From Xanthomonas sacchari (GTDB taxonomy: Bacteria; Pseudomonadota; Gammaproteobacteria; Xanthomonadales; Xanthomonadaceae): a stretch of DNA of 64,000 bases. This document shows positions 1 to 64,000 of this stretch, one piece after another (the first letter of the stretch is position 1; each line of letters begins with the position of its first letter). Below the pieces are notes generated by a model. The model worked only from the letters and a program-made list of their open reading frames with translations. It ran no database searches and was not told where the DNA came from. The DNA lies in NCBI RefSeq assembly GCF_024266585.1, contig NZ_CP100647.1:4321001-4385000 (forward strand), read 5' to 3'. A program made the position numbers and the translations under genes.

Positions 1-718
1 GCATGGCCAGGTCCGGGCGCTGCGGGAACACGAACGGCAGGTCCAGGCGGCGCGTATCGCGCTTGTCGTAGAACGGCACCGGCAGCAGCGCCAGATCGTT
101 GCGCAGCAGCAGCGGGGTGGCGGTCAGCGACAGCCGCGTGGACGGATCGATGTTGGCCCACAGGCTGGTGTGGTCCGGGTCCTCGCAGTCGCGGGTGTAG
201 TGGCCGATCAGCTGCAGATTGAGCCGGTTGTAGTCGCTGATCAGGCGCGGATCGATCGGCACGTCGCTCTGCTGCAGCTTGCCGGCGTTCTCGCGGCTGA
301 CCGGCAGGGTCGCCACGGTGACGCCGTTGACGCTGACCTTCAGGTGCGACAGGTCCGGCAGCAGCGCCGGCGAATAGCTGTAGACCAGGTGCAGGTTCGC
401 CGCCTGCACCACCTCGTCGGTACGCGTGCTGAAGGCGATGCCTGCGCTGCCCTGGATGCCGCGCAGGGTCATCTCGTAGTCCACGCCGAGCTGCTTGAGC
501 GTGGCCGAGCGCTCGCGTTCGACCGGGGCCGGCCGCGCCGTGGCGGTCGCTGCGGCGGCCGGCGCGCGCGTGGTGGCGGGAAGGGTCGGCTCCTTGGCCA
601 GGGCCAGGCCGGACAGGACCGTGAGACAGCATGCAGCCAGGGCAGGGAGACGCATCGACGGCAACCGGAAGGAAGTGAAAGAGAAGAAGCAACGCAACAC
701 AGCGGGGCGGCGACTCAT
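1..718 (-). CDS. bcsB: BcsB, cellulose synthase regulatory subunit (N-terminal part; cut by window edge)
   Basis: Periplasmic, membrane-anchored partner of BcsA that guides the growing cellulose chain. Only the first 239 or so codons are inside the window. After a hydrophobic signal segment the product reads as the BcsB carbohydrate-binding region, with stretches such as TLKQLGVDYEMTLRGIQGS and VSVNGVTVATLPV. Two ATG starts are in frame. The one at 718 overlaps the bcsA stop as ATGA and has GAGGAGG seven bases upstream; the one at 655 (MRLPALAACC) gives a shorter signal peptide but has no visible ribosome binding site. I chose 718 on the binding site and the coupling. The identity is clear; the exact start is less so. 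Confidence 0.88.
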   Translation of the reverse strand, partial: MSRRPAVLRCFFSFTSFRLPSMRLPALAACCLTVLSGLALAKEPTLPATTRAPAAAATATARPAPVERERSATLKQLGVDYEMTLRGIQGSAGIAFSTRTDEVVQAANLHLVYSYSPALLPDLSHLKVSVNGVTVATLPVSRENAGKLQQSDVPIDPRLISDYNRLNLQLIGHYTRDCEDPDHTSLWANIDPSTRLSLTATPLLLRNDLALLPVPFYDKRDTRRLDLPFVFPQRPDLAM

Positions 719-2865
719 GGCGCGGCCTCCTCGCCGGCCGCGCGACCGCGCCAGCCGCTGCGCGCGCTGCTGCCGATGTGCTGGCCGAGGCGCCGGAAGC
801 CGCGCATGCTGGCCGCGAACACGCGCCCCAGCGACACCCAGAAGCGGTCGCGGTCGTGGCGGCCCCACTGCGACACCCAGATGTCGGCGCGGGCGAAGGT
901 GCAGGCCACCAGCCAGCGCTCCTGCTCGATCGACATCGGCCGGAACTGGATGCTGATTTCGCCGTCGCGGTCGTGGCGCACCATCGCCGGCAGGCGCTTG
1001 GCGCTGCCGCGCTGCGGCAGTTCGATCTCCACCGGCATGTCCGGCTCCACCGGCACCGGCGCGAGCAGGCGCAGGGCCATGCCGCCGGTGGAGAAGTTGA
1101 CCGTGCGGCAGGCCAGTTCGCGCCCGTCGGCCAGGTGCAGGCTGGCCGGGATGTCCAGCGGCACGCGGTGCGAACGGCGCACCTGGCGCATCTCGCTGGC
1201 GGTGGCGATGGTGGCGCCGAGCAGCAGCACGTTGTACGCGGTCCAGGCCAGGTTGAACCAGATGGTCTGCTCCTCGCCGCCGGCCTGCACGCTGAGCAGG
1301 CGCATCACCCCGGCGGCCAGGCCGGCCAGGTTGAGCACCAGCAGGAACAGGTACGGCTTGGCGATCTGCCCGTCGAAGTAGCTGCGCGGCACCAGGCCGC
1401 CCTTGGGGGTGACGTTGAACTTGCCGAGCTTGGGATTGAACAGCGCCACCAGCGTCGGGCGCAGGATGTACCAGGCCAGGGTGGTCTCGTAGACCTCGTT
1501 CCACAACAGATGGCGGAACTTGCCCTGGGTGCGCAGGTTGGTCAGGTTGGCCTGCAGGATGTGCGGCAGCGCGTAGGCCAGGATCATCAGCGCCGAGGCG
1601 TGGATCACGTGCGCGCCGAAGAACAGGAAGGCCAGCGGCGCGGTGAGGTAGACGATGCGCGGCAGCCCGTAGAAGAAGTGCAGCATCGCGTTGGCGTAGC
1701 ACAGCCGCTGCGACAGGCGCAGGCCCTTGCCCAGCAGCGGGTTGTCCAGCCGCGCGATCTGCGCCATGCCGCGCGCCCAGCGGATGCGCTGGGCGACGTG
1801 GCCGGACAGGCTCTCGGTGGCCAGGCCGGCGGCCTGCGGCACCGCGATGTAGGCGCTGCGATAGCCGCGGCGGTGCAGCTTCAGCGCGGTGTGCGCGTCC
1901 TCGGTGACGGTCTCCACCGCCACCCCGCCCACTTCCTCCAGCGGCTTGCGCTTGATCACCGCGCACGAGCCGCAGAAGAACGTGGCGTCCCACTGGTCGT
2001 TGCCGTCCTGCAGCAGGCCGTAGAACAGCTCGCCCTCGTTGGGCACCTTGCCGTGGTTGCCGAGATTGCGCTCGAACGGATCGGCGGAGAAGAAGTAGTG
2101 CGGCATCTGCACCACCGCCAGCTTCGGGTCGCGCAGGAACCAGCCCATCGCCACCTGCAGGAACGAGCGCGTGGGGATGTGGTCGCAGTCGAAGATCGCC
2201 ACGTAGTCGCCGCTGGACTTCTTCAGCGCGGCGTTGATGTTGCCGGCCTTGGCGTGGAAGTTGTTGGTGCGGGTGACGTAGTGGATGCCGGCCTGCTCGC
2301 AGAACGCGCGGAATTCCTCGCGGCGGCCGTCGTCGAGCAGGTAGATGTTGAGCTTGTCGGCCGGCCAGTCCATCACGCTGGCGGCGAGGATGGTCGAGCG
2401 CACCACCGACAGCGGTTCGTTGTAGGTGGGAATGAACAGGTCGACGCTGGGCCATTCGCGCTGGTCGGCCGGCAGCGGCAGCGGCCGCCGGTTGAGCGGC
2501 CACAGCACCTGGAAGTAGCCCAGCGCCAGGATCACGAACGCGTACAGCTCGGCCAGCAGCAGGCCCAGGCCCAGGCTCAGGTCGACGGGACTGCTCATGC
2601 CCACGGTCTGGGTCAGGCGCCACCAGATGTAGCGCGAGGACACCGCCAGCGACAGCGCCATCATCACCAGGATCGCCAGGCGGCTGCCGCTGCGCCGCAG
2701 CAGCATCGCCGCGGCGAACACCACCAGCGAGAACAGCAGCTGCTGCGGCACATCCATCGGGATGGCCACGACGAAGACCAGCGACACGGCGCCCAGCAGC
2801 CACAGCGACCAGGTGGCCAGGACATGCAGCGGGCGCGCGGCATGCGACGCGGAGGCAGCGCTCAT
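715..2865 (-). CDS. bcsA: BcsA, cellulose synthase catalytic subunit (UDP-forming)
   Basis: Inner-membrane processive family 2 glycosyltransferase that polymerises glucose from UDP-glucose and extrudes beta-1,4-glucan. The 716-residue product has N-terminal membrane segments, then the catalytic signature: DDG at 178-180, DCD at 226-228, TED at 321-323 and QRIRW at 359-363. The FNVTPKGG gating-loop motif follows near 483-490, then further membrane helices and a C-terminal PilZ domain with RxxxR at 563-567 and NFSTGG at 590-595, which in this family binds c-di-GMP and releases autoinhibition. It lies between a bcsP-like gene and bcsB, and overlaps bcsB by four bases. All expected catalytic residues are present, so the enzyme looks functional. 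Confidence 0.97.
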   Translation of the reverse strand: MSAASASHAARPLHVLATWSLWLLGAVSLVFVVAIPMDVPQQLLFSLVVFAAAMLLRRSGSRLAILVMMALSLAVSSRYIWWRLTQTVGMSSPVDLSLGLGLLLAELYAFVILALGYFQVLWPLNRRPLPLPADQREWPSVDLFIPTYNEPLSVVRSTILAASVMDWPADKLNIYLLDDGRREEFRAFCEQAGIHYVTRTNNFHAKAGNINAALKKSSGDYVAIFDCDHIPTRSFLQVAMGWFLRDPKLAVVQMPHYFFSADPFERNLGNHGKVPNEGELFYGLLQDGNDQWDATFFCGSCAVIKRKPLEEVGGVAVETVTEDAHTALKLHRRGYRSAYIAVPQAAGLATESLSGHVAQRIRWARGMAQIARLDNPLLGKGLRLSQRLCYANAMLHFFYGLPRIVYLTAPLAFLFFGAHVIHASALMILAYALPHILQANLTNLRTQGKFRHLLWNEVYETTLAWYILRPTLVALFNPKLGKFNVTPKGGLVPRSYFDGQIAKPYLFLLVLNLAGLAAGVMRLLSVQAGGEEQTIWFNLAWTAYNVLLLGATIATASEMRQVRRSHRVPLDIPASLHLADGRELACRTVNFSTGGMALRLLAPVPVEPDMPVEIELPQRGSAKRLPAMVRHDRDGEISIQFRPMSIEQERWLVACTFARADIWVSQWGRHDRDRFWVSLGRVFAASMRGFRRLGQHIGSSARSGWRGRAAGEEAAP

Positions 2866-2960
2866 CGGAGGTTCCTAACAAGGAGGAGTGAGGTCGGCGC
2901 GCGGTCTCCCCACCGCGCGGCAACGGCAATCAGGTGCGGCGCCCCAAGCGCCGCGCGACG

Positions 2961-3332
2961 TCAGCGGTTCTGGAAACGCTTGAGCGGGCCGCCCGGCGCC
3001 GGCACGGCGGCCTCGCGACCGGCCTCGAGCAGGCGCTGGAACAGCTGCTGCAACGGCGTCGCCGCGCCCATGCCCGCGGTGGCGGCGACCGGCGCGGGCG
3101 CCACCGGCACGGCAGGCGCGACCGGCGCCACCGGCAGCGGCGCGGCCGGCCTGGGCTCGACCGGGGCCCGCACCACCGACAGCACCGGCGCCGGCGCGGC
3201 CGACTCCACCGCGCTGAGCCGGGTGGCGGAGAAATCCTGGTAGGCGGTGGCGCCGCTGCTGCCGAGCTTGGCGAACAGGCTGGAGACGTCGTCGCCGGTT
3301 TCGGCACCCATCTGCTTGGATTTCTTGGACAT
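2961..3332 (-). CDS. bcsP: BcsP/BcsR-like proline-rich cellulose biosynthesis protein
   Basis: A 123-residue product. Its N-terminal part contains DVSSLFAKLGSSGATAYQDF, which resembles the short conserved block of the BcsR/BcsP family (Leu-Phe, Gly, Tyr-Gln spacing). A long Pro/Ala/Val-rich middle and a C-terminal LQQLFQRLLEAG helix follow. The start at MSKKSKQMG is preceded by AGGGGAG at good spacing. It sits between bcsD and bcsA on the same strand. BcsP is linked to correct placement of the cellulose synthase complex in some proteobacteria; the role here is inferred from the N-terminal motif and the operon. Confidence 0.75.
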   Translation of the reverse strand: MSKKSKQMGAETGDDVSSLFAKLGSSGATAYQDFSATRLSAVESAAPAPVLSVVRAPVEPRPAAPLPVAPVAPAVPVAPAPVAATAGMGAATPLQQLFQRLLEAGREAAVPAPGGPLKRFQNR

Positions 3333-3379
3333 GACTCCCCTCATGACGATCTGAAATTGGTTGGTCCTTGCTGCTGCGC

Positions 3380-3838
3380 TCAGCCGACCCGGGTCAGCAC
3401 GAAGCGACGCAGATCCTCGTTCGCAGACGACAACGCACGCACGCACAGCCCGGCCGACATGCCGACCTGCACGAACCATGCCTGATACACCCCTTCCATG
3501 AATCCGTCGGCGCCGGTGGCCTGCCCGGCCAGGCCGATGTGCAGCGGCGAACCGGCGTGCAGCAGGTCGAGGCGGTCGGCCTGCTCCTCGAACCGCACAT
3601 AGCCCCATTCCAGGCGGTCCCAGATACGGTTGGCCGCCTCCTCCAGGTCCTGCAGGGTGGCGCAGGTGCCGACCGGGTGTTCGGCGGCGAAGCGACGGCC
3701 GATCCGCGCCATCAGCAACGCCAGGTCCTCGGCACCCAGTTCCGCGGCGAATTCCTCGGCCAGCGCGTGCAGGAAGCCCCGCCACTGCCGCGAACAGGCG
3801 TGGGTGCGGTAATGGGTCTGCAACGCGTGAGCGCTCAT
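3380..3838 (-). CDS. bcsD: BcsD, cellulose synthase subunit D
   Basis: A 152-residue soluble protein, the usual BcsD length. It shows family features such as the N-terminal QTHYRTHACSRQWRGFLHAL and a C-terminal segment with GFMEGVYQAWF. BcsD is a periplasmic octamer that helps organise glucan chains into ordered cellulose in Komagataeibacter-type systems. I took the start at MSAHALQTHY because the 27 extra residues from an upstream ATG at 3919 are low-complexity; no good ribosome binding site supports either. It is the first gene of the operon here, before the bcsP-like gene, bcsA and bcsB. Confidence 0.85.
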   Translation of the reverse strand: MSAHALQTHYRTHACSRQWRGFLHALAEEFAAELGAEDLALLMARIGRRFAAEHPVGTCATLQDLEEAANRIWDRLEWGYVRFEEQADRLDLLHAGSPLHIGLAGQATGADGFMEGVYQAWFVQVGMSAGLCVRALSSANEDLRRFVLTRVG

Positions 3839-3949
3839 CGAGGAGGTCTCTGACCAAGGGCGGGACGACAATGGCGTGGCGGCGGCAACGCTTGCTGGCG
3901 ACAGTGTGCCGGCCGTCACTATTGCGACACAGTTCTCACTTTCTCTCGC

Positions 3950-3977
3950 AGTTTATCGCACGGTTGCGTCGCAGCAA
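3950..3977 (-). promoter_or_regulatory. Candidate sigma-70-like promoter of the bcs operon
   Basis: On the minus strand, TTGCTG (3972-3977) and TAAACT (3950-3955) are separated by 16 bases, in the only fairly AT-rich stretch between pncB and bcsD. This would give a leader of about 110 bases. It is a motif match only. Confidence 0.3.
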
Positions 3978-4031
3978 AGCCCTCCCGCGCCGCGCGTCGC
4001 GTCCGGTCCCCGGCGACGCCAAGGGGCCCCT

Positions 4032-4049
4032 GCCCGGCTTCGGCCGGGC
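4032..4049 (-). terminator. Terminator-like hairpin after pncB
   Basis: A perfect 7-bp stem GCCCGGC/GCCGGGC with a four-base loop lies 12 bases past the pncB stop. No T-run follows on the minus strand, so at most a weak or factor-assisted terminator. Confidence 0.3.
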
Positions 4050-4060
4050 GAGTCGGCGAC

Positions 4061-5245
4061 TCAATCCTGGGCCTCGACCGGCGCCTGGAACACCTGGCGC
4101 AGGTAGGTCAGGTAGGCCGGGTCGTCGCACAGGGTCTTGCCGGGCGAGTCGCTGAGCTTGGCCACCGGCTGGCCGTTGCAGCGGACCATCTTGATCACGA
4201 TCTGCAGCGGCACCAGGCCCAGGTCGTTGGTCAGGTGCGTGCCGACGCCGAACGCCAGCATACAGCGGTCGCGGAAATGCGCGTACAGCCGCATCACCTT
4301 GTCGATGTCCAGGCCGTCGCTGAACACCAGGATCTTGCTACGCGGATCCACCCGATGCCGCTGCAGGTGCGCCAGCACCCGCTCGCCCCACTCGAACGGG
4401 TCGCCGGAATCGTGGCGCATGCCGTCGAACAGCTTGCAGAAGTACAGATCGAAATCGCGCAGGAACGCATCCAGGCCGACCACGTCCGACAGCGCGATGC
4501 CGAGATCGCCGCGATACTCGCGCGCCCACGACTCCAGCGCCGCCGCCTGCGAGTCGCGCAACCGCGGCCCCAGCGCCTGGAACGCCTGCAGGTACTCGTG
4601 GGCCATGGTGCCCAGCGGGGTCAGCCCGTAGCGGCGGGCGAAGTGCACGTTGCTGGTGCCGACGAACTGCTTGCCCAGCGTCTGCTGCAGCACCGGCAGC
4701 AGTTCGCCGTGCCAGGCCCGCGAATAGCGGCGGCGGGTGCCGTAGTCGGCGATGGCGCAACCGTCGTAGCCGGGGGTATCGCGCAGCAGCGCGATCTTGG
4801 CCTGCAGGCGGCGCAGACCTTCGGCATGCTCGGCGCCGCCGGCATTGCGGAACCACACCTCGTTGATGATCGCCAGCAGCGGCACCTCGAACAGGATCGT
4901 GTGCAACCATGGCCCGCGGATGCGCAGTTCGATCTCGCCGGGCACCTTGGCCGAGGCCTGCAGGTGCAGATACTTGCGGTCCAGGTGGAACAGCGCCAGG
5001 AAATCGGCGAAGTCCGGCTTGATGAAGCGCATCGCGCGCAGGTAGTCCAGCTCGTCCTCGCGGAAGCGCAGCGCACACAGCGCGTCGATCTCCTCCGAGA
5101 TCTGCGGCAGGTACTGCGCCAGGTCGATGCCCGGGGTGCGGCACTTGAAGCGGTACTCCACCTGCGCGCCGGGGTGCTGATGCAGCACCGCCTGCATCAT
5201 GGTGAACTTGTAGAGGTCGGTGTCCAGCAACGAATCGATGATCAT
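4061..5245 (-). CDS. pncB: Nicotinate phosphoribosyltransferase
   Basis: Cytoplasmic enzyme that joins nicotinate to PRPP, with ATP, to form nicotinate mononucleotide in the Preiss-Handler NAD salvage route. The 394-residue product, of usual length, starts [20 protein letters not shown], the hallmark N-terminus of PncB. It continues with [37 protein letters not shown] and [10 protein letters not shown], regions that form the active site in the family. It stands between the bcs operon and the xag-like locus, with an inverted repeat just upstream. A PnuC-family transporter about 11 kb away could feed the same pathway; that link is only an inference. Confidence 0.96.
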
Positions 5246-5295
5246 CGGGCGATTATGCGCCCGGCGGGTTGCAGGTTCGGTCTGCGTGCGGTGCT

Positions 5296-5364
5296 CGTCG
5301 GCGCGGCTGCAGCCGCGACCGGGCCTTGCCGGGCATGCCGGTCGCGGCTGCAGCCGCGCCGACG
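5296..5364. repeat. REP-like perfect inverted repeat
   Basis: Two perfect 27-base arms (5296-5322 and 5338-5364) around a 15-base loop; the core GCGGCTGCAGCCGC is itself palindromic. It lies between the pncB start and the upstream gene's stop. It is related to the GCGGCTTCAGCCGC repeats at about 15625, 15930, 38460 and 53435. Confidence 0.85.
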
Positions 5365-5397
5365 AAACGCGATCGGAAGCGCGCTGCGCCGCGCGCC

Positions 5398-6372
5398 TCA
5401 GCGCTTGAGCACCGCCTGCGCCGGCTTGTGCTGCACGGTGAAATCGCTGTCGTCGGCGCCGCCGGCGTCCGGATCGGTGTACCAGCACCACAGCGCGATG
5501 CCAGCGATGCGCGGCTGCGCGTCGAGCACGTCGCGCCATTCGCGCAGCACCTGCGCCTGCAACGCGGTGTCGACCTCGGCGCTGCGCTGCTCCGGGCTTT
5601 CCCACGGCGCGGCGAGGCTGCCGTGCGCCGAGCGCAATCCCAGTTCGGCCACCCACACCGGGCGGCCGCTGCGCTCGCCCAGCGCCTGCACCCGCGCCGC
5701 GGCCGCGCGCATCTGCGCCAGGCGCTGCGCCGGCGCCGCGGCCAGCGCCGGATACAGGCTGGTGCCGACGAAATCGAAGCGGTCCCAGTAGCCGAAGCGC
5801 TCGGCCTGCTCCAGGCCGTCGGCGACGTAGCCGATCGGGCCGCGATAGACCTGGCGCACCGCCGCCAGCAGCGCCGGCCATTGCGGCGCATCCTGCAGCT
5901 GGCGCAGCTCGGTGCCGACGATCAGCGCGCTGGCGCGCTCCTCGGCGGCGACCTGGGCCAGTTGCAGCAGCGCGCGCCGGTAGCCGGCGAACCAGGCGTC
6001 GCGATCGGCAGGCGCGGCCTCGCCGGCCCAGTGCCCGGGAATCCACAGGTGCACCTTCAGCACCGGCTGCAGGCCGGCCGCGTGCATCTGCCGCAATCCG
6101 GCGCGGACCAGCGCCGGACTGCTGTCGCTGCCCAGCACCGGCGCCGAGGACTGCGGCGTCGCCTGCCAGACGAAGGCGACCAGCAACGCGCGGGTGGCGC
6201 CGGCCTCGGCCAGTTGCCGCAGCGAGCGCTGCGCCGCCGCGCTGCCCCACGGCGCCTCGGGCGAAACCTTGACGTTGGCGCCCAGCCACGGCGGCGCCGG
6301 CGCCGCGCTGCAGCCGCCGGCGCTCAGCGCCAGCAGCAGTGCGGCCAGCAGTCTCACGGCGATCGGCGCCAT
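5398..6372 (-). CDS. Exported glycoside-hydrolase-like protein (GH-A clan fold, GH113-like)
   Basis: A 324-residue product with an N-terminal hydrophobic signal ending near Cys21. The body looks like a TIM-barrel glycosidase of clan [11 protein letters not shown] with Glu155 in the acid/base position and VWVAELGL with Glu243 in the nucleophile position, plus YPAL and [12 protein letters not shown] late in the chain. It resembles GH113 beta-mannanases most, but I cannot fix the family without a search. The gene overlaps the upstream xagC-like gene by 19 bases, so it is probably the last gene of the xag-like operon. A role in trimming or releasing that polysaccharide is plausible but inferred. 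Confidence 0.7.
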
Positions 6373-7868
6373 ACCCGGTAGATGCCCTGTCGGTAGACCA
6401 GACTGTAACCCGGCAGGCCCTGCTGCCATAGCTGCGGGAAGCGCCGGTTGAGGCTGTCCAGGGCGCCGGTCTGGCTGGCCGGATCGCTCACCACCACCTG
6501 CGCCGGCATCCGCCGCGGATCCACCAGCGCCTGCTTGAAGCGCGGATCGAACGGCAGGATCAGTTGCTTGGCGTCGCCACGGGCGACGATCACCGGATAA
6601 CTGGCGCGGTCGTCGAGCAGGGTCGGCAAGCGCGCCTCGGCCAGCCACGCCCCCAGCCGCGCGGCGTCGGCATGGCGCGGCGGCGCCGGCGCCTGCAACG
6701 CGCCGATCCAGTCGCGGGTGGTGGGGGTGGCGGTGCGCGCGATCACCCAGCCGCTGGAGACCGCGCCAGCCAGCAGCAGGACCAGGCCCAGCCAGCGGAC
6801 GTTGTGGCGCAGGTCGCCCAGCACCAGCGCCACCGGCACCAGCAGCAGGGCCAGGAAGTCCAGCGGCTGCGCGCTGAAGCGCGCCCAGGTCGCCAGCGTG
6901 CCGGCGCCGATCACGGTGGCGATGGCGGCCAGCACGCAGCGCCAGGTAGTGCGGCTGCGGGTGTGCCACGTCAGCAGCAACAGCGGCGCGCTGACCACAC
7001 CGGCCAGCAGCAGCCACAGCGGCGGCCACCACGGCCGCGCCGCGGCCTGCTGCAGCCACGGCTGCAACGCCGCCTGCGCGTAGATGCCGCGGAAGGCGGA
7101 GTTGGCGTCGCGCACGAACAGCAGCGGGTCGCCGAAGAACATGTAGTTGAGGTACATCCACGCCCCCACCGCGAACAGGAACGGCAGGTAGCACACCAGG
7201 TAGAAGGCCAGCGGCGCCTGCCGCATCAGCCGCAGCGGCGCGACCAGGAACAGCCACGGCGCCAGCGCCACGGCCAGGAAGCAGGCGCGCTCGTCGACGA
7301 AGAACAGCAGGCACAGGCTCGCGGCCAGGCGCAGGTAGGCGAAGGCCTCCGGATCGTCGCGGACGTGGCGCAGCGCGCGCGCGGCCACGTAGAACACCAG
7401 CAGGCCCAGGCCCTGGTTGTTGCCGGACAGCGTCGGCCACAGGAAGAACGGCTGCAGCACCAGTCCCGCGCTCAGCGCCCAGGCCCAGCCGCGGCCCAGG
7501 CCGGCGGCGATGTCGCGCCACAACAGGGTCACCAGCGTCGCCCCGGCCAGCACGTCGACCAGGTACGGCAACAGCGGCGTGGACAGGCCCGGCAGGCCGC
7601 CGATCAGCACGCCCAGGTACAGCGAGGCCTGCGCGTACAGGAAGCCCAGGTACTCGATGCGGAAGCCGGCCGCGTCGCGCAACAGCAGCAGCTTGGCGTA
7701 CTGCGCCATCGCGTCGTCGCTCATGTAGCCGTGCGCGAGCAGCCGGTGGCACAGCAGCGCCAGCAGCGCCGCGGTGAGCACGAACACCGCGGTGCCGCGC
7801 GCGCGCGGCGCCGCGTCAGTCGTCGAGTGCGGCGCGGCGCTCTTCGGCCATGTGCTTGCTGATGCCAT
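6354..7868 (-). CDS. xagC: XagC-like polytopic membrane protein, GT-C-like
   Basis: A 504-residue inner-membrane protein with many hydrophobic helices. After the first helix it has the sequence [11 protein letters not shown]; an Asp-Asp pair in the first periplasmic loop is typical of GT-C glycosyltransferases that use lipid-linked sugars. No soluble domain is obvious. It overlaps the upstream xagB-like gene by 53 bases and the downstream glycosidase-like gene by 19, which implies co-translation. The symbol is assigned from the arrangement barrel protein, processive glycosyltransferase, membrane protein, which I recall as xagABC of Xanthomonas campestris (biofilm polysaccharide). The catalytic role is inferred. 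Confidence 0.65.
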
Positions 7869-9747
7869 GGGTGGTCTTTTCCCAGTAGAACGGGTTGCGG
7901 ATGAGCTGCCACAGGCCCTTGTAGGCGGCGATGGACTGCAGCAGCCAGTACAGCGGCACGGTCAGCGCGTAGGGCGCCAGGCGGAAGTAGTCGCGCTTGA
8001 ACGCCGCCACCAGGGTCATGTAGATCAGGAAGCCGTTGCCGAGCAGCAGGTTGAGCAGGCTCAGGTACAGCAGCGCCGGCGGGAAGAACGGATCGAAGAA
8101 CTTCGAGCCCACCGCCAGCCACAGCCCGTAGCTCAGCCACATCAGCGGCGCGGCCAGCGCGGTGAAGAAGGTGCCGCCGACGAACAGCTGGAAGCCCCAG
8201 AACCCGCGCACGCCGGTGGAGCGGTACAGCTGCACCGGGTTGCGCATGTGCACCAGCCAGGTCTGCATGTAGCCCTTGAGCCAGCGCGAACGCTGCCGGA
8301 TCCAGTTGGGGATGCTGACGTTGGCTTCCTCGAACGTGGTCGAGTTGACCACGCTGACCCGGTAGCCTTGCTGGGTCAGGCGCACGCCCAGGTCGGCGTC
8401 CTCGGTGACGTTGTACGGATCCCAGGCATGGACCTTGCGCAGGATGTCCAGGCGGAAGTGGTTGGAGGTGCCGCCGAGCGGAATCGGGATGCGCAGGGTC
8501 TCCAACGCCGGCAGGTAGAAGTCGAACCACAACGTGTATTCCAGCGTGAACATGCGCGTGAGCCAGTTCTCGTCGGCGTTGTAGTAGTTCAGCCGCGCCT
8601 GGATGCAGGCCACGTCGGCCGGCGACTTGCGGAACGCGGCGACCACGCGCTTGAGCTGGTCCGGCTCCGGCTTGTCCTCGGCGTCGTAGATGGTGAGCAT
8701 CTGCCCGCGGGCGAAGCGCAACGCGTAGTTGCAGGCCTTGGGCTTGGTCTTGGGCTGCGACGGCGGCACCCGGATGATCTCGAAGAACGCCTCCAGGCCC
8801 AGCGCCTTGGCCGCCTCGATGGTCTCGGTGTCGTCGGCCTCCAGCACCAGCTTCACGTCCAGCTTGGAGGTCGGGTAGTCGAGCCGGCGCAGCGCGTTGG
8901 CCAGGATCGGCAGCACGTCCGGTTCCTTGTACATCGGCACCAGCACCGTGTAGACCGGCAGGTCCTCGTCGCCGAGCGCGGCCACTTCCTCGTCGCTGAC
9001 CTTGATGTCGATGCGGCGCCGCGCGCCGCGCCAGGCCAGCACCAGCTTCAACCCGAAGGTGGCCAGGAACGCCACCGCGATCAGCGTGTTGAGCGCGATC
9101 AGGGTGAACAGCGGCCACAGCGCCAGGGCCGCGGCCAGCACCACGGTCAGCGCCACCAGGAAGACCGACTGCGCGCGGGTGATCACCTGCCGCGCCGAGT
9201 GCTCCGGCGCATGTTCGGCCAGCAGGTTCAGCGCGTCGTGGGTGAGCAGCGCGTCGGCGTGCTGCTGCAGGCTCCAGACGATGTCGAACTTGGAGGTGCC
9301 GACGAAGCGCACCTGCTCGCCGTAGGTGGCGCGCGCCCAGGCGAAGATGTCCGGCCCGGGATCGGCCACCGCCAGCACCAGTTGGCCGTCCTCCTCGCGC
9401 CACGGCAGCACCAGGCGCTGCGCGTAGTCGGCCAACCGCTCCGGCTGGAACAGCGCCGGGTCGATCGGCTGCTTGAGCAGATTGACGAAGTTCAGCCCGA
9501 AATGCTGTGCCAGCACCGTGTAGAAGCGCAGCGCGACGACGCCGCGCTGGGCCAGCACCACGTCGCCCAACCGCGAGCGCCAGCGCGCCTGCAGGGACAG
9601 CGCGTTCTGCAGTTGCGGCGGGTCGATCACCCCCGCGGCGACCAGCGCCTCGCCGATCGGCGCCTGCAGGCCGCCATTGGTCGGCAGCCGCCCGAGCCGG
9701 CCGGGGACGCTCGCCTCGGCGGCAACGCGCTGGTGATTCCCGGACAT
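7816..9747 (-). CDS. xagB: XagB-like processive glycosyltransferase with N-terminal MshEN-type domain
   Basis: A 643-residue membrane enzyme. Residues 30-53 and 59-81 form two tandem blocks with the MshEN pattern (LG, two hydrophobics, G, Leu/Ile, L-x-x-x-L-x-x-Q); the second begins RLGDVV, the first lacks the leading Arg. A soluble linker follows, then two membrane helices (about 195-240). The glycosyltransferase 2 core has VYTVLVPMYKE, DAED at 355-358, TED at 448-450 and QRSRW at 485-489, the D, D, D, QxxRW set of processive synthases. C-terminal helices complete it. It starts three bases after the xagA-like stop. Family knowledge says such enzymes make and export an exopolysaccharide; the polymer is unknown. 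Confidence 0.8.
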   Translation of the reverse strand: MSGNHQRVAAEASVPGRLGRLPTNGGLQAPIGEALVAAGVIDPPQLQNALSLQARWRSRLGDVVLAQRGVVALRFYTVLAQHFGLNFVNLLKQPIDPALFQPERLADYAQRLVLPWREEDGQLVLAVADPGPDIFAWARATYGEQVRFVGTSKFDIVWSLQQHADALLTHDALNLLAEHAPEHSARQVITRAQSVFLVALTVVLAAALALWPLFTLIALNTLIAVAFLATFGLKLVLAWRGARRRIDIKVSDEEVAALGDEDLPVYTVLVPMYKEPDVLPILANALRRLDYPTSKLDVKLVLEADDTETIEAAKALGLEAFFEIIRVPPSQPKTKPKACNYALRFARGQMLTIYDAEDKPEPDQLKRVVAAFRKSPADVACIQARLNYYNADENWLTRMFTLEYTLWFDFYLPALETLRIPIPLGGTSNHFRLDILRKVHAWDPYNVTEDADLGVRLTQQGYRVSVVNSTTFEEANVSIPNWIRQRSRWLKGYMQTWLVHMRNPVQLYRSTGVRGFWGFQLFVGGTFFTALAAPLMWLSYGLWLAVGSKFFDPFFPPALLYLSLLNLLLGNGFLIYMTLVAAFKRDYFRLAPYALTVPLYWLLQSIAAYKGLWQLIRNPFYWEKTTHGISKHMAEERRAALDD

Positions 9748-9749
9748 GG

Positions 9750-10700
9750 CTAGAACCGCCACCAGGCGGCCACGAACGGACCGCCGGCGCCGCCGGTATT
9801 GCGTCCGGCCACCGGCTGCTGGTAGCCGAGCTGCAGCTGCGTGCCGCCGGGCAGCGTGTACAGCACCGAGGCCTGCAGCTTGCTGAAGTCGAAGTTGTTG
9901 CCGCGGATCGGCGTGTTGTCGCCGGGCGCGTAGATCCGGTTCGGCCCCTTGCCGTTGCCCAGGCTCTGGATCACGTTGAACTCGCCGATCAGCATCCAGC
10001 GCGGCGCCAGCGCCAGGCCGCTGGACACGTCCAGCCGCGCCTCGTCGGAGGCGTCGCCGCCGCGCAGGCGCACCGCCGTGCCCAGATCGACATAGCCGTC
10101 GTGCTCGCCCAGGCGGTAGCCGCGGCCGACGCTGTAGCGCAGCTCGGCACCGTAGTCGCCCTGCCCCAGCGCCGGCCGCGCGCTGTCGCGCTGGCGCGCG
10201 TAGCCGGGCACCAGCGCCAGCACCTGCAGCGCGCCCTGCCAAGGGCCATCGCCGCCGTCGGGGTCGAGCCGGTAGCGCAGGCCGACTTCCTGGTCGGACC
10301 AGCCGCTGCTGTGGCGGTCGCCGTAGCCGCTGTCGTTGCGGTAGCCGACCTTGCTGAAATAGAAGTTGCCGACCAGGGTCAGATCCGCGCTCAGCGCGTA
10401 CTCGCCGTAGAGATTGAGCTGGTCCTGGCGGCTGCGCCCGGCATCGGGGAAGTTGCCGCGCTGGCCGTGGCTGTTGAACACCGCGCCGCCATCGGTATGG
10501 CTGGCCTTGAGGATCACCAGCCCGTGGCCGGCCTCGTCGACCCAGGCGCTGGCGCCGCAGGGACCGGCCGCCAGCGCGAGCAGCGCCAGCGCCAGCCGCG
10601 CGCGGCGCGCAGGCGACGCGCGACCGGCAGCGGGCATGGACACAGCGGACGCGCAGCCGCGCGCGTGGGTGCGCGAGCGCACGCCGTCGGAATCATGCAT
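9750..10700 (-). CDS. xagA: XagA-like outer-membrane beta-barrel protein
   Basis: A 316-residue exported protein. After a hydrophobic signal (LALALLALAAGPCGASA) come alternating amphipathic strands such as LNLYGEYALSADLTLVGNFYF, ending in WWRF, a C-terminal Phe typical of outer-membrane barrels. The ATG at 10700 has AGGAA seven bases upstream; an internal ATG at 10637 would give a shorter, more standard signal peptide but has no ribosome binding site. It is the first gene of the xag-like cluster, presumably providing the outer-membrane exit for the polymer made by the XagB-like synthase. An inverted repeat lies 67-87 bases upstream. Confidence 0.7.
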   Translation of the reverse strand: MHDSDGVRSRTHARGCASAVSMPAAGRASPARRARLALALLALAAGPCGASAWVDEAGHGLVILKASHTDGGAVFNSHGQRGNFPDAGRSRQDQLNLYGEYALSADLTLVGNFYFSKVGYRNDSGYGDRHSSGWSDQEVGLRYRLDPDGGDGPWQGALQVLALVPGYARQRDSARPALGQGDYGAELRYSVGRGYRLGEHDGYVDLGTAVRLRGGDASDEARLDVSSGLALAPRWMLIGEFNVIQSLGNGKGPNRIYAPGDNTPIRGNNFDFSKLQASVLYTLPGGTQLQLGYQQPVAGRNTGGAGGPFVAAWWRF

Positions 10701-10766
10701 GGTTGAGTTCCTGGTGGGGTCCCCTGAACCAGAGAGCAGGCACAGTGCAGGGGGAATCGGCGGAAC

Positions 10767-10800
10767 ACGTCATTTGTTAAGTGACGTACTTCGCAATATA
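10767..10800 (-). promoter_or_regulatory. Operator-like palindrome and possible -10 box upstream of xagA
   Basis: An inverted repeat at 10767-10787 (ACGTCATTT, GTT, AAGTGACGT; 8 of 9 positions match) sits just downstream, on the minus strand, of TATATT at 10795-10800. A palindrome at the expected transcription start would suit a repressor site. No clear -35 is seen and the binding protein is unknown. Confidence 0.35.
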
Positions 10801-10850
10801 GCGATTTTCTGCTGCCATGCCGCCCGCGCGCGCAACGCGGCGGATTTCGT

Positions 10851-11696
10851 TCAGCCTGGACGGCGCCAGCACAGCCGGGCGAAGGTGACCCAGGCATGCA
10901 GCCAGATCACCGCCCAGACCGCCGCACGCACCGGCCAGGTCCGGCTCGGTGCCTCGAACTTGCGGAAGTAGCGCCACAGGCCGCGGTGCTTGTGCCACTC
11001 CACGAACCACGGCCGCTTGCGGCTGGACACGCCGCGCATGTGCAGCACGCGCAGGCTGTTCAGCACCGCCACCGTGGCCCCGGCCTGGCGTACCCGGCGG
11101 CACAGGTCCAGGTCCTCGGCGTGCAGCCGGTAGCCGGCGTCCCAGCCGCCGATGCGCGCGAACAGCGCGCGCGGCAACAGCATCAGCGCACCGGACAGCG
11201 CCGGCACCGGCTGCAGCGGCTGCGCCGGGTCGGCGGCCAGCGCCAGCCGCGAGCCGGCCAGCGGATGCCGCAGCATCGCCGCGAAATCCGGGTCGCGGCG
11301 GCGCACCGCGGCGTCGGCGCGGCCCTGTTCGTCGACCTGCTCCACGCCCAGCAGCGCCTCGCCGAGCGCGGCGGCCTGCGCGCGCAACTGCGCCAGGGTC
11401 TGCGGCTCGACCATCAGGTCGGGATTGACGAAGGCCAGCCACGGCGCATCGCTGGCCGCGGCGCCCTGGTTGCAGGCGGTGGCGAAGCCGGGATTGTCGG
11501 GATTGGCGATGAAGCGCACCCGCGCATCGTCCAGCGCATGCCGCTGCACCACCGCCAGGGTGTCGTCGCGCGAGGCGTTGTCGACCACCCGGATCTGCGC
11601 CACCTCGGCCGCCGCGCGCAGCCGCTGCAGACAGGCATCGATGGTGCTGCCGCTCTCGTAGGTCACCACCACCACGGCTATCTGCTGTTCGCTCAT
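10851..11696 (-). CDS. Family 2 glycosyltransferase (WbbL/rhamnosyltransferase-like)
   Basis: A 281-residue product with the GT-A fold signature: IAVVVVTYESGSTIDACL at the N-terminus, VVDNASRDDT for nucleotide-sugar binding, NPDNPGFATACNQGA and FVNPDLM supplying the DxD-like metal site, and LHAEDLDLC as the catalytic-base region. This set is typical of WbbL-like transferases that add rhamnose or a related sugar to a lipid-linked acceptor. A short hydrophobic stretch near the C-terminus may touch the membrane. The start at MSEQQ was preferred over an in-frame ATG at 11714; neither has a strong ribosome binding site. It is on the xag strand but 150 bases away from xagA, so probably a separate unit. 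Confidence 0.8.
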   Translation of the reverse strand: MSEQQIAVVVVTYESGSTIDACLQRLRAAAEVAQIRVVDNASRDDTLAVVQRHALDDARVRFIANPDNPGFATACNQGAAASDAPWLAFVNPDLMVEPQTLAQLRAQAAALGEALLGVEQVDEQGRADAAVRRRDPDFAAMLRHPLAGSRLALAADPAQPLQPVPALSGALMLLPRALFARIGGWDAGYRLHAEDLDLCRRVRQAGATVAVLNSLRVLHMRGVSSRKRPWFVEWHKHRGLWRYFRKFEAPSRTWPVRAAVWAVIWLHAWVTFARLCWRRPG

Positions 11697-12114
11697 CCGC
11701 CGATTATCCCGCATGCGCCGCCTGCCACGCGCGGCGGGCATGGCGGCGGCGGCGATTGCCGCGCATACTCTGCGCCCCGTGCGCTGCGCGGCCGCCTGCG
11801 GCCCGTGCGTGCGGGAGACGGAGCGATCCGTGTCCTTTCCTTCGCCCAGTGCAGATGCCGGCCAGCGTTGTTTCCTGTCCCAGGCTGCCGCCCCACCCCG
11901 CAGACCGCGCGCGCCGCCTGAGCCCGCGCGCATGCCGAGACGCCGGCGGCGCCACCGTCCCCGTCCCCGATCGCGCGACCGGGCCCTGCCCCAGGCCCGC
12001 CCACTCCTGGTCTAGACCAACCCCTGGCGATGGCCGCGCCGCGGCGCGCGACCGGTCACGCCTGCGGCCACCGACGTGGCACGCCGAGTCGGGTCTGCGC
12101 AACAAGGCGTGCGC
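11697..12114. other. Divergent intergenic region, no recognised element
   Basis: 418 bases between the GT2 gene (minus) and the phosphotransferase gene (plus). It must hold promoters for both, but I see no convincing sigma-70 boxes, and no TPP or cobalamin riboswitch core on the plus strand. The sequence is GC-rich with no long inverted repeat. Confidence 0.5.
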
Positions 12115-13266
12115 ATGAGCGTTCGCCACCAGATGCACGGCATGGGCACGCAGACCGTGGTCGCCGACTGGCCGCCGCTGTCCGAGGGCGAGGTGGAAGC
12201 GCTGCTGCGGCAGTACGCCCTGCCCGGCCACCTGCACGCAGTGCGCTGGCACAGCCCGCGCCCGTTCTCCGCGGCGGCGGAGGTCGCGACCGCCGCCGGC
12301 ACGCTGTTCGTCAAGCGCCACCATCGCCGCGTGCGCGACCTGCGTGCGCTGGGCGAAGAGCACGCCTTCATCGCCCACCTGCACGCGCAGGGCGTGCCGG
12401 TGCCGGACGTGCTGCGCGACCGCGACGGCGCCAGCGCGGTGCGACGGGGCCACTGGACCTACGAAGTGCTGCGCGCCGGCGACGGCGAGGACCGCTACCG
12501 CGAGGCGATGTCGTGGACGCCGTTCGCCGACACCGTCCATGCCGCGGCCGCCGGCCGCGCGCTGGCGGCGCTGCACCGTGCCGCCGCCGGCTACGCCGCA
12601 CCGCCGCGCGGCACCACCGTGCTGGTCGCCAACCTGCGCCTGTTCGCCCAACCGCAGCCCCTGCAGGCGCTGCGACAGGACCTGCCGCGACGCCCGGCGC
12701 TGGCCGCGTGGCTGCAGCGACGCGACTGGCAGGACGACCTGCGCGCGCACCTGCTGCCCTGGCACGCGCAGGCCTGGCCATTGCTGCAGACGCCGCCGCC
12801 GGCGCTGTGGACGCATGGCGACTGGCACGCCTCCAACCTGCTGTGGCGCGGCCACGGCGCCGCCAGCACGGTCAGCACGGTGTTCGACTTCGGCCTGGCC
12901 GACCGCACGTTCGCCCTGTTCGACCTGGCCACCGCGATCGAACGCAACCTGATCCCGTGGCTGCAGCTGGACGACGGCGGCAGCGCGGTCGCCGAACTCG
13001 ACCAGCTCGATGCGCTGCTGCACGGCTACGCCACGCTGCTGCCGCTGGACGCGGCGCAGCTGCGATTGCTCGGCGCGCTGCTGCCGCTGGTGCATGCCGA
13101 TTTCGCGCTCAGCGAGATCGAGTACTTCGCCGGCATCACCGGCTCGGACGCGCACGCCGAGATCGCCTACCGTCGCTACCTGCTCGGCCACGCCGCCTGG
13201 TACGGCGAGGGCGAGGGCCAGCGCCTGCTGCGGCACCTGCGGCGCCGCGCCGCGGCCGCGCCATGA
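12115..13266 (+). CDS. Phosphotransferase of the APH/choline-kinase fold
   Basis: A 383-residue cytoplasmic kinase-fold protein. It shows FVKRH with the ATP-binding Lys at 67, HGDWHASN at 234-241 with the catalytic Asp236, and DFGLADR at 258-264 for metal binding. These are the standard Brenner and DFG-like motifs of the aminoglycoside phosphotransferase clan, which also includes choline, thiamine and homoserine kinases. The substrate cannot be read from sequence. It is followed after 107 bases by a TonB-dependent receptor and then a PnuC-family transporter, so a kinase that traps an imported vitamin or nucleoside is a reasonable idea. A start 39 bases upstream (12076) is also in frame. Confidence 0.75.
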   Translation: MSVRHQMHGMGTQTVVADWPPLSEGEVEALLRQYALPGHLHAVRWHSPRPFSAAAEVATAAGTLFVKRHHRRVRDLRALGEEHAFIAHLHAQGVPVPDVLRDRDGASAVRRGHWTYEVLRAGDGEDRYREAMSWTPFADTVHAAAAGRALAALHRAAAGYAAPPRGTTVLVANLRLFAQPQPLQALRQDLPRRPALAAWLQRRDWQDDLRAHLLPWHAQAWPLLQTPPPALWTHGDWHASNLLWRGHGAASTVSTVFDFGLADRTFALFDLATAIERNLIPWLQLDDGGSAVAELDQLDALLHGYATLLPLDAAQLRLLGALLPLVHADFALSEIEYFAGITGSDAHAEIAYRRYLLGHAAWYGEGEGQRLLRHLRRRAAAAP

Positions 13267-13373
13267 ACCGTCGCATCGACACCGGCACGTCCGCCGGCAC
13301 GGCTGCCGTGCGCACACCGTGCGGCTGTGCCGCCGCTTTCCCCTTCCGTCCCGTTTCCACGAGGTCGCTCCGC

Positions 13374-15554
13374 ATGCTCCCCACCCGCCGCTTCCCCGCT
13401 CCGCACGCGCTCGCGCTGGCCCTGGCCATCGCCCTGCCGCTGCCGGCCCTGGCCGCCGACGACGCGGCGACGTCCACCAGCACGCAGACCCCGGTCGAAC
13501 TGGACGCGGTCAACGTGCAGGGCCGCCAGCCGCACAACCGCAGCAGCCTCAGCGGCTACGGCGATGCGCCGCTGCTGGACACGCCGATGGCCATCGACAC
13601 CATCGACCGCACCCAGCTGTCCGACCGCCAGGTGCGCGTACTCAGCGAAGTGCTGCGCGCCGACGCCGCGGTCGGCGACAGCTACGCGCCGATCGGCTAC
13701 TACGAGAACTTCCTGGTCCGCGGCTATTCGCTGGATGCGGCCAACAGCTACCGCATCAACGGCCTGACCATCGCCGGCGAGCAGAACGTGGCGCTGGAGA
13801 ACAAGCAGCAGGTGCAGGTGCTCAAGGGCCTGTCCGGGGTGCTGTCCGGCATCACCACGCCGGCCGGCGTGATCGACTACCAGACCAAGCGCCCGCAGCA
13901 CGTGCGCAGCCTGCTGCTGAGCGGCGACGACGACGGCAGCCGCGGCGCAGCGGTGGACCTGGGCGACTGGTTCGGCAGCGAGCGCCAGGTCGGCCTGCGC
14001 GTCAACGCCGCGCACGAGACCCTGCGCAGCTACGTGGATCACGCCGACGGCCACCGCAACTTCCTGTCGCTGGCCGCGGACTGGAACATCGATCCGCAAT
14101 CGACCCTGCAGTTGGACGTGGAATACCAGGACCGCCAGCAGCGCTCGGTGCCGGGCTACCAGTTGCTCGGCGGCACGCAGCTGCCGAGCGGGGTGTCGGT
14201 GCACCGCCTGCTCGCCTACCAGCCGTGGTCCAAGCCGGTCGGCATCGAGGCATTGAATGCGCAGGTGCGCTACGAGTACCGCTTCAATGACGCCTGGACC
14301 CTGCACGTGGCCGCGGCGCACAGCCGTGCGCTGATCGACGATTACTCCAGCTTCGCCTGGGGCTGCTACGGCGCTGCCAGTTGCGCCAGCGACGCGGTGC
14401 CCAATCATTTCAGCCGCGAGGGCGACTACGACATCTACGATTACCGCAGCCCCGCCGACAGCCGCCGCAACGACGAACTGCAGGCGATCGCCAGCGGCAG
14501 CGCCAGCACCGGCGCGCTGCAGCACCAGTTCCAGGTCGGGGTCGATTCCCTGCATCGCACCATCGAACGGCACGGCTCGATCAACGAAATGATCGGCAGC
14601 GGCAACATCGATGCCGATCCGCCGCTGCTGGCGCCGGCCGACGCCACGCTTGGCCCCAAGCGCCGGCGCCTGGACAGCGCTCAGACCGCCCTGCTGGCCA
14701 GCGACCGCATCGGCATCGGCGATGCCTGGCAGTTGCTGCTGGGCGCGCGCCAGGTGCGCTACGACGAACGCGCCTGGGACCGCGACGGCACCCTGACCCG
14801 GCGCACGCGCCGCTCGGTGCTGCTGCCGCAGGCGGCGCTGCTGTTCAAGCTGCAGCCGTCGCTGTCGCTGTATGCCAGCTTCGCCAAGGGCCTGGCCCCG
14901 GGCGGCACCGCGCCGTGGTTCGCCAGCAACGCCGACAGCATCCTCGCCCCGACCAGCGCCTACCAGCGCGAGGCCGGCATGAAGTACGAGCGCGACGGGC
15001 TGACCCTGGGCGCGGCGCTGTTCGACATGCGCCAGGCGGACCAGTACGCGCAACCGCAGGCCGACGGCAGCTTCCTGTTCGTGCAGCAGGGCCGCCTGCA
15101 CAACCGCGGCATCGAACTGTCGGCCGCCGGCACGCCGGGCGCCGGGCTGCACCTGCAGGCCAGCGTCGCCGGCATCCGCGCGCGCGCCGAGGACACCGGC
15201 ACGCCGGGCGACGAGGGCTACCAGGCGTTGAACGTGCCGCGGGTGCGCGCCAGCGCGCAGGCCACCTGGGACGTGCCCGGCGTCAACGGCCTGGCGCTGC
15301 TGGGCGGGGCGCAGTACAGCGGTGCCAAGTACGCCGACCGCGGCGGCCAGGTCGCCGTCGGCGGCTACAGCGTCTACAACCTGGGCGCCCGCTACGCCAC
15401 CCGGCTGGGCACGGTGCCGACCACGCTGCGGCTGAGCGTGGACAACCTCACCGACAAGCGCTACTGGCGCGACGTCGGCGCCTACGAAGGCGACAACTAT
15501 CTGTTCCTCGGTGCGCCGCGGACCGCACGACTGGCGCTGCAGTTCGATTTTTGA
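13374..15554 (+). CDS. TonB-dependent outer-membrane receptor
   Basis: A 726-residue receptor. It has a clear signal peptide ending ALPLPALAA near residue 28, a TonB-box-like segment ELDAVNVQG at 42-50, a plug domain (LLDTPMAIDTIDRTQL, VLKGLSGVLSGITTPAG) and a 22-strand-type barrel ending LALQFDF with terminal Phe. The plug and barrel resemble siderophore-type receptors (FpvA/FhuE-like), but the neighbours do not include siderophore genes; a kinase-fold gene precedes it and a PnuC-family transporter follows. The ligand is therefore open: ferric chelate, or a vitamin such as nicotinamide riboside or thiamine. GAGG lies nine bases before the start. Confidence 0.88.
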   Translation: MLPTRRFPAPHALALALAIALPLPALAADDAATSTSTQTPVELDAVNVQGRQPHNRSSLSGYGDAPLLDTPMAIDTIDRTQLSDRQVRVLSEVLRADAAVGDSYAPIGYYENFLVRGYSLDAANSYRINGLTIAGEQNVALENKQQVQVLKGLSGVLSGITTPAGVIDYQTKRPQHVRSLLLSGDDDGSRGAAVDLGDWFGSERQVGLRVNAAHETLRSYVDHADGHRNFLSLAADWNIDPQSTLQLDVEYQDRQQRSVPGYQLLGGTQLPSGVSVHRLLAYQPWSKPVGIEALNAQVRYEYRFNDAWTLHVAAAHSRALIDDYSSFAWGCYGAASCASDAVPNHFSREGDYDIYDYRSPADSRRNDELQAIASGSASTGALQHQFQVGVDSLHRTIERHGSINEMIGSGNIDADPPLLAPADATLGPKRRRLDSAQTALLASDRIGIGDAWQLLLGARQVRYDERAWDRDGTLTRRTRRSVLLPQAALLFKLQPSLSLYASFAKGLAPGGTAPWFASNADSILAPTSAYQREAGMKYERDGLTLGAALFDMRQADQYAQPQADGSFLFVQQGRLHNRGIELSAAGTPGAGLHLQASVAGIRARAEDTGTPGDEGYQALNVPRVRASAQATWDVPGVNGLALLGGAQYSGAKYADRGGQVAVGGYSVYNLGARYATRLGTVPTTLRLSVDNLTDKRYWRDVGAYEGDNYLFLGAPRTARLALQFDF

Positions 15555-16066
15555 GGGGCGGGGATTGGGGAGTCGGGAGTGGGGATTCGTAAAAGCCGGA
15601 AGCAGACATGGCGCGTTGCCGGTGTGGGAGCGGCTTCAGCCGCGACGCGCTACTGCGGACGGGTCGAGGCTGATCCCCACAGTGAGACAAGCTGCTCCTT
15701 CAACAAACCCTGTCTTCTTCGCTCGCAAAAACGCCTGACCCTGTTCTCCGGATCCACCATGACTTCATCCATTCGCGCCCCCTCTCGAACACCAGCCACG
15801 CCGATGACCGATGTGGCGATCCACTGCCATGCAGCGGAAACGCGCGAAGTGGTGTGCGTTTCGGTGGCGCAATGCGTCGGGACTGAAGTCCCTTCTACTG
15901 TGCACCCGACAGGCTCGCCGCAAGCCCCTGTGGGAGCGGCTTCAGCCGCGACGCGCTACCGCTGACAGGGCGCGACTGAAGCCGCTCCACGAACGCGCGC
16001 AATGCACCGCGCTCGCGAACCACACCCCATCCCGAATCCCCACTCCCCACTCCCGGCCACCCCACC
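15555..16066. repeat. Repeat-filled spacer between the TonB receptor and pnuC
   Basis: 512 bases without a gene. At 15555-15589 is a G-rich arm (GGGATTGG, GGGAGTCG type units) and at 16025-16057 the inverse C-rich arm, the latter ending ten bases before the pnuC start. Between them are two REP-like GGAGCGGCTTCAGCCGCGAC copies (15626-15645 and about 15932-15951; the second pairs with an inverse copy at 15971-15990) and a 74-base repeat at 15863-15936 that recurs at 17613-17684. Confidence 0.8.
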
Positions 16067-16639
16067 ATGTCCCCCCTCGAACTTCTCGCCGTGCTGGTCA
16101 ACGTATTGGGCGTGTGGCTGACCGCGCGGCGGGTGCGTTGGTGCTGGCCGGTCAACGTGGTCGCGGTGCTGCTATACGCGTGGCTGTTCTATCAGTGGAA
16201 GCTGTACTCGGACATGCTGCTGCAGGGCCTGTATGTGGTCCTGCAGGGCTATGGCTGGTGGCGCTGGAGCCAGGGGCTGGACGAGGACGGCAAGGTCCGG
16301 GTCGGGCCGTTGCCGTGGGCCGAAGGCGTGCGCTCGTTGCTGGCCGGCGCCGCCGGCGCGGCGCTGCTGGGCTGGCTGATGCACCGGCACACCGATGCGG
16401 CACTGCCGTGGCTGGATGCGGCGCTGTCGGCGTTCAGCGTGGTCGCCAGCGTCTGGGCGGCGCGCAAGCGTGTGGCCAGCTGGGGCCTGTGGATCGTGCT
16501 GGACTGCGTCTACGTCGGCGTGTTCGTGTACAAGGGCCTGTATCCCACCGCGGCGCTGTACGCCGGATTCGTGGTGCTGGCGGTGTACGGACTGCGCCTG
16601 TGGCAGGCCGATCTGCGCCGCGCGCGTGCCATCGCCTGA
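16067..16639 (+). CDS. pnuC: PnuC-family vitamin/nucleoside transporter
   Basis: A 190-residue inner-membrane protein of the PnuC/SWEET-like fold, with about seven helices. It carries the aromatic-rich helix QGYGWWRWSQG and a second symmetric segment WGLWIVLDCVYVGVFVYKG, the tandem motifs that line the substrate site of PnuC. The family moves nicotinamide riboside, or thiamine (PnuT) or riboflavin in subgroups, by facilitated diffusion, with trapping by a cytoplasmic kinase. A phosphotransferase-fold gene and a TonB receptor lie upstream on the same strand, consistent with such a module. The repeat element ends just before the start codon and no normal ribosome binding site is visible. Which vitamin is transported is not known. 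Confidence 0.85.
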   Translation: MSPLELLAVLVNVLGVWLTARRVRWCWPVNVVAVLLYAWLFYQWKLYSDMLLQGLYVVLQGYGWWRWSQGLDEDGKVRVGPLPWAEGVRSLLAGAAGAALLGWLMHRHTDAALPWLDAALSAFSVVASVWAARKRVASWGLWIVLDCVYVGVFVYKGLYPTAALYAGFVVLAVYGLRLWQADLRRARAIA

Positions 16640-16790
16640 GCGCGCTCGGTGCCGGCGAAGTGCGCAGCGGCACAGTGCGAGCCGTCGTCGGATGTGCGGA
16701 CAGCGCGCAGCAGACATCCACGCATCGTCCGCACTCGCCAGCCGGCGGCGTAGTCTTGTCGGCCACGCTTCGCCACGCCCTGGACTTCGC

Positions 16791-17522
16791 ATGAGCTTCG
16801 CCACCGCCGCCGGCTTCGCCCAACGCATCGCCGATGCGCTGCTGGCGCGCATCGCCGCCGGCGAGTGGCGGGCGGACCAGCGCCTGCCGGTGGAGCGCGA
16901 GCTGGCCGCGCTGTTCGGCTGCACCCGCATCACCTTGCGCGAGGCCCTGCAGCAGCTCGAATCGGACGGGCACATCTACCGCGAGAACCGCCGCGGCTGG
17001 TTCGTCAGCGCGCCGCGGGTGCGCCACGACCCCAACAGCATCGCCGGCTTCATGCAGTACGTGGCCGCGCAGGGCGGCGTCCCGCGCACCGAACTGCTCG
17101 CCGCGCAGCGCCAGCCGGCCGGCGCGGCGCTCGCCCGGCACCTGCACCTGGACGATCCTGCGACCGAGATGTTCGTGCTGCGCCGCCGGCGCTGGATCGG
17201 GCGGCGTGCGGTGCTGCTGGAAACCAACGCCATCCTCGCCGCGTGGGCGCCGCGCCTGCTCGAGCACGACCTGGCCGGCTCGCTGAGCGCGGTGCTGACC
17301 CAGCGCCTGGGCTTGCGGCAGGCGCGCAGCCGGCTGTCGATGTATCCGGCCACGCTCGACGCCGAGCAGGCCGCGCTGCTGCAATCCACCGCCGGCACGC
17401 CCTGCTTCCGCCTGCAGCGCGTCAGCTATGCCGCCGACGGCCGCGCGGTGGAGTTCGATATCGAATCCTGGCGCCACGACGTGCTGGAAGTCTCGGTGGA
17501 CGTGTACGCGCCGCCGAAATAA
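16791..17522 (+). CDS. GntR-family transcriptional regulator with UTRA domain (HutC/PhnF type)
   Basis: A 243-residue regulator. The N-terminal winged helix-turn-helix is clear: RIADALLARIAAGEW, LPVERELAALFGCTRIT, LREALQQLESDGHIYRENRRGWFV. The rest fits a UTRA ligand domain, with FVLRRRRWIGRRAVLLETN and a C-terminal AVEFDIESWRHDVLEVSVD segment. UTRA members bind small effectors, often sugars, amino acids or phosphonates, and usually repress nearby operons. It follows pnuC by about 150 bases on the same strand, so it may control the receptor/transporter group; no operator could be identified. Confidence 0.88.
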   Translation: MSFATAAGFAQRIADALLARIAAGEWRADQRLPVERELAALFGCTRITLREALQQLESDGHIYRENRRGWFVSAPRVRHDPNSIAGFMQYVAAQGGVPRTELLAAQRQPAGAALARHLHLDDPATEMFVLRRRRWIGRRAVLLETNAILAAWAPRLLEHDLAGSLSAVLTQRLGLRQARSRLSMYPATLDAEQAALLQSTAGTPCFRLQRVSYAADGRAVEFDIESWRHDVLEVSVDVYAPPK

Positions 17523-17612
17523 GCCGATCTGCGGCGATGTCAACCAGGCACGGGGGTTGTGGGAGTCAACTGTCATGCAGCCGCGACGCGCAAAGCGGTG
17601 CGTGCTTTCCGA

Positions 17613-17684
17613 TGGCGCAATGCGTCGGGACTGAAGTCGCTCCCACAGTGCATCCGGCGGGCTTGCCGCAAGCCGCTGTGGGAG
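17613..17684. repeat. Second copy of a 72-74 base dispersed repeat
   Basis: Starts TGGCGCAATGCGTCGGGACT and ends CTGTGGGAG. It matches 15863-15936 with a few differences and contains the motif GTCGGGACTGAAGTC. A shorter relative, GTCGGGACTGGAGTCCCTCC, is at 38591-38610. Confidence 0.75.
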
Positions 17685-17837
17685 TCAACTGTCATGCAAC
17701 CACGACGAACGGAGTAGGTGGACGATCGGACCTCGGAAGCCGTCGGGACTAGACCCCACAAAAGGGAACGAGATTCCCTCCCACATCGCGCCCGGACACC
17801 GATCACCGCCAGTCCCTGCGGGAGTCGCGGTCGCTTG

Positions 17838-17873
17838 GCTTTGGTTGTTGCTCTTGCTTTGGTTGTTGCTCTT
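17838..17873. repeat. Two perfect 18-bp tandem repeats
   Basis: The unit GCTTTGGTTGTTGCTCTT occurs at 17838-17855 and 17856-17873, followed by a partial third copy. It has unusually low GC for this window and lies just before the multi-hairpin element. Confidence 0.85.
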
Positions 17874-17920
17874 GCCTTGCTTTTGACTTACCGGGTTCCC
17901 TTCCGAAGCGGCGGCCAGCG

Positions 17921-18138
17921 CGGGGAAAAACCCGAAGGGCGGCGCACATGGATGTGCGCCGTCCGCGGCAGGGGCAGGATGCCCCTTCCGCGGATCCCCG
18001 CGCTGGACGCGGACCCGGAGCGCGCAGCGCGGAGGGCGCGAGGCAGGGCGCGCTTGACCAGCCTTCGGCTGTGGTAAAGCGCTTCTTTTGGTTACTTTTC
18101 TTTGCGCGAGCAAAGAAAAGTAACTCGCCGTAAGGCGA
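17921..18138. repeat. Multi-hairpin intergenic element (possible structured RNA or mobile repeat)
   Basis: At least six hairpins in a row: CGGG/CCCG at 17921-17934; GGCGCACA/TGTGCGCC at 17941-17960; GGGGCA/TGCCCC at 17971-17985 nested inside CCGCGG/CCGCGG at 17963-17993; CCGCG/CGCGG at 17998-18012; AGCC/GGCT at 18060-18070; a perfect 14-bp stem GTTACTTTTCTTTG/CAAAGAAAAGTAAC at 18091-18124; and TCGCC/GGCGA closed by GTAA at 18125-18138. It lies between the convergent GntR gene and the xps-linked glycosyltransferase gene. The long AT-rich stem could serve as a bidirectional terminator. From memory, similar blocks are dispersed in xanthomonads; I cannot confirm this here. Confidence 0.7.
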
Positions 18139-18203
18139 AAGCTTTGCTCTTGCACTTGTCGTCACCATGGCTGAATGTGGAAGCGACCTCGACACGAGAC
18201 GCA

Positions 18204-19037
18204 CTAGGCATCGAACAGCGCGCCTTGCGGATCCGGCGGCGGCGAGGTGTCGTACAAGCGCTGGAATTCCTCACGGCAGGCGCGCAAGGGATCGTGCATC
18301 AGGAACTCGGCCAGGCGCGCGTGCCAGGCCGGCCAGCGCGTGGCCAGCGCATCCATGTCGCCGTCGGCGGCGCGGCCTTCGCCACTGCAGGCCACATGCG
18401 CGGTCTCGCACAACACGTTGCGCCAGCCGAGCCCGGCCATGCGCAGCGACAGGTCGGTCAGCGCCGCATACCAGGACCCGTAGCTGCTGGCGTCCAGGCC
18501 GCCGGCGCGCTGCCGCGCCACGCCGCGCAGGACCACCGCGTGGCACACCGCCGACGGCAGTTCCGGATGCAGCGGCGGCAACGCCGCGCAGGTCCGCGCC
18601 AGGCGCTCGGGATCCTCGGGCAGCGGGTTGATCTCGCCCAGCCGCGGCCACGCACAGGCTTCGCCGGCATTGCTCCACGGCGTGGCGCTGGCGATGGCCG
18701 CATCGCGCGCCAGGCAGGCGCTCAACTGCTGCAGCCAGCCCGGCCCGGGCTGCGCATCGGCGGCCAGCACCGCCACGTCGGCATCGCCGCAGGCGCGCAG
18801 CATCTCGTCCATATGCGCCACCTCGCCGAGCATGCGCGGCCGCCGCGTGTAGTCGGCCTGCAGGCGCGTGCGCGCCAGCCAGGCCTCGATCACGCGGATG
18901 CCGCGCGGGCCGGCCTGCGCATCGTCGGCCAGCCACACGCGGGTACCGGCCGGCGTGTTCTCCTCCAGCGCACCGAGGCAGGCGTCCAGGGCGACGTCGT
19001 CGACGCCGACCGCCAGCAGCACGATGGGCAGGCTCAC
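18204..19037 (-). CDS. Glycosyltransferase-like (GT-A) protein downstream of xpsD
   Basis: A 277-residue product resembling family 2 glycosyltransferases: PIVLLAVGVDDVALDACLGAL at the start, a nucleotide-binding-like strand RVWLADDAQAG, and AVLAADAQPGPGWLQQL in the DxD position. The acceptor region is less typical. The start is GTG, four bases after the xpsD stop, so it is probably translated from the xps transcript. It is not a core secretion component; its role with the Xps system is unknown. The multi-hairpin element follows its stop and probably ends the transcript. Confidence 0.65.
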   Translation of the reverse strand: MSLPIVLLAVGVDDVALDACLGALEENTPAGTRVWLADDAQAGPRGIRVIEAWLARTRLQADYTRRPRMLGEVAHMDEMLRACGDADVAVLAADAQPGPGWLQQLSACLARDAAIASATPWSNAGEACAWPRLGEINPLPEDPERLARTCAALPPLHPELPSAVCHAVVLRGVARQRAGGLDASSYGSWYAALTDLSLRMAGLGWRNVLCETAHVACSGEGRAADGDMDALATRWPAWHARLAEFLMHDPLRACREEFQRLYDTSPPPDPQGALFDA

Positions 19038-19041
19038 CCGC

Positions 19042-21342
19042 TTACTTCTTGCCGCGTACCGGCAGCGGCTCCATGGCCTTGAACTTCTGCCCGTACTCGT
19101 CGGTGAGATTGCGCGCTTCCTGCGGGTTGCGCACGATCGTCGGGGTCAGCAGCACGATCACTTCGTTGCGGTTCTTCTGCTGGGTCTTCTGTCCGAACAA
19201 CGCGCCGACCACAGGCAACTTGCTCAGGTACGGCACGCCGCTGCTGCCGTCGGTGGTGCTGTCGTTGATCAGGCCGGCGAGCATGATGGTGTCGCCGCTC
19301 TGCACCGCCGCCTCGGTCTTGACCCGGCGGGTGTTGATATCGACGTTGCAGGCCGAGCTGTTGACGATGGTGCTGGAGGACGTACATGCCGTCGGCCGCG
19401 CGCCCGGCGTGCTGACCTCTTGCACGATGTCCAGGAACACCATGCCGTCCTTGGTGACCCGCGGGCGCACCTTGAGGATCACGCCGGTGTCGATGTACTG
19501 GACCGACGAGTAGCTGGTGTCGGTGCCGATACCCGTGTTGATCGAAGTGGAATTAATCGGAATCCGCGTGCCCACGTTGAGGGTGGCTTCGGCGTTGTTG
19601 CGCACGAACACCGACGGGGTCTGCAGCAGCTTGAGGTTGGTGACCTTGTCCAGGGCGGTGATGACCGCCGCAGCATTGGTGCCGAGGAAGGTCCAGCCGA
19701 GGCCGCTGCTGCCGGTGATCTTGCCGGCGATATCGCCCCAGATCTTGCGACCGGCCGCGCTGGGCAAGCCTGCGCCCGGGCCGAGGCCGGTGGAATTGGC
19801 CACGGTGGAATCGGCGGAGGCGTTGACCGAATTCTCGAAGAACCAGTTCACGCCGTACTGCAGATCGCCGGTCAGGCTGACCTCGGCCACCTGCGCCTCG
19901 ATGTGCACCTGCATCGGCATCACGTCGAGCTTCTCGACCACGTCGCGGATCGAGCGCCAGGCCTGCGGGGTCGAGCGCACCAGCAAGGTGTTGGTTTCCT
20001 CCACCGCCGAGACGCCGACCTTGTCGCCCTGCACTTCCAGGGTCACGCTGCCGTTGCCGGCGGTGCGCGGCGACAGCTGCAGGCTGCCGTTGCCCAGGCC
20101 GCCGCCGCTGCTGCCGGAAGAACTGCTCCCGCCCAGGCTGTCGCTACTGCCGCCCAGGCTGCCGCCCACGCCGCCGCCCAGGCTGCTGCTGTCGCTGCCG
20201 TTGAAGCCGCCCAGGCCGCCGCCGTTCAACTGGCTCATCTGCGAGCCCGGCATCAGCGAGGCGTTGGAATCGCCGCGGTTGCCGCCGCCGGCGCCGAACA
20301 CTTCGGCCAGGCGGTCGGCCAGGTCCTTGGCCTTGATGTACTTGAGCTCGTAGGAGAACAGCCGCGCGCCGCCGCCGGCGCTGTCGATGCGGTCCAGCCA
20401 CTCCTGGATCTGGTCCAGGTAGCGCGCCTGCGGGGTGATCACCAGCACCGCATTGGCGTTCTCCAGCGGCATGAAGCGGAACATGCCGGCGCTGGGGGTC
20501 TTGCTGTTCTCACCGAACACCTTCTCCAGGTCGGCCGCGACCTGCTCGGCCTTGCCGGACTGGATCGGGAACACGCCCACCGACATGCCCGACAACCAGT
20601 CGACGTCGAAGATCTGCACCGTGCGCAGGTAGTTCTCCAGTTCGGCGCGGGTGCCGCCCAGGGTGATGACGTTGCGCGAGCTGTCGATGCCGACGATGGC
20701 GTTGGGCCGCGCGTACGGCTCCAGCACCTTCTTCATTTCGCTGGCGGAGATGTACTTCAGCGGCACCACCCGCACCTCGAAGCCGCGCGCACTGGCCGGC
20801 GAGGCGGTGCTCGGCGCCACCGTGCCGGCCAGGGCCTGGTCGGCGGGGACGATGTTGTAGCGGCCGCCGCTGTAGACCATGCGCGCGTTGTTCCAGCCCA
20901 GCACCATCTCCAGCAGGTTCAGCGCCTGCGCCGGCGACACCGGCTTGGGCGTGGCCAGGGTCACCGTACCCTGCACGCCCGGCGCGATCACGTAGTTCTG
21001 CCCGAGCATGTCGCCGAGGATGGCCTTGACCACCGCCTGCAGCGATTCGCCCTCGAAGTTGAAGGTGGCGCTGCCGCTGCTGGCATTGCCCAGCGAGGGC
21101 GCCGGCGCGGCGGCGGCCGCGGAGTTGATCATGGTGCCGCTGCCGCGGCGGATCACCGGGGCGGTGCGCTCGGGCAAGGCATTGGGATCGGCCGGGCCGC
21201 CCTGGCCGTCGGTCTGGGTACTGCCGGCCGCGCCCACCTGGGGGTTGATCGCGGCGCCGCGACGGATGTCCGGCGAGGGCGTGGTGGCGCAGCCGGCCAC
21301 CAGGCCGATGGCGAGGAACAGGGAAAACAGACGCGGCGTCAT
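19042..21342 (-). CDS. xpsD: Type II secretion secretin XpsD (GspD)
   Basis: Outer-membrane secretin that forms the exit channel of the Xps system. The 766-residue product starts with a lipoprotein signal peptide (IGLVAGC, Cys18). N-domains follow: LQAVVKAILGDMLGQNYVI, VPLKYISASEMKKVLEPYA and LIVTPQ-type repeats; a Gly/Ser-rich linker (about residues 370-420) interrupts the N3 domain. The C-terminal secretin domain shows NSTSINTGIGTD, VILKVRPRVTKDG, GDTIMLAGLI and VPYLSKLPVVGALF. It is the last core gene of the cluster, eleven bases after xpsN, as in X. campestris. Confidence 0.96.
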   Translation of the reverse strand: MTPRLFSLFLAIGLVAGCATTPSPDIRRGAAINPQVGAAGSTQTDGQGGPADPNALPERTAPVIRRGSGTMINSAAAAAPAPSLGNASSGSATFNFEGESLQAVVKAILGDMLGQNYVIAPGVQGTVTLATPKPVSPAQALNLLEMVLGWNNARMVYSGGRYNIVPADQALAGTVAPSTASPASARGFEVRVVPLKYISASEMKKVLEPYARPNAIVGIDSSRNVITLGGTRAELENYLRTVQIFDVDWLSGMSVGVFPIQSGKAEQVAADLEKVFGENSKTPSAGMFRFMPLENANAVLVITPQARYLDQIQEWLDRIDSAGGGARLFSYELKYIKAKDLADRLAEVFGAGGGNRGDSNASLMPGSQMSQLNGGGLGGFNGSDSSSLGGGVGGSLGGSSDSLGGSSSSGSSGGGLGNGSLQLSPRTAGNGSVTLEVQGDKVGVSAVEETNTLLVRSTPQAWRSIRDVVEKLDVMPMQVHIEAQVAEVSLTGDLQYGVNWFFENSVNASADSTVANSTGLGPGAGLPSAAGRKIWGDIAGKITGSSGLGWTFLGTNAAAVITALDKVTNLKLLQTPSVFVRNNAEATLNVGTRIPINSTSINTGIGTDTSYSSVQYIDTGVILKVRPRVTKDGMVFLDIVQEVSTPGARPTACTSSSTIVNSSACNVDINTRRVKTEAAVQSGDTIMLAGLINDSTTDGSSGVPYLSKLPVVGALFGQKTQQKNRNEVIVLLTPTIVRNPQEARNLTDEYGQKFKAMEPLPVRGKK

Positions 21343-21353
21343 GCGATCACTCT

Positions 21354-22127
21354 TCAAGGGTTCTGGCCTGATGGGTTGTTCTGGCGCTGTTGCTGCAATT
21401 GCCGGCGCCGCGCTTCGATCCGTTCGCGGATCGCCTGCAACTGCTCCGACGACGGCGCCGGGGACGCGGGCTGGGGCGCGGACGGGGTCGGCGCCTGGTT
21501 CGGCACCGTGGTGGGGGTGGCCGGGGTCGGCGGACGCTGCATGCCGGCGTTGGGCTGGCCGTTGCCCGCGGCGGCCTGCGGCGGCACCTGCCCGGCGGCC
21601 GCGCGCCCGGCCTGGCCGAGCACGGTCGGCGGCTGCCCGCCCTTGCCGTCGAACACCTTCAGCTCCAGGGTCTGGGTGCCGCCGGCGCCGCTGACCGTGG
21701 CCTGGCGCGGCGCCAGCGACAGCAGCCGCCAGCCCTGCACCGCGTCGCCGCCTTCCTTGAGGCGCAGCGACTCGCCCTGCTCGGTGGTCAGCGTCGCCAT
21801 CTTGAAGCGATCGGTGAGCAGCACGCCGGTCAGGCGCACGTTGGGCGCGGCGGCCTGGCCGTTGTCGGCGCTGAGGAAGAACGGATGCGGGCGGCGATCC
21901 TCGGCGAACACCGGCCGCGCGGCGATCTCGCCGTACTGCGAGAAATCGCCCAGGCGGTGCGCGGTGGCCGCGGGCAGGCCCGGCAGCCGCTGCAGCATCG
22001 ACGGATCGTCGGGCAGCGGCGCCACCCGCTCGCCGAGTCCGCCCAGGCCCAGCGCCCAGACCAGCAGGCCCCACAGCGCCAGCGTGCCCAGCCACACGGT
22101 GCGCAGGCCCATCGCTTCAATTCGCAT
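21354..22127 (-). CDS. xpsN: Type II secretion protein XpsN
   Basis: A 257-residue inner-membrane protein with one N-terminal helix (VWLGTLALWGLLVWALGLGG), a periplasmic homology-region-like part (YGEIAARPVFAEDRRPHPFF, VRLTGVLLTDRFKMATL) and a Pro/Gln-rich C-terminal tail ending in a charged helix. In Xanthomonas XpsN takes the place of GspC, linking XpsL/XpsM to the XpsD secretin. No separate gspC gene is present in the window, which agrees. It overlaps xpsM by eleven bases and precedes xpsD. Confidence 0.9.
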   Translation of the reverse strand: MRIEAMGLRTVWLGTLALWGLLVWALGLGGLGERVAPLPDDPSMLQRLPGLPAATAHRLGDFSQYGEIAARPVFAEDRRPHPFFLSADNGQAAAPNVRLTGVLLTDRFKMATLTTEQGESLRLKEGGDAVQGWRLLSLAPRQATVSGAGGTQTLELKVFDGKGGQPPTVLGQAGRAAAGQVPPQAAAGNGQPNAGMQRPPTPATPTTVPNQAPTPSAPQPASPAPSSEQLQAIRERIEARRRQLQQQRQNNPSGQNP

Positions 22128-22929
22128 GGCGGCCCTCCACCTGTTGCGGCAGGTCCGCCGGCGCGGCAGCCGGGGCGCCCGGCAGGTTGGTCGCGCCGGG
22201 CGCGGCCGGCGGCGACGGCACCGTGGCCGGCTCGCTCGGCCCGGCGCCGGCGGAACCGCCGGCGTTCATCACCGGGGCGGTCGCGGCGGGTGCCGCCGCC
22301 GCGGACGGGTCCGGCGTGGCGGATGCCGGCGGCGCCGGCATCGCGTTCGGGCGCAGGTAGCCGGCCAGTTCGAAGGCCACGTCCAGGCCGTTGCCGCTTT
22401 CGCCCGGCGAGAGCTGGTAGCGCTGCGCCATCACGTTGAGGTTGTCGATGAACAGCGCCGGCGTGCCGCTCTCCAGCGCATGCAGCACGGCGGCCAGTTC
22501 CGGCGTGCCGCAGCGCAGGCGCACCTGCACCGCGACCCGGGTGAAGCGGTCGCTGCGATTGTCGGCGGCCAGCGGCGAGCGGTTGCTGATCGCGCAACTG
22601 CGGTTGCCCGGGCTGGCCGTGGCCACTGCGCTCTCCAGGCGCTGTACCAGGCCGGCCGAGGCCAGCTCGGCCGAGGTCTCGCGCAGGAAACCCGGGCGCG
22701 TGGCCAGTTCGCGCTGCGCCTGCTGCAGCCGTTGCGCCACCTGCGGCGCCTGCTGCAACTGCATGCGCACGCGCAACTCGCGCTGGCGCAGTTCCTGGAG
22801 CTGCGCATCGACCTCGCGCATCGGCACGGTCCACCACGGATGCACCAGCACCAGGTAGCCCAGCGCCAGCGCCGCCAGCAGCAGGCCCAGGGCCAGCCAG
22901 CGGTCGCGCTTATCGACCTGCACCGGCAT
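22117..22929 (-). CDS. xpsM: Type II secretion protein XpsM (GspM)
   Basis: A 270-residue bitopic inner-membrane protein. It has a short cytoplasmic start, one helix (WLALGLLLAALALGYLVLVHP), a coiled-coil-like stretch (about 38-80), a ferredoxin-like periplasmic domain with LAAVLHALESGTPALFIDNL, and an Ala/Pro-rich C-terminal tail longer than usual. GspM pairs with GspL to form the inner-membrane platform. It overlaps xpsL by 20 bases and xpsN by eleven. Confidence 0.92.
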   Translation of the reverse strand: MPVQVDKRDRWLALGLLLAALALGYLVLVHPWWTVPMREVDAQLQELRQRELRVRMQLQQAPQVAQRLQQAQRELATRPGFLRETSAELASAGLVQRLESAVATASPGNRSCAISNRSPLAADNRSDRFTRVAVQVRLRCGTPELAAVLHALESGTPALFIDNLNVMAQRYQLSPGESGNGLDVAFELAGYLRPNAMPAPPASATPDPSAAAAPAATAPVMNAGGSAGAGPSEPATVPSPPAAPGATNLPGAPAAAPADLPQQVEGRHAN

Positions 22930-24034
22930 CGGCGGCCTCCTTGCGCTTGGTCCCGGCCAGTTCGGCGGTGAGGGTGAAGCGGTCGCGATGGCTGCCCGGA
23001 TCGGCCTGCAGCACGCCGGTCAGCGACGGCGTGCGCCACAGGGGCGAGCCTTCCAGCCGCCCGACCAGCGACGAGGCTTCGCTGCTGAGGCCGATCAACT
23101 GCAACTGATTGCCCTCGATCGAGAACTTCTCCAGATAGGTGCCCTCCGGCAGGCGCTTGCTCAGTTCGTTCCAGACCTCCACCGAGGCCGGGCGCTCGGC
23201 GCGCAGTTGGTCGAAGAACGCGGCGCCTTCGACCAGGTCGAGCAGTTGCTGGCGCTGCGCGGCCACCGCGCGCGCGCGCTGCGCGCCGCTGTCCACCTGC
23301 GTGCGCAGGTGCTCCAGCGCGTCGCGGCGGTTGTCCAGCAGTTGCCAACCGGCCGCAAATAGCGCCAGCAGCGCGGTGGCGGCGAGGATCGCGTTCCAGC
23401 GCCGCATCGGGTCGGCGCGACGGTGGCGCTGTTCCTGCGGCAGCAGGTTCACGCCCAGCGGCGCGCCATCGCTGCCGGCGACGTCGATGCCGGCCAGGGT
23501 CGGGCGCAGCGCGCCGGCGCTGGCCTGCAGGTCGTCGAGCACGCGGCGCGGGGCCACCACCAGTTCGACATCGAGCTGGGCGTCGTCGCGGCGGCCGTCG
23601 GCGCGCACGTCGTAGATCACCTGGTCGGCCTGGAACGGGGTCTGCCGGTCGATCTCGAACTTCACCACCTCGCGCAGGTGCTCGGCCGCCGCCGCCGGCA
23701 GGCGCAGCCGGCGTTGCAGCGCCGCCTCGGCCGGCAGCAGCCACACCCGCGGCAGCGCCGCCAGGCGCGGCCCCAGCAGCGCATCCAGTTCGTCGGGCAG
23801 CAGCGGCCACGGCAACGCCAGCGGCGCGCCCAGCTCGGACTCGACCTGCCGCGCCAGCATCAGTTGCTCGCCCTGGCGCCACAGCAGCAGCCGCGCCTGC
23901 GACCAGCCCAGCTGCAGCTGCCAGCGCGGCGGCAGCCACGCCATCAGCGACCGCTGCCACCAGGACAGCAGCCCGCCCGCACCGGGGGCGATGCGTACGC
24001 CAAGTTTGTCCATCGTGTCGCGCCACGCCGTCAT
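22910..24034 (-). CDS. xpsL: Type II secretion protein XpsL (GspL)
   Basis: A 374-residue bitopic protein. The cytoplasmic half is an actin-like domain of the PilM/GspL kind that recruits the XpsE ATPase ([36 protein letters not shown]). A transmembrane helix follows ([19 protein letters not shown]), then a coiled coil and a PilN-like periplasmic domain ([20 protein letters not shown]). The start overlaps the xpsK stop as ATGA. It corresponds to a PilM-PilN fusion, normal for Xanthomonas XpsL. Confidence 0.93.
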
Positions 24035-24888
24035 CGCACCGTCGTTCCTTCTTCCCAACGCAGCACAGTGTAGGCGGAGCCCGGCAGCGCCGACGAGCCT
24101 GGGCGCACCACCGCGCGCAACACGCCCTCGCGGCCATTGCCCAGCCGCGCCCGGCTTTCGATGCTGTAGGTGCCGCCACCGCCCAGGCCGACCATGCCGA
24201 GCTGGGTCTGGTCGGTGCGTTCGCGCTGCGCCAGCACCTGCTGCGCGTCCAGGCCGAGCGCGGTCAGCACCGGCCCCGGCGCGAAGTCCGGTGTCGGCCG
24301 CGACACGCCGGCGTACAGGGTCAGGTTGGGCAGCAGCTTGGCGTACAACGCAGGGTCCATCCCCAGCACCAGTTGCAGTTCGGCCAGGCTCTCGAACGGC
24401 GCATCCTTGGCGCCGTAGGGCAGGCCGGCGGCGGCGTAATCCGGATCCTCGGCGCCGTTGGGCTGGGTCAGGTTGTCCGGATCGCGCCAGTCCACGATCG
24501 CCGCGGCGATGCGCTCGGCGCGCTGCGGATCCTCGCCGACCGCGCGCACCAGCGCCGCCAGCAGCGGCGCATCGGCCATGTTCAGGTCGACCTTGCCGCT
24601 CTCGTCGGTGACCCGCAGGTCGACCGTGGCGCCTTCGTACTGCCAACGGTAGCGCCGGCCGTCGGCACGCCAGCCCGGCTGCGTGGCGGTGCCGGCGAGC
24701 CGGGTCAGCGCGTATTCCAGGCCGGCGCGGGCGCGCTCCTGCGCCTCGGCGCCGTCGCCGAGCACCTTGCCCTGCAGGTTCTCGGTGCGCGCGGTCAGCG
24801 CGAAGGCGCCGATCAGGGCGGTCAGCAGCGCGATCAGCCACAGCACCAGCACCAGCGCCGCGCCGCGGTTGTTGCGTGCCGCGCTCAC
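24031..24888 (-). CDS. xpsK: Type II secretion minor pseudopilin XpsK (GspK)
   Basis: A 285-residue pseudopilin. The N-terminus is [20 protein letters not shown]: a short basic leader with Gly before the processing point and a hydrophobic helix; like other GspK proteins it lacks the Glu5 of the major pilins. The large alpha-domain inserted in the globular head shows [18 protein letters not shown] and DWRDPDN. The start is a GTG overlapping the xpsJ stop (GTGA), chosen over farther upstream codons because it gives a normal leader. It caps the pseudopilus with XpsI and XpsJ. Confidence 0.92.
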
Positions 24889-25538
24889 TGCCGCATCTCC
24901 GCGCCGCCGGCCTGGCGCAGCGCCACCACCAGCGGCGGCCACGCCACGCCGTCACCGCTGCGCAGCTCGATCGAGACCAGCAGCGGCAGCGTGTCGGTGC
25001 GCTCCCAGCGCTCCTGCCACGGGCCGATGGTGCCGCGCTCCGGGTCCAGGCCGCGGTAGCGGAAGCGCACCTCGCGCAGGTCGCGCGCCAGCGGCTCGGG
25101 CGGACGCGGCGGCGTCTCGGCCAGTTGCTTGCCGGCCTGTACCTGCACCAGCGCGATCGTCAGCTGCCGGTGGTCGCCGTCGCCGCTGACCCGCAGGTCG
25201 TGCAGGTAGGGGCCGCCGCGGCCGAGGTACTCGGGCAGATCGGCCACGAACTGCATGCGCTGCGGTTCGCCGACGAAGCGCACCGGCTGCAGGGTGTGCG
25301 TGTCGATGTCCAGCGGCAGCGACTGCGCGCCGCTCAGGCGCCGGCGCAGGAAGCCCTCGACCGCACGCATGCGTTCGCTGCGCCCGGCGATCGCCTCGCC
25401 GCGGCCGCTGATCGCCATCGCCGAGCGCAGCGTGGCGAAGGCCAGGGTCAGGCCGCCGACCAGCAGCACCGTGGCCAGCAGCACCTCGATCAAGGTGAAG
25501 CCGCGCATCCCGGCGCGGCGCGGCGCGCGCAGGCTCAT
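24885..25538 (-). CDS. xpsJ: Type II secretion minor pseudopilin XpsJ (GspJ)
   Basis: A 217-residue pseudopilin. The prepilin motif is [19 protein letters not shown]: cleavage after Gly, Phe at +1 and Glu at +5. The globular part carries typical GspJ sequence, [17 protein letters not shown] and [17 protein letters not shown] overlaps with the xpsI stop. Confidence 0.93.
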
Positions 25539-25951
25539 TGCGGCACCCCGGCGCTCTGCGGCGCGACCAGGCGCAGGGTCTTCCACTGCAGCGCCTGCGC
25601 CGGCGCCTCGCCCCAGCGCACCTGCAGGGTCAGTTGCAGCAGGGTCGGCGCGCCGGGCACCACCGCCGCATCCGGCGGCCGCCGCGGATCCGCGTAGGGC
25701 GCCACGTCCAGGGTCCAGCGGTAGCCGCCCTGCTCCAGCGTGCCCTGGCTGCGCCCCGGCTGCAGCGGCTGCTCCACGCCCTGCGCCGCCAGCAGCGACT
25801 GCGCGTACAGGGTGGCGCGGCTCAGTTGATCGGCACGCTGCACCTGGCGCGCGGCGCCGGACAGCGAGCCGAGCAGCAGGGTCAGCGCCAGCGCCAGCAG
25901 CGCGAACGCCACGATCACCTCGATCAGGGTGTAGCCGCGCTGGCGGTTCAT
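25535..25951 (-). CDS. xpsI: Type II secretion minor pseudopilin XpsI (GspI)
   Basis: A 138-residue pseudopilin with a very short leader (MNRQRG) and processing site before YTLIEVIVAFALLAL, Glu at +5. The head includes LYAQSLLAAQGVEQPL, matching the GspI pattern. Both ends overlap neighbours by four bases (ATGA), so translation is coupled through xpsH-xpsI-xpsJ. It nucleates the pseudopilus tip with XpsJ and XpsK. Confidence 0.93.
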   Translation of the reverse strand: MNRQRGYTLIEVIVAFALLALALTLLLGSLSGAARQVQRADQLSRATLYAQSLLAAQGVEQPLQPGRSQGTLEQGGYRWTLDVAPYADPRRPPDAAVVPGAPTLLQLTLQVRWGEAPAQALQWKTLRLVAPQSAGVPQ

Positions 25952-26466
25952 GAGCCCGCCTGCTCCGGCGCACGCCCGACCGTGACCTCGCCGGTCAGCC
26001 AGGTCACGTCGATGCGCCAGCGCGCCTGGCGCGCCTGCAGCTCGATGCGCCCGCCGGTGGAGGCGCCGTCCTCGAAGAACTGGATCGCGCCCTCGCCGTC
26101 GCGGCGCTGCGCCTGGCGCGCGCCGGTGAAGCGGATCGTCAGCGACGGCGGAATCTCGCCGTGGCGGCCGTTGGGCGCCTGCCAGCGGTGCGCCTGCGGG
26201 TCGATCAGAAAGCGCTGCGGCTGGCCGCTGGCGATCGCCTGGGTGCGGGTGTAGCGCAGTTGCGAGGCGATCTCCTTGGCCGCCGAGCGCAGGCGCATGC
26301 CGTCGATGCCGCCGGTCAGCACCGAGGCCGCCAGCAGCGCGGCGATCGCGATCAGGCCCACCACCAGCAGCATCTCCAGCAGCGACACGCCGCGCATGCG
26401 CGCACGCGCAGCCGGCGCGCCCGCCGGCGCGCCGAAGCGCAGCGCGCCGGCAGGGGCCTGGATCAC
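25948..26466 (-). CDS. xpsH: Type II secretion minor pseudopilin XpsH (GspH)
   Basis: A 172-residue pseudopilin; processing before VSLLEMLLVVGLIAI with Glu at +5. The GspH head follows (LRSAAKEIASQLRYTRTQAI, FFEDGASTGGRIEL). The assumed start is a GTG at 26466, nine bases after the xpsG stop, which gives an Ala/Gly-rich leader of 26 residues; an ATG at 26397 would give a leader of only three residues. The start is thus uncertain, the identity is not. Confidence 0.88.
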   Translation of the reverse strand: MIQAPAGALRFGAPAGAPAARARMRGVSLLEMLLVVGLIAIAALLAASVLTGGIDGMRLRSAAKEIASQLRYTRTQAIASGQPQRFLIDPQAHRWQAPNGRHGEIPPSLTIRFTGARQAQRRDGEGAIQFFEDGASTGGRIELQARQARWRIDVTWLTGEVTVGRAPEQAGS

Positions 26467-26475
26467 GGCGCCGGA

Positions 26476-26913
26476 TCACTCGTACTTGATGTCGGCGTCG
26501 TAACTGCTGCCGCCGGGCTGGCCATCCTTGCCGAGGCTGATCAGGTCGAACGGGCGGCCTTCGCCGGGCACCTTGTACTCGATCGGGTGGCCCCAGGGGT
26601 CGTTCAGTTCGGCGGGCTTGGCGTACGGGCCGAGCCAGCCGCTGACGCCGCCCGGCGCGGTGACCAGGTCGTCGAGCTTGGACGGCAGCTTGCCGGTATC
26701 GAGCTGGTAGTTGTCGACCTTGCCGGCCAGGGTCTGGATCTGCGACTTGGCCAGGTTGGCCTTGCCGCGGTCGGCGCCGCCGAGCACGCGGCTGCCGACC
26801 AGGGTCAGCACCGCGCCGATCAGCACGATGACGATGATGATTTCCAGCAGGCTCATGCCCGCCTGGCGTGCGGCGGACGGGGAACGGGTCAGGGAGCGGC
26901 GGAGAGTACGCAT
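26476..26913 (-). CDS. xpsG: Type II secretion major pseudopilin XpsG (GspG)
   Basis: A 145-residue major pseudopilin, the building block of the periplasmic piston. The leader ends RQAG, then MSLLEIIIVIVLIGAVL with Glu at +5. The C-terminal region has the GspG calcium-site loop sequence (WGHPIEYKVPGEG, SLGKDGQPGG). It is preceded by AAGGA and separated from xpsF by 372 bases, more than any other gap in the cluster, so it may have its own promoter to reach the higher level needed for the major pilin. Confidence 0.95.
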   Translation of the reverse strand: MRTLRRSLTRSPSAARQAGMSLLEIIIVIVLIGAVLTLVGSRVLGGADRGKANLAKSQIQTLAGKVDNYQLDTGKLPSKLDDLVTAPGGVSGWLGPYAKPAELNDPWGHPIEYKVPGEGRPFDLISLGKDGQPGGSSYDADIKYE

Positions 26914-27285
26914 TGCATCGGATCCTTGCGGTGGAAGACCTATGTAGCCGAACACGGTGACGATGGCTGCCGGCGCCAGCCGGCGGTACAGCGGCGCGTC
27001 ACGCACGCCGTCACACCTGGCAGCGGAGGATCCGTGCCGCGCGCACGCACGGCCGCGGCCGGCGCGCGCGGCGCCGCTGGCAATGGGACAGGGGCGACGG
27101 CCGAAGGTTCCCGCCCGGGACCGCGCGGCGTCACAGTCCGCGACAGCCGTCCGAGGCCAGGCCATGCGCGGGCGTGCGGCGCCCCATCCGCCATGGCGCG
27201 CCGCGCGGGCGCTGCGGGCAAGGCCACCGCGCTGCATGGCGCCGCAGTCCCGGCGCCGGACACGCCGGCCCGGCCCGCCATGACC
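26914..27285. other. Long gap between xpsF and xpsG
   Basis: 372 bases without a convincing gene. An open frame on the minus strand exists but has the skewed Arg/Pro/Ala composition of GC-rich noise. TACATA at about 26942 on the minus strand could be part of an xpsG promoter; no good -35 was found. A small hairpin, GCCGGC/GCCGGC, is near 26972-26987. Confidence 0.4.
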
Positions 27286-28500
27286 TCACCCAATCGCATT
27301 GGTAAGGTCGTAGAGGGGGACGAGGACGGAGATGATCACCAGGCCGACCACCGAGGCCAGGACCAGGGTGATCGCCGGCACCATCGCCGCCAGCAGGCGG
27401 TCGATGGCCTGCGCGGTCTCCTGCTCGAAGGTGTCGGCGGTCTTCAGCAGCATGATGTCCAGCGCGCCCGATTCCTCGCCGACCTGGATCATCTGCAGGG
27501 CCAGGCGCGGGAAGCGCTTGCCCTTGGACAGCGAGGCCGACAGCCCGTGGCCGTTCTTGACGTCGTCGGCGGCGGCGCCGACGTCGGCGGTCAGCGCCAG
27601 GTTCGACAGCACGTTGCGGGAGATGCCCAGCGCCGCCAGCAGCGGCACGCCGTTGCGCAGCAGGGTGCCGAGGGTGCGGGTCAGGCGCGCGGTCTCCAGC
27701 CGCGAAATCAGCACGCCGACGAAGCGCTGGCGCAGCAGCCAGGCGTCGAAGCTGGCGCGGAACGCGGGGTCGCGGCGCTTGCGGTCCACCGCCAGGATGA
27801 TCACCCCGGGCACCACCAGCAGCACGATCCACCAGTCGCGCACGAACAGGCCCACGCTCAGCACCGCCTGGGTGAACCACGGCAGGGCCACGTCCAGGCT
27901 CTCGTACATCTGCGCGAACTGCGGCACCACGTAGCCGAGCAGGAACAGCAGCGCGCAGCCGACCACGCTGACCAGGATCGCCGGATAGATCAGTGCGTTG
28001 ATCACCCGCCCGCGCAGTTCGCGGCTGCGTTCCAGGTATTCGGCCAGGCGCTGCAGGGTGTCGTGCAGGCTGCCGCCGGCCTCGCCGGCGCGCACCATGT
28101 TGATGTACAGGCGCGAGAACAGCCCGTGCTGGCGCTCCAGCGCGGTGGACAGCGGCGCGCCGCCGCGCACCGCGTCGCGGATGTCGCCGACGGTGCGCTT
28201 GGAGCGTTCGTCCTCGGGCAGCTCGAGCAGGATCGACAGCGCGCGGTCCAGCGGCTGGCCGGCGCCGAGCAGGGTCGCCAATTGCTGGGTGAACTGCACC
28301 AGCGCCGCGCCGTCGAACGGCTTGGGTCGGAACAGCCCACGCAACGAGGTGCCACCGCCCTCGGCGGCGAGCCGGGCCTGCATCGGCATGTGCCCCTGCT
28401 CCTGCAGGCGCAGCGCCACCTCCGCCTCGCTGGCGGCTTCCATCTGCCCTTCCAGGATCTCGCCGTGCGAGTCCAGGGCCTTGTAGCGGTACAGGGGCAT
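27286..28500 (-). CDS. xpsF: Type II secretion inner-membrane platform protein XpsF (GspF)
   Basis: A 404-residue polytopic protein with the tandem GspF domains: FTQQLATLLGAGQPLDRALS and TRTLGTLLRNGVPLLAALGI start the two repeats, each followed by membrane helices (LVSVVGCALLFLLGYVVP; ITLVLASVVGLVIISVLVPL). It is the assembly platform driven by XpsE. The start MPLYRYKALDSHGE is the normal family start. Directly upstream is a C-rich repeat arm in place of a ribosome binding site, so how initiation occurs is unclear; it may be coupled to read-through from xpsE. Confidence 0.95.
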   Translation of the reverse strand: MPLYRYKALDSHGEILEGQMEAASEAEVALRLQEQGHMPMQARLAAEGGGTSLRGLFRPKPFDGAALVQFTQQLATLLGAGQPLDRALSILLELPEDERSKRTVGDIRDAVRGGAPLSTALERQHGLFSRLYINMVRAGEAGGSLHDTLQRLAEYLERSRELRGRVINALIYPAILVSVVGCALLFLLGYVVPQFAQMYESLDVALPWFTQAVLSVGLFVRDWWIVLLVVPGVIILAVDRKRRDPAFRASFDAWLLRQRFVGVLISRLETARLTRTLGTLLRNGVPLLAALGISRNVLSNLALTADVGAAADDVKNGHGLSASLSKGKRFPRLALQMIQVGEESGALDIMLLKTADTFEQETAQAIDRLLAAMVPAITLVLASVVGLVIISVLVPLYDLTNAIG

Positions 28501-28542
28501 CAGGGCTGGGAATGGGGAATGGGGAATCGGGAGTGGGAAAGC
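28501..28542. repeat. G/C-rich octamer repeat abutting the xpsF start
   Basis: On the plus strand the units GGGAATGG, GGGAATGG, GGGAATCG and GGGAGTGG run in a row. On the coding strand the C-rich version ends CCCAGCCCTG followed immediately by the xpsF ATG, the same junction as at holC. I see no matching inverse arm in the 90 bases up to xpsE, so this is a single arm. Confidence 0.85.
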
Positions 28543-28633
28543 GCGTCGTGCACGTTCGCTGCGTACCCGGGCGCCGGCCGCGAGCGCATGGCGAAGCACC
28601 ACGCTGCCATCGCCGGAGCGCATGCCGCGCGCA

Positions 28634-30364
28634 TCAGGTTTCCTCCGTCACGCGCAGCACTTCCTCGATCGTGGTCTGGCCGCTGAGCGCCTTGGCCAGG
28701 CCGTCCTCGTACATGGTGCGCATGCCGGCCTCGCGCGCCAGTTGCTCGATCTCGCCCATGCCGGCGTGGCGCATCACCGCACGCCGCAGCGCGTCGTTCA
28801 TCACCAGGAATTCCATGATGGTGGTACGGCCCACGTAGCCGGTCGGGGCGAGCGCCGAGGGCCGCGGGCGGTACAGGAAGATCTCGCCCTCCGGCTGCAG
28901 CCGGCGCAGCTCGAACTTCTCGATCTCTTCCGGCGAGGCCGCATAGCGCTCGGCGTGGGTCGGCTCCAGCCGCCGCACCAGGCGCTGGGCGAGGATGCCG
29001 TTGATGGTGGAGGTCAGCAGGTAGTCCTCCACACCCATGTCGAGCAGGCGGGTGATGCCGCCGGCGGCGTTGTTGGTGTGCAGGGTGGACAGCACCAGGT
29101 GGCCGGTCAGCGCGGACTGGATGGCGATGCGCGCGGTTTCCAGGTCGCGCATTTCGCCGATCATGATGATGTCCGGGTCCTGGCGCACGATGCTGCGCAG
29201 CGCATGCGAGAAATCCAGGCCGATCTGCGGCTTGGCCTGGATCTGGTTGATGCCCTCGATCTGGTATTCGACCGGGTCCTCGACGGTGATGATCTTGACG
29301 TCGGCGGTGTTGAGCTGGCTCAGCGCGGTGTACAGCGTGGTGGTCTTGCCCGAGCCGGTGGGGCCGGTGACCAGCAGGATGCCGTGCGGCTGCTCCAGCA
29401 CCTTGCGGAACTGCGGCAGGAACGCGTCGGTGAAGCCGAGCCGGTGGAAGTCGAATACCACGGTCTCGCGGTCGAGCAGGCGCATCACCACGCTCTCGCC
29501 GTGCGCGGTGGGCACGGTGCTCACGCGCAGGTCCAGTTCCTTGCCCTGCACCCGCAGCATGATGCGGCCGTCCTGCGGCAGGCGGCGCTCGGCGATATTG
29601 AGCTTGGCCATGATCTTGACGCGGCTGATCACCGCCGCGGTCAGGTTGGCCGGGGGGCTCTCGCCGTCGATCAGCACGCCGTCGACGCGGTAGCGCACCT
29701 TCAGCCGGCTCTCGAACGGTTCGATGTGGATGTCCGAGGCGCGCAGTTCCACCGCGCGCTGGATCACCAGGTTCACCAGCCGGATCACCGGCGCCTCGGA
29801 GGCGAGATCGCGCAGGTGTTCGATGTCGTCGGCGGCGACGCTGTCGCCGTCGGCGGTCTCCACGATCGCGCCCATCGCGCTGCGGCCCTGGCCGAACCAG
29901 CGCTCGATCAGGTCGTCGATCTCCGAGCGCAGGCCGACCCGCGGCAGCACCTGCAGGCCGGTGGCCAGGCGTACCGCGTCGGCGGCATAGGCGTCGTGCG
30001 GATCGGCCATCCACAGTTCCAGCACGCCGTCGCGCTCGCCCAGCGGACACACATGGAACTGCTTGAGGAAGCGCAGCGACAACGGTTGCGCCTCGGGCAG
30101 GCTTTCCGGCGCGGTGGCCGGCAGCTGCTTGGCGTCCAGCAGCGGCAGGCCCAGGACCTCGGCGCTGAGTTCGGCATGGTCGCGCTCGGAGACCAGGCCC
30201 AGGCGCGCCAGCAGCGCCAGCAGGCCGCCGCCGGACTCGCGCTGCAACTGCCGCGCGCGCGCCAGGTCGCCGTCCTTGAGCCGGCCCTTGGCCAGCAACG
30301 CCTCGATGATGCGGGTTTCGGGCGTATCGACGGCGACGGCAGTGTCCTTCACGAGCGCGTTCAC
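28634..30364 (-). CDS. xpsE: Type II secretion ATPase XpsE (GspE), without the tetracysteine motif
   Basis: Cytoplasmic hexameric ATPase that powers Xps. The start is GTG at 30364 with GGGAGGG just upstream. Of 576 residues, 1-90 form a GspE N1-like domain, about 95-155 the N2 domain bound by XpsL, and the rest the motor: Walker A GPTGSGKTT at 334-342, Asp box VEDPVEY at 361-367, Walker B DIIMIGEMRD near 398-407, His box TGHLVLSTLHTN near 420-431. Between LAQRLVRRL and TIMEFL, where many GspE proteins carry a zinc-binding CxxC...CxxC, there is no cysteine at all. First gene of the operon. Confidence 0.96.
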   Translation of the reverse strand: MNALVKDTAVAVDTPETRIIEALLAKGRLKDGDLARARQLQRESGGGLLALLARLGLVSERDHAELSAEVLGLPLLDAKQLPATAPESLPEAQPLSLRFLKQFHVCPLGERDGVLELWMADPHDAYAADAVRLATGLQVLPRVGLRSEIDDLIERWFGQGRSAMGAIVETADGDSVAADDIEHLRDLASEAPVIRLVNLVIQRAVELRASDIHIEPFESRLKVRYRVDGVLIDGESPPANLTAAVISRVKIMAKLNIAERRLPQDGRIMLRVQGKELDLRVSTVPTAHGESVVMRLLDRETVVFDFHRLGFTDAFLPQFRKVLEQPHGILLVTGPTGSGKTTTLYTALSQLNTADVKIITVEDPVEYQIEGINQIQAKPQIGLDFSHALRSIVRQDPDIIMIGEMRDLETARIAIQSALTGHLVLSTLHTNNAAGGITRLLDMGVEDYLLTSTINGILAQRLVRRLEPTHAERYAASPEEIEKFELRRLQPEGEIFLYRPRPSALAPTGYVGRTTIMEFLVMNDALRRAVMRHAGMGEIEQLAREAGMRTMYEDGLAKALSGQTTIEEVLRVTEET

Positions 30365-30678
30365 GCTATCCCTCCCAGATGACCGTGCGACTTTAGCAGT
30401 TCGGCGCGACCCGACGCCGAATCCGGCGCGCGCCGTCGCCACTGTCTACCGGGCGGCAGGGTGCCGACCCGGCGGCGCCCGTCGCGGTCATCGCACTGAC
30501 ATGCCGGAAGGATAAGCTGAGCGGGCGCGCAGCGCGCCGCCGCGGCCACCAGCACCTGGTGTTCCATGCGCTCGGCGACTCGGCGATCGTCGGGCCGGTG
30601 CGCCGGCCCCAGACGCAGGAAACCCGGCCGGAGCCGGGTTTCCAGGGACTGCGTGGCGCTTCCCTGCGCCGCGTGCGC
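30365..30678. other. Spacer between the S8 protease stop and xpsE
   Basis: 314 bases that must hold the xps operon promoter. TGCTAAAGT on the minus strand near 30390-30398 resembles an extended -10, but no -35 is clear. A perfect 11-bp hairpin at 30618-30643 follows the protease gene. Confidence 0.4.
30618..30643 (-). terminator. Hairpin downstream of the protease gene
   Basis: Stem GGAAACCCGGC (30618-30628) and GCCGGGTTTCC (30633-30643), loop CGGA. No T-run follows on the minus strand. Confidence 0.5.
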
Positions 30679-32574
30679 TTACTGGCGCGCGACCAGGCTG
30701 ACGCCGCTGTAGGCGCTCTCGCCGACCAGCTTGATGTAGTAGGTGCCGGCCTGCGGCGCGGTGAAGCGCACCGTCTCGTTGTTGCCCGGACGGGTCGACT
30801 TGGCGTCGGCGTTGCCGGCACTCGGCTCCTTGCCGAAGCTCACGTACAGCGAGACGTTGCCGCTGCCGCCGTAGGTGAGGAAGCTCAGCACCGCACCGGC
30901 CTTGGCCTCGAAGCTGTACAGCGCCTCGTTGCCCGCGGCACCGGCCAGACCCGCGACCGCCACCTTGTTGGTCAGCGCGGTCGCGGTCGGCGCGCACTGC
31001 TCGGTGGCCGGATCGCACGGCTCTTCCAGCGCCTTGGCCAGCGCGGCCTTGGCATCGACGATGCCGGTGCCGATCGGGGTACTGGACGGGATCGACACCG
31101 GGAACGGTCGCGCGGTCTGCTTGAGCAGGGTCTCCAGCGCGGCCGGGGTCAGCGGCGCCTTGCCCGCGGCGATCAGCGCGCTCTGCACCAGCGCCGCCAC
31201 CGCCGCCACGTGCGGCGAGGCCATCGAGGTGCCGCCCATGCCCATGTAGGTGTAGCTGCCGGAGGTGGGCGTGGTCGCGCCGGTGTAGCCGTTCTGCCAG
31301 ACGTAGCCGCCCGGGTTGCCGTCGACGCTGCCGCCGCCGCCGGGACCGGACAGGTCCACCTTGGCGCCGTAGTTGGAGTAATAGGTGATGCCGCCGGTGA
31401 TGCGGGTGGCGCCGACCGCGATCACGTTGTCGCAGCTGGCCGGGCTGAAGTTGGCGGCGTTGGCGGTGTTGTTGCCGGCGGCCACCACCACCGTGGTGCC
31501 GCGCGACACCGCGCCGTTGATCGCGTCCTGGGTGACGCTGTCGCAGGCGCCGCTGCCGCCCAGCGACATGTTGATCACTTCGGCCGGGTTCTGGTTGGCC
31601 GGCACGCCGGACACGGTGCCGCCCGAGGCCCAGATGATCGCGTCGGCGATGTCGGAGGTGTAGCCGCCGCACTTGCCGAGCACGCGCACCGGCAGCACGG
31701 TGGCGTTGGGCGCCACGCCGGCCATGCCGACGCCGTTGTTGGTCGCTTCGGCCACGGTGCCGGCGACGTGGCTACCGTGCCAGGAGCTGTCCTCGGCCGA
31801 CGAGCCGGTGTAGCACTCGTTGGCGTTCTCGACCCAATCGCCGTAGTCCAGCGCGCCCGGTACGCGGGCATCGGTCGGACGCCGCGAGGTCGCCGCGTCG
31901 GAAATGAAGTCGTAGCCCTGCAGCAGGTTCACCGCCACGTCCGGATGGTTCGGCAGGATGCCGGTATCGAGCACCGCCACCACCACGCCGTCGCCCTTGG
32001 ACACGTCCCACGCGGCCGGCGCGTTGATGCCGCCGTTGGCGTTGCTGTAGTGCCACTGGTACTGCGCGTACAGCGGATCGTTGGGCACGAACTGCGGCTG
32101 CACCTGCGCCTTGGCCCGCAGCACTTCCACCGGCCGCAGCTTGGCGTCGACCTGCGCGTATTTCACCGCCGGGTCGGCGGCGATTTCCGCCACCACCTTG
32201 TCCACGTCGGCCTTGCTCAGCTTGCCGGTCAGGCGGATCAGGTCCGCGCCGATGCCCAGGGTGCGCACGTACTCGGCGCGCACGCTGGCCGCGGCCGCGC
32301 GCGAGATGCCGTTGCCGCCGCCGAGGCTGGCGCGGCCCACCGCCGACTGCACCGCCGACAGCTTGGCGCTGCGGTCGCTGGCCGCGGCGCTGCCGGCGTT
32401 GTAGCGCACCAGGATGCGGTTGGAGGTCACCGCATCGGCCGGCGCGGACCTGCCCGGCTCCTTGACCGGCAGCGGCGCCGAAGCGCCGGCCGCGACTGCG
32501 CTCGAGGCGCCCAGCGACATCGCCAGCATGGCGGCGGCGATGGCATTGATACGAAGGTTTTGCTTGTCGATCAC
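30679..32574 (-). CDS. Secreted S8 (subtilisin-like) serine protease with PPC domain
   Basis: A 631-residue extracellular protease. It has a signal peptide ending near AAG30, a propeptide of about 120 residues with an inhibitor-I9-like fold, and a catalytic domain with Asp203 (VAVLDTGI), His266 (WHGSHVAGT), oxyanion Asn368 (AAGNN) and Ser450 (GGTSMASPH). After the catalytic domain a linker with Cys pairs (EPCDPATEQC) leads to a C-terminal pre-peptidase (PPC) beta-domain, commonly removed in mature exoproteases of this group. Its place beside xps makes it a plausible Xps cargo, as Xanthomonas extracellular proteases are; this is inference. All catalytic residues are present. Confidence 0.94.
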   Translation of the reverse strand: MIDKQNLRINAIAAAMLAMSLGASSAVAAGASAPLPVKEPGRSAPADAVTSNRILVRYNAGSAAASDRSAKLSAVQSAVGRASLGGGNGISRAAAASVRAEYVRTLGIGADLIRLTGKLSKADVDKVVAEIAADPAVKYAQVDAKLRPVEVLRAKAQVQPQFVPNDPLYAQYQWHYSNANGGINAPAAWDVSKGDGVVVAVLDTGILPNHPDVAVNLLQGYDFISDAATSRRPTDARVPGALDYGDWVENANECYTGSSAEDSSWHGSHVAGTVAEATNNGVGMAGVAPNATVLPVRVLGKCGGYTSDIADAIIWASGGTVSGVPANQNPAEVINMSLGGSGACDSVTQDAINGAVSRGTTVVVAAGNNTANAANFSPASCDNVIAVGATRITGGITYYSNYGAKVDLSGPGGGGSVDGNPGGYVWQNGYTGATTPTSGSYTYMGMGGTSMASPHVAAVAALVQSALIAAGKAPLTPAALETLLKQTARPFPVSIPSSTPIGTGIVDAKAALAKALEEPCDPATEQCAPTATALTNKVAVAGLAGAAGNEALYSFEAKAGAVLSFLTYGGSGNVSLYVSFGKEPSAGNADAKSTRPGNNETVRFTAPQAGTYYIKLVGESAYSGVSLVARQ

Positions 32575-32696
32575 GTTGACGTCCTCTTCAAAGTTTCGTG
32601 GATCAGGCGACAGTTGCGGCCGTAAAACTCCCTTTTCCGAATCCGTTGGCCGGCCCAGCCAAGGTCCTGTGGTCTGCCCCCTCAGGCCGTTGAGTG

Positions 32697-32724
32697 GCGG
32701 ACGGCGGCACGCGCCGCCGTCCGC
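32697..32724 (-). terminator. Hairpin just after the adhesin gene
   Basis: A perfect 12-bp stem GCGGACGGCGGC/GCCGCCGTCCGC with loop ACGC, six bases past the adhesin stop. It lacks a T-run, so termination strength is uncertain. Confidence 0.5.
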
Positions 32725-32730
32725 GATGGA

Positions 32731-35700
32731 TCACCAGCCGAAACCGGCACCGATGCCGATGGAGCTGTCGTCGCCGCTGAAGGCACCGCCGATGGTCACC
32801 GTGGCGCGGTCGCTGAAGGCGCGCTGGTAACCCACCGACAGCGCCGACTCGCCGTTCTGGAAGCCGATGCCGGCGCCGACCCGGTTCTGGGTGCGGATGC
32901 CGGCGGCGCTGGTGGCCATGTTGAGCATGGCCGCGCTCATCGCGCCCTGGCGGTCGATGCGGCGGTCCTGGTCGCGCAGGCGCGCATCGACGTCGCCGCG
33001 CAGCACCTCGAAGCTGTCGGCCATGGTGCCGAAGCGCGCATCGGTGTACGACTTGGCGGTGGCCACACCGTTGTCGAGCTGGCTCTTGTTGACCGCATCG
33101 GTGGCCTGGGTGCCGGCGGCGACGTGGGCGAGCTGGCGCTCGTTGCCGGCGCTGCCGATCGAGACCGTCTGTGCGCGATCGGCCACCGACCCCTGGCCCA
33201 GCGCCACCGCGCCCTGCGCCGTGGCGCTGGCGCCCTGGCCGATGGCGGTGCCCGAGGCCGCGCTGACGCTGGCGCCCTCGCCCATCGCCACCGCATTGGT
33301 CGCCACCGCCGCGATGTGGCTGTTGGCGCCCACCGCGGTGCTGCCGTCGGCATTGACCTTGGCGTTGCTGCCGATCGCGGTGTCGTTGGGGCCGTGCGCG
33401 TAGGCGCTGCCGCCGATCGCGGTGCCGGTGACGTCGTTGGCGCGTGCGGCAGCGCCGACCGCGGTGGCAGCGGCGGCCACCGCCGTGCTTTCGCCGACCT
33501 GCGCGGTGCCGATGCTGCCGGACACCGGCGTCGCCGCCGCGGTTGCAGCCGTCGCGGCCGATGCCGCAGGCGCGGCCTCGCTGGCCTGCGCAGCCACCGC
33601 ACTGGCGCTGACCATGCGCGCGCTGCGGGCCACGGTGGCGCTGCCGCCGGTGCGCGCATCCAGTTCGCTGACCTTGCCGTCCAGCGCCGCCAGCGCCGCA
33701 CCGACGTTGTTGTAGCTGGCCCCCTGGATCACGTAGGTCGGCGCCACGAACAGGCCCTGCGCGCCGAGCCCGGCGCCGCCGCCCAGGAACGTGGCCATGT
33801 TGCTCAGCGACTGGTACAGCTGGCCGCCGTTGATCGCCTCGGTGCTGCCGGCGGCCACGCTGCCGGCGGTCAGGTTGACGATGCGCCGGGTGGCCGGACC
33901 GCCGCGGCCGTTGCCGCTGCCCAGCGACACGGTGTCGGCCTCGTACGCCCGCGAACCGGCGCCGAGCGCGACTGCGTTGTCCGCGGAGACGCCGGCATTG
34001 GCGCCGAGCGCGACGCCGTTGCTGCCGCTGTTGCGGACGAAGCTGTTGTAGCCCATCGCCACGCCGTTCTCGCCGATCGCATTGGTCTGCAGGCCGATCG
34101 CGGTGCTGCGCGCGCCGGTCGCCGAGCTGCCGGCACCGGTGGCGGTGGCACCGGCGCCGGCGGCGACGCTGCCCACGCCCAGCGCGGAACTGCGCAGGCC
34201 GCTGGCGGTGGCGCCGGCACCGGCCGCGGTGCTGTCCACGCCGCTGGCGCTGGCCACCGCGGTGCCGGAACTCTGGAAGCGCGCACTGGTGTCGCCGGCG
34301 GCCGAGGCCACCGCGTCCAGCTGCGCCTTGTTCACCGCATCGGTGGCGTTGACCGCGGCCCCGACATTGGTGATGCGGCGCGTGGCCGGCGCGGTGACGC
34401 CGTTGCCGCCGCCCACCGACACCACGTTGGCTTCGCTGGTGCGCGCGCCCGAGCCCAGGGCCACGCTGCCGGCGCCGCTGGCCGAGGCATTGATGCCCAG
34501 CGCCGTGGCATTGGCGCCGCCGTAGGCGAAGGCGTTCTGGCCGATCGCGGTGCCGCCCTGCGCGGTGGCCCAGGCGAACTGACCGACCGAGGTGGTCTGC
34601 GCCGCGGTGGCCCAGGCCGAGGCACCGAGCGCGGTCGCGTCCTCGCCGGTGGCGCGGGCGCTGTAGCCCAGCGCCGCGGCATACGCGCCGGACGCGGTGC
34701 TGCCCCAGCCCAGCGCCGAGGCGTAGTTGCCCGCGGCCGCCGCCCCGTAGCCGAACGCACTGGTGCGGGTGCCGCTGGCGTTGCTGAAGGCGCCGACCGC
34801 GGTGCTGTAGTCGCTGCCGGCGCTGGCCTTGTAGCCGTTGGCGGTGGCCTGCAGTCCGCTGGCGAGGGCGCCGGCGCCGCTGGCGCTGCTGAACGTGCCG
34901 CTGGCCTGCGCCCCCGCGCCCAGCGCGGTGGCACCGGCGGCGCTGGCGGTGGTGGTGCCGTCGAGCAGCACGTTGCCGGCCGCATCGGTGTAGTACAGCG
35001 AGCCGCCGATCGCGGTGCTGGACTCGCCGGTGGCGGTGGCGTTGTAGCCGGACGCGGTGGCGTAGCGGGCGCCGGCCAGCGCGCCGCTGCCGAACGCCGA
35101 GGCGCCGGTGCCGTAGGCGTTGCTGGCCTCGCCGGCGGCGGTGGCGTAGGTGCCTTCCACGTAGCTGCCGACATCGTCGGCCGGATCGCTGCCGCCGTTG
35201 GCCTTGAACTGCTTGCCGGTGGCGTCGGCGGACTGCTTCACCGCCTCCAGCTGGGCGACGTTGACCGCGTCGGTGGCCTCGGTGCCGGCGGCGACGCTGG
35301 TGATCTGCCGCTCATTGCCGGCGCTGCCCACCGAGACGGTGTTGTCGCGCGCCGCCGTGGAGTTCGCACCCAGCGCCACGCTGTTGATGCCGGACGCGGA
35401 CGCGCCGTAGCCGAACGCACTGGCGCTGTCGGCGCTGGCGTAGCTGAGGCTGCCGAGCGCGCTGCTGAAGTCGGCGGTGGCGCCGGCGCCGGCACCGAAC
35501 GCGGCGCTGTTGGCGCCGGACGCCTCGGCCGGGATCAGCCCGAAGAACGAGGTGCCGCCGACCGCCACGCTCTCCTCGCCGGAGGCCACGCTGTACTCGC
35601 CCACCGCCACGCTGCTGCTGCCGGACGCGGTGGAAGACACGCCGACCGCGGTGCCGTAGCTGCCGGAGGCGAGCGCGCCATAGCCCAGCGCCGAGGACAG

Positions 35701-37809
35701 ATAGCCGCTGGCCTCGCTGTAGCCGCCGAGCGCGGTGGCGCCGGTGCCCGAGGCGGTGCTGCGGAAACCGGTCGCCGTGGCCTGGTTGTCCGAGGCCACC
35801 GCTTCGTTGCCGGTGGCGGTGGCATAGGTGCCGCTGGCCTGCGCGCCGGCGCCGCTGGCGGTGGCGCCGATCTCGCTGGCCTGGGCGTTGCTGCCGATGG
35901 CGATGCTGTTCTCGCCCGCAGCCTGGCTGGCATTGCCCAGCGCGACCGCGTCGACGCCGCTGGACACGGCGTTGAAGCCGATCGCGGTCGCCCCGGCGGC
36001 CACCGCATTGGCGCCGCCGCCGAGCGCGGTGGCGCCGTCGGCGGTGGCGTTGGCCGCCTCGCCGGCGGCCAGCGCGTTGTCGCCGTCGACCAGCGCGCCG
36101 GCATCGCTGTCGGCGCTGCCGCTGGCCTGGAAGTACTTGCTGGTAGTCGCTGCCGCCTGCTTCACCGCGTCCAGCTGGGCGACGTTGACCGCGTCGGTGG
36201 CCTCGGTGCCGGCGGCGACGTTGGCGATCTGCCGCTCCTTGCCGGCGCTGCCCACCGACACGCTGCCGGCACGATCGGCGACCGATCCCTGGCCGAGCGC
36301 GACGCTGTCGCTGGCCGCGGCCTTTGCACCGTAGCCCAGCGCGGTGGAATCGTCGGCCTGCGCCCAGGACGCGGCGCCGAACGCGGCGCTGGAGACGCCG
36401 TCGGCCGAACTCAGCCAGCCGACCGAGGTGGAGAACGCGCCGTTGGCCCAGGCGCCGGCGCCGAACGCGCTGCCGCCTTCGCCCCGCGCCTCGGTGACGT
36501 ACTGGCCGAGCACGCTGCCGCCCACGGCGGTACTGGACGCGCCGCTGGCCAGGCTGGAAAAGCCCACCGCCACGGCCTCGCCGCCGCTGGCGTTGGCGCC
36601 GTAGCCGAACGCGGAGGCGAGGTCGCCGCCGGCCTGGCTGAAGCCGCCGGTGGCGGTCGCGGCCAGCCCGGTGGCGGCGGCGGAGAAGCCGGTGGCGGTG
36701 CTCTGCACGCCGTCGGCGCGCGCCGCGGTGCCCAGCGCGGTGGAGAACGCGCCATTGGCCTGCGCGCCGGCGCCGAACGCGCTGGCGCCCTGCTCGGCCG
36801 CGGTGGTGGTGCCTTCCAGCAGCACCTCGCCGTTGTCGTCGACGATCGACAGCGCACCGCCGACCGCGGTCGCCGAGGCGCCGACGGCGGTGGCGTTGCT
36901 GCCGACCGCGGTGGCATTGCCGCCCAGCGTGGTGGCGCCGCTGCCCAGCGCGCTGGCGCCGTCGCCGATGGCGTTGGCGCCTTCGCCGGCGGCCACCGCA
37001 TTGGCGCCCTCGACGTAGGCGCCGGCATCGCTGGCGTCGCTGCCGCTGGACTGGAAGTACTTGGCGGTGGTGTCGGCGGTCTGCCGGACCGCGTCCAGCT
37101 GCGCCACATTGACCGCATCGGTGGCCTCGGTGCCGGCGGCCAGGTTGGTGATCTGCCGTTCGTCGCCGGCCTTGCCGACCGAGACGCTGTTGTCGCGATC
37201 GGCCAGCGCATCGGCGCCCAGCGCCACGCTGTTGCGGCCCTGCGCGACCGCGCTATTGCCCAGCGCGGTGCTGTTGAAGCCGCTGGCGCTGGAGAAGCCG
37301 CCGACCGCGGTGGCGTACGCGCCGGTCGCGTCGGCCGCCAGACCGACCGCGGCGCTGGCCGCACCGGAAGCGATGCTCTCGGCGCCGAGCGCGGTCGCAC
37401 CATCGCCATTGGCGGTGCTGTAGTAGCCGAGCGCGCTGGACTCCACGCCGCTGGCTTCGCTGAGCGTGCCGCTGGCCACGCTGCCGTCGCCGCTGGCGTT
37501 GCTGGCCGCGCCGGTCGCGGTGCTCTGTGCGCCGCTGGCATTGCTCTCGGCACCGACCGCGGTGGCGTAGTCGCCGCTGGCGCTGGCGTTGTCGCCGATC
37601 TGCACGGCCTGTGCCTGCGCCACCGCGGGCAGGCCCGCCGCGCCGGCGCCCAGCGCCAGGGCGATCGCGCCGGCCAGGGCTAGGCCGTGCGCACGGGCGG
37701 CACGACGGTCGCGGACGAGCGCGCCACGCGCGTCGCCGCTGGCCAGTTCCGATGCCACCACCCACATCCCCAACGCGTTGTTCCAGACCTTGCGATAAAT
37801 CCGATTCAT
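32731..37809 (-). CDS. Trimeric autotransporter adhesin (YadA/XadA-like), 1692 residues
   Basis: Surface adhesin of type Vc secretion. It begins MNRIYRKVWNNALGMWVVAS, an extended signal peptide region, and a signal helix ending AVAQAQA near residue 62. The passenger is built of Hep/Hag heptads (SAxGxxAxAxG type, such as ASGDYATAVGAESNASG) broken by stalk/neck motifs ERQITNLAAGTEATDAVNV, ERQIANVAAGTEATDAVNV, ERQITSVAAGTEATDAVNV, RRITNVGAAVNATDAVN and a last ERQLAHVAAGTQATDAVN. The C-terminal YadA anchor forms a trimeric 12-strand barrel and ends GIGAGFGW. GAGGAG lies before the start. XadA/XadB-type adhesins act in leaf attachment and biofilm; which orthologue this is cannot be decided here. 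Confidence 0.93.
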   Translation of the reverse strand: MNRIYRKVWNNALGMWVVASELASGDARGALVRDRRAARAHGLALAGAIALALGAGAAGLPAVAQAQAVQIGDNASASGDYATAVGAESNASGAQSTATGAASNASGDGSVASGTLSEASGVESSALGYYSTANGDGATALGAESIASGAASAAVGLAADATGAYATAVGGFSSASGFNSTALGNSAVAQGRNSVALGADALADRDNSVSVGKAGDERQITNLAAGTEATDAVNVAQLDAVRQTADTTAKYFQSSGSDASDAGAYVEGANAVAAGEGANAIGDGASALGSGATTLGGNATAVGSNATAVGASATAVGGALSIVDDNGEVLLEGTTTAAEQGASAFGAGAQANGAFSTALGTAARADGVQSTATGFSAAATGLAATATGGFSQAGGDLASAFGYGANASGGEAVAVGFSSLASGASSTAVGGSVLGQYVTEARGEGGSAFGAGAWANGAFSTSVGWLSSADGVSSAAFGAASWAQADDSTALGYGAKAAASDSVALGQGSVADRAGSVSVGSAGKERQIANVAAGTEATDAVNVAQLDAVKQAAATTSKYFQASGSADSDAGALVDGDNALAAGEAANATADGATALGGGANAVAAGATAIGFNAVSSGVDAVALGNASQAAGENSIAIGSNAQASEIGATASGAGAQASGTYATATGNEAVASDNQATATGFRSTASGTGATALGGYSEASGYLSSALGYGALASGSYGTAVGVSSTASGSSSVAVGEYSVASGEESVAVGGTSFFGLIPAEASGANSAAFGAGAGATADFSSALGSLSYASADSASAFGYGASASGINSVALGANSTAARDNTVSVGSAGNERQITSVAAGTEATDAVNVAQLEAVKQSADATGKQFKANGGSDPADDVGSYVEGTYATAAGEASNAYGTGASAFGSGALAGARYATASGYNATATGESSTAIGGSLYYTDAAGNVLLDGTTTASAAGATALGAGAQASGTFSSASGAGALASGLQATANGYKASAGSDYSTAVGAFSNASGTRTSAFGYGAAAAGNYASALGWGSTASGAYAAALGYSARATGEDATALGASAWATAAQTTSVGQFAWATAQGGTAIGQNAFAYGGANATALGINASASGAGSVALGSGARTSEANVVSVGGGNGVTAPATRRITNVGAAVNATDAVNKAQLDAVASAAGDTSARFQSSGTAVASASGVDSTAAGAGATASGLRSSALGVGSVAAGAGATATGAGSSATGARSTAIGLQTNAIGENGVAMGYNSFVRNSGSNGVALGANAGVSADNAVALGAGSRAYEADTVSLGSGNGRGGPATRRIVNLTAGSVAAGSTEAINGGQLYQSLSNMATFLGGGAGLGAQGLFVAPTYVIQGASYNNVGAALAALDGKVSELDARTGGSATVARSARMVSASAVAAQASEAAPAASAATAATAAATPVSGSIGTAQVGESTAVAAAATAVGAAARANDVTGTAIGGSAYAHGPNDTAIGSNAKVNADGSTAVGANSHIAAVATNAVAMGEGASVSAASGTAIGQGASATAQGAVALGQGSVADRAQTVSIGSAGNERQLAHVAAGTQATDAVNKSQLDNGVATAKSYTDARFGTMADSFEVLRGDVDARLRDQDRRIDRQGAMSAAMLNMATSAAGIRTQNRVGAGIGFQNGESALSVGYQRAFSDRATVTIGGAFSGDDSSIGIGAGFGW

Positions 37810-37861
37810 CGACGACTGCTCCTCAATTCGGCTGGTTTTGGTCAAAAAGCCACCCTCGCCC

Positions 37862-37950
37862 GGCGTTCCGGCCGGCCGACCCCCTGTCGGTTTTTTGGTG
37901 CCGCACGTCCCGATACGGGACCCGAGAGGCTCACGCCTGTCGCTGCTCGG
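37862..37950 (-). promoter_or_regulatory. Structured leader of the adhesin mRNA (candidate RNA element)
   Basis: On the minus strand, 5' to 3': CCGAG (37946-37950), a seven-base bulge CAGCGAC, hairpin AGGC-GTGA-GCCT with a GNRA loop (37927-37938), CTCGG (37922-37926), then directly a second hairpin GTCCCG-TAT-CGGGAC (37907-37921), and a third CCGAC-AGGGG-GTCGG (37876-37890) preceded by an A-run. The block lies 53-141 bases before the start codon. It matches no riboswitch I know; a c-di-GMP riboswitch was considered and does not fit. Confidence 0.4.
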
Positions 37951-37991
37951 AGCTGAAGATGAACCGAGGTGGAATGCGGAACTGGCCGAAG

Positions 37992-38019
37992 TGTTAACCC
38001 GGTCTCTCGCGTACGTCAA
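37992..38019 (-). promoter_or_regulatory. Candidate promoter of the adhesin gene
   Basis: Minus strand TTGACG (38014-38019), 16 bases, TTAACA (37992-37997). The leader would be about 175 bases and contain the hairpins at 37876-37950. The DNA upstream to about 38125 is AT-rich for this genome, as expected of a silenced or H-NS-type target. Confidence 0.45.
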
Positions 38020-38797
38020 GTTTTTGACTTGCGACGACATAGGCCGTGACAAAGACCGCGAATTCAGGTCGTTTTCGTTAATTTTTCGGTAAATATCAAT
38101 AAAAACAACCGGGTCACGCCAAATTTTCGGCACACACCTTGCCAGCCTTGACACATTGCGTTTGGCGCGATTTCGTTACCCGTCAAGGACTTGACGCAAA
38201 CGCGTGGTAGGCGCATCCAGACCCGCCAACGCGAGGCGAGCGACGGACGCGGAGGGCGCCGATTGCGCGAAACACGCAGCCGACGTCGCGCGGCAGCCCG
38301 GGCTGGAGCGTTGGAGGTCTGGGAGGGAGCCACGCTTGGCGGCGGCGCAGCGGAGAGCGCCATGCGTGCGCGCCACTGGCCTGCGCGAGACGCCGAATGG
38401 CGCAGGCATGCGGACGCTGCCGCCATGACGGCAGCGCCAGAAGCGCCGCGATGCGCGTCGGAGCGGCTTCAGCCGCGACCGCGCACGCTCAGATCATCGG
38501 AATGGGGGTTGGGCCGAGACAACGCAGCTCGGCCCACAGGAAAAAACGACGGCATCGACCGCCCAGCCGCCGGCCCGGAGGCTGTCCAGCGTCGGGACTG
38601 GAGTCCCTCCCACACGGGATGCGGCGACGCGCGATCCAGCGCCTGCGCCGCGCGACCAATCCAGAGACGCTGCGCGGTGCGCCGCGTGGTGCTGTATCTG
38701 CATCCCCCAGCACGCGGCAGGGCCCACGGCAGCGTGTCGCCGCCGAGGCCGTCCTGGCGCATCGCCATCGCGGCGCACGCCAGGCGCAACGCCGGGC
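38020..38797. other. Intergenic region between the adhesin promoter and purL
   Basis: About 780 bases. 38020-38125 is AT-rich. From 38191 it is GC-rich with no credible gene. It holds one REP-like GGAGCGGCTTCAGCCGCGACCGC copy near 38460, a TGGGCCGAG/CTCGGCCCA hairpin near 38511-38540, and a GTCGGGACTGGAGTCCCTCC motif at 38591-38610 shared with the repeats at 15875 and 17625. Confidence 0.5.
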
Positions 38798-42868
<4,071 letters not shown>

Positions 42869-43180
42869 GTCCGGGGAACCGTGTGAGGAAACGGGCTGGC
42901 TATTGTAGCGGAGAGCTGGGAATGGGGATTCGGGAATGGGGAATCGGCACAGCCGGCCGCCGAGCGGGGTCGGCGCACGCGGACGCTAGCGGTGGTTGGG
43001 CGCCAACGGACGCGGCGCTCCAGCGGCAAAACGCGGGGTGGCACCACCGGTGGCGCGAAGGTCGCACCGCCGGCCAAGGGGGAGAGACGCGCGTTCAGCG
43101 CTCGTGCCCGCGGGAACGAGCGACGTCGCGCCCATTCCCGATTCCCGTTTCCCCATTCCCGGCCGCTCAGCGCACGGCCC
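42869..43180. repeat. purL-dsbC spacer with an octamer repeat pair
   Basis: 312 bases. The G-rich arm is at 42917-42946 and the inverse C-rich arm at 43131-43161, enclosing about 185 bases of GC-rich DNA without a gene. The purL promoter must lie on the purL side; no clear boxes were seen. Confidence 0.75.
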
Positions 43181-43987
43181 TTAACGGCTTCCGCCAGCCT
43201 TCGTCGCTTCCGCCGCGCGCTTGTCCAACGCCTCGCGCATCTTGGCCGGGGGCAGGTAGCCGCCGATCTGGGTGCCGTCCGGGGCGAAGATCGCCGGGGT
43301 GCCGTTGACGCCCAGGCGCTGGCCCAGGTTGTACTGCATGGTCACCGGGTTCTTGCAGTTGGTCGCGCCCGGCACCTTGCCGCTGCTCTTGGCCTCGGTC
43401 AGCGCCTGCTTCTTGTCCGCCGCGCACCACACCGCGACCATGTCCTTGAAGTCCTGGCTACCCAGACCCATGCGCGGGAACGCCAGGTATTCCACCGCGA
43501 TGCCCTGCTTGTTGAGCTCGCCGATCTCGCTGTGCAGCTTGCGGCAGTAGCCGCATTCGATGTCGGTGAACACGCTGATGGTGTACTTGGGATTGGCCGG
43601 GGCGAACACGATGCGATCGGCGCGCGGCGCCGATTCCAGCAGCTTGCGGCGGTAGCTCAGCAGGCCCTCGCTGGAGGCGAACTGCTTCTCCTGGATGTCG
43701 AACGGCTGCGCCTGGAACAGGTAGCGGCCGTCGTCGGAGACGTACAGCACCTGGCCGCCGACCACCACCTCGCGGAAACCAGGGAACGGCGCGGCGCCGA
43801 TGTAGTCGGGCTTGAAGTTGGGATCGAGCTGCAGCAGCGCCGCGCGCACGCGCTGTTCGCCCGGCGCGCCGCTGGCGGCGGGAGCGGCCTTGGCCCCGGC
43901 GGTGGCGCCGGCGGGCGGCGTGGTGGACTGTGCGCAGGCGGAGAGCGAAGCCGCGCCCAGCAGCGCGCAAAGAGCAAAACGGAGCAT
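43181..43987 (-). CDS. dsbC: Thiol:disulfide isomerase DsbC, possible lipoprotein
   Basis: Periplasmic disulfide isomerase. The 268-residue product has a signal peptide with a lipobox (LSAC, Cys20), unlike the soluble DsbC of E. coli, then an Ala-rich linker, an N-terminal dimerisation domain (VVVGGQVLYVSDDGRYLFQA) and a thioredoxin domain with FTDIECGYCRKLH (active site CGYC) and the cis-Pro loop NGTPAIFAPDG. A second Cys pair (VWCAA, NCKNP) is also conserved in DsbC. Substrates may include disulfide-bonded exoenzymes. It lies downstream of xerD on the same strand, the common gamma-proteobacterial order. Confidence 0.93.
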   Translation of the reverse strand: MLRFALCALLGAASLSACAQSTTPPAGATAGAKAAPAASGAPGEQRVRAALLQLDPNFKPDYIGAAPFPGFREVVVGGQVLYVSDDGRYLFQAQPFDIQEKQFASSEGLLSYRRKLLESAPRADRIVFAPANPKYTISVFTDIECGYCRKLHSEIGELNKQGIAVEYLAFPRMGLGSQDFKDMVAVWCAADKKQALTEAKSSGKVPGATNCKNPVTMQYNLGQRLGVNGTPAIFAPDGTQIGGYLPPAKMREALDKRAAEATKAGGSR

Positions 43988-44085
43988 TGGCGATCCATGA
44001 GGGCTGCGAATCGCCCGATTGTCGCACACCCCCCGGCGCGCTCCATGTAGACAGGCTGAGCGGCCCGCCCGCGCCGCGGCGGCGT

Positions 44086-45060
44086 TCAGCCGCGCGGATG
44101 ATGCTTGCGGTGCAGGCTCTGCAGGTGCTCGCGCGCGACCAGGGTGTAGATCTGGGTGGTGGACAGCGAACTGTGGCCGAGCAGCATCTGCAGCGCGCGC
44201 AGGTCGGCGCCGCGGTTGAGCAGATGGGTGGCGAAGCTGTGGCGCAGGCCATGCGGGCTGATCTTCGCCGGATCGATCCCGGCCACCGCCGCATAGCGCT
44301 TGACCAGCCCCCAGAACTGCTGGCGGGTCAGCGCGCGCCGGGCGGCGTCGATGAACAGCGGCACCACGCCGTCGCTGGCCGGCACCGCCTGCCCGGCCGC
44401 CAGCGCCGGCCGCGCGCTGTCCAGGTAGCGCTGCAGCCAGTGCTGCGACTCCTCGCCCAGCGGCACCAGCCGCTCCTTGCTGCCCTTGCCGGTGACCCGC
44501 AGCACGCCCTGGCGCAGGTTCACCGCGTTGGCCGGCAGGTTGACCAGCTCGCTGACGCGCAGGCCGGCCGCGTACATCAGCTCGAGCATGGCGCGGTCGC
44601 GCAGCCCCACCGGCGCGGACACGTCCGGCGCCGCCAACAGCGCATCGATCTGGCTCTCGGCCAGCGCCTTGGGCAGCGAGCGCGGCAGCCGCGGCGGCTC
44701 CAGCAGCGCGGTCGGGTCGTCGCCGCGCTCGCCGCGGCGCACGCGCAGGGCGAAGAAGGCGCGCAACGACGACAGCCAGCGCGCATTGCTGCGCGGCGAA
44801 TAGCCCAGTTCGGTGCGCCAGGCCAGATAGTCGAACAGCGCCTGCCGATCGGCGCCGGCCAGGCCGCCGCCGACCCCGTCGCGCCAGCGCGCGAAGCCCT
44901 CCAGATCGCGGCGGTAACTCTCCAGGCTCTGCCGCGCCAGTCCCTGCTCGGCCCAGGCCGCATCCAGGAACTGCTGGATCGTCACCGCATCGGCCTCGCG
45001 CAGCGGCGCGAGCCGTTGCGCCTGCTGGCGGCGTTCGGCGGGGGAATGCAGGGAGGGCAT
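44086..45060 (-). CDS. xerD: Site-specific tyrosine recombinase XerD
   Basis: Chromosome dimer resolution recombinase that works with XerC at dif. The 324-residue protein has the N-terminal core-binding SAM-like domain ([20 protein letters not shown]) and the catalytic domain with Arg in [39 protein letters not shown] (His and Tyr nucleophile). About 20 residues extend the N-terminus compared with E. coli XerD. Just upstream of the start is a perfect octamer tandem repeat. Confidence 0.95.
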
Positions 45061-45066
45061 GCGGGC

Positions 45067-45119
45067 GGGATTCGGGATTCGGGATTCGGGATTCGGGATT
45101 CGGGATTCGGGATTCGGGA
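45067..45119. repeat. Tandem octamer repeat (GGGATTCG, about 6.5 units) upstream of xerD
   Basis: A perfect head-to-tail run of GGGATTCG, starting seven bases before the xerD start codon on the coding side. It is the purest copy of the octamer family and might vary in length by slippage. Confidence 0.92.
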
Positions 45120-45253
45120 GAGCCTAGCCGCTTTGCCCGGGGGCGCAAGGTCGGCGTGGCCGGGCAACGAGCGCCAGGATGGCGTGCGCGAGCGGCGCGA
45201 CCGCGATGCACGCGGTCCACCGCAATCCGCGCGACTGGCTCTAAGCTGTGCCG

Positions 45254-45730
45254 ATGAGCGCCTCGCCTCCCGCCTCCGCCCCCCGTCCACGCGCGCTGCT
45301 GCTGTGGCGGCTGCTGGCGCTGTTCTACGACGCCTGGCCGGTGCTGGCGCTGTGGTTTGTGGTCTCGGCGCTGTTCACCCTCGGCTACACGCTGGAGGGG
45401 CATGCGCCGCGCGAGAACATCGCCCCGTTCAGCGCCCTGCAGTGGCTACTGTGGCTGTGCTGCTGGGTCGTCGCCGGCCTGTACGCGACGCTGAGCTGGC
45501 GCCGCGGCGGCCAGACCCTGGGCATGCGTCCGTGGCGGCTGCGCCTGCACGGCGCCGACGGCAAGCCACCGAGCTGGAGCGCGCTGTGGCGGCGCTATCT
45601 GGTCGGGACCGTGTCGTTGCTGCTGGGTGGATTGGGGTTCTGGTGGGCGTTGTTCGATCGGGAACGGTTGACGTGGCATGACAGAGCCAGCGCTACCCGC
45701 TTGACCCGTCAATCCAAAGCCAAGCCCTGA
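45254..45730 (+). CDS. RDD-family membrane protein
   Basis: A 158-residue inner-membrane protein with an RDD-type domain: LLWRLLALFYDAWPVLALWF holds the Arg...Asp signature, then two further helices (LLWLCCWVVAGLYATLSWRR; GTVSLLLGGLGFWWALF), with GGQTLGMRPWRLRLHGADG between, as in the family. RDD proteins are little understood; some act as ion antiporters. It is transcribed away from xerD. The ATG at 45254 is preferred over an in-frame GTG six bases upstream. Confidence 0.82.
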   Translation: MSASPPASAPRPRALLLWRLLALFYDAWPVLALWFVVSALFTLGYTLEGHAPRENIAPFSALQWLLWLCCWVVAGLYATLSWRRGGQTLGMRPWRLRLHGADGKPPSWSALWRRYLVGTVSLLLGGLGFWWALFDRERLTWHDRASATRLTRQSKAKP

Positions 45731-45816
45731 CCGCAGCAGAAAGCCGCACAGCGGCGCCCAGCCGTTGCTGACGTATCGGGATTAGGCGCCAAGCGGCCTC
45801 AGGAACGCTATGCCGC

Positions 45817-46125
45817 TCAACCTCGCATGGACCGCGGCAGACGCATGACAGCGCGCCGCACCAGTGCCTGCAGCGCACATCCGGTCAGATACAGCAGCAG
45901 CCCGAACGGCGGGATCAGCAGCAGATAGCGGGCGACCCAGGACAGGCCGGGCAGCGCACCATCCACACCCAACGCCTCCAACACCAGCAACTGCGGCGTC
46001 AACGGCAACTGCAAGAACACGAAACGGCCCTTGTCGTCGGCGCCAAGCGCCCCCCACACGCAGCACGCCACCAGCGCCGCATACAGCATGCACAGACCGA
46101 GGCCGAGCAGGCTGCGCCGGCGCAC
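45817..46125 (-). CDS. Small hydrophobic membrane protein downstream of lptG
   Basis: A 102-residue product with two predicted helices (LGLCMLYAALVACCVWGALG; VARYLLLIPPFGLLLYLTGC) and a basic tail. I do not recognise the family. The GTG start lies two bases after the lptG stop, so it is probably translated by coupling and may take part in, or only travel with, LptFG expression. Confidence 0.6.
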   Translation of the reverse strand: MRRRSLLGLGLCMLYAALVACCVWGALGADDKGRFVFLQLPLTPQLLVLEALGVDGALPGLSWVARYLLLIPPFGLLLYLTGCALQALVRRAVMRLPRSMRG

Positions 46126-46127
46126 CG

Positions 46128-47234
46128 CTAGCTACTGCGTTTGCGGAACAGCAACCAGGACACGGTCAACATCACCAGCGGCGGCAAGGCGTAGGCGATG
46201 CGGTAGTCGAACTTCAGGGCACCGGCCATGCGCCCGAAGAACAGCTGCAGCAGCCAGAACACCAGCGCGAACAGGATGCCCAGGAACAGGCGCTTGCCCA
46301 TGCCGCCGCTGCGCAGCGCGCCGAACGCGAACGGGATCGCGGCGAAGCACAGCGCCAGCACGTTCAGCGGATAGAACCAGCGGCTCCAGTACTGGTCCTC
46401 GTAGTCGCGCGCGTCCAGGCCGTTGCGGCGGCGGTACTCGATGCTGGTGTGCAGGTCGCGCGCGGACAGGTTGCGCGGCTTGGCCAGGCCCGAGGCCAGC
46501 GCCGCCGCATCCAGCCGCGATTGCCACGGCAGGCTGTCGAACTTCTCGCGCTGCACCGAGCGCTCGCCGAAGGTGTCGCGGTAGGCCTGCTTCAGGGTCC
46601 AGCCGTCATGGCGATGCTCGGCGATGGCGGCGTGGGTCAGCGAGGCCAGCCGGCCGTTGTCGTCCAGCGTGTACAGGCGCACGTCGCGCAGCTCCAGCCA
46701 GGTGCCGCCACCGTCCTCCAGGTGCTCTTCGCCGGCCTGCGCGTTGAGGAAGGTGTTGCCCTCGCGCGCCCACAGCCCGGAATAGCGGGCCATGCTCATG
46801 TCGCCGTTGTACTTGGCGTTGGCCTTGATCGCGTCGGCCTGGTTCTGCGCCCACGGCGCCAGGGTCTCGCCGTTGACCACCATGACCACGGTCAGCACCG
46901 CCATGGTCGAGGCTGCGGCCAGGCTCAGCCGGCGCCGCGACAGGCCCAGCGCGCGCAGCGCGGTCAGTTCGGAGGTGGCGGCGAGCTGCCCCAAGCCCAT
47001 CAGCACGCCGATCACCGCACCGGTCGGGAACAGGGTGTAGGCGCGGCGCGGCACCGTGTAGGCCACGAACGCGGCGGCATGGCCCAGGCTGTAGCTGCCG
47101 GTGCCGATGACCTTGAACTCGTTGGACAGGGCCATGATCACGTCCAGGCCCAGCAGCACCGCCCAGGTCAGCAGCACCGTGCCGAGCACGGCGCGGCCCA
47201 CGTACACATCATGCAGATTCGGACGCAGCCTCAT
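46128..47234 (-). CDS. lptG: LPS export permease LptG
   Basis: Inner-membrane component of the LptB2FG transporter that extracts lipopolysaccharide and passes it to LptC. The 368-residue chain has the YjgP/YjgQ arrangement: three helices, a periplasmic beta-jellyroll (about 130-260) and three more helices ending SWLLFRKRSS. The coupling helix GLSRRRLSLAA, which contacts LptB, follows ELTALRALGL. It overlaps lptF by four bases (ATGA). Confidence 0.95.
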   Translation of the reverse strand: MRLRPNLHDVYVGRAVLGTVLLTWAVLLGLDVIMALSNEFKVIGTGSYSLGHAAAFVAYTVPRRAYTLFPTGAVIGVLMGLGQLAATSELTALRALGLSRRRLSLAAASTMAVLTVVMVVNGETLAPWAQNQADAIKANAKYNGDMSMARYSGLWAREGNTFLNAQAGEEHLEDGGGTWLELRDVRLYTLDDNGRLASLTHAAIAEHRHDGWTLKQAYRDTFGERSVQREKFDSLPWQSRLDAAALASGLAKPRNLSARDLHTSIEYRRRNGLDARDYEDQYWSRWFYPLNVLALCFAAIPFAFGALRSGGMGKRLFLGILFALVFWLLQLFFGRMAGALKFDYRIAYALPPLVMLTVSWLLFRKRSS

Positions 47235-48316
47235 GCCGGCTGCCTCCGCGGCCGCGACAGCCGGCCATCGCGCAGGTACATCCAGACCGACAGGGCCAGC
47301 AACGGCAGGGTCAGCCACCACAGGCCGAGCGCGCGCGGCAGCTTCTCGGTGCTCAGCCACTGGGTGCCGAGGAACATCAGGTTGGTGCCGACCAGGTAGG
47401 CCAGGAACGCCAGCATGATCCGGCCATAGCGCTGCTGCCGCGGCGAACTGCGCGACAGCGGCAGGGTCAGCAGGGCGAAGGCCAGCGCCAGCAGCGGCGG
47501 CGCCAGGCGCGCGTGCAACTGCGCATTGGCCTGCGGGCGCGGATCGCCGATCAGCTTGGCGGTGGGCAGCAGTTCCGGATCGTCGTCCTTGCGCGCGGCG
47601 TCACGGTCCGGCAGCGCCACGTCGTTGCTGACGAAGCGCATCATCCGGTAGTCCAGCCCGTCGCCGGCCAGCGGCCCTTCGACCCGGTAGCCGTCCTCCA
47701 GGCGCAGGTAGCGGTCGGCCTTGCCTTCGAAGAACATCGCGCCGCGCTGCGCGGTGACCACATCCAGGCGGCCGTCCTTCTGCCGCTGCATGAACACCTT
47801 GCTGAGCTTGGTGCCGTCCCCGGACAGGGTGCTGATGTAGACGATGCCGCCATCGGACAGCGGGGTGAAGCGGCCCGCCTCCAGCCCGGCCATCAGCAGG
47901 CTGTGGTTGGCCTCGTCGATCAGCCGGTCGGAGGTGCGGTCGGCCCAGGGGCCCAGCCACAGCGAGCACATGCCGACCAGGGTCACCACCGGGATCACCA
48001 GCATCAGGATCGGCCGCAGCAGGCGCCGCGGACCGACGCCGATGGCGGTGATCACCGCCATCTCCGAATCGCGGTACAGGCGCGCCAGCGCCAGCAGCAG
48101 GCCCAGCATCAGCGCCAGCGGCAGGATCAGCGGCAGGTACACCACGAACTGCAGGCCGAGCTGTGAAAACAACAACTTGGCCGGAATGCGGCCATCGGCG
48201 ATGTTGCCCAGGATGTCCACCAGCACACCACCGACGCTGACCACCAGCAGCACGATCAGGGTGGCCGAGAAGCTCTGGACGAAATCGCGCAGCAGGTATC
48301 GATCGAGCTTCGGCAT
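47231..48316 (-). CDS. lptF: LPS export permease LptF
   Basis: Partner of LptG in the LPS extraction ABC transporter. The 361-residue product starts MPKLDRYLLRDFVQSFSATL, typical of LptF. It has the same six-helix plus periplasmic jellyroll plan, the coupling segment DSEMAVITAIGVGPRRLL, and ends in a basic tail. It is transcribed divergently from pepA; that lptFG / pepA-holC-valS arrangement is also found in E. coli. Confidence 0.95.
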   Translation of the reverse strand: MPKLDRYLLRDFVQSFSATLIVLLVVSVGGVLVDILGNIADGRIPAKLLFSQLGLQFVVYLPLILPLALMLGLLLALARLYRDSEMAVITAIGVGPRRLLRPILMLVIPVVTLVGMCSLWLGPWADRTSDRLIDEANHSLLMAGLEAGRFTPLSDGGIVYISTLSGDGTKLSKVFMQRQKDGRLDVVTAQRGAMFFEGKADRYLRLEDGYRVEGPLAGDGLDYRMMRFVSNDVALPDRDAARKDDDPELLPTAKLIGDPRPQANAQLHARLAPPLLALAFALLTLPLSRSSPRQQRYGRIMLAFLAYLVGTNLMFLGTQWLSTEKLPRALGLWWLTLPLLALSVWMYLRDGRLSRPRRQPA

Positions 48317-48423
48317 GGGGGTGGGTTGATTTAAACTCTCGGATTCGTTCGCGGCGGACCCAGCCTATTCGACTGGGGGTAAAGAGTCCGCGATTGTACG
48401 GATTTGCCAACGGAATCTGATCA
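48317..48423. promoter_or_regulatory. Divergent promoter region lptF / pepA
   Basis: 107 bases between two divergent operons. TACAAT on the minus strand (about 48393-48398) is a good -10 for lptF but its -35 would lie in or next to pepA and is not obvious. On the plus strand only weak matches are seen. Confidence 0.4.
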
Positions 48424-49905
<1,482 letters not shown>

Positions 49906-49908
49906 GAA

Positions 49909-50015
49909 ACGGGAATCGGGAATCGTGAAAAGCGCCTTGTCTGACCCAACCGGAGGCGGCGCGCGCGCCGCACGCTGTTCCCATTCCCCATTCCCCATTC
50001 CCCACTCCCAGCCCT
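49909..50015. repeat. Octamer repeat pair between pepA and holC
   Basis: G-rich arm 49909-49925 (CGGGAATCGGGAATCG) and C-rich arm 49979-50012, with about 50 bases between. It runs to CCCAGCCCTG directly in front of the holC ATG and leaves no room for a normal ribosome binding site. Confidence 0.85.
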
Positions 50016-50016
50016 G

Positions 50017-50439
50017 ATGCGCGCCGACTTCTACCTGATCGCCAAGCCGCGGTTCCTCAACGAACCGCTGCGGCTGGTGTGCGAGCTGGCGCGCAAGGCC
50101 AACGACGCCAACCTGTGGACGCTGGTGCTGGCGCGCGACATGGCCCAGGCCGAGGAGCTGGACGAGCTGCTGTGGGCGTTCGACGACGAGGCCTACATCC
50201 CGCACCAGATCGCCGGCGCCGACGCCGACGAGGAAGAAGCGCAGGTGCTGATCGCCCCGCCCGGCGTCGACGCGCCGGCGCGGCCGCTGGTGATCAACCT
50301 GCGCGATGCGCCCTACCTGGGCGCCTGCGACCGCGTCCTGGAAGTGGTCCCGGCCGATCCGTCCGCACGCGAACCGCTGCGCGAGCGCTGGAAGCAGTAC
50401 AAGGCCCAGGGCTACGCGGTCAACAAGCACGATATGTGA
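50017..50439 (+). CDS. holC: DNA polymerase III chi subunit
   Basis: A 140-residue clamp-loader accessory protein that links the holoenzyme to SSB through its partner psi. The sequence shows [52 protein letters not shown] and [13 protein letters not shown], characteristic of HolC. It lies between pepA and valS as in E. coli. The start is bounded by a repeat arm and lacks a ribosome binding site, so it may depend on translation from pepA or on an unusual initiation. A probable psi gene is at 55819-56286. Confidence 0.93.
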
Positions 50440-50445
50440 TGCAGC

Positions 50446-50552
50446 GGAGAATCGGGAATGGAGAATCGGGAATCGTTTCTCCAAGCGCCGCATTGAGGCG
50501 GGTCCCGCTCTGCGCTCCATCGATTCCCCATTCCCGATTCCCGATTCCCAGC
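50446..50552. repeat. Octamer repeat pair between holC and valS
   Basis: G-rich arm 50446-50475 (GAGAATCGGGAATGGAGAAT units) and C-rich arm 50521-50550, about 45 bases between. The C-rich arm ends TTCCCAGCCA right at the valS ATG. Confidence 0.85.
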
Positions 50553-50554
50553 CA

Positions 50555-53401
<2,847 letters not shown>

Positions 53402-53434
53402 CGCGGACGCGGGGGCGCCACCGGGCACGGCGTC

Positions 53435-53502
53435 GTAGGAGCGGCTTCAGCCGCGACCGGGCCTTCCCATGAACGCCCGGTCGCGGCTGAAACCGCTCCT
53501 AC
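53435..53502. repeat. REP-like stem-loop between valS and the pectate lyase gene
   Basis: Arms of 28 bases (53435-53462 and 53475-53502) with one mismatch around a 12-base loop; the core is GGAGCGGCTTCAGCCGCGAC. It lies between two convergent genes, where it may act as a bidirectional transcription stop. Confidence 0.88.
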
Positions 53503-53574
53503 CGCGGGCACATGACATCACGGCCGTCCCCAGGTGCCGCCGCCCTGCCTGGTAGGCGACGACACCTGTCAGGC

Positions 53575-54720
53575 TCAGAGCTTGCCCGCGCCGGCCTTGG
53601 CCTTGACGTCCGCGGCCACCTTGTTCGCCGGCAGCAGCGAATAGGTGTACGGCGGAGTCCAACCGACGCTGTTGTTCCACGAACAGGTCAGCGCCTGGCC
53701 GTTGAGCAGCGAGCCGAAATCGCGGTAGACGCTGCCGCCGTAGTTCGCCGCGATCTTGTCGCAGCCGCTCACCCCGCCGATGTCGAAGACGTTGTTCTCG
53801 GAGAAGATCTTCGACTCCTTGCCGACGCCGTGGGCGTAGGAGAACGGATACACCGCGTTGCCGGTGCTGCCCACGTGGTAGTTGTTGTACAGGTGCACCT
53901 GGCCGAAGCGCACCCGCGGCGCGCGCGCGGCGATGTTCTCGAACAGGGTGTTGTGGATGGTCACCTTGAGCTTGCCGCTGTCGGTGCTGGAAGCGCTGTC
54001 GCTGGAGCCGATCAGGTTGTTCTTCTCGTGCGACTTGAACACCGAGTACGACACGGTCACGTAGTTGGCGCCCTTCTTGATGTCCAGCGCGCCGTCGTGG
54101 TGCTGCTTGGGCCGGCCGTTGGCGGTGCCGTTCTGGTCGTCGGTGCGGCGGCCGTCGGTGAAGGTGACGTGGTCCACCCACACGTTGCTGGCGCCCTCGA
54201 TGGTCATGCCGTCGTATTCGGCATTCCAGTTGCCGGCGCTGCCGTCGTCCGGATCCCACACCGGCTGCGGATCCCACGGGTTCTCGATGGTCAGGTTACG
54301 CACGATCACGTCGTTGGCCTTGACGTAGAAGTAGCCCTCGCGGATCTCGGCGTTGCTGCCGACGCCGATCAGCGTGGTCTTGGTCGGGATGTCCAGGCGC
54401 GCGCGGCTCTTCATGTCCGCGGTGGTGCTGTAGGGCGTGCCTTCGCTGATGTCGATGATGCCGTTGACCTTGATGATGCGGCCGTTGCTGCCGGCGCTGG
54501 CCTTCAGCGCGGCCTTCAGCTGCGCGGCGGTGCTGACGCTGTAGACGTCGGCCGCGGCGGCCTTGGAACCGCCCTTGGTGCCGCCGTTCTGCGTGGCCCA
54601 GCCGGTACTGGCGACCTCCAGGCTGGCGTCGGCATGGGCGGCCCCGGCGATGCCGGCCAGGCACAGGGCCAGGCCGAATGTGCGCAGCGGCGATGGAGCG
54701 ATGAAGGACTGGGTGATCAT
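53575..54720 (-). CDS. Secreted pectate lyase (polysaccharide lyase family 1)
   Basis: Extracellular enzyme that splits de-esterified pectin in plant cell walls by beta-elimination, with calcium. The 381-residue product has a Sec signal peptide cleaved about after AHA30 and a parallel beta-helix with PL1 marks: [11 protein letters not shown]-like strand ([18 protein letters not shown]), [32 protein letters not shown] and [18 protein letters not shown], which holds the catalytic Arg. The TF and GAGG before MITQ support the start. Such lyases are standard cargo of the Xps system; that is inferred, not seen. It stands alone. Confidence 0.95.
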
Positions 54721-55333
54721 CCTGGAAACCTCGTGTGCATGCGTGATTTGGACGCAGACGCGCGCGCTCCGCGGCAGCGGAACCCACGGCGACGCCTGCG
54801 CGGTCGCTGTCCCCTCGGACAACTGCGGGTCATGCCCGCGTGGGAGGCAGGCGCCGAAGAGGCGCGCACTTTAGGGAGGGCGACGCGCGTGTAAAGAGGC
54901 AACAAGGCGACGCCAGGATCCAGTCGCACGATGTGTGATCCACCGCGCACGAATGGCCTGCACGCCGCAACGCGGCGCAGCGCCATCGCTGCGGGACAAC
55001 AACGCTGTCCCACCGACAGGAGGCGACATTGCGGATCGACGTGGCGCAGCGCCAGAACGCCGCAAACGCGCGTGGCGGACGCCGACCGCGTGCGCGTCGC
55101 CGTTGGCGGTCAGCGCGCCTGTCGCCGACGCGATGCCGGTGGGGTGGCAGGGTCCGTATCGGCAGGCGATGTCGCCGCACCAGGAAGCCACCGCGGCGCC
55201 CCTGACGTCGGAAGCGGGCGGGGAACGCGCGGCACGCGGCGTGCTTGCATTGCGCGCCCCTCCCGACATCCGCCAACGGCCGCTGCGCTGTGCACCGGCC
55301 AGGCGCGCGAACGGCGCGCGGCGCGAGGATGGC
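54721..55333. other. Gene-free region upstream of the pectate lyase gene
   Basis: 613 bases of GC-rich DNA that must carry the pectate lyase promoter. A small GGGACA/TGTCCC inverted repeat lies near 54995-55013. No credible gene, riboswitch or known repeat was found. Confidence 0.45.
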
Positions 55334-55822
55334 TCAGGACATGCCTTCGAAGAACAGCTCGATCGCCATCACCAACGCGTCCTCGCGGCCGTTCGCGGCC
55401 GGGTAGTAGCGCGGGCGCCGGCCGATCTCGTTGAAGCCTTCGCTGTGGTACAGGGCGATCGCGTTGGGATTGGACGGGCGCACTTCCAGGAACACCCGGC
55501 GCGCGCCGAGGTCGACGCCGTACTTGATCAACGCGCGCAGCAGCAGCCGGCCGTAGCCGCGCGACTGCCGCTCCGGCGCCACGCAGACGTTGAGGATGTG
55601 CGCCTCGTCGGCGGCGACGCTGATCACCCCGTAGCCGACGATCGTGCCCTCCTCCACCAGCACCCAGCCCGGGTAGCCGGCCTGCAGGCAGTCGCGGAAG
55701 ATGCCGCGGGTCCAGGGGAACGGATAGGCGCGGCGCTCGATCTCCATGACCGCGTCCAGATCGGCCTCGCGCAAGGCGCGCAGCGTGGCCATCGGCGCCG
55801 GCGCCGAGCCGAGCGCGCTCAT
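55334..55822 (-). CDS. rimI: Ribosomal protein S18 N-alpha-acetyltransferase RimI
   Basis: GNAT-family enzyme that acetylates the N-terminus of S18. The 162-residue product has LREADLDAVMEIERRAYPFPW, the acetyl-CoA loop APERQSRGYGRLLLRALI and RRVFLEVRPSNPNAIALYHS...GF, all strong RimI features. It overlaps the upstream gene by four bases (ATGA). In E. coli rimI is co-transcribed with holD, which supports the call for that neighbour. Confidence 0.93.
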   Translation of the reverse strand: MSALGSAPAPMATLRALREADLDAVMEIERRAYPFPWTRGIFRDCLQAGYPGWVLVEEGTIVGYGVISVAADEAHILNVCVAPERQSRGYGRLLLRALIKYGVDLGARRVFLEVRPSNPNAIALYHSEGFNEIGRRPRYYPAANGREDALVMAIELFFEGMS

Positions 55823-56286
55823 CGCGGCGCCCGCTTGCGCAACGCGCGCAACTGCGGCCACAGCGCGCGCTTGGCCGCGGCGTTGCCGCGCAGCTCGTCC
55901 AGCGGCCAGGTCGCCATCAGCGCCTGCGTGGCCGGATCGTTGGGATTGAGGCTGGAGGCGCGCAGCAGGGCGATCTGCAGGCGGTCGGGCAGGCGCAGCC
56001 CGACCCGACGCGCGCCCGCCACGGGTGCGACTCGCGGCGCATCCGGCTGCACCGCCGGCGCCGGTGGCGGCGGCGCCCGGCGCCGCTCCGGCACCTCGGC
56101 AGGAGACGCCGTCCGCGGCGGCATCGGCGCCTGCCGCTGCGCCGGTACCGCCGGCTCCACCTCCGGCGGCGGCGTCGGTTCGACCACGGCCGCGGCATCC
56201 ACGTAGACGGTATGGCCGAGCGCCTGCAGCCAGCCGACCTGCTCGGCCGACCACAACGGCGCGTGCATGGACGCGTGCTCGCTCAT
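55819..56286 (-). CDS. holD: Probable DNA polymerase III psi subunit with a proline-rich linker
   Basis: A 155-residue protein that standard annotation would leave hypothetical. The N-terminus (AEQVGWLQALGHTVYVD, residues 14-30) resembles the chi-binding start of E. coli HolD (as I recall it, WQLQQLGI...), a Pro/Ala-rich linker spans about 34-92, and the C-terminal part LPDRLQIALLRAS...LDELRGNAAAKRALWPQL (99-146) matches the end of HolD (LRANPTARAALWQQ from memory). It is directly upstream of rimI, as holD is in E. coli. The linker is longer than usual. I infer psi; not proven. Confidence 0.65.
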   Translation of the reverse strand: MSEHASMHAPLWSAEQVGWLQALGHTVYVDAAAVVEPTPPPEVEPAVPAQRQAPMPPRTASPAEVPERRRAPPPPAPAVQPDAPRVAPVAGARRVGLRLPDRLQIALLRASSLNPNDPATQALMATWPLDELRGNAAAKRALWPQLRALRKRAPR

Positions 56287-57059
56287 GCCGCGTCCGGCAC
56301 CCTGCGCCAGCGCCGCCACAGCCACAGGCACGGCCCCGACAGCGCGTACAGCACGCCGATCGCCAGCAGCGCCCGCGCCAGGTCGATCACCAGCACCGCC
56401 AGTACCACCGGCGCCAGCACCAGCATCAGGAACGGCACCCGGTCGGTGCGCGGGCCCTTCTCGCCGCTGCCCTTGAAGCTCCAGAAGCGGATGCGGCTGA
56501 CCATCAGCAGCGCCGCGGTCACGGTCAGGCCCAGGGCCACGTAGCGCAGCTGTTCGCCGTCCCAGCCCAGCGAGCCGTCGGCGAAGGACCACACGAAGGC
56601 CATCATCAGCCCCGCCGCGGCCGGGCTGGCCAGGCCCACGAACCAGCGCTTGTCGACGGTGCCGACCTGGGTATTGAAGCGGGCCAGGCGCAGCGCGGCG
56701 CAGGCCGCGTACAGGAACGCCGCCGACCAGCCGACCCGGCCCAGCATGCTGCCGTCGAACTTCAGCGCCGACAGCGACCAGTGGTACATCACCAGCGCCG
56801 GCGCCATGCCGAAGCTGACCAGGTCGGCCAGCGAGTCGTACTGCACGCCGAATTCGCTGCTGGTGCCGGTCAGCCGCGCCACGCGCCCGTCCAGCCCGTC
56901 CATCACCGCGGCCACGAACACCGCCACGCTGGCGTGCACGAACTGGCCGTTGGCGGCGGCGATGATGGCGTAGAAGCCGGAGAACAGGCCGGCGGTGGTG
57001 AACAGGTTCGGCAGCAGGTAGATGGTGCGCGAACGGGGGGGCGGTCGGGATGGGTCCAT
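56283..57059 (-). CDS. pssA: CDP-diacylglycerol--serine O-phosphatidyltransferase
   Basis: Inner-membrane enzyme making phosphatidylserine, the precursor of phosphatidylethanolamine. It is of the CDP-alcohol phosphatidyltransferase fold: the signature D-x2-D-G-x2-A-R-x8-G-x3-D-x3-D is complete at residues 54-79 (MDGLDGRVAR, then FGVQYDSLAD). About six to eight helices, 258 residues. This integral type differs from the phospholipase-D-like E. coli PssA. It overlaps the holD-like gene as ATGA. Confidence 0.93.
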   Translation of the reverse strand: MDPSRPPPRSRTIYLLPNLFTTAGLFSGFYAIIAAANGQFVHASVAVFVAAVMDGLDGRVARLTGTSSEFGVQYDSLADLVSFGMAPALVMYHWSLSALKFDGSMLGRVGWSAAFLYAACAALRLARFNTQVGTVDKRWFVGLASPAAAGLMMAFVWSFADGSLGWDGEQLRYVALGLTVTAALLMVSRIRFWSFKGSGEKGPRTDRVPFLMLVLAPVVLAVLVIDLARALLAIGVLYALSGPCLWLWRRWRRVPDAA

Positions 57060-57136
57060 CCCCTCAGTCTAATCGACTTGCCAGGCGCGTCGGCGGGTGC
57101 TGCAATCGGCGCTCCCGCCGCGCCCTGGAGACCGCG

Positions 57137-57529
57137 ATGCGCGCCCTGCCCCGGTTTTGCTGCCTGCCCCTGCTCGCCGTCAGCGGCATGCTCGGCGCCA
57201 CCACCCTGTACCAGTGGAAGGACGCGCAGGGCGTCACCCACTATGCCGAGACCCCGCCCCCCGGCGGCAAGTACCAGGTCCGCAAGGTCGACACCCGCGG
57301 CGACGCCCCGGCCGAGACGCCCGCGGCGGCCCCGGCCGAGAACGGCCAGTGCCAGACCGCGCGCAAGAACCTGGACATCCTCGGCAAGCCCGGCAAGATC
57401 GCCACCGACAACGATGGCGACGGCAAGCCGGACGGGGAACTGGACGCATCCCAGCGCGATGCGCAGAAGGCCCTGGCCGAAGCCGCGATCAAGGCCTACT
57501 GCAGCCCGGCGGCCGCGCCCGCCAAGTAA
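57137..57529 (+). CDS. Exported DUF4124-domain protein
   Basis: A 130-residue protein with a signal peptide (to about SGMLGA) and an N-terminal DUF4124 domain: TTLYQWKDAQGVTHYAETPP is the typical first strand set with the Y-x-W-x-D-x-x-G-x-x-x-Y pattern. An Ala/Pro linker leads to a C-terminal helical part with two Cys (CQTARKNLDIL, AYCSP) that may be disulfide linked. Function unknown. GGAG six bases before the ATG supports the start. Confidence 0.82.
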   Translation: MRALPRFCCLPLLAVSGMLGATTLYQWKDAQGVTHYAETPPPGGKYQVRKVDTRGDAPAETPAAAPAENGQCQTARKNLDILGKPGKIATDNDGDGKPDGELDASQRDAQKALAEAAIKAYCSPAAAPAK

Positions 57530-57618
57530 CCCGAACACGTCAGGCCAGCCGCGGGCGATGCCCGCAGCGCCGGCAATGACTGGCAAAATGGGCGACCCGC
57601 CGTCTGCGAAGCCCCTCG

Positions 57619-59313
57619 ATGCGCCTTTCCCAGTTCCACCTGCACACCACCAAGGAAACCCCGGCCGACGCCGAACTGATCAGCCACAAGCTGATGCTGC
57701 GCGCGGGCATGATCCGCAAGCTCGCCTCCGGCCTGTACACCTGGTCGCCGCTGGGCCTGCGCGTGCTGCGCAAGGTGGAAACGGTGGTGCGCGAGGAAAT
57801 GAACCGCGCCGGCGCCCTGGAAGTGCTGTTCCCGACCATCCAGCCGCGCGAGCTGTGGGACGCCACCGGGCGCTGGAGCAAGTTCGGCGGCCTGATGCTG
57901 CGCATGCAGGACCGCAAGGAGCAGGACTACTGCTACAGCCCGACCGCCGAGGAGGCCGCCGCCGATTTCGCACGGCAGGAGCTGAACAGCTACAAGCAGC
58001 TGCCGGTCAACTTCTACCAGATCCAGACCAAGTTCCGCGACGAGATCCGCCCGCGTTTCGGGGTGATGCGCGCGCGCGAGTTCCTGATGAAGGACGCCTA
58101 CTCGTTCCATCTCAGCGATGAGGACCTGGCGCGCGAGTACGAGAACATGAAGGCGGCCTACACCCGCATCTTCACCCGCCTGGGACTGCAGTTCCGCGCG
58201 GTGCAGGCCGATTCCGGCGACATCGGCGGCGACGCCTCGCAGGAATTCCACGTGCTGGCCGCCTCCGGCGAGGATTCGCTGGCGTTCTCCACCGGCTCGG
58301 ACTACGCGGCCAACGTCGAGGCGGCGATCGCCGCGGCGCCGGCGCCGCGCGCGGCGGCCAGCGAGGACCTGCGCAAGGTCGCCACGCCCACCCAGAAGAC
58401 CTGCGAGGCGGTGGCCGAACTGCTCGGCCTCCCGCTGCAGCGCACGGTCAAGTCGGTGGCGGTGATGGCCGGCGAAACCTTCGTGCTGGCGCTGGTGCGC
58501 GGCGACCACACGGTCAACGAGATCAAGCTGGGCAAGGTCGCCGGCCTGGCCGGCTACCGCATGGCCAACGAGGCCGAGATCCTCGCGCACCTGGGCAGCG
58601 AACCGGGCTTCCTCGGCCCGCTGGGTCCGCGCCAGCCGATCCGCGTGGTCGCCGACCGCGACGTCGCGGCGCTGGCCGACTTCGTGGTCGGCGCCAACGA
58701 ACCCGGCTTCCACCTGGCCGGGGTCAACTGGGGCCGCGACCTACCGGAGCCGGACGCCGTCGCCGACCTGCGCAACGTGGTCGAGGGCGAGCGCGCGCCC
58801 GATGGCGGCGAGATCCGCCTGGCCCGCGGCATCGAGGTCGGCCATGTGTTCCAGCTCGGCCGCCAGTACGCACAGGCGCTGGACGCCACGGTGGTGGACG
58901 AGAACGGCAAGACCGTGACGCTGGCGATGGGCTGCTACGGCATCGGCATCTCCCGCATCGTCGCCGCGGCGATCGAACAGAACCACGACGACGCCGGCAT
59001 CCGCTGGCCGCAGCCGATGGCGCCGTGGACGGTGGCGGTGTGCGTGATCAATCCCAAGCGCGATCCGGCGGTCGATGCCGCCGGCGAGGCGTTGCTGGCG
59101 GAACTGCAGCAGGCCGGGCTGGATGCGGTGCTGGACGACCGCGGACTGCGCGCCGGCGCGATGTTCGCCGACATCGAACTGATCGGCATTCCGCACCGCG
59201 TGGTGGTGTCCGAACGCGGCCTGGCCGCCGGCACCTTCGAATATCGCGCGCGCAGCGGCGGCGATGCCGAGCACCTGGATCGCAGCGCGCTGCTGGCGCG
59301 ACTGCAGGGCTGA
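57619..59313 (+). CDS. proS: Prolyl-tRNA synthetase (bacterial type)
   Basis: Charges tRNA-Pro. The 564-residue class II enzyme begins [20 protein letters not shown], has motif 1 and 2 regions ([44 protein letters not shown]), the INS editing domain (about 225-400; [17 protein letters not shown]) and motif 3 ([19 protein letters not shown]), then the anticodon-binding domain. A strong intrinsic terminator follows the stop. Confidence 0.97.
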
Positions 59314-59320
59314 AGAATGG

Positions 59321-59346
59321 GGCCGGGAGTATATCCCGGCCTTTTT
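59321..59346 (+). terminator. Intrinsic terminator of proS
   Basis: Stem GGCCGGGA/TCCCGGCC with loop GTATA, then TTTTT at 59342-59346, eight bases after the proS stop. Confidence 0.92.
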
Positions 59347-59476
59347 ACGCTATCGTCACGCCCATAAGCGAAATCTTCGCGCTACTGCCGCAATTGAATA
59401 CAGCGGGTATACAACGGCAGACGAATACTGCAGCGGCATTCCACTTGCAAATGCCTGCCGCGAATAAGCCTGATAT

Positions 59477-59505
59477 TTGTCAATCCGATAAAGCATCATT
59501 ATGCT
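59477..59505 (+). promoter_or_regulatory. Sigma-70 promoter of the H-NS-like gene
   Basis: TTGTCA (59477-59482), 17 bases, TATGCT (59500-59505), in an AT-rich stretch unusual for this window. The start codon is 54 bases beyond the -10. AT-rich and curved-looking DNA here would allow self-regulation, common for H-NS genes. Confidence 0.6.
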
Positions 59506-59558
59506 TTCGCGGTTGCCAGGGAATGGCGAACGGACACCACCCATTTTCCGGAGCAAAG

Positions 59559-60020
59559 ATGACCATCGATCTCAGCGGCCTGTCCGCCAAGCAATTGGGC
59601 GCCCTCATCAAGACCGCCAAGAAGCAGCAGTCCATCGTCGCCAAGCGCACTCCCATCGCCAAGGTCCGCACCCAGCTGGCGCGCCTGGCCAAGAGCCACG
59701 GCTACAGCATCGAGGAAGTCTTCGGCGGCGCGCCCGCCGCACGCGGCCGCAAGGCTGGCAAGCCGGGTCCGAAGCCGGGCCGCAAACTGGGCAAGGTGCC
59801 GCCGAAGTACCGCAATCCCGCCAATGCCGCCGACACCTGGACCGGCCGCGGCAAGCAGCCGCGCTGGCTGGCCGATCTGGTCGCCAAGGGCAAGAAGGTC
59901 GAGGATTTCCTGATCGCCGGCGCCGCCGCCAAATCCGCCGCACCGGCCAAGAAAACCGCCAAGAAGGCCGCCAAGCGCATTGCCAAGAAGGCCAGCAAGA
60001 CCCCCGCGCCGAAGGCCTGA
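59559..60020 (+). CDS. H-NS-family nucleoid protein with a lysine-rich tail
   Basis: A 153-residue nucleoid protein. Residues 1-50 form the helical oligomerisation part, and 83-104 hold the H-NS DNA-binding motif (KYRNPANAADTWTGRGKQPRWL spanned there; key residues Y84, R85, T93-W94-T95-G96-R97-G98). It differs from enterobacterial H-NS in having a Lys/Gly/Pro-rich linker and a 30-residue Ala/Lys tail like that of histone H1. Related Xanthomonas proteins (XrvA type) affect virulence genes. GGAG lies five bases before the start. Possible targets include AT-rich promoters such as the one upstream of the adhesin gene; inference only. Confidence 0.9.
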   Translation: MTIDLSGLSAKQLGALIKTAKKQQSIVAKRTPIAKVRTQLARLAKSHGYSIEEVFGGAPAARGRKAGKPGPKPGRKLGKVPPKYRNPANAADTWTGRGKQPRWLADLVAKGKKVEDFLIAGAAAKSAAPAKKTAKKAAKRIAKKASKTPAPKA

Positions 60021-60044
60021 TTCGCCGCGACAGCCGTCACGAAG

Positions 60045-60068
60045 AACGCCGGCCATGCCGGCGTTTTT
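60045..60068 (+). terminator. Intrinsic terminator of the H-NS-like gene
   Basis: Stem AACGCCGGC/GCCGGCGTT with loop CAT, ending in a run of T (60064-60068). It may also serve the convergent exporter gene. Confidence 0.9.
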
Positions 60069-60079
60069 CGTTTCAGTCT

Positions 60080-61339
60080 TCAAAGATTCTTGCGCGCCGG
60101 CACCAACAGATTGCCGAACAGCAGGCCGGCGACCAGCGCCATCACGATATTGGTCACCGTCAGCAACGCCGATTGCCCGCCGAGTACGTCCTGCTGCTGC
60201 ACCAGGGTCAACAACCCGCGCAGGCTGGCGCTGCCGGGCACCAGCATGATGATGCCCGGCAGCCGCACCAGCGCGCCCGGCCGCTGCACGATGCGCCCGA
60301 ACAGATTGCCGGCGGCGGTCAACACCATCGCCGACAGGAAGATGCCGACCGGGCTGCCCCAGGCGTCGCCGGCGAAGCGCGCGATCACATAGCCGGCCGC
60401 CGAGGCCGCCATCACGAACGGGTAATCGCGGCCGCTGGCCTTGAACAGCAGCGCGAACGCGTAGGCGGCGACCAGCAGCGAGGCCCATTCCACCCAACCG
60501 TGCTGCGGCCGCGATGCCCGCACCATCGGCTCCAGGCCGAGCAGCTGCGCCAGGGTCACCGCGATCACCGCGCCGACGGTCAGCTTGACGACGGTGGTGA
60601 CCGCGCCGGCGAAGCGCGCCGTGCCCGACACCCAGTGCTGGCTGGTCAGTTCGTTGACCGCATTGGTCAGCGCCATGCCGGGCAGCAGCACCACCAGCGA
60701 GGCGATGATCACCGTGTTGAGATTGAGCGGCGCCACGAAGCTGGCCACCAGGGTCGCGACGAAACCGGCCAGCAGCGCCGCCAGCGCGTCGTTGGCTTCC
60801 TTGGTCGCCGGACGCTTGTCGGTGAGCTGGGTCAGCACGCCGATCAGCAGGCCGATCACGGTGGCGGTGGCGATGTCCAGCCACGGCAGGCGCCACAGCC
60901 CGGCCACGCCGGCCGCGGCCAGGCCGAACCCCAGCACCTGCATCGCCATCCAGCGCCGTCCCGGCGGCTGATCCAGCTGGCGCAGCGCGGTGTGGCCCTG
61001 GGCCACGCTCATGCGCCCGCTGGCCACGTCGTCGGCGATGCGGTCGGCGACGCTGAGCTTGTGCAGGTCGTTGTCGCCGGGCGCCAGCCGCACCACGCGG
61101 GTGATGTCGCTGGAGCCGATCGCCTTGGTCGGGTCGCTGAAGCTGAGGATCAGCCCGGTCGGGTTGGACCAGGGCTCGCAATCCAGGTCCAGTTGCTGCG
61201 ACAGCGCCACCACCGCCGCCTCCAGCCGCTGCGCGGTGGTGCCGTAGGTGTGCAGTCGCCCGGCGATGTCGGAGACAAAGGCGATGCGCTGCGCGTAGGT
61301 CGCATTGGCGGAGGGACTGACGGTGGGAGCGGCGGGCAT
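60080..61339 (-). CDS. Threonine/serine exporter family protein (ThrE-like)
   Basis: A 419-residue inner-membrane protein. It joins an N-terminal DUF1212-type half (IAFVSDIAGRLHTYGTTAQRLE, with the hydrophobic segments after 140) and a C-terminal DUF3815-type half (YPFVMAASAAGYVIARFAGDAW; LPGIIMLVPGSASLRGL), the fused layout of ThrE exporters, about ten helices. The substrate in Xanthomonas is unknown. The start MPAAPTVSPSANAT at 61339 is preferred over a far upstream codon. It is divergent from mlaE with about 100 bases between them. Confidence 0.85.
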   Translation of the reverse strand: MPAAPTVSPSANATYAQRIAFVSDIAGRLHTYGTTAQRLEAAVVALSQQLDLDCEPWSNPTGLILSFSDPTKAIGSSDITRVVRLAPGDNDLHKLSVADRIADDVASGRMSVAQGHTALRQLDQPPGRRWMAMQVLGFGLAAAGVAGLWRLPWLDIATATVIGLLIGVLTQLTDKRPATKEANDALAALLAGFVATLVASFVAPLNLNTVIIASLVVLLPGMALTNAVNELTSQHWVSGTARFAGAVTTVVKLTVGAVIAVTLAQLLGLEPMVRASRPQHGWVEWASLLVAAYAFALLFKASGRDYPFVMAASAAGYVIARFAGDAWGSPVGIFLSAMVLTAAGNLFGRIVQRPGALVRLPGIIMLVPGSASLRGLLTLVQQQDVLGGQSALLTVTNIVMALVAGLLFGNLLVPARKNL

Positions 61340-61439
61340 GTCGGCTAGTATGGCGCCAACGCCGCGCCCGGCCACCCTGTCGCGATCACCACATCTGCAA
61401 CACGGGCGAAACAGGTATGCTCGCGCACCGGACGCCCCC

Positions 61440-62552
61440 ATGATCGAACCGCAACCGCCCAAACTCAGCCAGGACGACCGAGACCCCTCGCGGGTGCGGC
61501 TGACCGGCAGTTGGACCCTGGCCACCGCCCTGGCCTCCTCGGAAGTGCTGCGCGGCATGCCGGCCGGCACCACCGGCATCGACGCCAGCGGCATCGGCCA
61601 GCTGGATTCGGCCGGGGTGCTGCAGCTGATGCGCTACGCCACCCGCAACGGCATCGCCCACGAGGCGGTGGATTTTCGCCAGGACCATCGCGCGCTGGTC
61701 TCGACCATCGAGGACGTGGCCGACGACCGCCCTAAGCGCAAGCGCGACTACGGTTTCGCCGCGGCGCTGGAACGCCTGGGCTATGCGGTGCACCGCAACG
61801 GCAAGGAAATCGTCGCCCTGGTCGGTTTCCTCGGCGAGACCCTGGTCAAGCTGCTGCGGCTGCTGCACGCGCCGCGCCGGTTCCGCCTGACCGCCACCGT
61901 GCACCACATGGAGCAGGTCGGCCTGGACGCGGTGCCGCTGGTGGCGCTGCTGTCGTATCTGGTCGGCGCGGTGATCGCCTTCCTCGGCTCCACCATCCTG
62001 CGCGACTTCGGCGCCGAGATCTACGTGGTGGAACTGGTCAGCATCGCCTTCCTGCGAGAGTTCGCGGTGCTGCTGACCGCGATCGTGCTGGCCGGGCGCA
62101 CCGCCAGCGCCTTCACCGCGCAGATCGGCGCGATGAAGGCGCGCGAAGAGGTCGACGCGATCCAGACCCTGGGCCTGGACCCGATGGACCTGCTGGTGAT
62201 CCCGCGGCTGGTGGCGCTGCTGCTGATGCTGCCGCTGCTGACCTTCGTGGCGATGATCGCCGGCCTGGCCGGCGGCGTCACCGTCGGCGCCTTCGACCTG
62301 GGCATCCCGCCGCAGATGTACCTGGCGCGCATGCACGACACCATCCAGATCCGGCACATGCTGGTCGGCCTGTCCAAGGCACCGATCTTCGCCATCGTGA
62401 TCGGCCTGATCGGCTGCCTGGAAGGGCTGCGGGTGGAAGGCACCGCGCAGTCGGTGGGCGAGCGCACCACCTCCAGCGTGGTGCAGACGATCTCGCTGGT
62501 GATCATCATCGACGCGATCGCCGCGCTGTGGTTCATGAACATGGGGTGGTGA
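61440..62552 (+). CDS. mlaE: MlaE permease with an N-terminal STAS (MlaB-like) domain
   Basis: Permease of the Mla phospholipid ABC transporter that keeps outer-membrane asymmetry. The 370-residue product starts with a STAS-like domain (about 20-100; GIDASGIGQLDSAGVLQLM), so the MlaB function appears fused to MlaE. The MlaE permease domain follows: GLDAVPLVALLSYLVGAVIA, REFAVLLTAIVLAGRTASAF, QIGAMKAREEVDAIQTLGLD and EGTAQSVGERTTSSVVQT. It heads mlaE-mlaF-mlaD. The gap to mlaF holds a repeat pair. Confidence 0.93.
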   Translation: MIEPQPPKLSQDDRDPSRVRLTGSWTLATALASSEVLRGMPAGTTGIDASGIGQLDSAGVLQLMRYATRNGIAHEAVDFRQDHRALVSTIEDVADDRPKRKRDYGFAAALERLGYAVHRNGKEIVALVGFLGETLVKLLRLLHAPRRFRLTATVHHMEQVGLDAVPLVALLSYLVGAVIAFLGSTILRDFGAEIYVVELVSIAFLREFAVLLTAIVLAGRTASAFTAQIGAMKAREEVDAIQTLGLDPMDLLVIPRLVALLLMLPLLTFVAMIAGLAGGVTVGAFDLGIPPQMYLARMHDTIQIRHMLVGLSKAPIFAIVIGLIGCLEGLRVEGTAQSVGERTTSSVVQTISLVIIIDAIAALWFMNMGW

Positions 62553-62559
62553 GTTGAAG

Positions 62560-62668
62560 CCGGGAATCGAAAATCGAGAATCGGGAATGGGGAACGCCGG
62601 CTGCGTCAGCGACGTCGGCCGGGAGTGCACGCCTTGACCATTCCCGATTCCCCACTCCCGATTCCCGA
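62560..62668. repeat. Octamer repeat pair covering the mlaE-mlaF junction
   Basis: G-rich arm 62560-62595 and C-rich arm 62638-62668. The C-rich arm is translated as the first residues of MlaF (TIPDSPLPIPD). Confidence 0.85.
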
Positions 62669-63455
62669 CCAGGAACTCGCCATCTCCGTGCGCGGCCTGG
62701 TCAACCGCTTCGGCAGCCAGACCGTGCACGAGGACCTGGACCTGGACGTGCGCCGCGGCGAGATCCTCGGCGTGGTCGGCGGGTCGGGTACCGGCAAGTC
62801 GGTGCTGATGCGCACCATCCTCGGCCTGCGCGAACCCGATGCCGGCAAGATCCAGGTGCTCGGCGTGGATACCGATTCCGGCCGCCGCGCCGATCGCCTG
62901 CACGTGGAGCGCAATACCGGCGTGCTGTTCCAGGACGGGGCGCTGTTCTCCTCGCTGACCGTCGGCGAAAACGTGCAGGTGCCGCTGAAGGAGCATTTCG
63001 GCGAACTGCCCGACAGCTGGCATTACGAGCTGGCGCTGCTGAAGGTCAAGCTGGCCGGCCTGCCCGCCGACGCGCTGAACAAGCTGCCCTCGCAGCTGTC
63101 CGGCGGCATGCGCAAGCGCGCCGGGCTGGCGCGCGCGCTGGCGCTGGACCCGCCGCTGCTGTTCCTGGACGAACCCACCGCCGGCCTGGACCCGATCGGC
63201 GCGGCCGCCTTCGACCGGCTGATCCGCACCCTGCAGGAAGCGCTGGGCCTGACCGTGTTCCTCATCACCCACGACCTGGACACCTTGTACGCTATCTGCG
63301 ACCGCGTGGCGGTGCTGGCCGACCGCAAGGTCATCGCCAACGCGCCGCTGGCCGAGATCGAGCAAGTGGACCATCCGTGGATCCAAGAATATTTCCACGG
63401 CCCGCGCGCCCGCGCCGCACGCGATGCCAAGACCGCCTGGACCGAGACCCGCTGA
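62634..63455 (+). CDS. mlaF: MlaF ATPase of the Mla transporter, non-ATG start in a repeat
   Basis: ABC ATPase that drives MlaE. The core is clear: Walker A GGSGTGKSVL, LFQDGALFSSLTVGENV (Q-loop), signature LSGGMRKRAGLARAL, Walker B LLFLDEPTAGLDP and ITHDLDT (H-loop). There is no ATG before the conserved start of the domain (ELAISVRGLVNRFG). Possible starts are TTG at 62634, with GGGAG eight bases before it, and GTG at 62625. I take TTG for the spacing. Either way the first 10-14 residues are encoded by the repeat arm. About 273 residues. Confidence 0.9.
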   Translation: MTIPDSPLPIPDQELAISVRGLVNRFGSQTVHEDLDLDVRRGEILGVVGGSGTGKSVLMRTILGLREPDAGKIQVLGVDTDSGRRADRLHVERNTGVLFQDGALFSSLTVGENVQVPLKEHFGELPDSWHYELALLKVKLAGLPADALNKLPSQLSGGMRKRAGLARALALDPPLLFLDEPTAGLDPIGAAAFDRLIRTLQEALGLTVFLITHDLDTLYAICDRVAVLADRKVIANAPLAEIEQVDHPWIQEYFHGPRARAARDAKTAWTETR

Positions 63456-63459
63456 GCCC

Positions 63460-64000
63460 ATGGAAACCAAAGCCAATTACGTGCTGATCGGCGCCTTCAC
63501 CATCGTGGTGGGGATCGCGCTGCTGCTGTTCGGACTCTGGGCCGCCAAGTACTCCTCCGACCGCACCTGGCAGGAATACCGCGTGGTCTTCCGCGAGGCG
63601 GTGACCGGCCTGTCGGTCGGCAGCCCGGTGCAGTACAACGGCATCGCGGTGGGCTCGATCACCGAGCTGACCCTGGCGCCGAACGACCCGCGCCAGGTGG
63701 TGGCGCGGATCCGGGTCAACTCGACCACGCCGATCAAGAGCGACACCCGTGCCAAGCTGGGCATCACCAGCCTGACCGGGCCGTCGATCATCCAGCTCTC
63801 CGGCGGTACCCCGGAAGCGCCGACGCTGACCTCGATCGACAACAGCGATGCGCCGATCATCCAGACCACGCCCTCGGCGCTGCAGAACATCACCGACACC
63901 GCCAACCGCATCGTCGAGCGCCTGGACGAAGTGCTCAGCGACCGCAATGTCGCCAGCATCACCGCCACCCTGCACAACCTGGAGACCATCAGCGGCGGCC
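63460..64000 (+). CDS. mlaD: MlaD, MCE-domain substrate-binding protein (cut by window edge)
   Basis: Periplasmic, membrane-anchored hexameric lipid-binding component of Mla. About 180 residues are inside. METKANYVLIGAFTIVVGIA is the anchor with the typical N-terminus; the MCE domain follows: YRVVFREAVTGLSVGSPVQY, NGIAVGSITELTL, KLGITSLTGPSIIQLSGG. It starts four bases after the mlaF stop. The C-terminal part continues past the window. Confidence 0.93.
   Translation, partial: METKANYVLIGAFTIVVGIALLLFGLWAAKYSSDRTWQEYRVVFREAVTGLSVGSPVQYNGIAVGSITELTLAPNDPRQVVARIRVNSTTPIKSDTRAKLGITSLTGPSIIQLSGGTPEAPTLTSIDNSDAPIIQTTPSALQNITDTANRIVERLDEVLSDRNVASITATLHNLETISGG

Follow-up and report, generated by a model that had tools for sequence, protein, structure and literature searches.

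What is a tandem G-rich repeat doing when it stands exactly against the start codons of several genes in Xanthomonas sacchari? A preliminary description of the 64-kb stretch of X. sacchari DNA analysed here (the window) named ten places that carry the repeat, took its unit to be an octamer, and suggested a mobile or self-copying element that targets translation starts, or an RNA feature used in initiation. Arrays are present at all ten places, and the pattern GGGAWTSG occurs 51 times in the window, as compared to 6.4 +- 2.4 expected from 100 shuffles, the largest of which gave 13. The presence of the repeats is thus confirmed. Their unit, however, is GGGAWTS, a heptamer with a period of 7 bp, and the octamers first reported share one base where they overlap.

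Several gaps in the window hold a G-rich arm on the stop side and an inverse C-rich arm on the start side. Between a TonB-dependent receptor gene (13374-15554) and pnuC, a plus-strand G-rich arm (15555..15596), consisting of GGGGCG, four heptads and GTAAAAGC, adjoins the stop of the receptor gene, and a minus-strand C-rich arm (16027..16066; four heptads at 16027-16054, outer flank at 16055-16066) adjoins the pnuC ATG at 16067. In the pepA-holC gap, the pepA stop TGA (49903-49905) spans units 1 and 2 of the G-rich arm (49897..49933, plus strand), and the C-rich arm (49982..50016, minus strand) ends at the holC ATG (50017). The holC-valS gap has a degenerate G-rich arm (50447..50482, plus strand), whose units 1 and 3 are GAGAATC, and a C-rich arm (50522..50554, minus strand) that ends at the valS ATG (50555). 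A single arm (28501..28543, plus strand; C-rich on the gene strand) abuts the ATG of xpsF (27286-28500, minus strand), and no partner was found at the gap's far side from xpsF. The exact junctions originally noted, CCCAGCCCTG-ATG at xpsF and holC and CCCAGCCA-ATG at valS, stand; the spacing given for pnuC does not, as 12 rather than 10 bases lead from CCC to ATG. Another inverted pair occupies the gap that separates purL from a DsbC-like gene (42918..43160; arms 42918-42945 and 43133-43160), and one more lies between the genes for an MlaE-like permease and an ABC ATPase (62562..62666; arms 62562-62589 and 62639-62666), where the right arm falls within the predicted N-terminus. Two pairs lie inside purL and are read in frame (40343..40441, arms 40343-40370 and 40414-40441; 41029..41113, with its left arm at 41029-41056 and a degenerate right arm at 41086-41113), and a single plus-strand arm of four GGGAGTC units followed by GCAACGGC lies inside valS (52518..52553). 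Upstream of a tyrosine-recombinase gene is a single long pure array of at least seven GGGATTC units (45067..45118, plus strand), at which relatives differ in length and unit. A scan of the window against Rfam at the gathering score gave 0 matches.

This is the repeat that Rehm et al. 2015 (PMC4692102) reported with GGGAATC units, and its convergent pairs were part of their account. That study described GGGAATC / GGGNATC heptameric, quadruplex-forming repeats of Xanthomonas, with xpsF among the genes named, a preference for four units, and 70 convergent inverted pairs in Xcc and 75 in Xac. Most of those arrays have an ORF no more than 50 bp away, being antisense where they precede it and sense where they follow it, and few lie between divergent ORFs; 83% are in place between Xcc and Xac, and their function was given as unknown. 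The arrays considered here likewise consist of tandem GGGANTN heptamers, at least two and mostly four, and in X. sacchari they form convergent pairs near ORF ends and are rare between divergent ORFs. The repeat, its four-unit preference and its convergent pairs are therefore known already. The main text of Rehm et al. 2015, as consulted here, yielded no account of conserved flanks, of a 42-nt arm, of a 6-nt register after stops, of stop-side anchoring in gaps with both arms, of subtype switching in both arms together, of GTG-unit variants, or of in-frame purL pairs. Among the matches listed in literature searches, largely outside subscription journals, no title announced later work on the GGGAATC repeat, another description of the element or an in-frame palindromic element in Xanthomonas, which is weak evidence of absence. 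Two Xanthomonas VNTR/MLVA papers (PMC8002079, PMC6459536) contain the strings GGGAATC and GGGATTC, and are by title typing schemes rather than studies of an element.

In a 1.264-Mb sample of the X. sacchari genome, the array of heptads (GGGAWTS or GGGAGTS) forms the core of an arm of about 42 nt, RRRGCY-(heptad)x4-GNAAMRGC, in which non-repeat flanks are conserved on both sides, RRRGCY at the outer end and GNAAMRGC at the inner. Exactly four units are found in 90 of 133 arrays, and although 80 of the 90 four-unit cores are distinct in sequence, the unit count of four is kept. In the 81 of 90 four-unit arms that were typed, conservation of the second G is 93-100% at every unit position. Openness in all six frames is not a special property of the unit, since 78% of random 7-mers of the same composition are also free of stops.

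Arms are arranged with a strong polarity. The preliminary description had the G-rich arm always on the left, which holds for every two-arm place in the window; among neighbouring arrays within 400 nt in the genome sample, 40 of 47 are convergent, 6 tandem and 1 divergent. In all 35 two-arm gaps the arms point inward, as terminal inverted repeats do, and the spans of arm pairs reach 494 nt. Only one arm was evident in 29 of 64 arm-bearing gaps. Strict array detection scored some paired arms as single, and a profile scan of 37 of 39 apparently single arms found an opposite arm with z > 4 in 14, two of them weak. When the 35 of 40 pairs spanning up to 260 nt were folded as RNA (40 shuffles each), the median z was -5.2 and z fell below -2 in 34; holC-valS scored -3.08, and the pepA-holC pair alone, at -1.45, was only a little more stable than its shuffles. 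The pairing is not conserved in detail: in 17 of the 40 pairs, those with four units in each arm, seventh positions agree in 32 of 68 comparisons against 29.3 by chance, register shifts do not help (28 pairs), and no register-level covariation between arms was found. Conserved exact pairing is thus rejected.

What the arms do share is subtype. One subtype is common to both arms in 36 of the 38 pairs (of 40) that entered this test, and two subtypes coexist within one genome. At orthologous two-arm loci, related rather than independent, subtypes are concordant in all 26 callable holC-valS and all 17 callable pepA-holC cases, and between species the subtype changes in both arms together while occupancy remains stable. 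Such coordinated switching points to exchange of whole elements or arms with other copies or strains. The left holC-valS arm, with its derived GAGAATC unit, recurs at other sites, and no obvious donor of the swapped holC-valS element emerged, the best long matches in the rest of the genome being 74-76% identical over about 107 nt, mainly in the arms. Nor is there a common spacer core: among 37 spacers compared at E <= 1e-3, six are linked by matches and the others share nothing. Two of the six, the ones inspected, hold REP-like palindromes, and in two-arm gaps 10 REP-like matches lie between the arms and 0 outside them. Such matches are not restricted to arm-bearing gaps, since 47 of 495 gaps without arms contain them too.

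The position of the arms bears directly on the idea of start targeting. Gene ends were taken from a purpose-made small gene finder (a codon model with no Shine-Dalgarno (SD) model) rather than from annotation, and 8 of the 133 arrays, at stretch edges, were excluded, leaving 125, of which 107 are intergenic and 18 inside predicted genes. The 5' end of the G strand is the end nearer an ORF in 102 of the 107 intergenic arrays (median 10 versus 131 nt); by this end 63 arrays face a stop, at a median of 6 nt, and 44 a start, at a median of 20 nt (Mann-Whitney p = 1.9e-6). Eighteen of the 63 stop-facing arrays begin exactly 6 nt after the stop, as do 9 of 3105 control GGGs. The first impression of a fixed, non-random junction with ORF ends is borne out, but this exact register is seen at stops and not at starts. 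In two-arm gaps, the arm stands no more than 20 nt from the ORF on 35 of 39 stop sides but on only 20 of 31 start sides; both ends are this close in 21 of 35 gaps and at least one in 34, and 14 of the 35 have an end further away, up to 169 nt. In one-arm gaps, stop-facing arms come within that distance in 16 of 18 cases and start-facing arms in 2 of 11. Gap DNA carries 76 arrays in 105 kb where genes are codirectional, 25 in 43 kb where convergent and 6 in 38 kb where divergent. The start codon is therefore not a special target, as more arrays adjoin stops than starts and they do so at shorter distances. The element does not supply the stop codon either: TGA, TAG and TAA number 38, 11 and 2 among 51 stops within 20 nt of an arm, near the ratio for all 960 predicted genes (709:140:111).

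Dispersed copies and in-frame purL copies make mobility plausible, as first proposed; neither a target-site duplication nor a mobilising enzyme was found. In purL, in-frame inserts occur in Xanthomonas, and 5 of 6 Stenotrophomonas sequences aligned have a short loop. At the valS loop some relatives carry GGGACTC- or GGGACCC-type units, and apparent clean empty sites there were rejected because the loop has been replaced rather than simply filled. When 20 sites were set against those of G006, a relative with flanks about 86-98% identical (94-98% in most cases), all looked occupied in both genomes, and neither a new insertion of an element nor a recent empty site was seen among them. Of 20 array-rich genomes, 18 have the Y1 transposase domain (Y1_Tnp, PF01797), as do 12 of 20 array-free ones; the two array-rich genomes that lack it are G020 and G095. 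No mobilising gene or parent transposon was identified.

Known mobile palindromes resemble the element in part. REP/BIME repeats associated with RAYT transposases are likewise high-copy, intergenic and palindromic, occur in inverted pairs and are probably non-autonomous mobile DNA, but every REP unit opens with a GT(A/G)G head, behind which stands a short imperfect palindrome (Nunvar et al. 2010, PMC2817692), and the arms have neither that head nor an internal palindrome; the REP-like repeats between arms are separate things. Rickettsia palindromic elements (PMC10969869) also lie in frame in house-keeping genes, as the purL copies do, but differ in sequence and host, and most copies here are intergenic. 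MITEs (PMC10969869) share the small size, inverted terminal arms and gene-free interior; unlike them, the element has no conserved interior, visible target duplication or identifiable parent transposon.

Rehm et al. 2015 stated that the repeat occurs in Xanthomonas and not in other gammaproteobacteria. Across the family, however, 36 of 54 genera (84 of 198 genomes) have at least one strict match, and about 65 genomes, counted by eye, have ten or more. Of the 25 arrays of genome G138 (genus g15), 16 are exactly four units long and show the same flanks. Arrays of GTGATTS are present in 19 of the 54 genera (35 of the 198 genomes); some of them sit at the same junction, between flanks of the same kind (L199, L217), and lineage-specific units occupy the same place in different lineages. 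GGG runs are thus not constrained in every place where this arm architecture occurs.

The explanation to which we give the most weight, with middling confidence, is an old, dispersed and non-autonomous palindromic element that is tolerated where it follows a stop codon and is probably retained as an RNA stem. Two inward-facing arms would flank a non-conserved spacer; the element would have spread as mobile DNA long ago and survived where it broke neither coding sequence nor promoter. Once transcribed, a pair could form a long imperfect stem beside the stop codon, and this may be why it is kept. REP/BIME stems serve as RNA 3'-end protectors or processing sites, and the stem may act similarly. 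Contact with a start codon would be a by-product of filling a short gap, and genes whose ATG touches an arm, which have no SD-like motif, would start without one or by coupling. Several observations sit uneasily with this explanation: the failure to find a target-site duplication, a clean recent empty site, a common spacer core or a mobilising gene, the two array-rich genomes lacking the Y1 transposase, the unconserved pairing, the poor fold of pepA-holC, and the lone arms and distant gap ends. In-gene copies cannot serve as 3'-end stems. Divergent gaps of G138 are not array-poor, with 4 arrays in 13 kb as compared to 12 arrays in the 35 kb of its codirectional gaps. In G123, arrays of exactly four units number only 4 of 17, and of the 3 convergent pairs there 1 is discordant in unit type.

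Less probable, though still deserving of weight, is the framing of Rehm et al. 2015, whereby slippage makes a simple-sequence repeat that is kept because four G-runs fold into a G-quadruplex. Four units are the minimum needed and the strong mode, the second G is conserved, (GGGAATC)3GGG folds by CD (PMC4692102), and a few long pure arrays, such as that at 45067, resemble slippage products. Against this framing stand the conserved non-repeat flanks and the distinct cores that stay at four units, and slippage gives no reason to expect one subtype in both arms. The quadruplex constraint is doubted because GTGATTS carries at position 2 the G-to-T change that Rehm et al. 2015 used as a non-folding control. 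Such arrays should not form three-tetrad quadruplexes; two-tetrad forms, from the GG runs of units ending in G, are possible.

Three further readings are each improbable. The stem might bring a stop codon beside the next start, so that terminating ribosomes re-initiate. Both ends lie within 20 nt of stop and start in 16 of 29 codirectional two-arm gaps, and none of the 15 genes with an arm no more than 13 nt from the ATG has an SD-like motif, versus 8 of 27 with an arm further up and 328 of 913 with none at the start. On the other hand, a C-rich arm precludes the motif by composition alone, the Stenotrophomonas holC and valS starts inspected by eye also lack an obvious one, all 5 two-arm convergent gaps are bracketed just as tightly although no gene starts in them, arms stand further from starts than from stops, and in-gene copies exist. 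It is equally doubtful that a putative protein reads four heptads per arm, with subtype as a recognition code in which the arms must match. Preferred count, fixed spacing, lineage-specific units at the same place, and a middle base concordant between arms when the seventh is not are consistent with such binding; two subtypes in one genome and the want of a candidate protein are not, and spans up to 494 nt and in-gene copies would demand a flexible partner. Finally, and as speculatively, the elements might be family-wide brackets, paired 42-nt arms behind stops with spacers of any length, in which putative dedicated machinery rewrites the heptads of the two arms together (AAT to ATT, perhaps GGG to GTG) and leaves unit count, register, flanks and position largely fixed. 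Specific targeting of translation starts by a mobile element or RNA feature is very improbable, as the exact junctions at holC, xpsF and valS are outweighed by the number, tightness and 6-nt register of arrays at stops. That the repeat is passive low-complexity sequence or an artefact of a G+C-rich genome (71% in the window) is already refuted by its excess over shuffles, by a strict 22-base triple unit matching 151 + 177 times genome-wide while the reversed-pattern control gives 0 against these 328, and by conserved flanks, preferred count and geometry, even though the start preference on which the preliminary description made this conclusion depend is indeed absent.

What was seen in 2015 as a quadruplex-forming simple-sequence repeat lies, in the sequences compared here, at the centre of each arm of an element that has two arms and conserved ends, is found in many genera of the family and includes forms without GGG runs. 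The question accordingly moves from the role of a quadruplex to the role of a paired arm behind a stop codon and to what keeps the arms matched, for which pepA-holC, holC-valS and purL provide named test sites.

The sequence pattern is confirmed and lies far from chance, as the preliminary description had judged, yet its unit is a tandem heptamer, GGGAWTS (with GGGAGTS variants), and not the octamer proposed there. In a window of 71% G+C, GGGAWTSG occurs 51 times against 6.4 +- 2.4 in shuffles, and the strict triple unit occurs 328 times across the genome (4.889 Mb in a single contig, from a Xanthomonas whose PepA shares 99% identity with the protein of Xanthomonas sp. NCPPB 1128), against 0 for the reversed control. 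The core of this finding is already known, because Rehm et al. 2015 (PMC4692102) described these repeats. The main text of that paper gives 186 repeats in X. campestris and 183 in X. axonopodis pv. citri, most with four units and including 70-75 convergent pairs, that lie near ORF ends and seldom between divergent ORFs. Upstream of starts their G-rich strand is antisense, and downstream of stops it is sense. The paper also reports that 83% are kept in place in the other of the two species, that the repeats fold into quadruplexes in vitro, and that xpsF is among the genes marked; function is given there as unknown.

The element is nonetheless more than a bare repeat. A sample of 1.264 Mb of this genome (the window and 60 further stretches) holds 133 arrays, 90 of them with exactly four units. 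Positions -3 to -1 before the array are G (0.87), C (0.75) and C (0.55), preceded by purines, and the last unit is followed by G (0.94), any base, and a stretch that is chiefly A, A, A/C, A/G, G and C. With these conserved flanks one arm measures ~42 nt, RRRGCY-(heptad)x4-GNAAMRGC. The same flanks are found in 400 kb of G138, a genome from another genus of the family, whose 25 arrays include 16 with four units and whose neighbouring arrays are convergent in 8 of 9 cases. Arms of GTGATTS units with the same kind of flanks occur in 400 kb of a second relative, G123, with exactly four units in only 4 of 17 arrays and convergence in 3 of 4 neighbouring pairs.

The 5' end of the G-rich strand is the side nearer an ORF in 102 of 107 intergenic arrays (median 10 versus 131 nt); 63 arrays face a stop at a median of 6 nt, and 44 face a start at a median of 20 nt. 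The first array base lies exactly 6 nt past the stop, the length of the RRRGCY end, in 18 of the 63 stop-facing arrays, as against 9 of 3105 GGGs from gaps that carry no array. When 559 gaps of 60-1200 nt were scanned with a profile, both arms turned up in 35, one arm in 29 and none in 495. All 35 two-arm gaps carry convergent arms, spanning 79-494 nt, with both ends within 20 nt of an ORF in 21 and at least one end in 34; 35 of the 39 sides at a stop and 20 of the 31 at a start lie this close, and where the flanking genes are convergent both sides are flush (5 of 5). In one-arm gaps the arm is within 20 nt in 16 of 18 stop-facing cases but only 2 of 11 start-facing ones. Thus the fixed junction first seen at start codons is real, but it is formed primarily with stop codons (63 versus 44 arrays; the same holds by sides). 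Span follows gap length closely (Spearman 0.88), and summed outer distance also grows, but less (0.42): in the 12 gaps of at least 250 nt the median span is 360 nt and the pooled median outer distance 10, with one or both ends more than 20 nt away in 6. REP-like repeats within two-arm gaps number 10 between the arms and 0 outside them. GGAG-type REP-like palindromes (GTGGGAGCGGCTTCAGCCGCGAC) lie within window positions 15620-15990, between both arms of the TonB-receptor/pnuC gap.

The two arms of a pair also usually share their subtype, AAT or ATT after the middle letters of the heptad. Of 38 callable pairs, 36 have a common middle base; shuffling gives 25.4 on average and reached this level in 1 of 10000 runs. 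Two callable arms are present at 26 of 76 holC-valS and 17 of 73 pepA-holC loci with a readable gap, and their subtypes agree in all 26 (9 AAT, 17 ATT) and all 17 (7 AAT, 10 ATT), counts that are not independent since the loci are related; the remaining pepA-holC loci include one mixed/T and four with a single callable arm. At 20 sites compared with G006, a relative with flanks about 86-98% identical (mostly 94-98%), the orthologous segment is always present. Where both arms are callable in both genomes (11 sites), 4 have switched between AAT/AAT and ATT/ATT and 7 are unchanged, and a change in a single arm was seen at 0 of the 11. In another relative, G134, 5 such two-arm sites are readable, all ATT/ATT; site 41029 is mixed there, left ATT and right AAT. 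Seventh positions of paired arms agree no more than by chance (32 of 68, expected 29.3), which counts against simple base-pairing as the reason for the subtype match.

Apart from L107 ([Pseudomonas] boreopolis), every locus with two callable arms at these junctions bears a Xanthomonas name, and neither junction has arms in the albilineans clade (L034, L035). Several other genera have, by eye, related pairs at one or both junctions; Stenotrophomonas has mostly other palindromes or short gaps, and a few loci with G-rich arms of its own. Copies also lie within genes. In an alignment of purL covering 26 of 80 loci besides the window, in-frame inserts readable as arms stand at two loops of Xanthomonas proteins, the albilineans clade and a truncated model (L104) being exceptions; at the second loop L061 retains a single arm and some species have other units. 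The loops are short in 5 of 6 Stenotrophomonas, and the sixth (L050) has a different insert. The valS loop has a single arm here and other-unit arms or other inserts in relatives, and is an insertion hot spot that differs by species (L056, L062, L094, L107, L109). Single lineages (L055, L036, L035, L109) have heptad arrays built from different units: GGGACCC, GGGACTC, GGGTTNC and GGTTGTT-like. A long pure GGGATTC array of 7 units at window 45067-45118, upstream of a tyrosine-recombinase gene, is mixed with ~15 units in G006 and has other units in G134; it resembles a variable-number locus. A gene for an IS110-family transposase (Pfam DEDD_Tnp_IS110; L245:13151-14122 in G006) adjoins a C-rich array at the site matching L162:13766, where the window's genome lacks it. 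Elsewhere in the window, a pectate-lyase-like gene (53575-54720) has a BLAST relative in only 15 of 80 loci, some too short to show one, and an unusually long ARAGORN tRNA-Gly of 94 bases (56012-56105, minus strand), which overlaps a predicted gene, is possibly spurious.

Once transcribed, a pair may fold into a stem that would serve to protect or process RNA ends, the role of REP/BIME stems. This reading draws on the position just after stops, on the abundance of arrays in codirectional (76 in 105 kb) and convergent (25 in 43 kb) but rarely divergent (6 in 38 kb) gaps of this genome, and on a remark of Rehm et al. that assembled transcripts begin or end at quadruplex-capable repeats more frequently than at short controls. 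In a folding test of 35 of 40 pairs, the transcribed sequence outdid its dinucleotide shuffles (median z -5.2), the pepA-holC pair alone reaching only -1.45. We infer the stem rather than assert it because copies lie in genes, paired arms show no register pairing, and divergent gaps of G138 are not poorer in arrays (4 in 13 kb). The element may have been spread by a transposase; the presence of Y1 transposases does not account for the distribution of arrays, and no insertion footprint of the element was found. A strict quadruplex requirement is unlikely, judging from the GTGATTS arrays (35 of 198 genomes, 19 of 54 genera; reversed control 0), which carry the second-position G-to-T that served Rehm et al. 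as a non-folding control and which in places occupy the same junctions as GGGAWTS pairs (L199, L217); two-tetrad forms built on GG runs could still arise. The proposed role as an RNA feature in initiation gains no support. Where an arm comes within 13 nt of the start, 0 of 15 genes have an SD-like motif, against 328 of 913 that lack an arm at that place and 8 of 27 whose arm is further up. The composition of the C-rich arm precludes such a motif, and by eye the holC and valS starts displayed for Stenotrophomonas lack one too, so the pattern points to tolerance and not to a new signal for initiation.

As far as the main text of Rehm et al. 2015 and searches of the literature can tell, the anatomy of the element, its stop-side anchoring, subtype switching and the GTG-unit relatives appear to be additions. 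GGGAWTS arrays, present in 84 of 198 genomes and 36 of the 54 genera of the family (reversed control at most 2), widen the published range.
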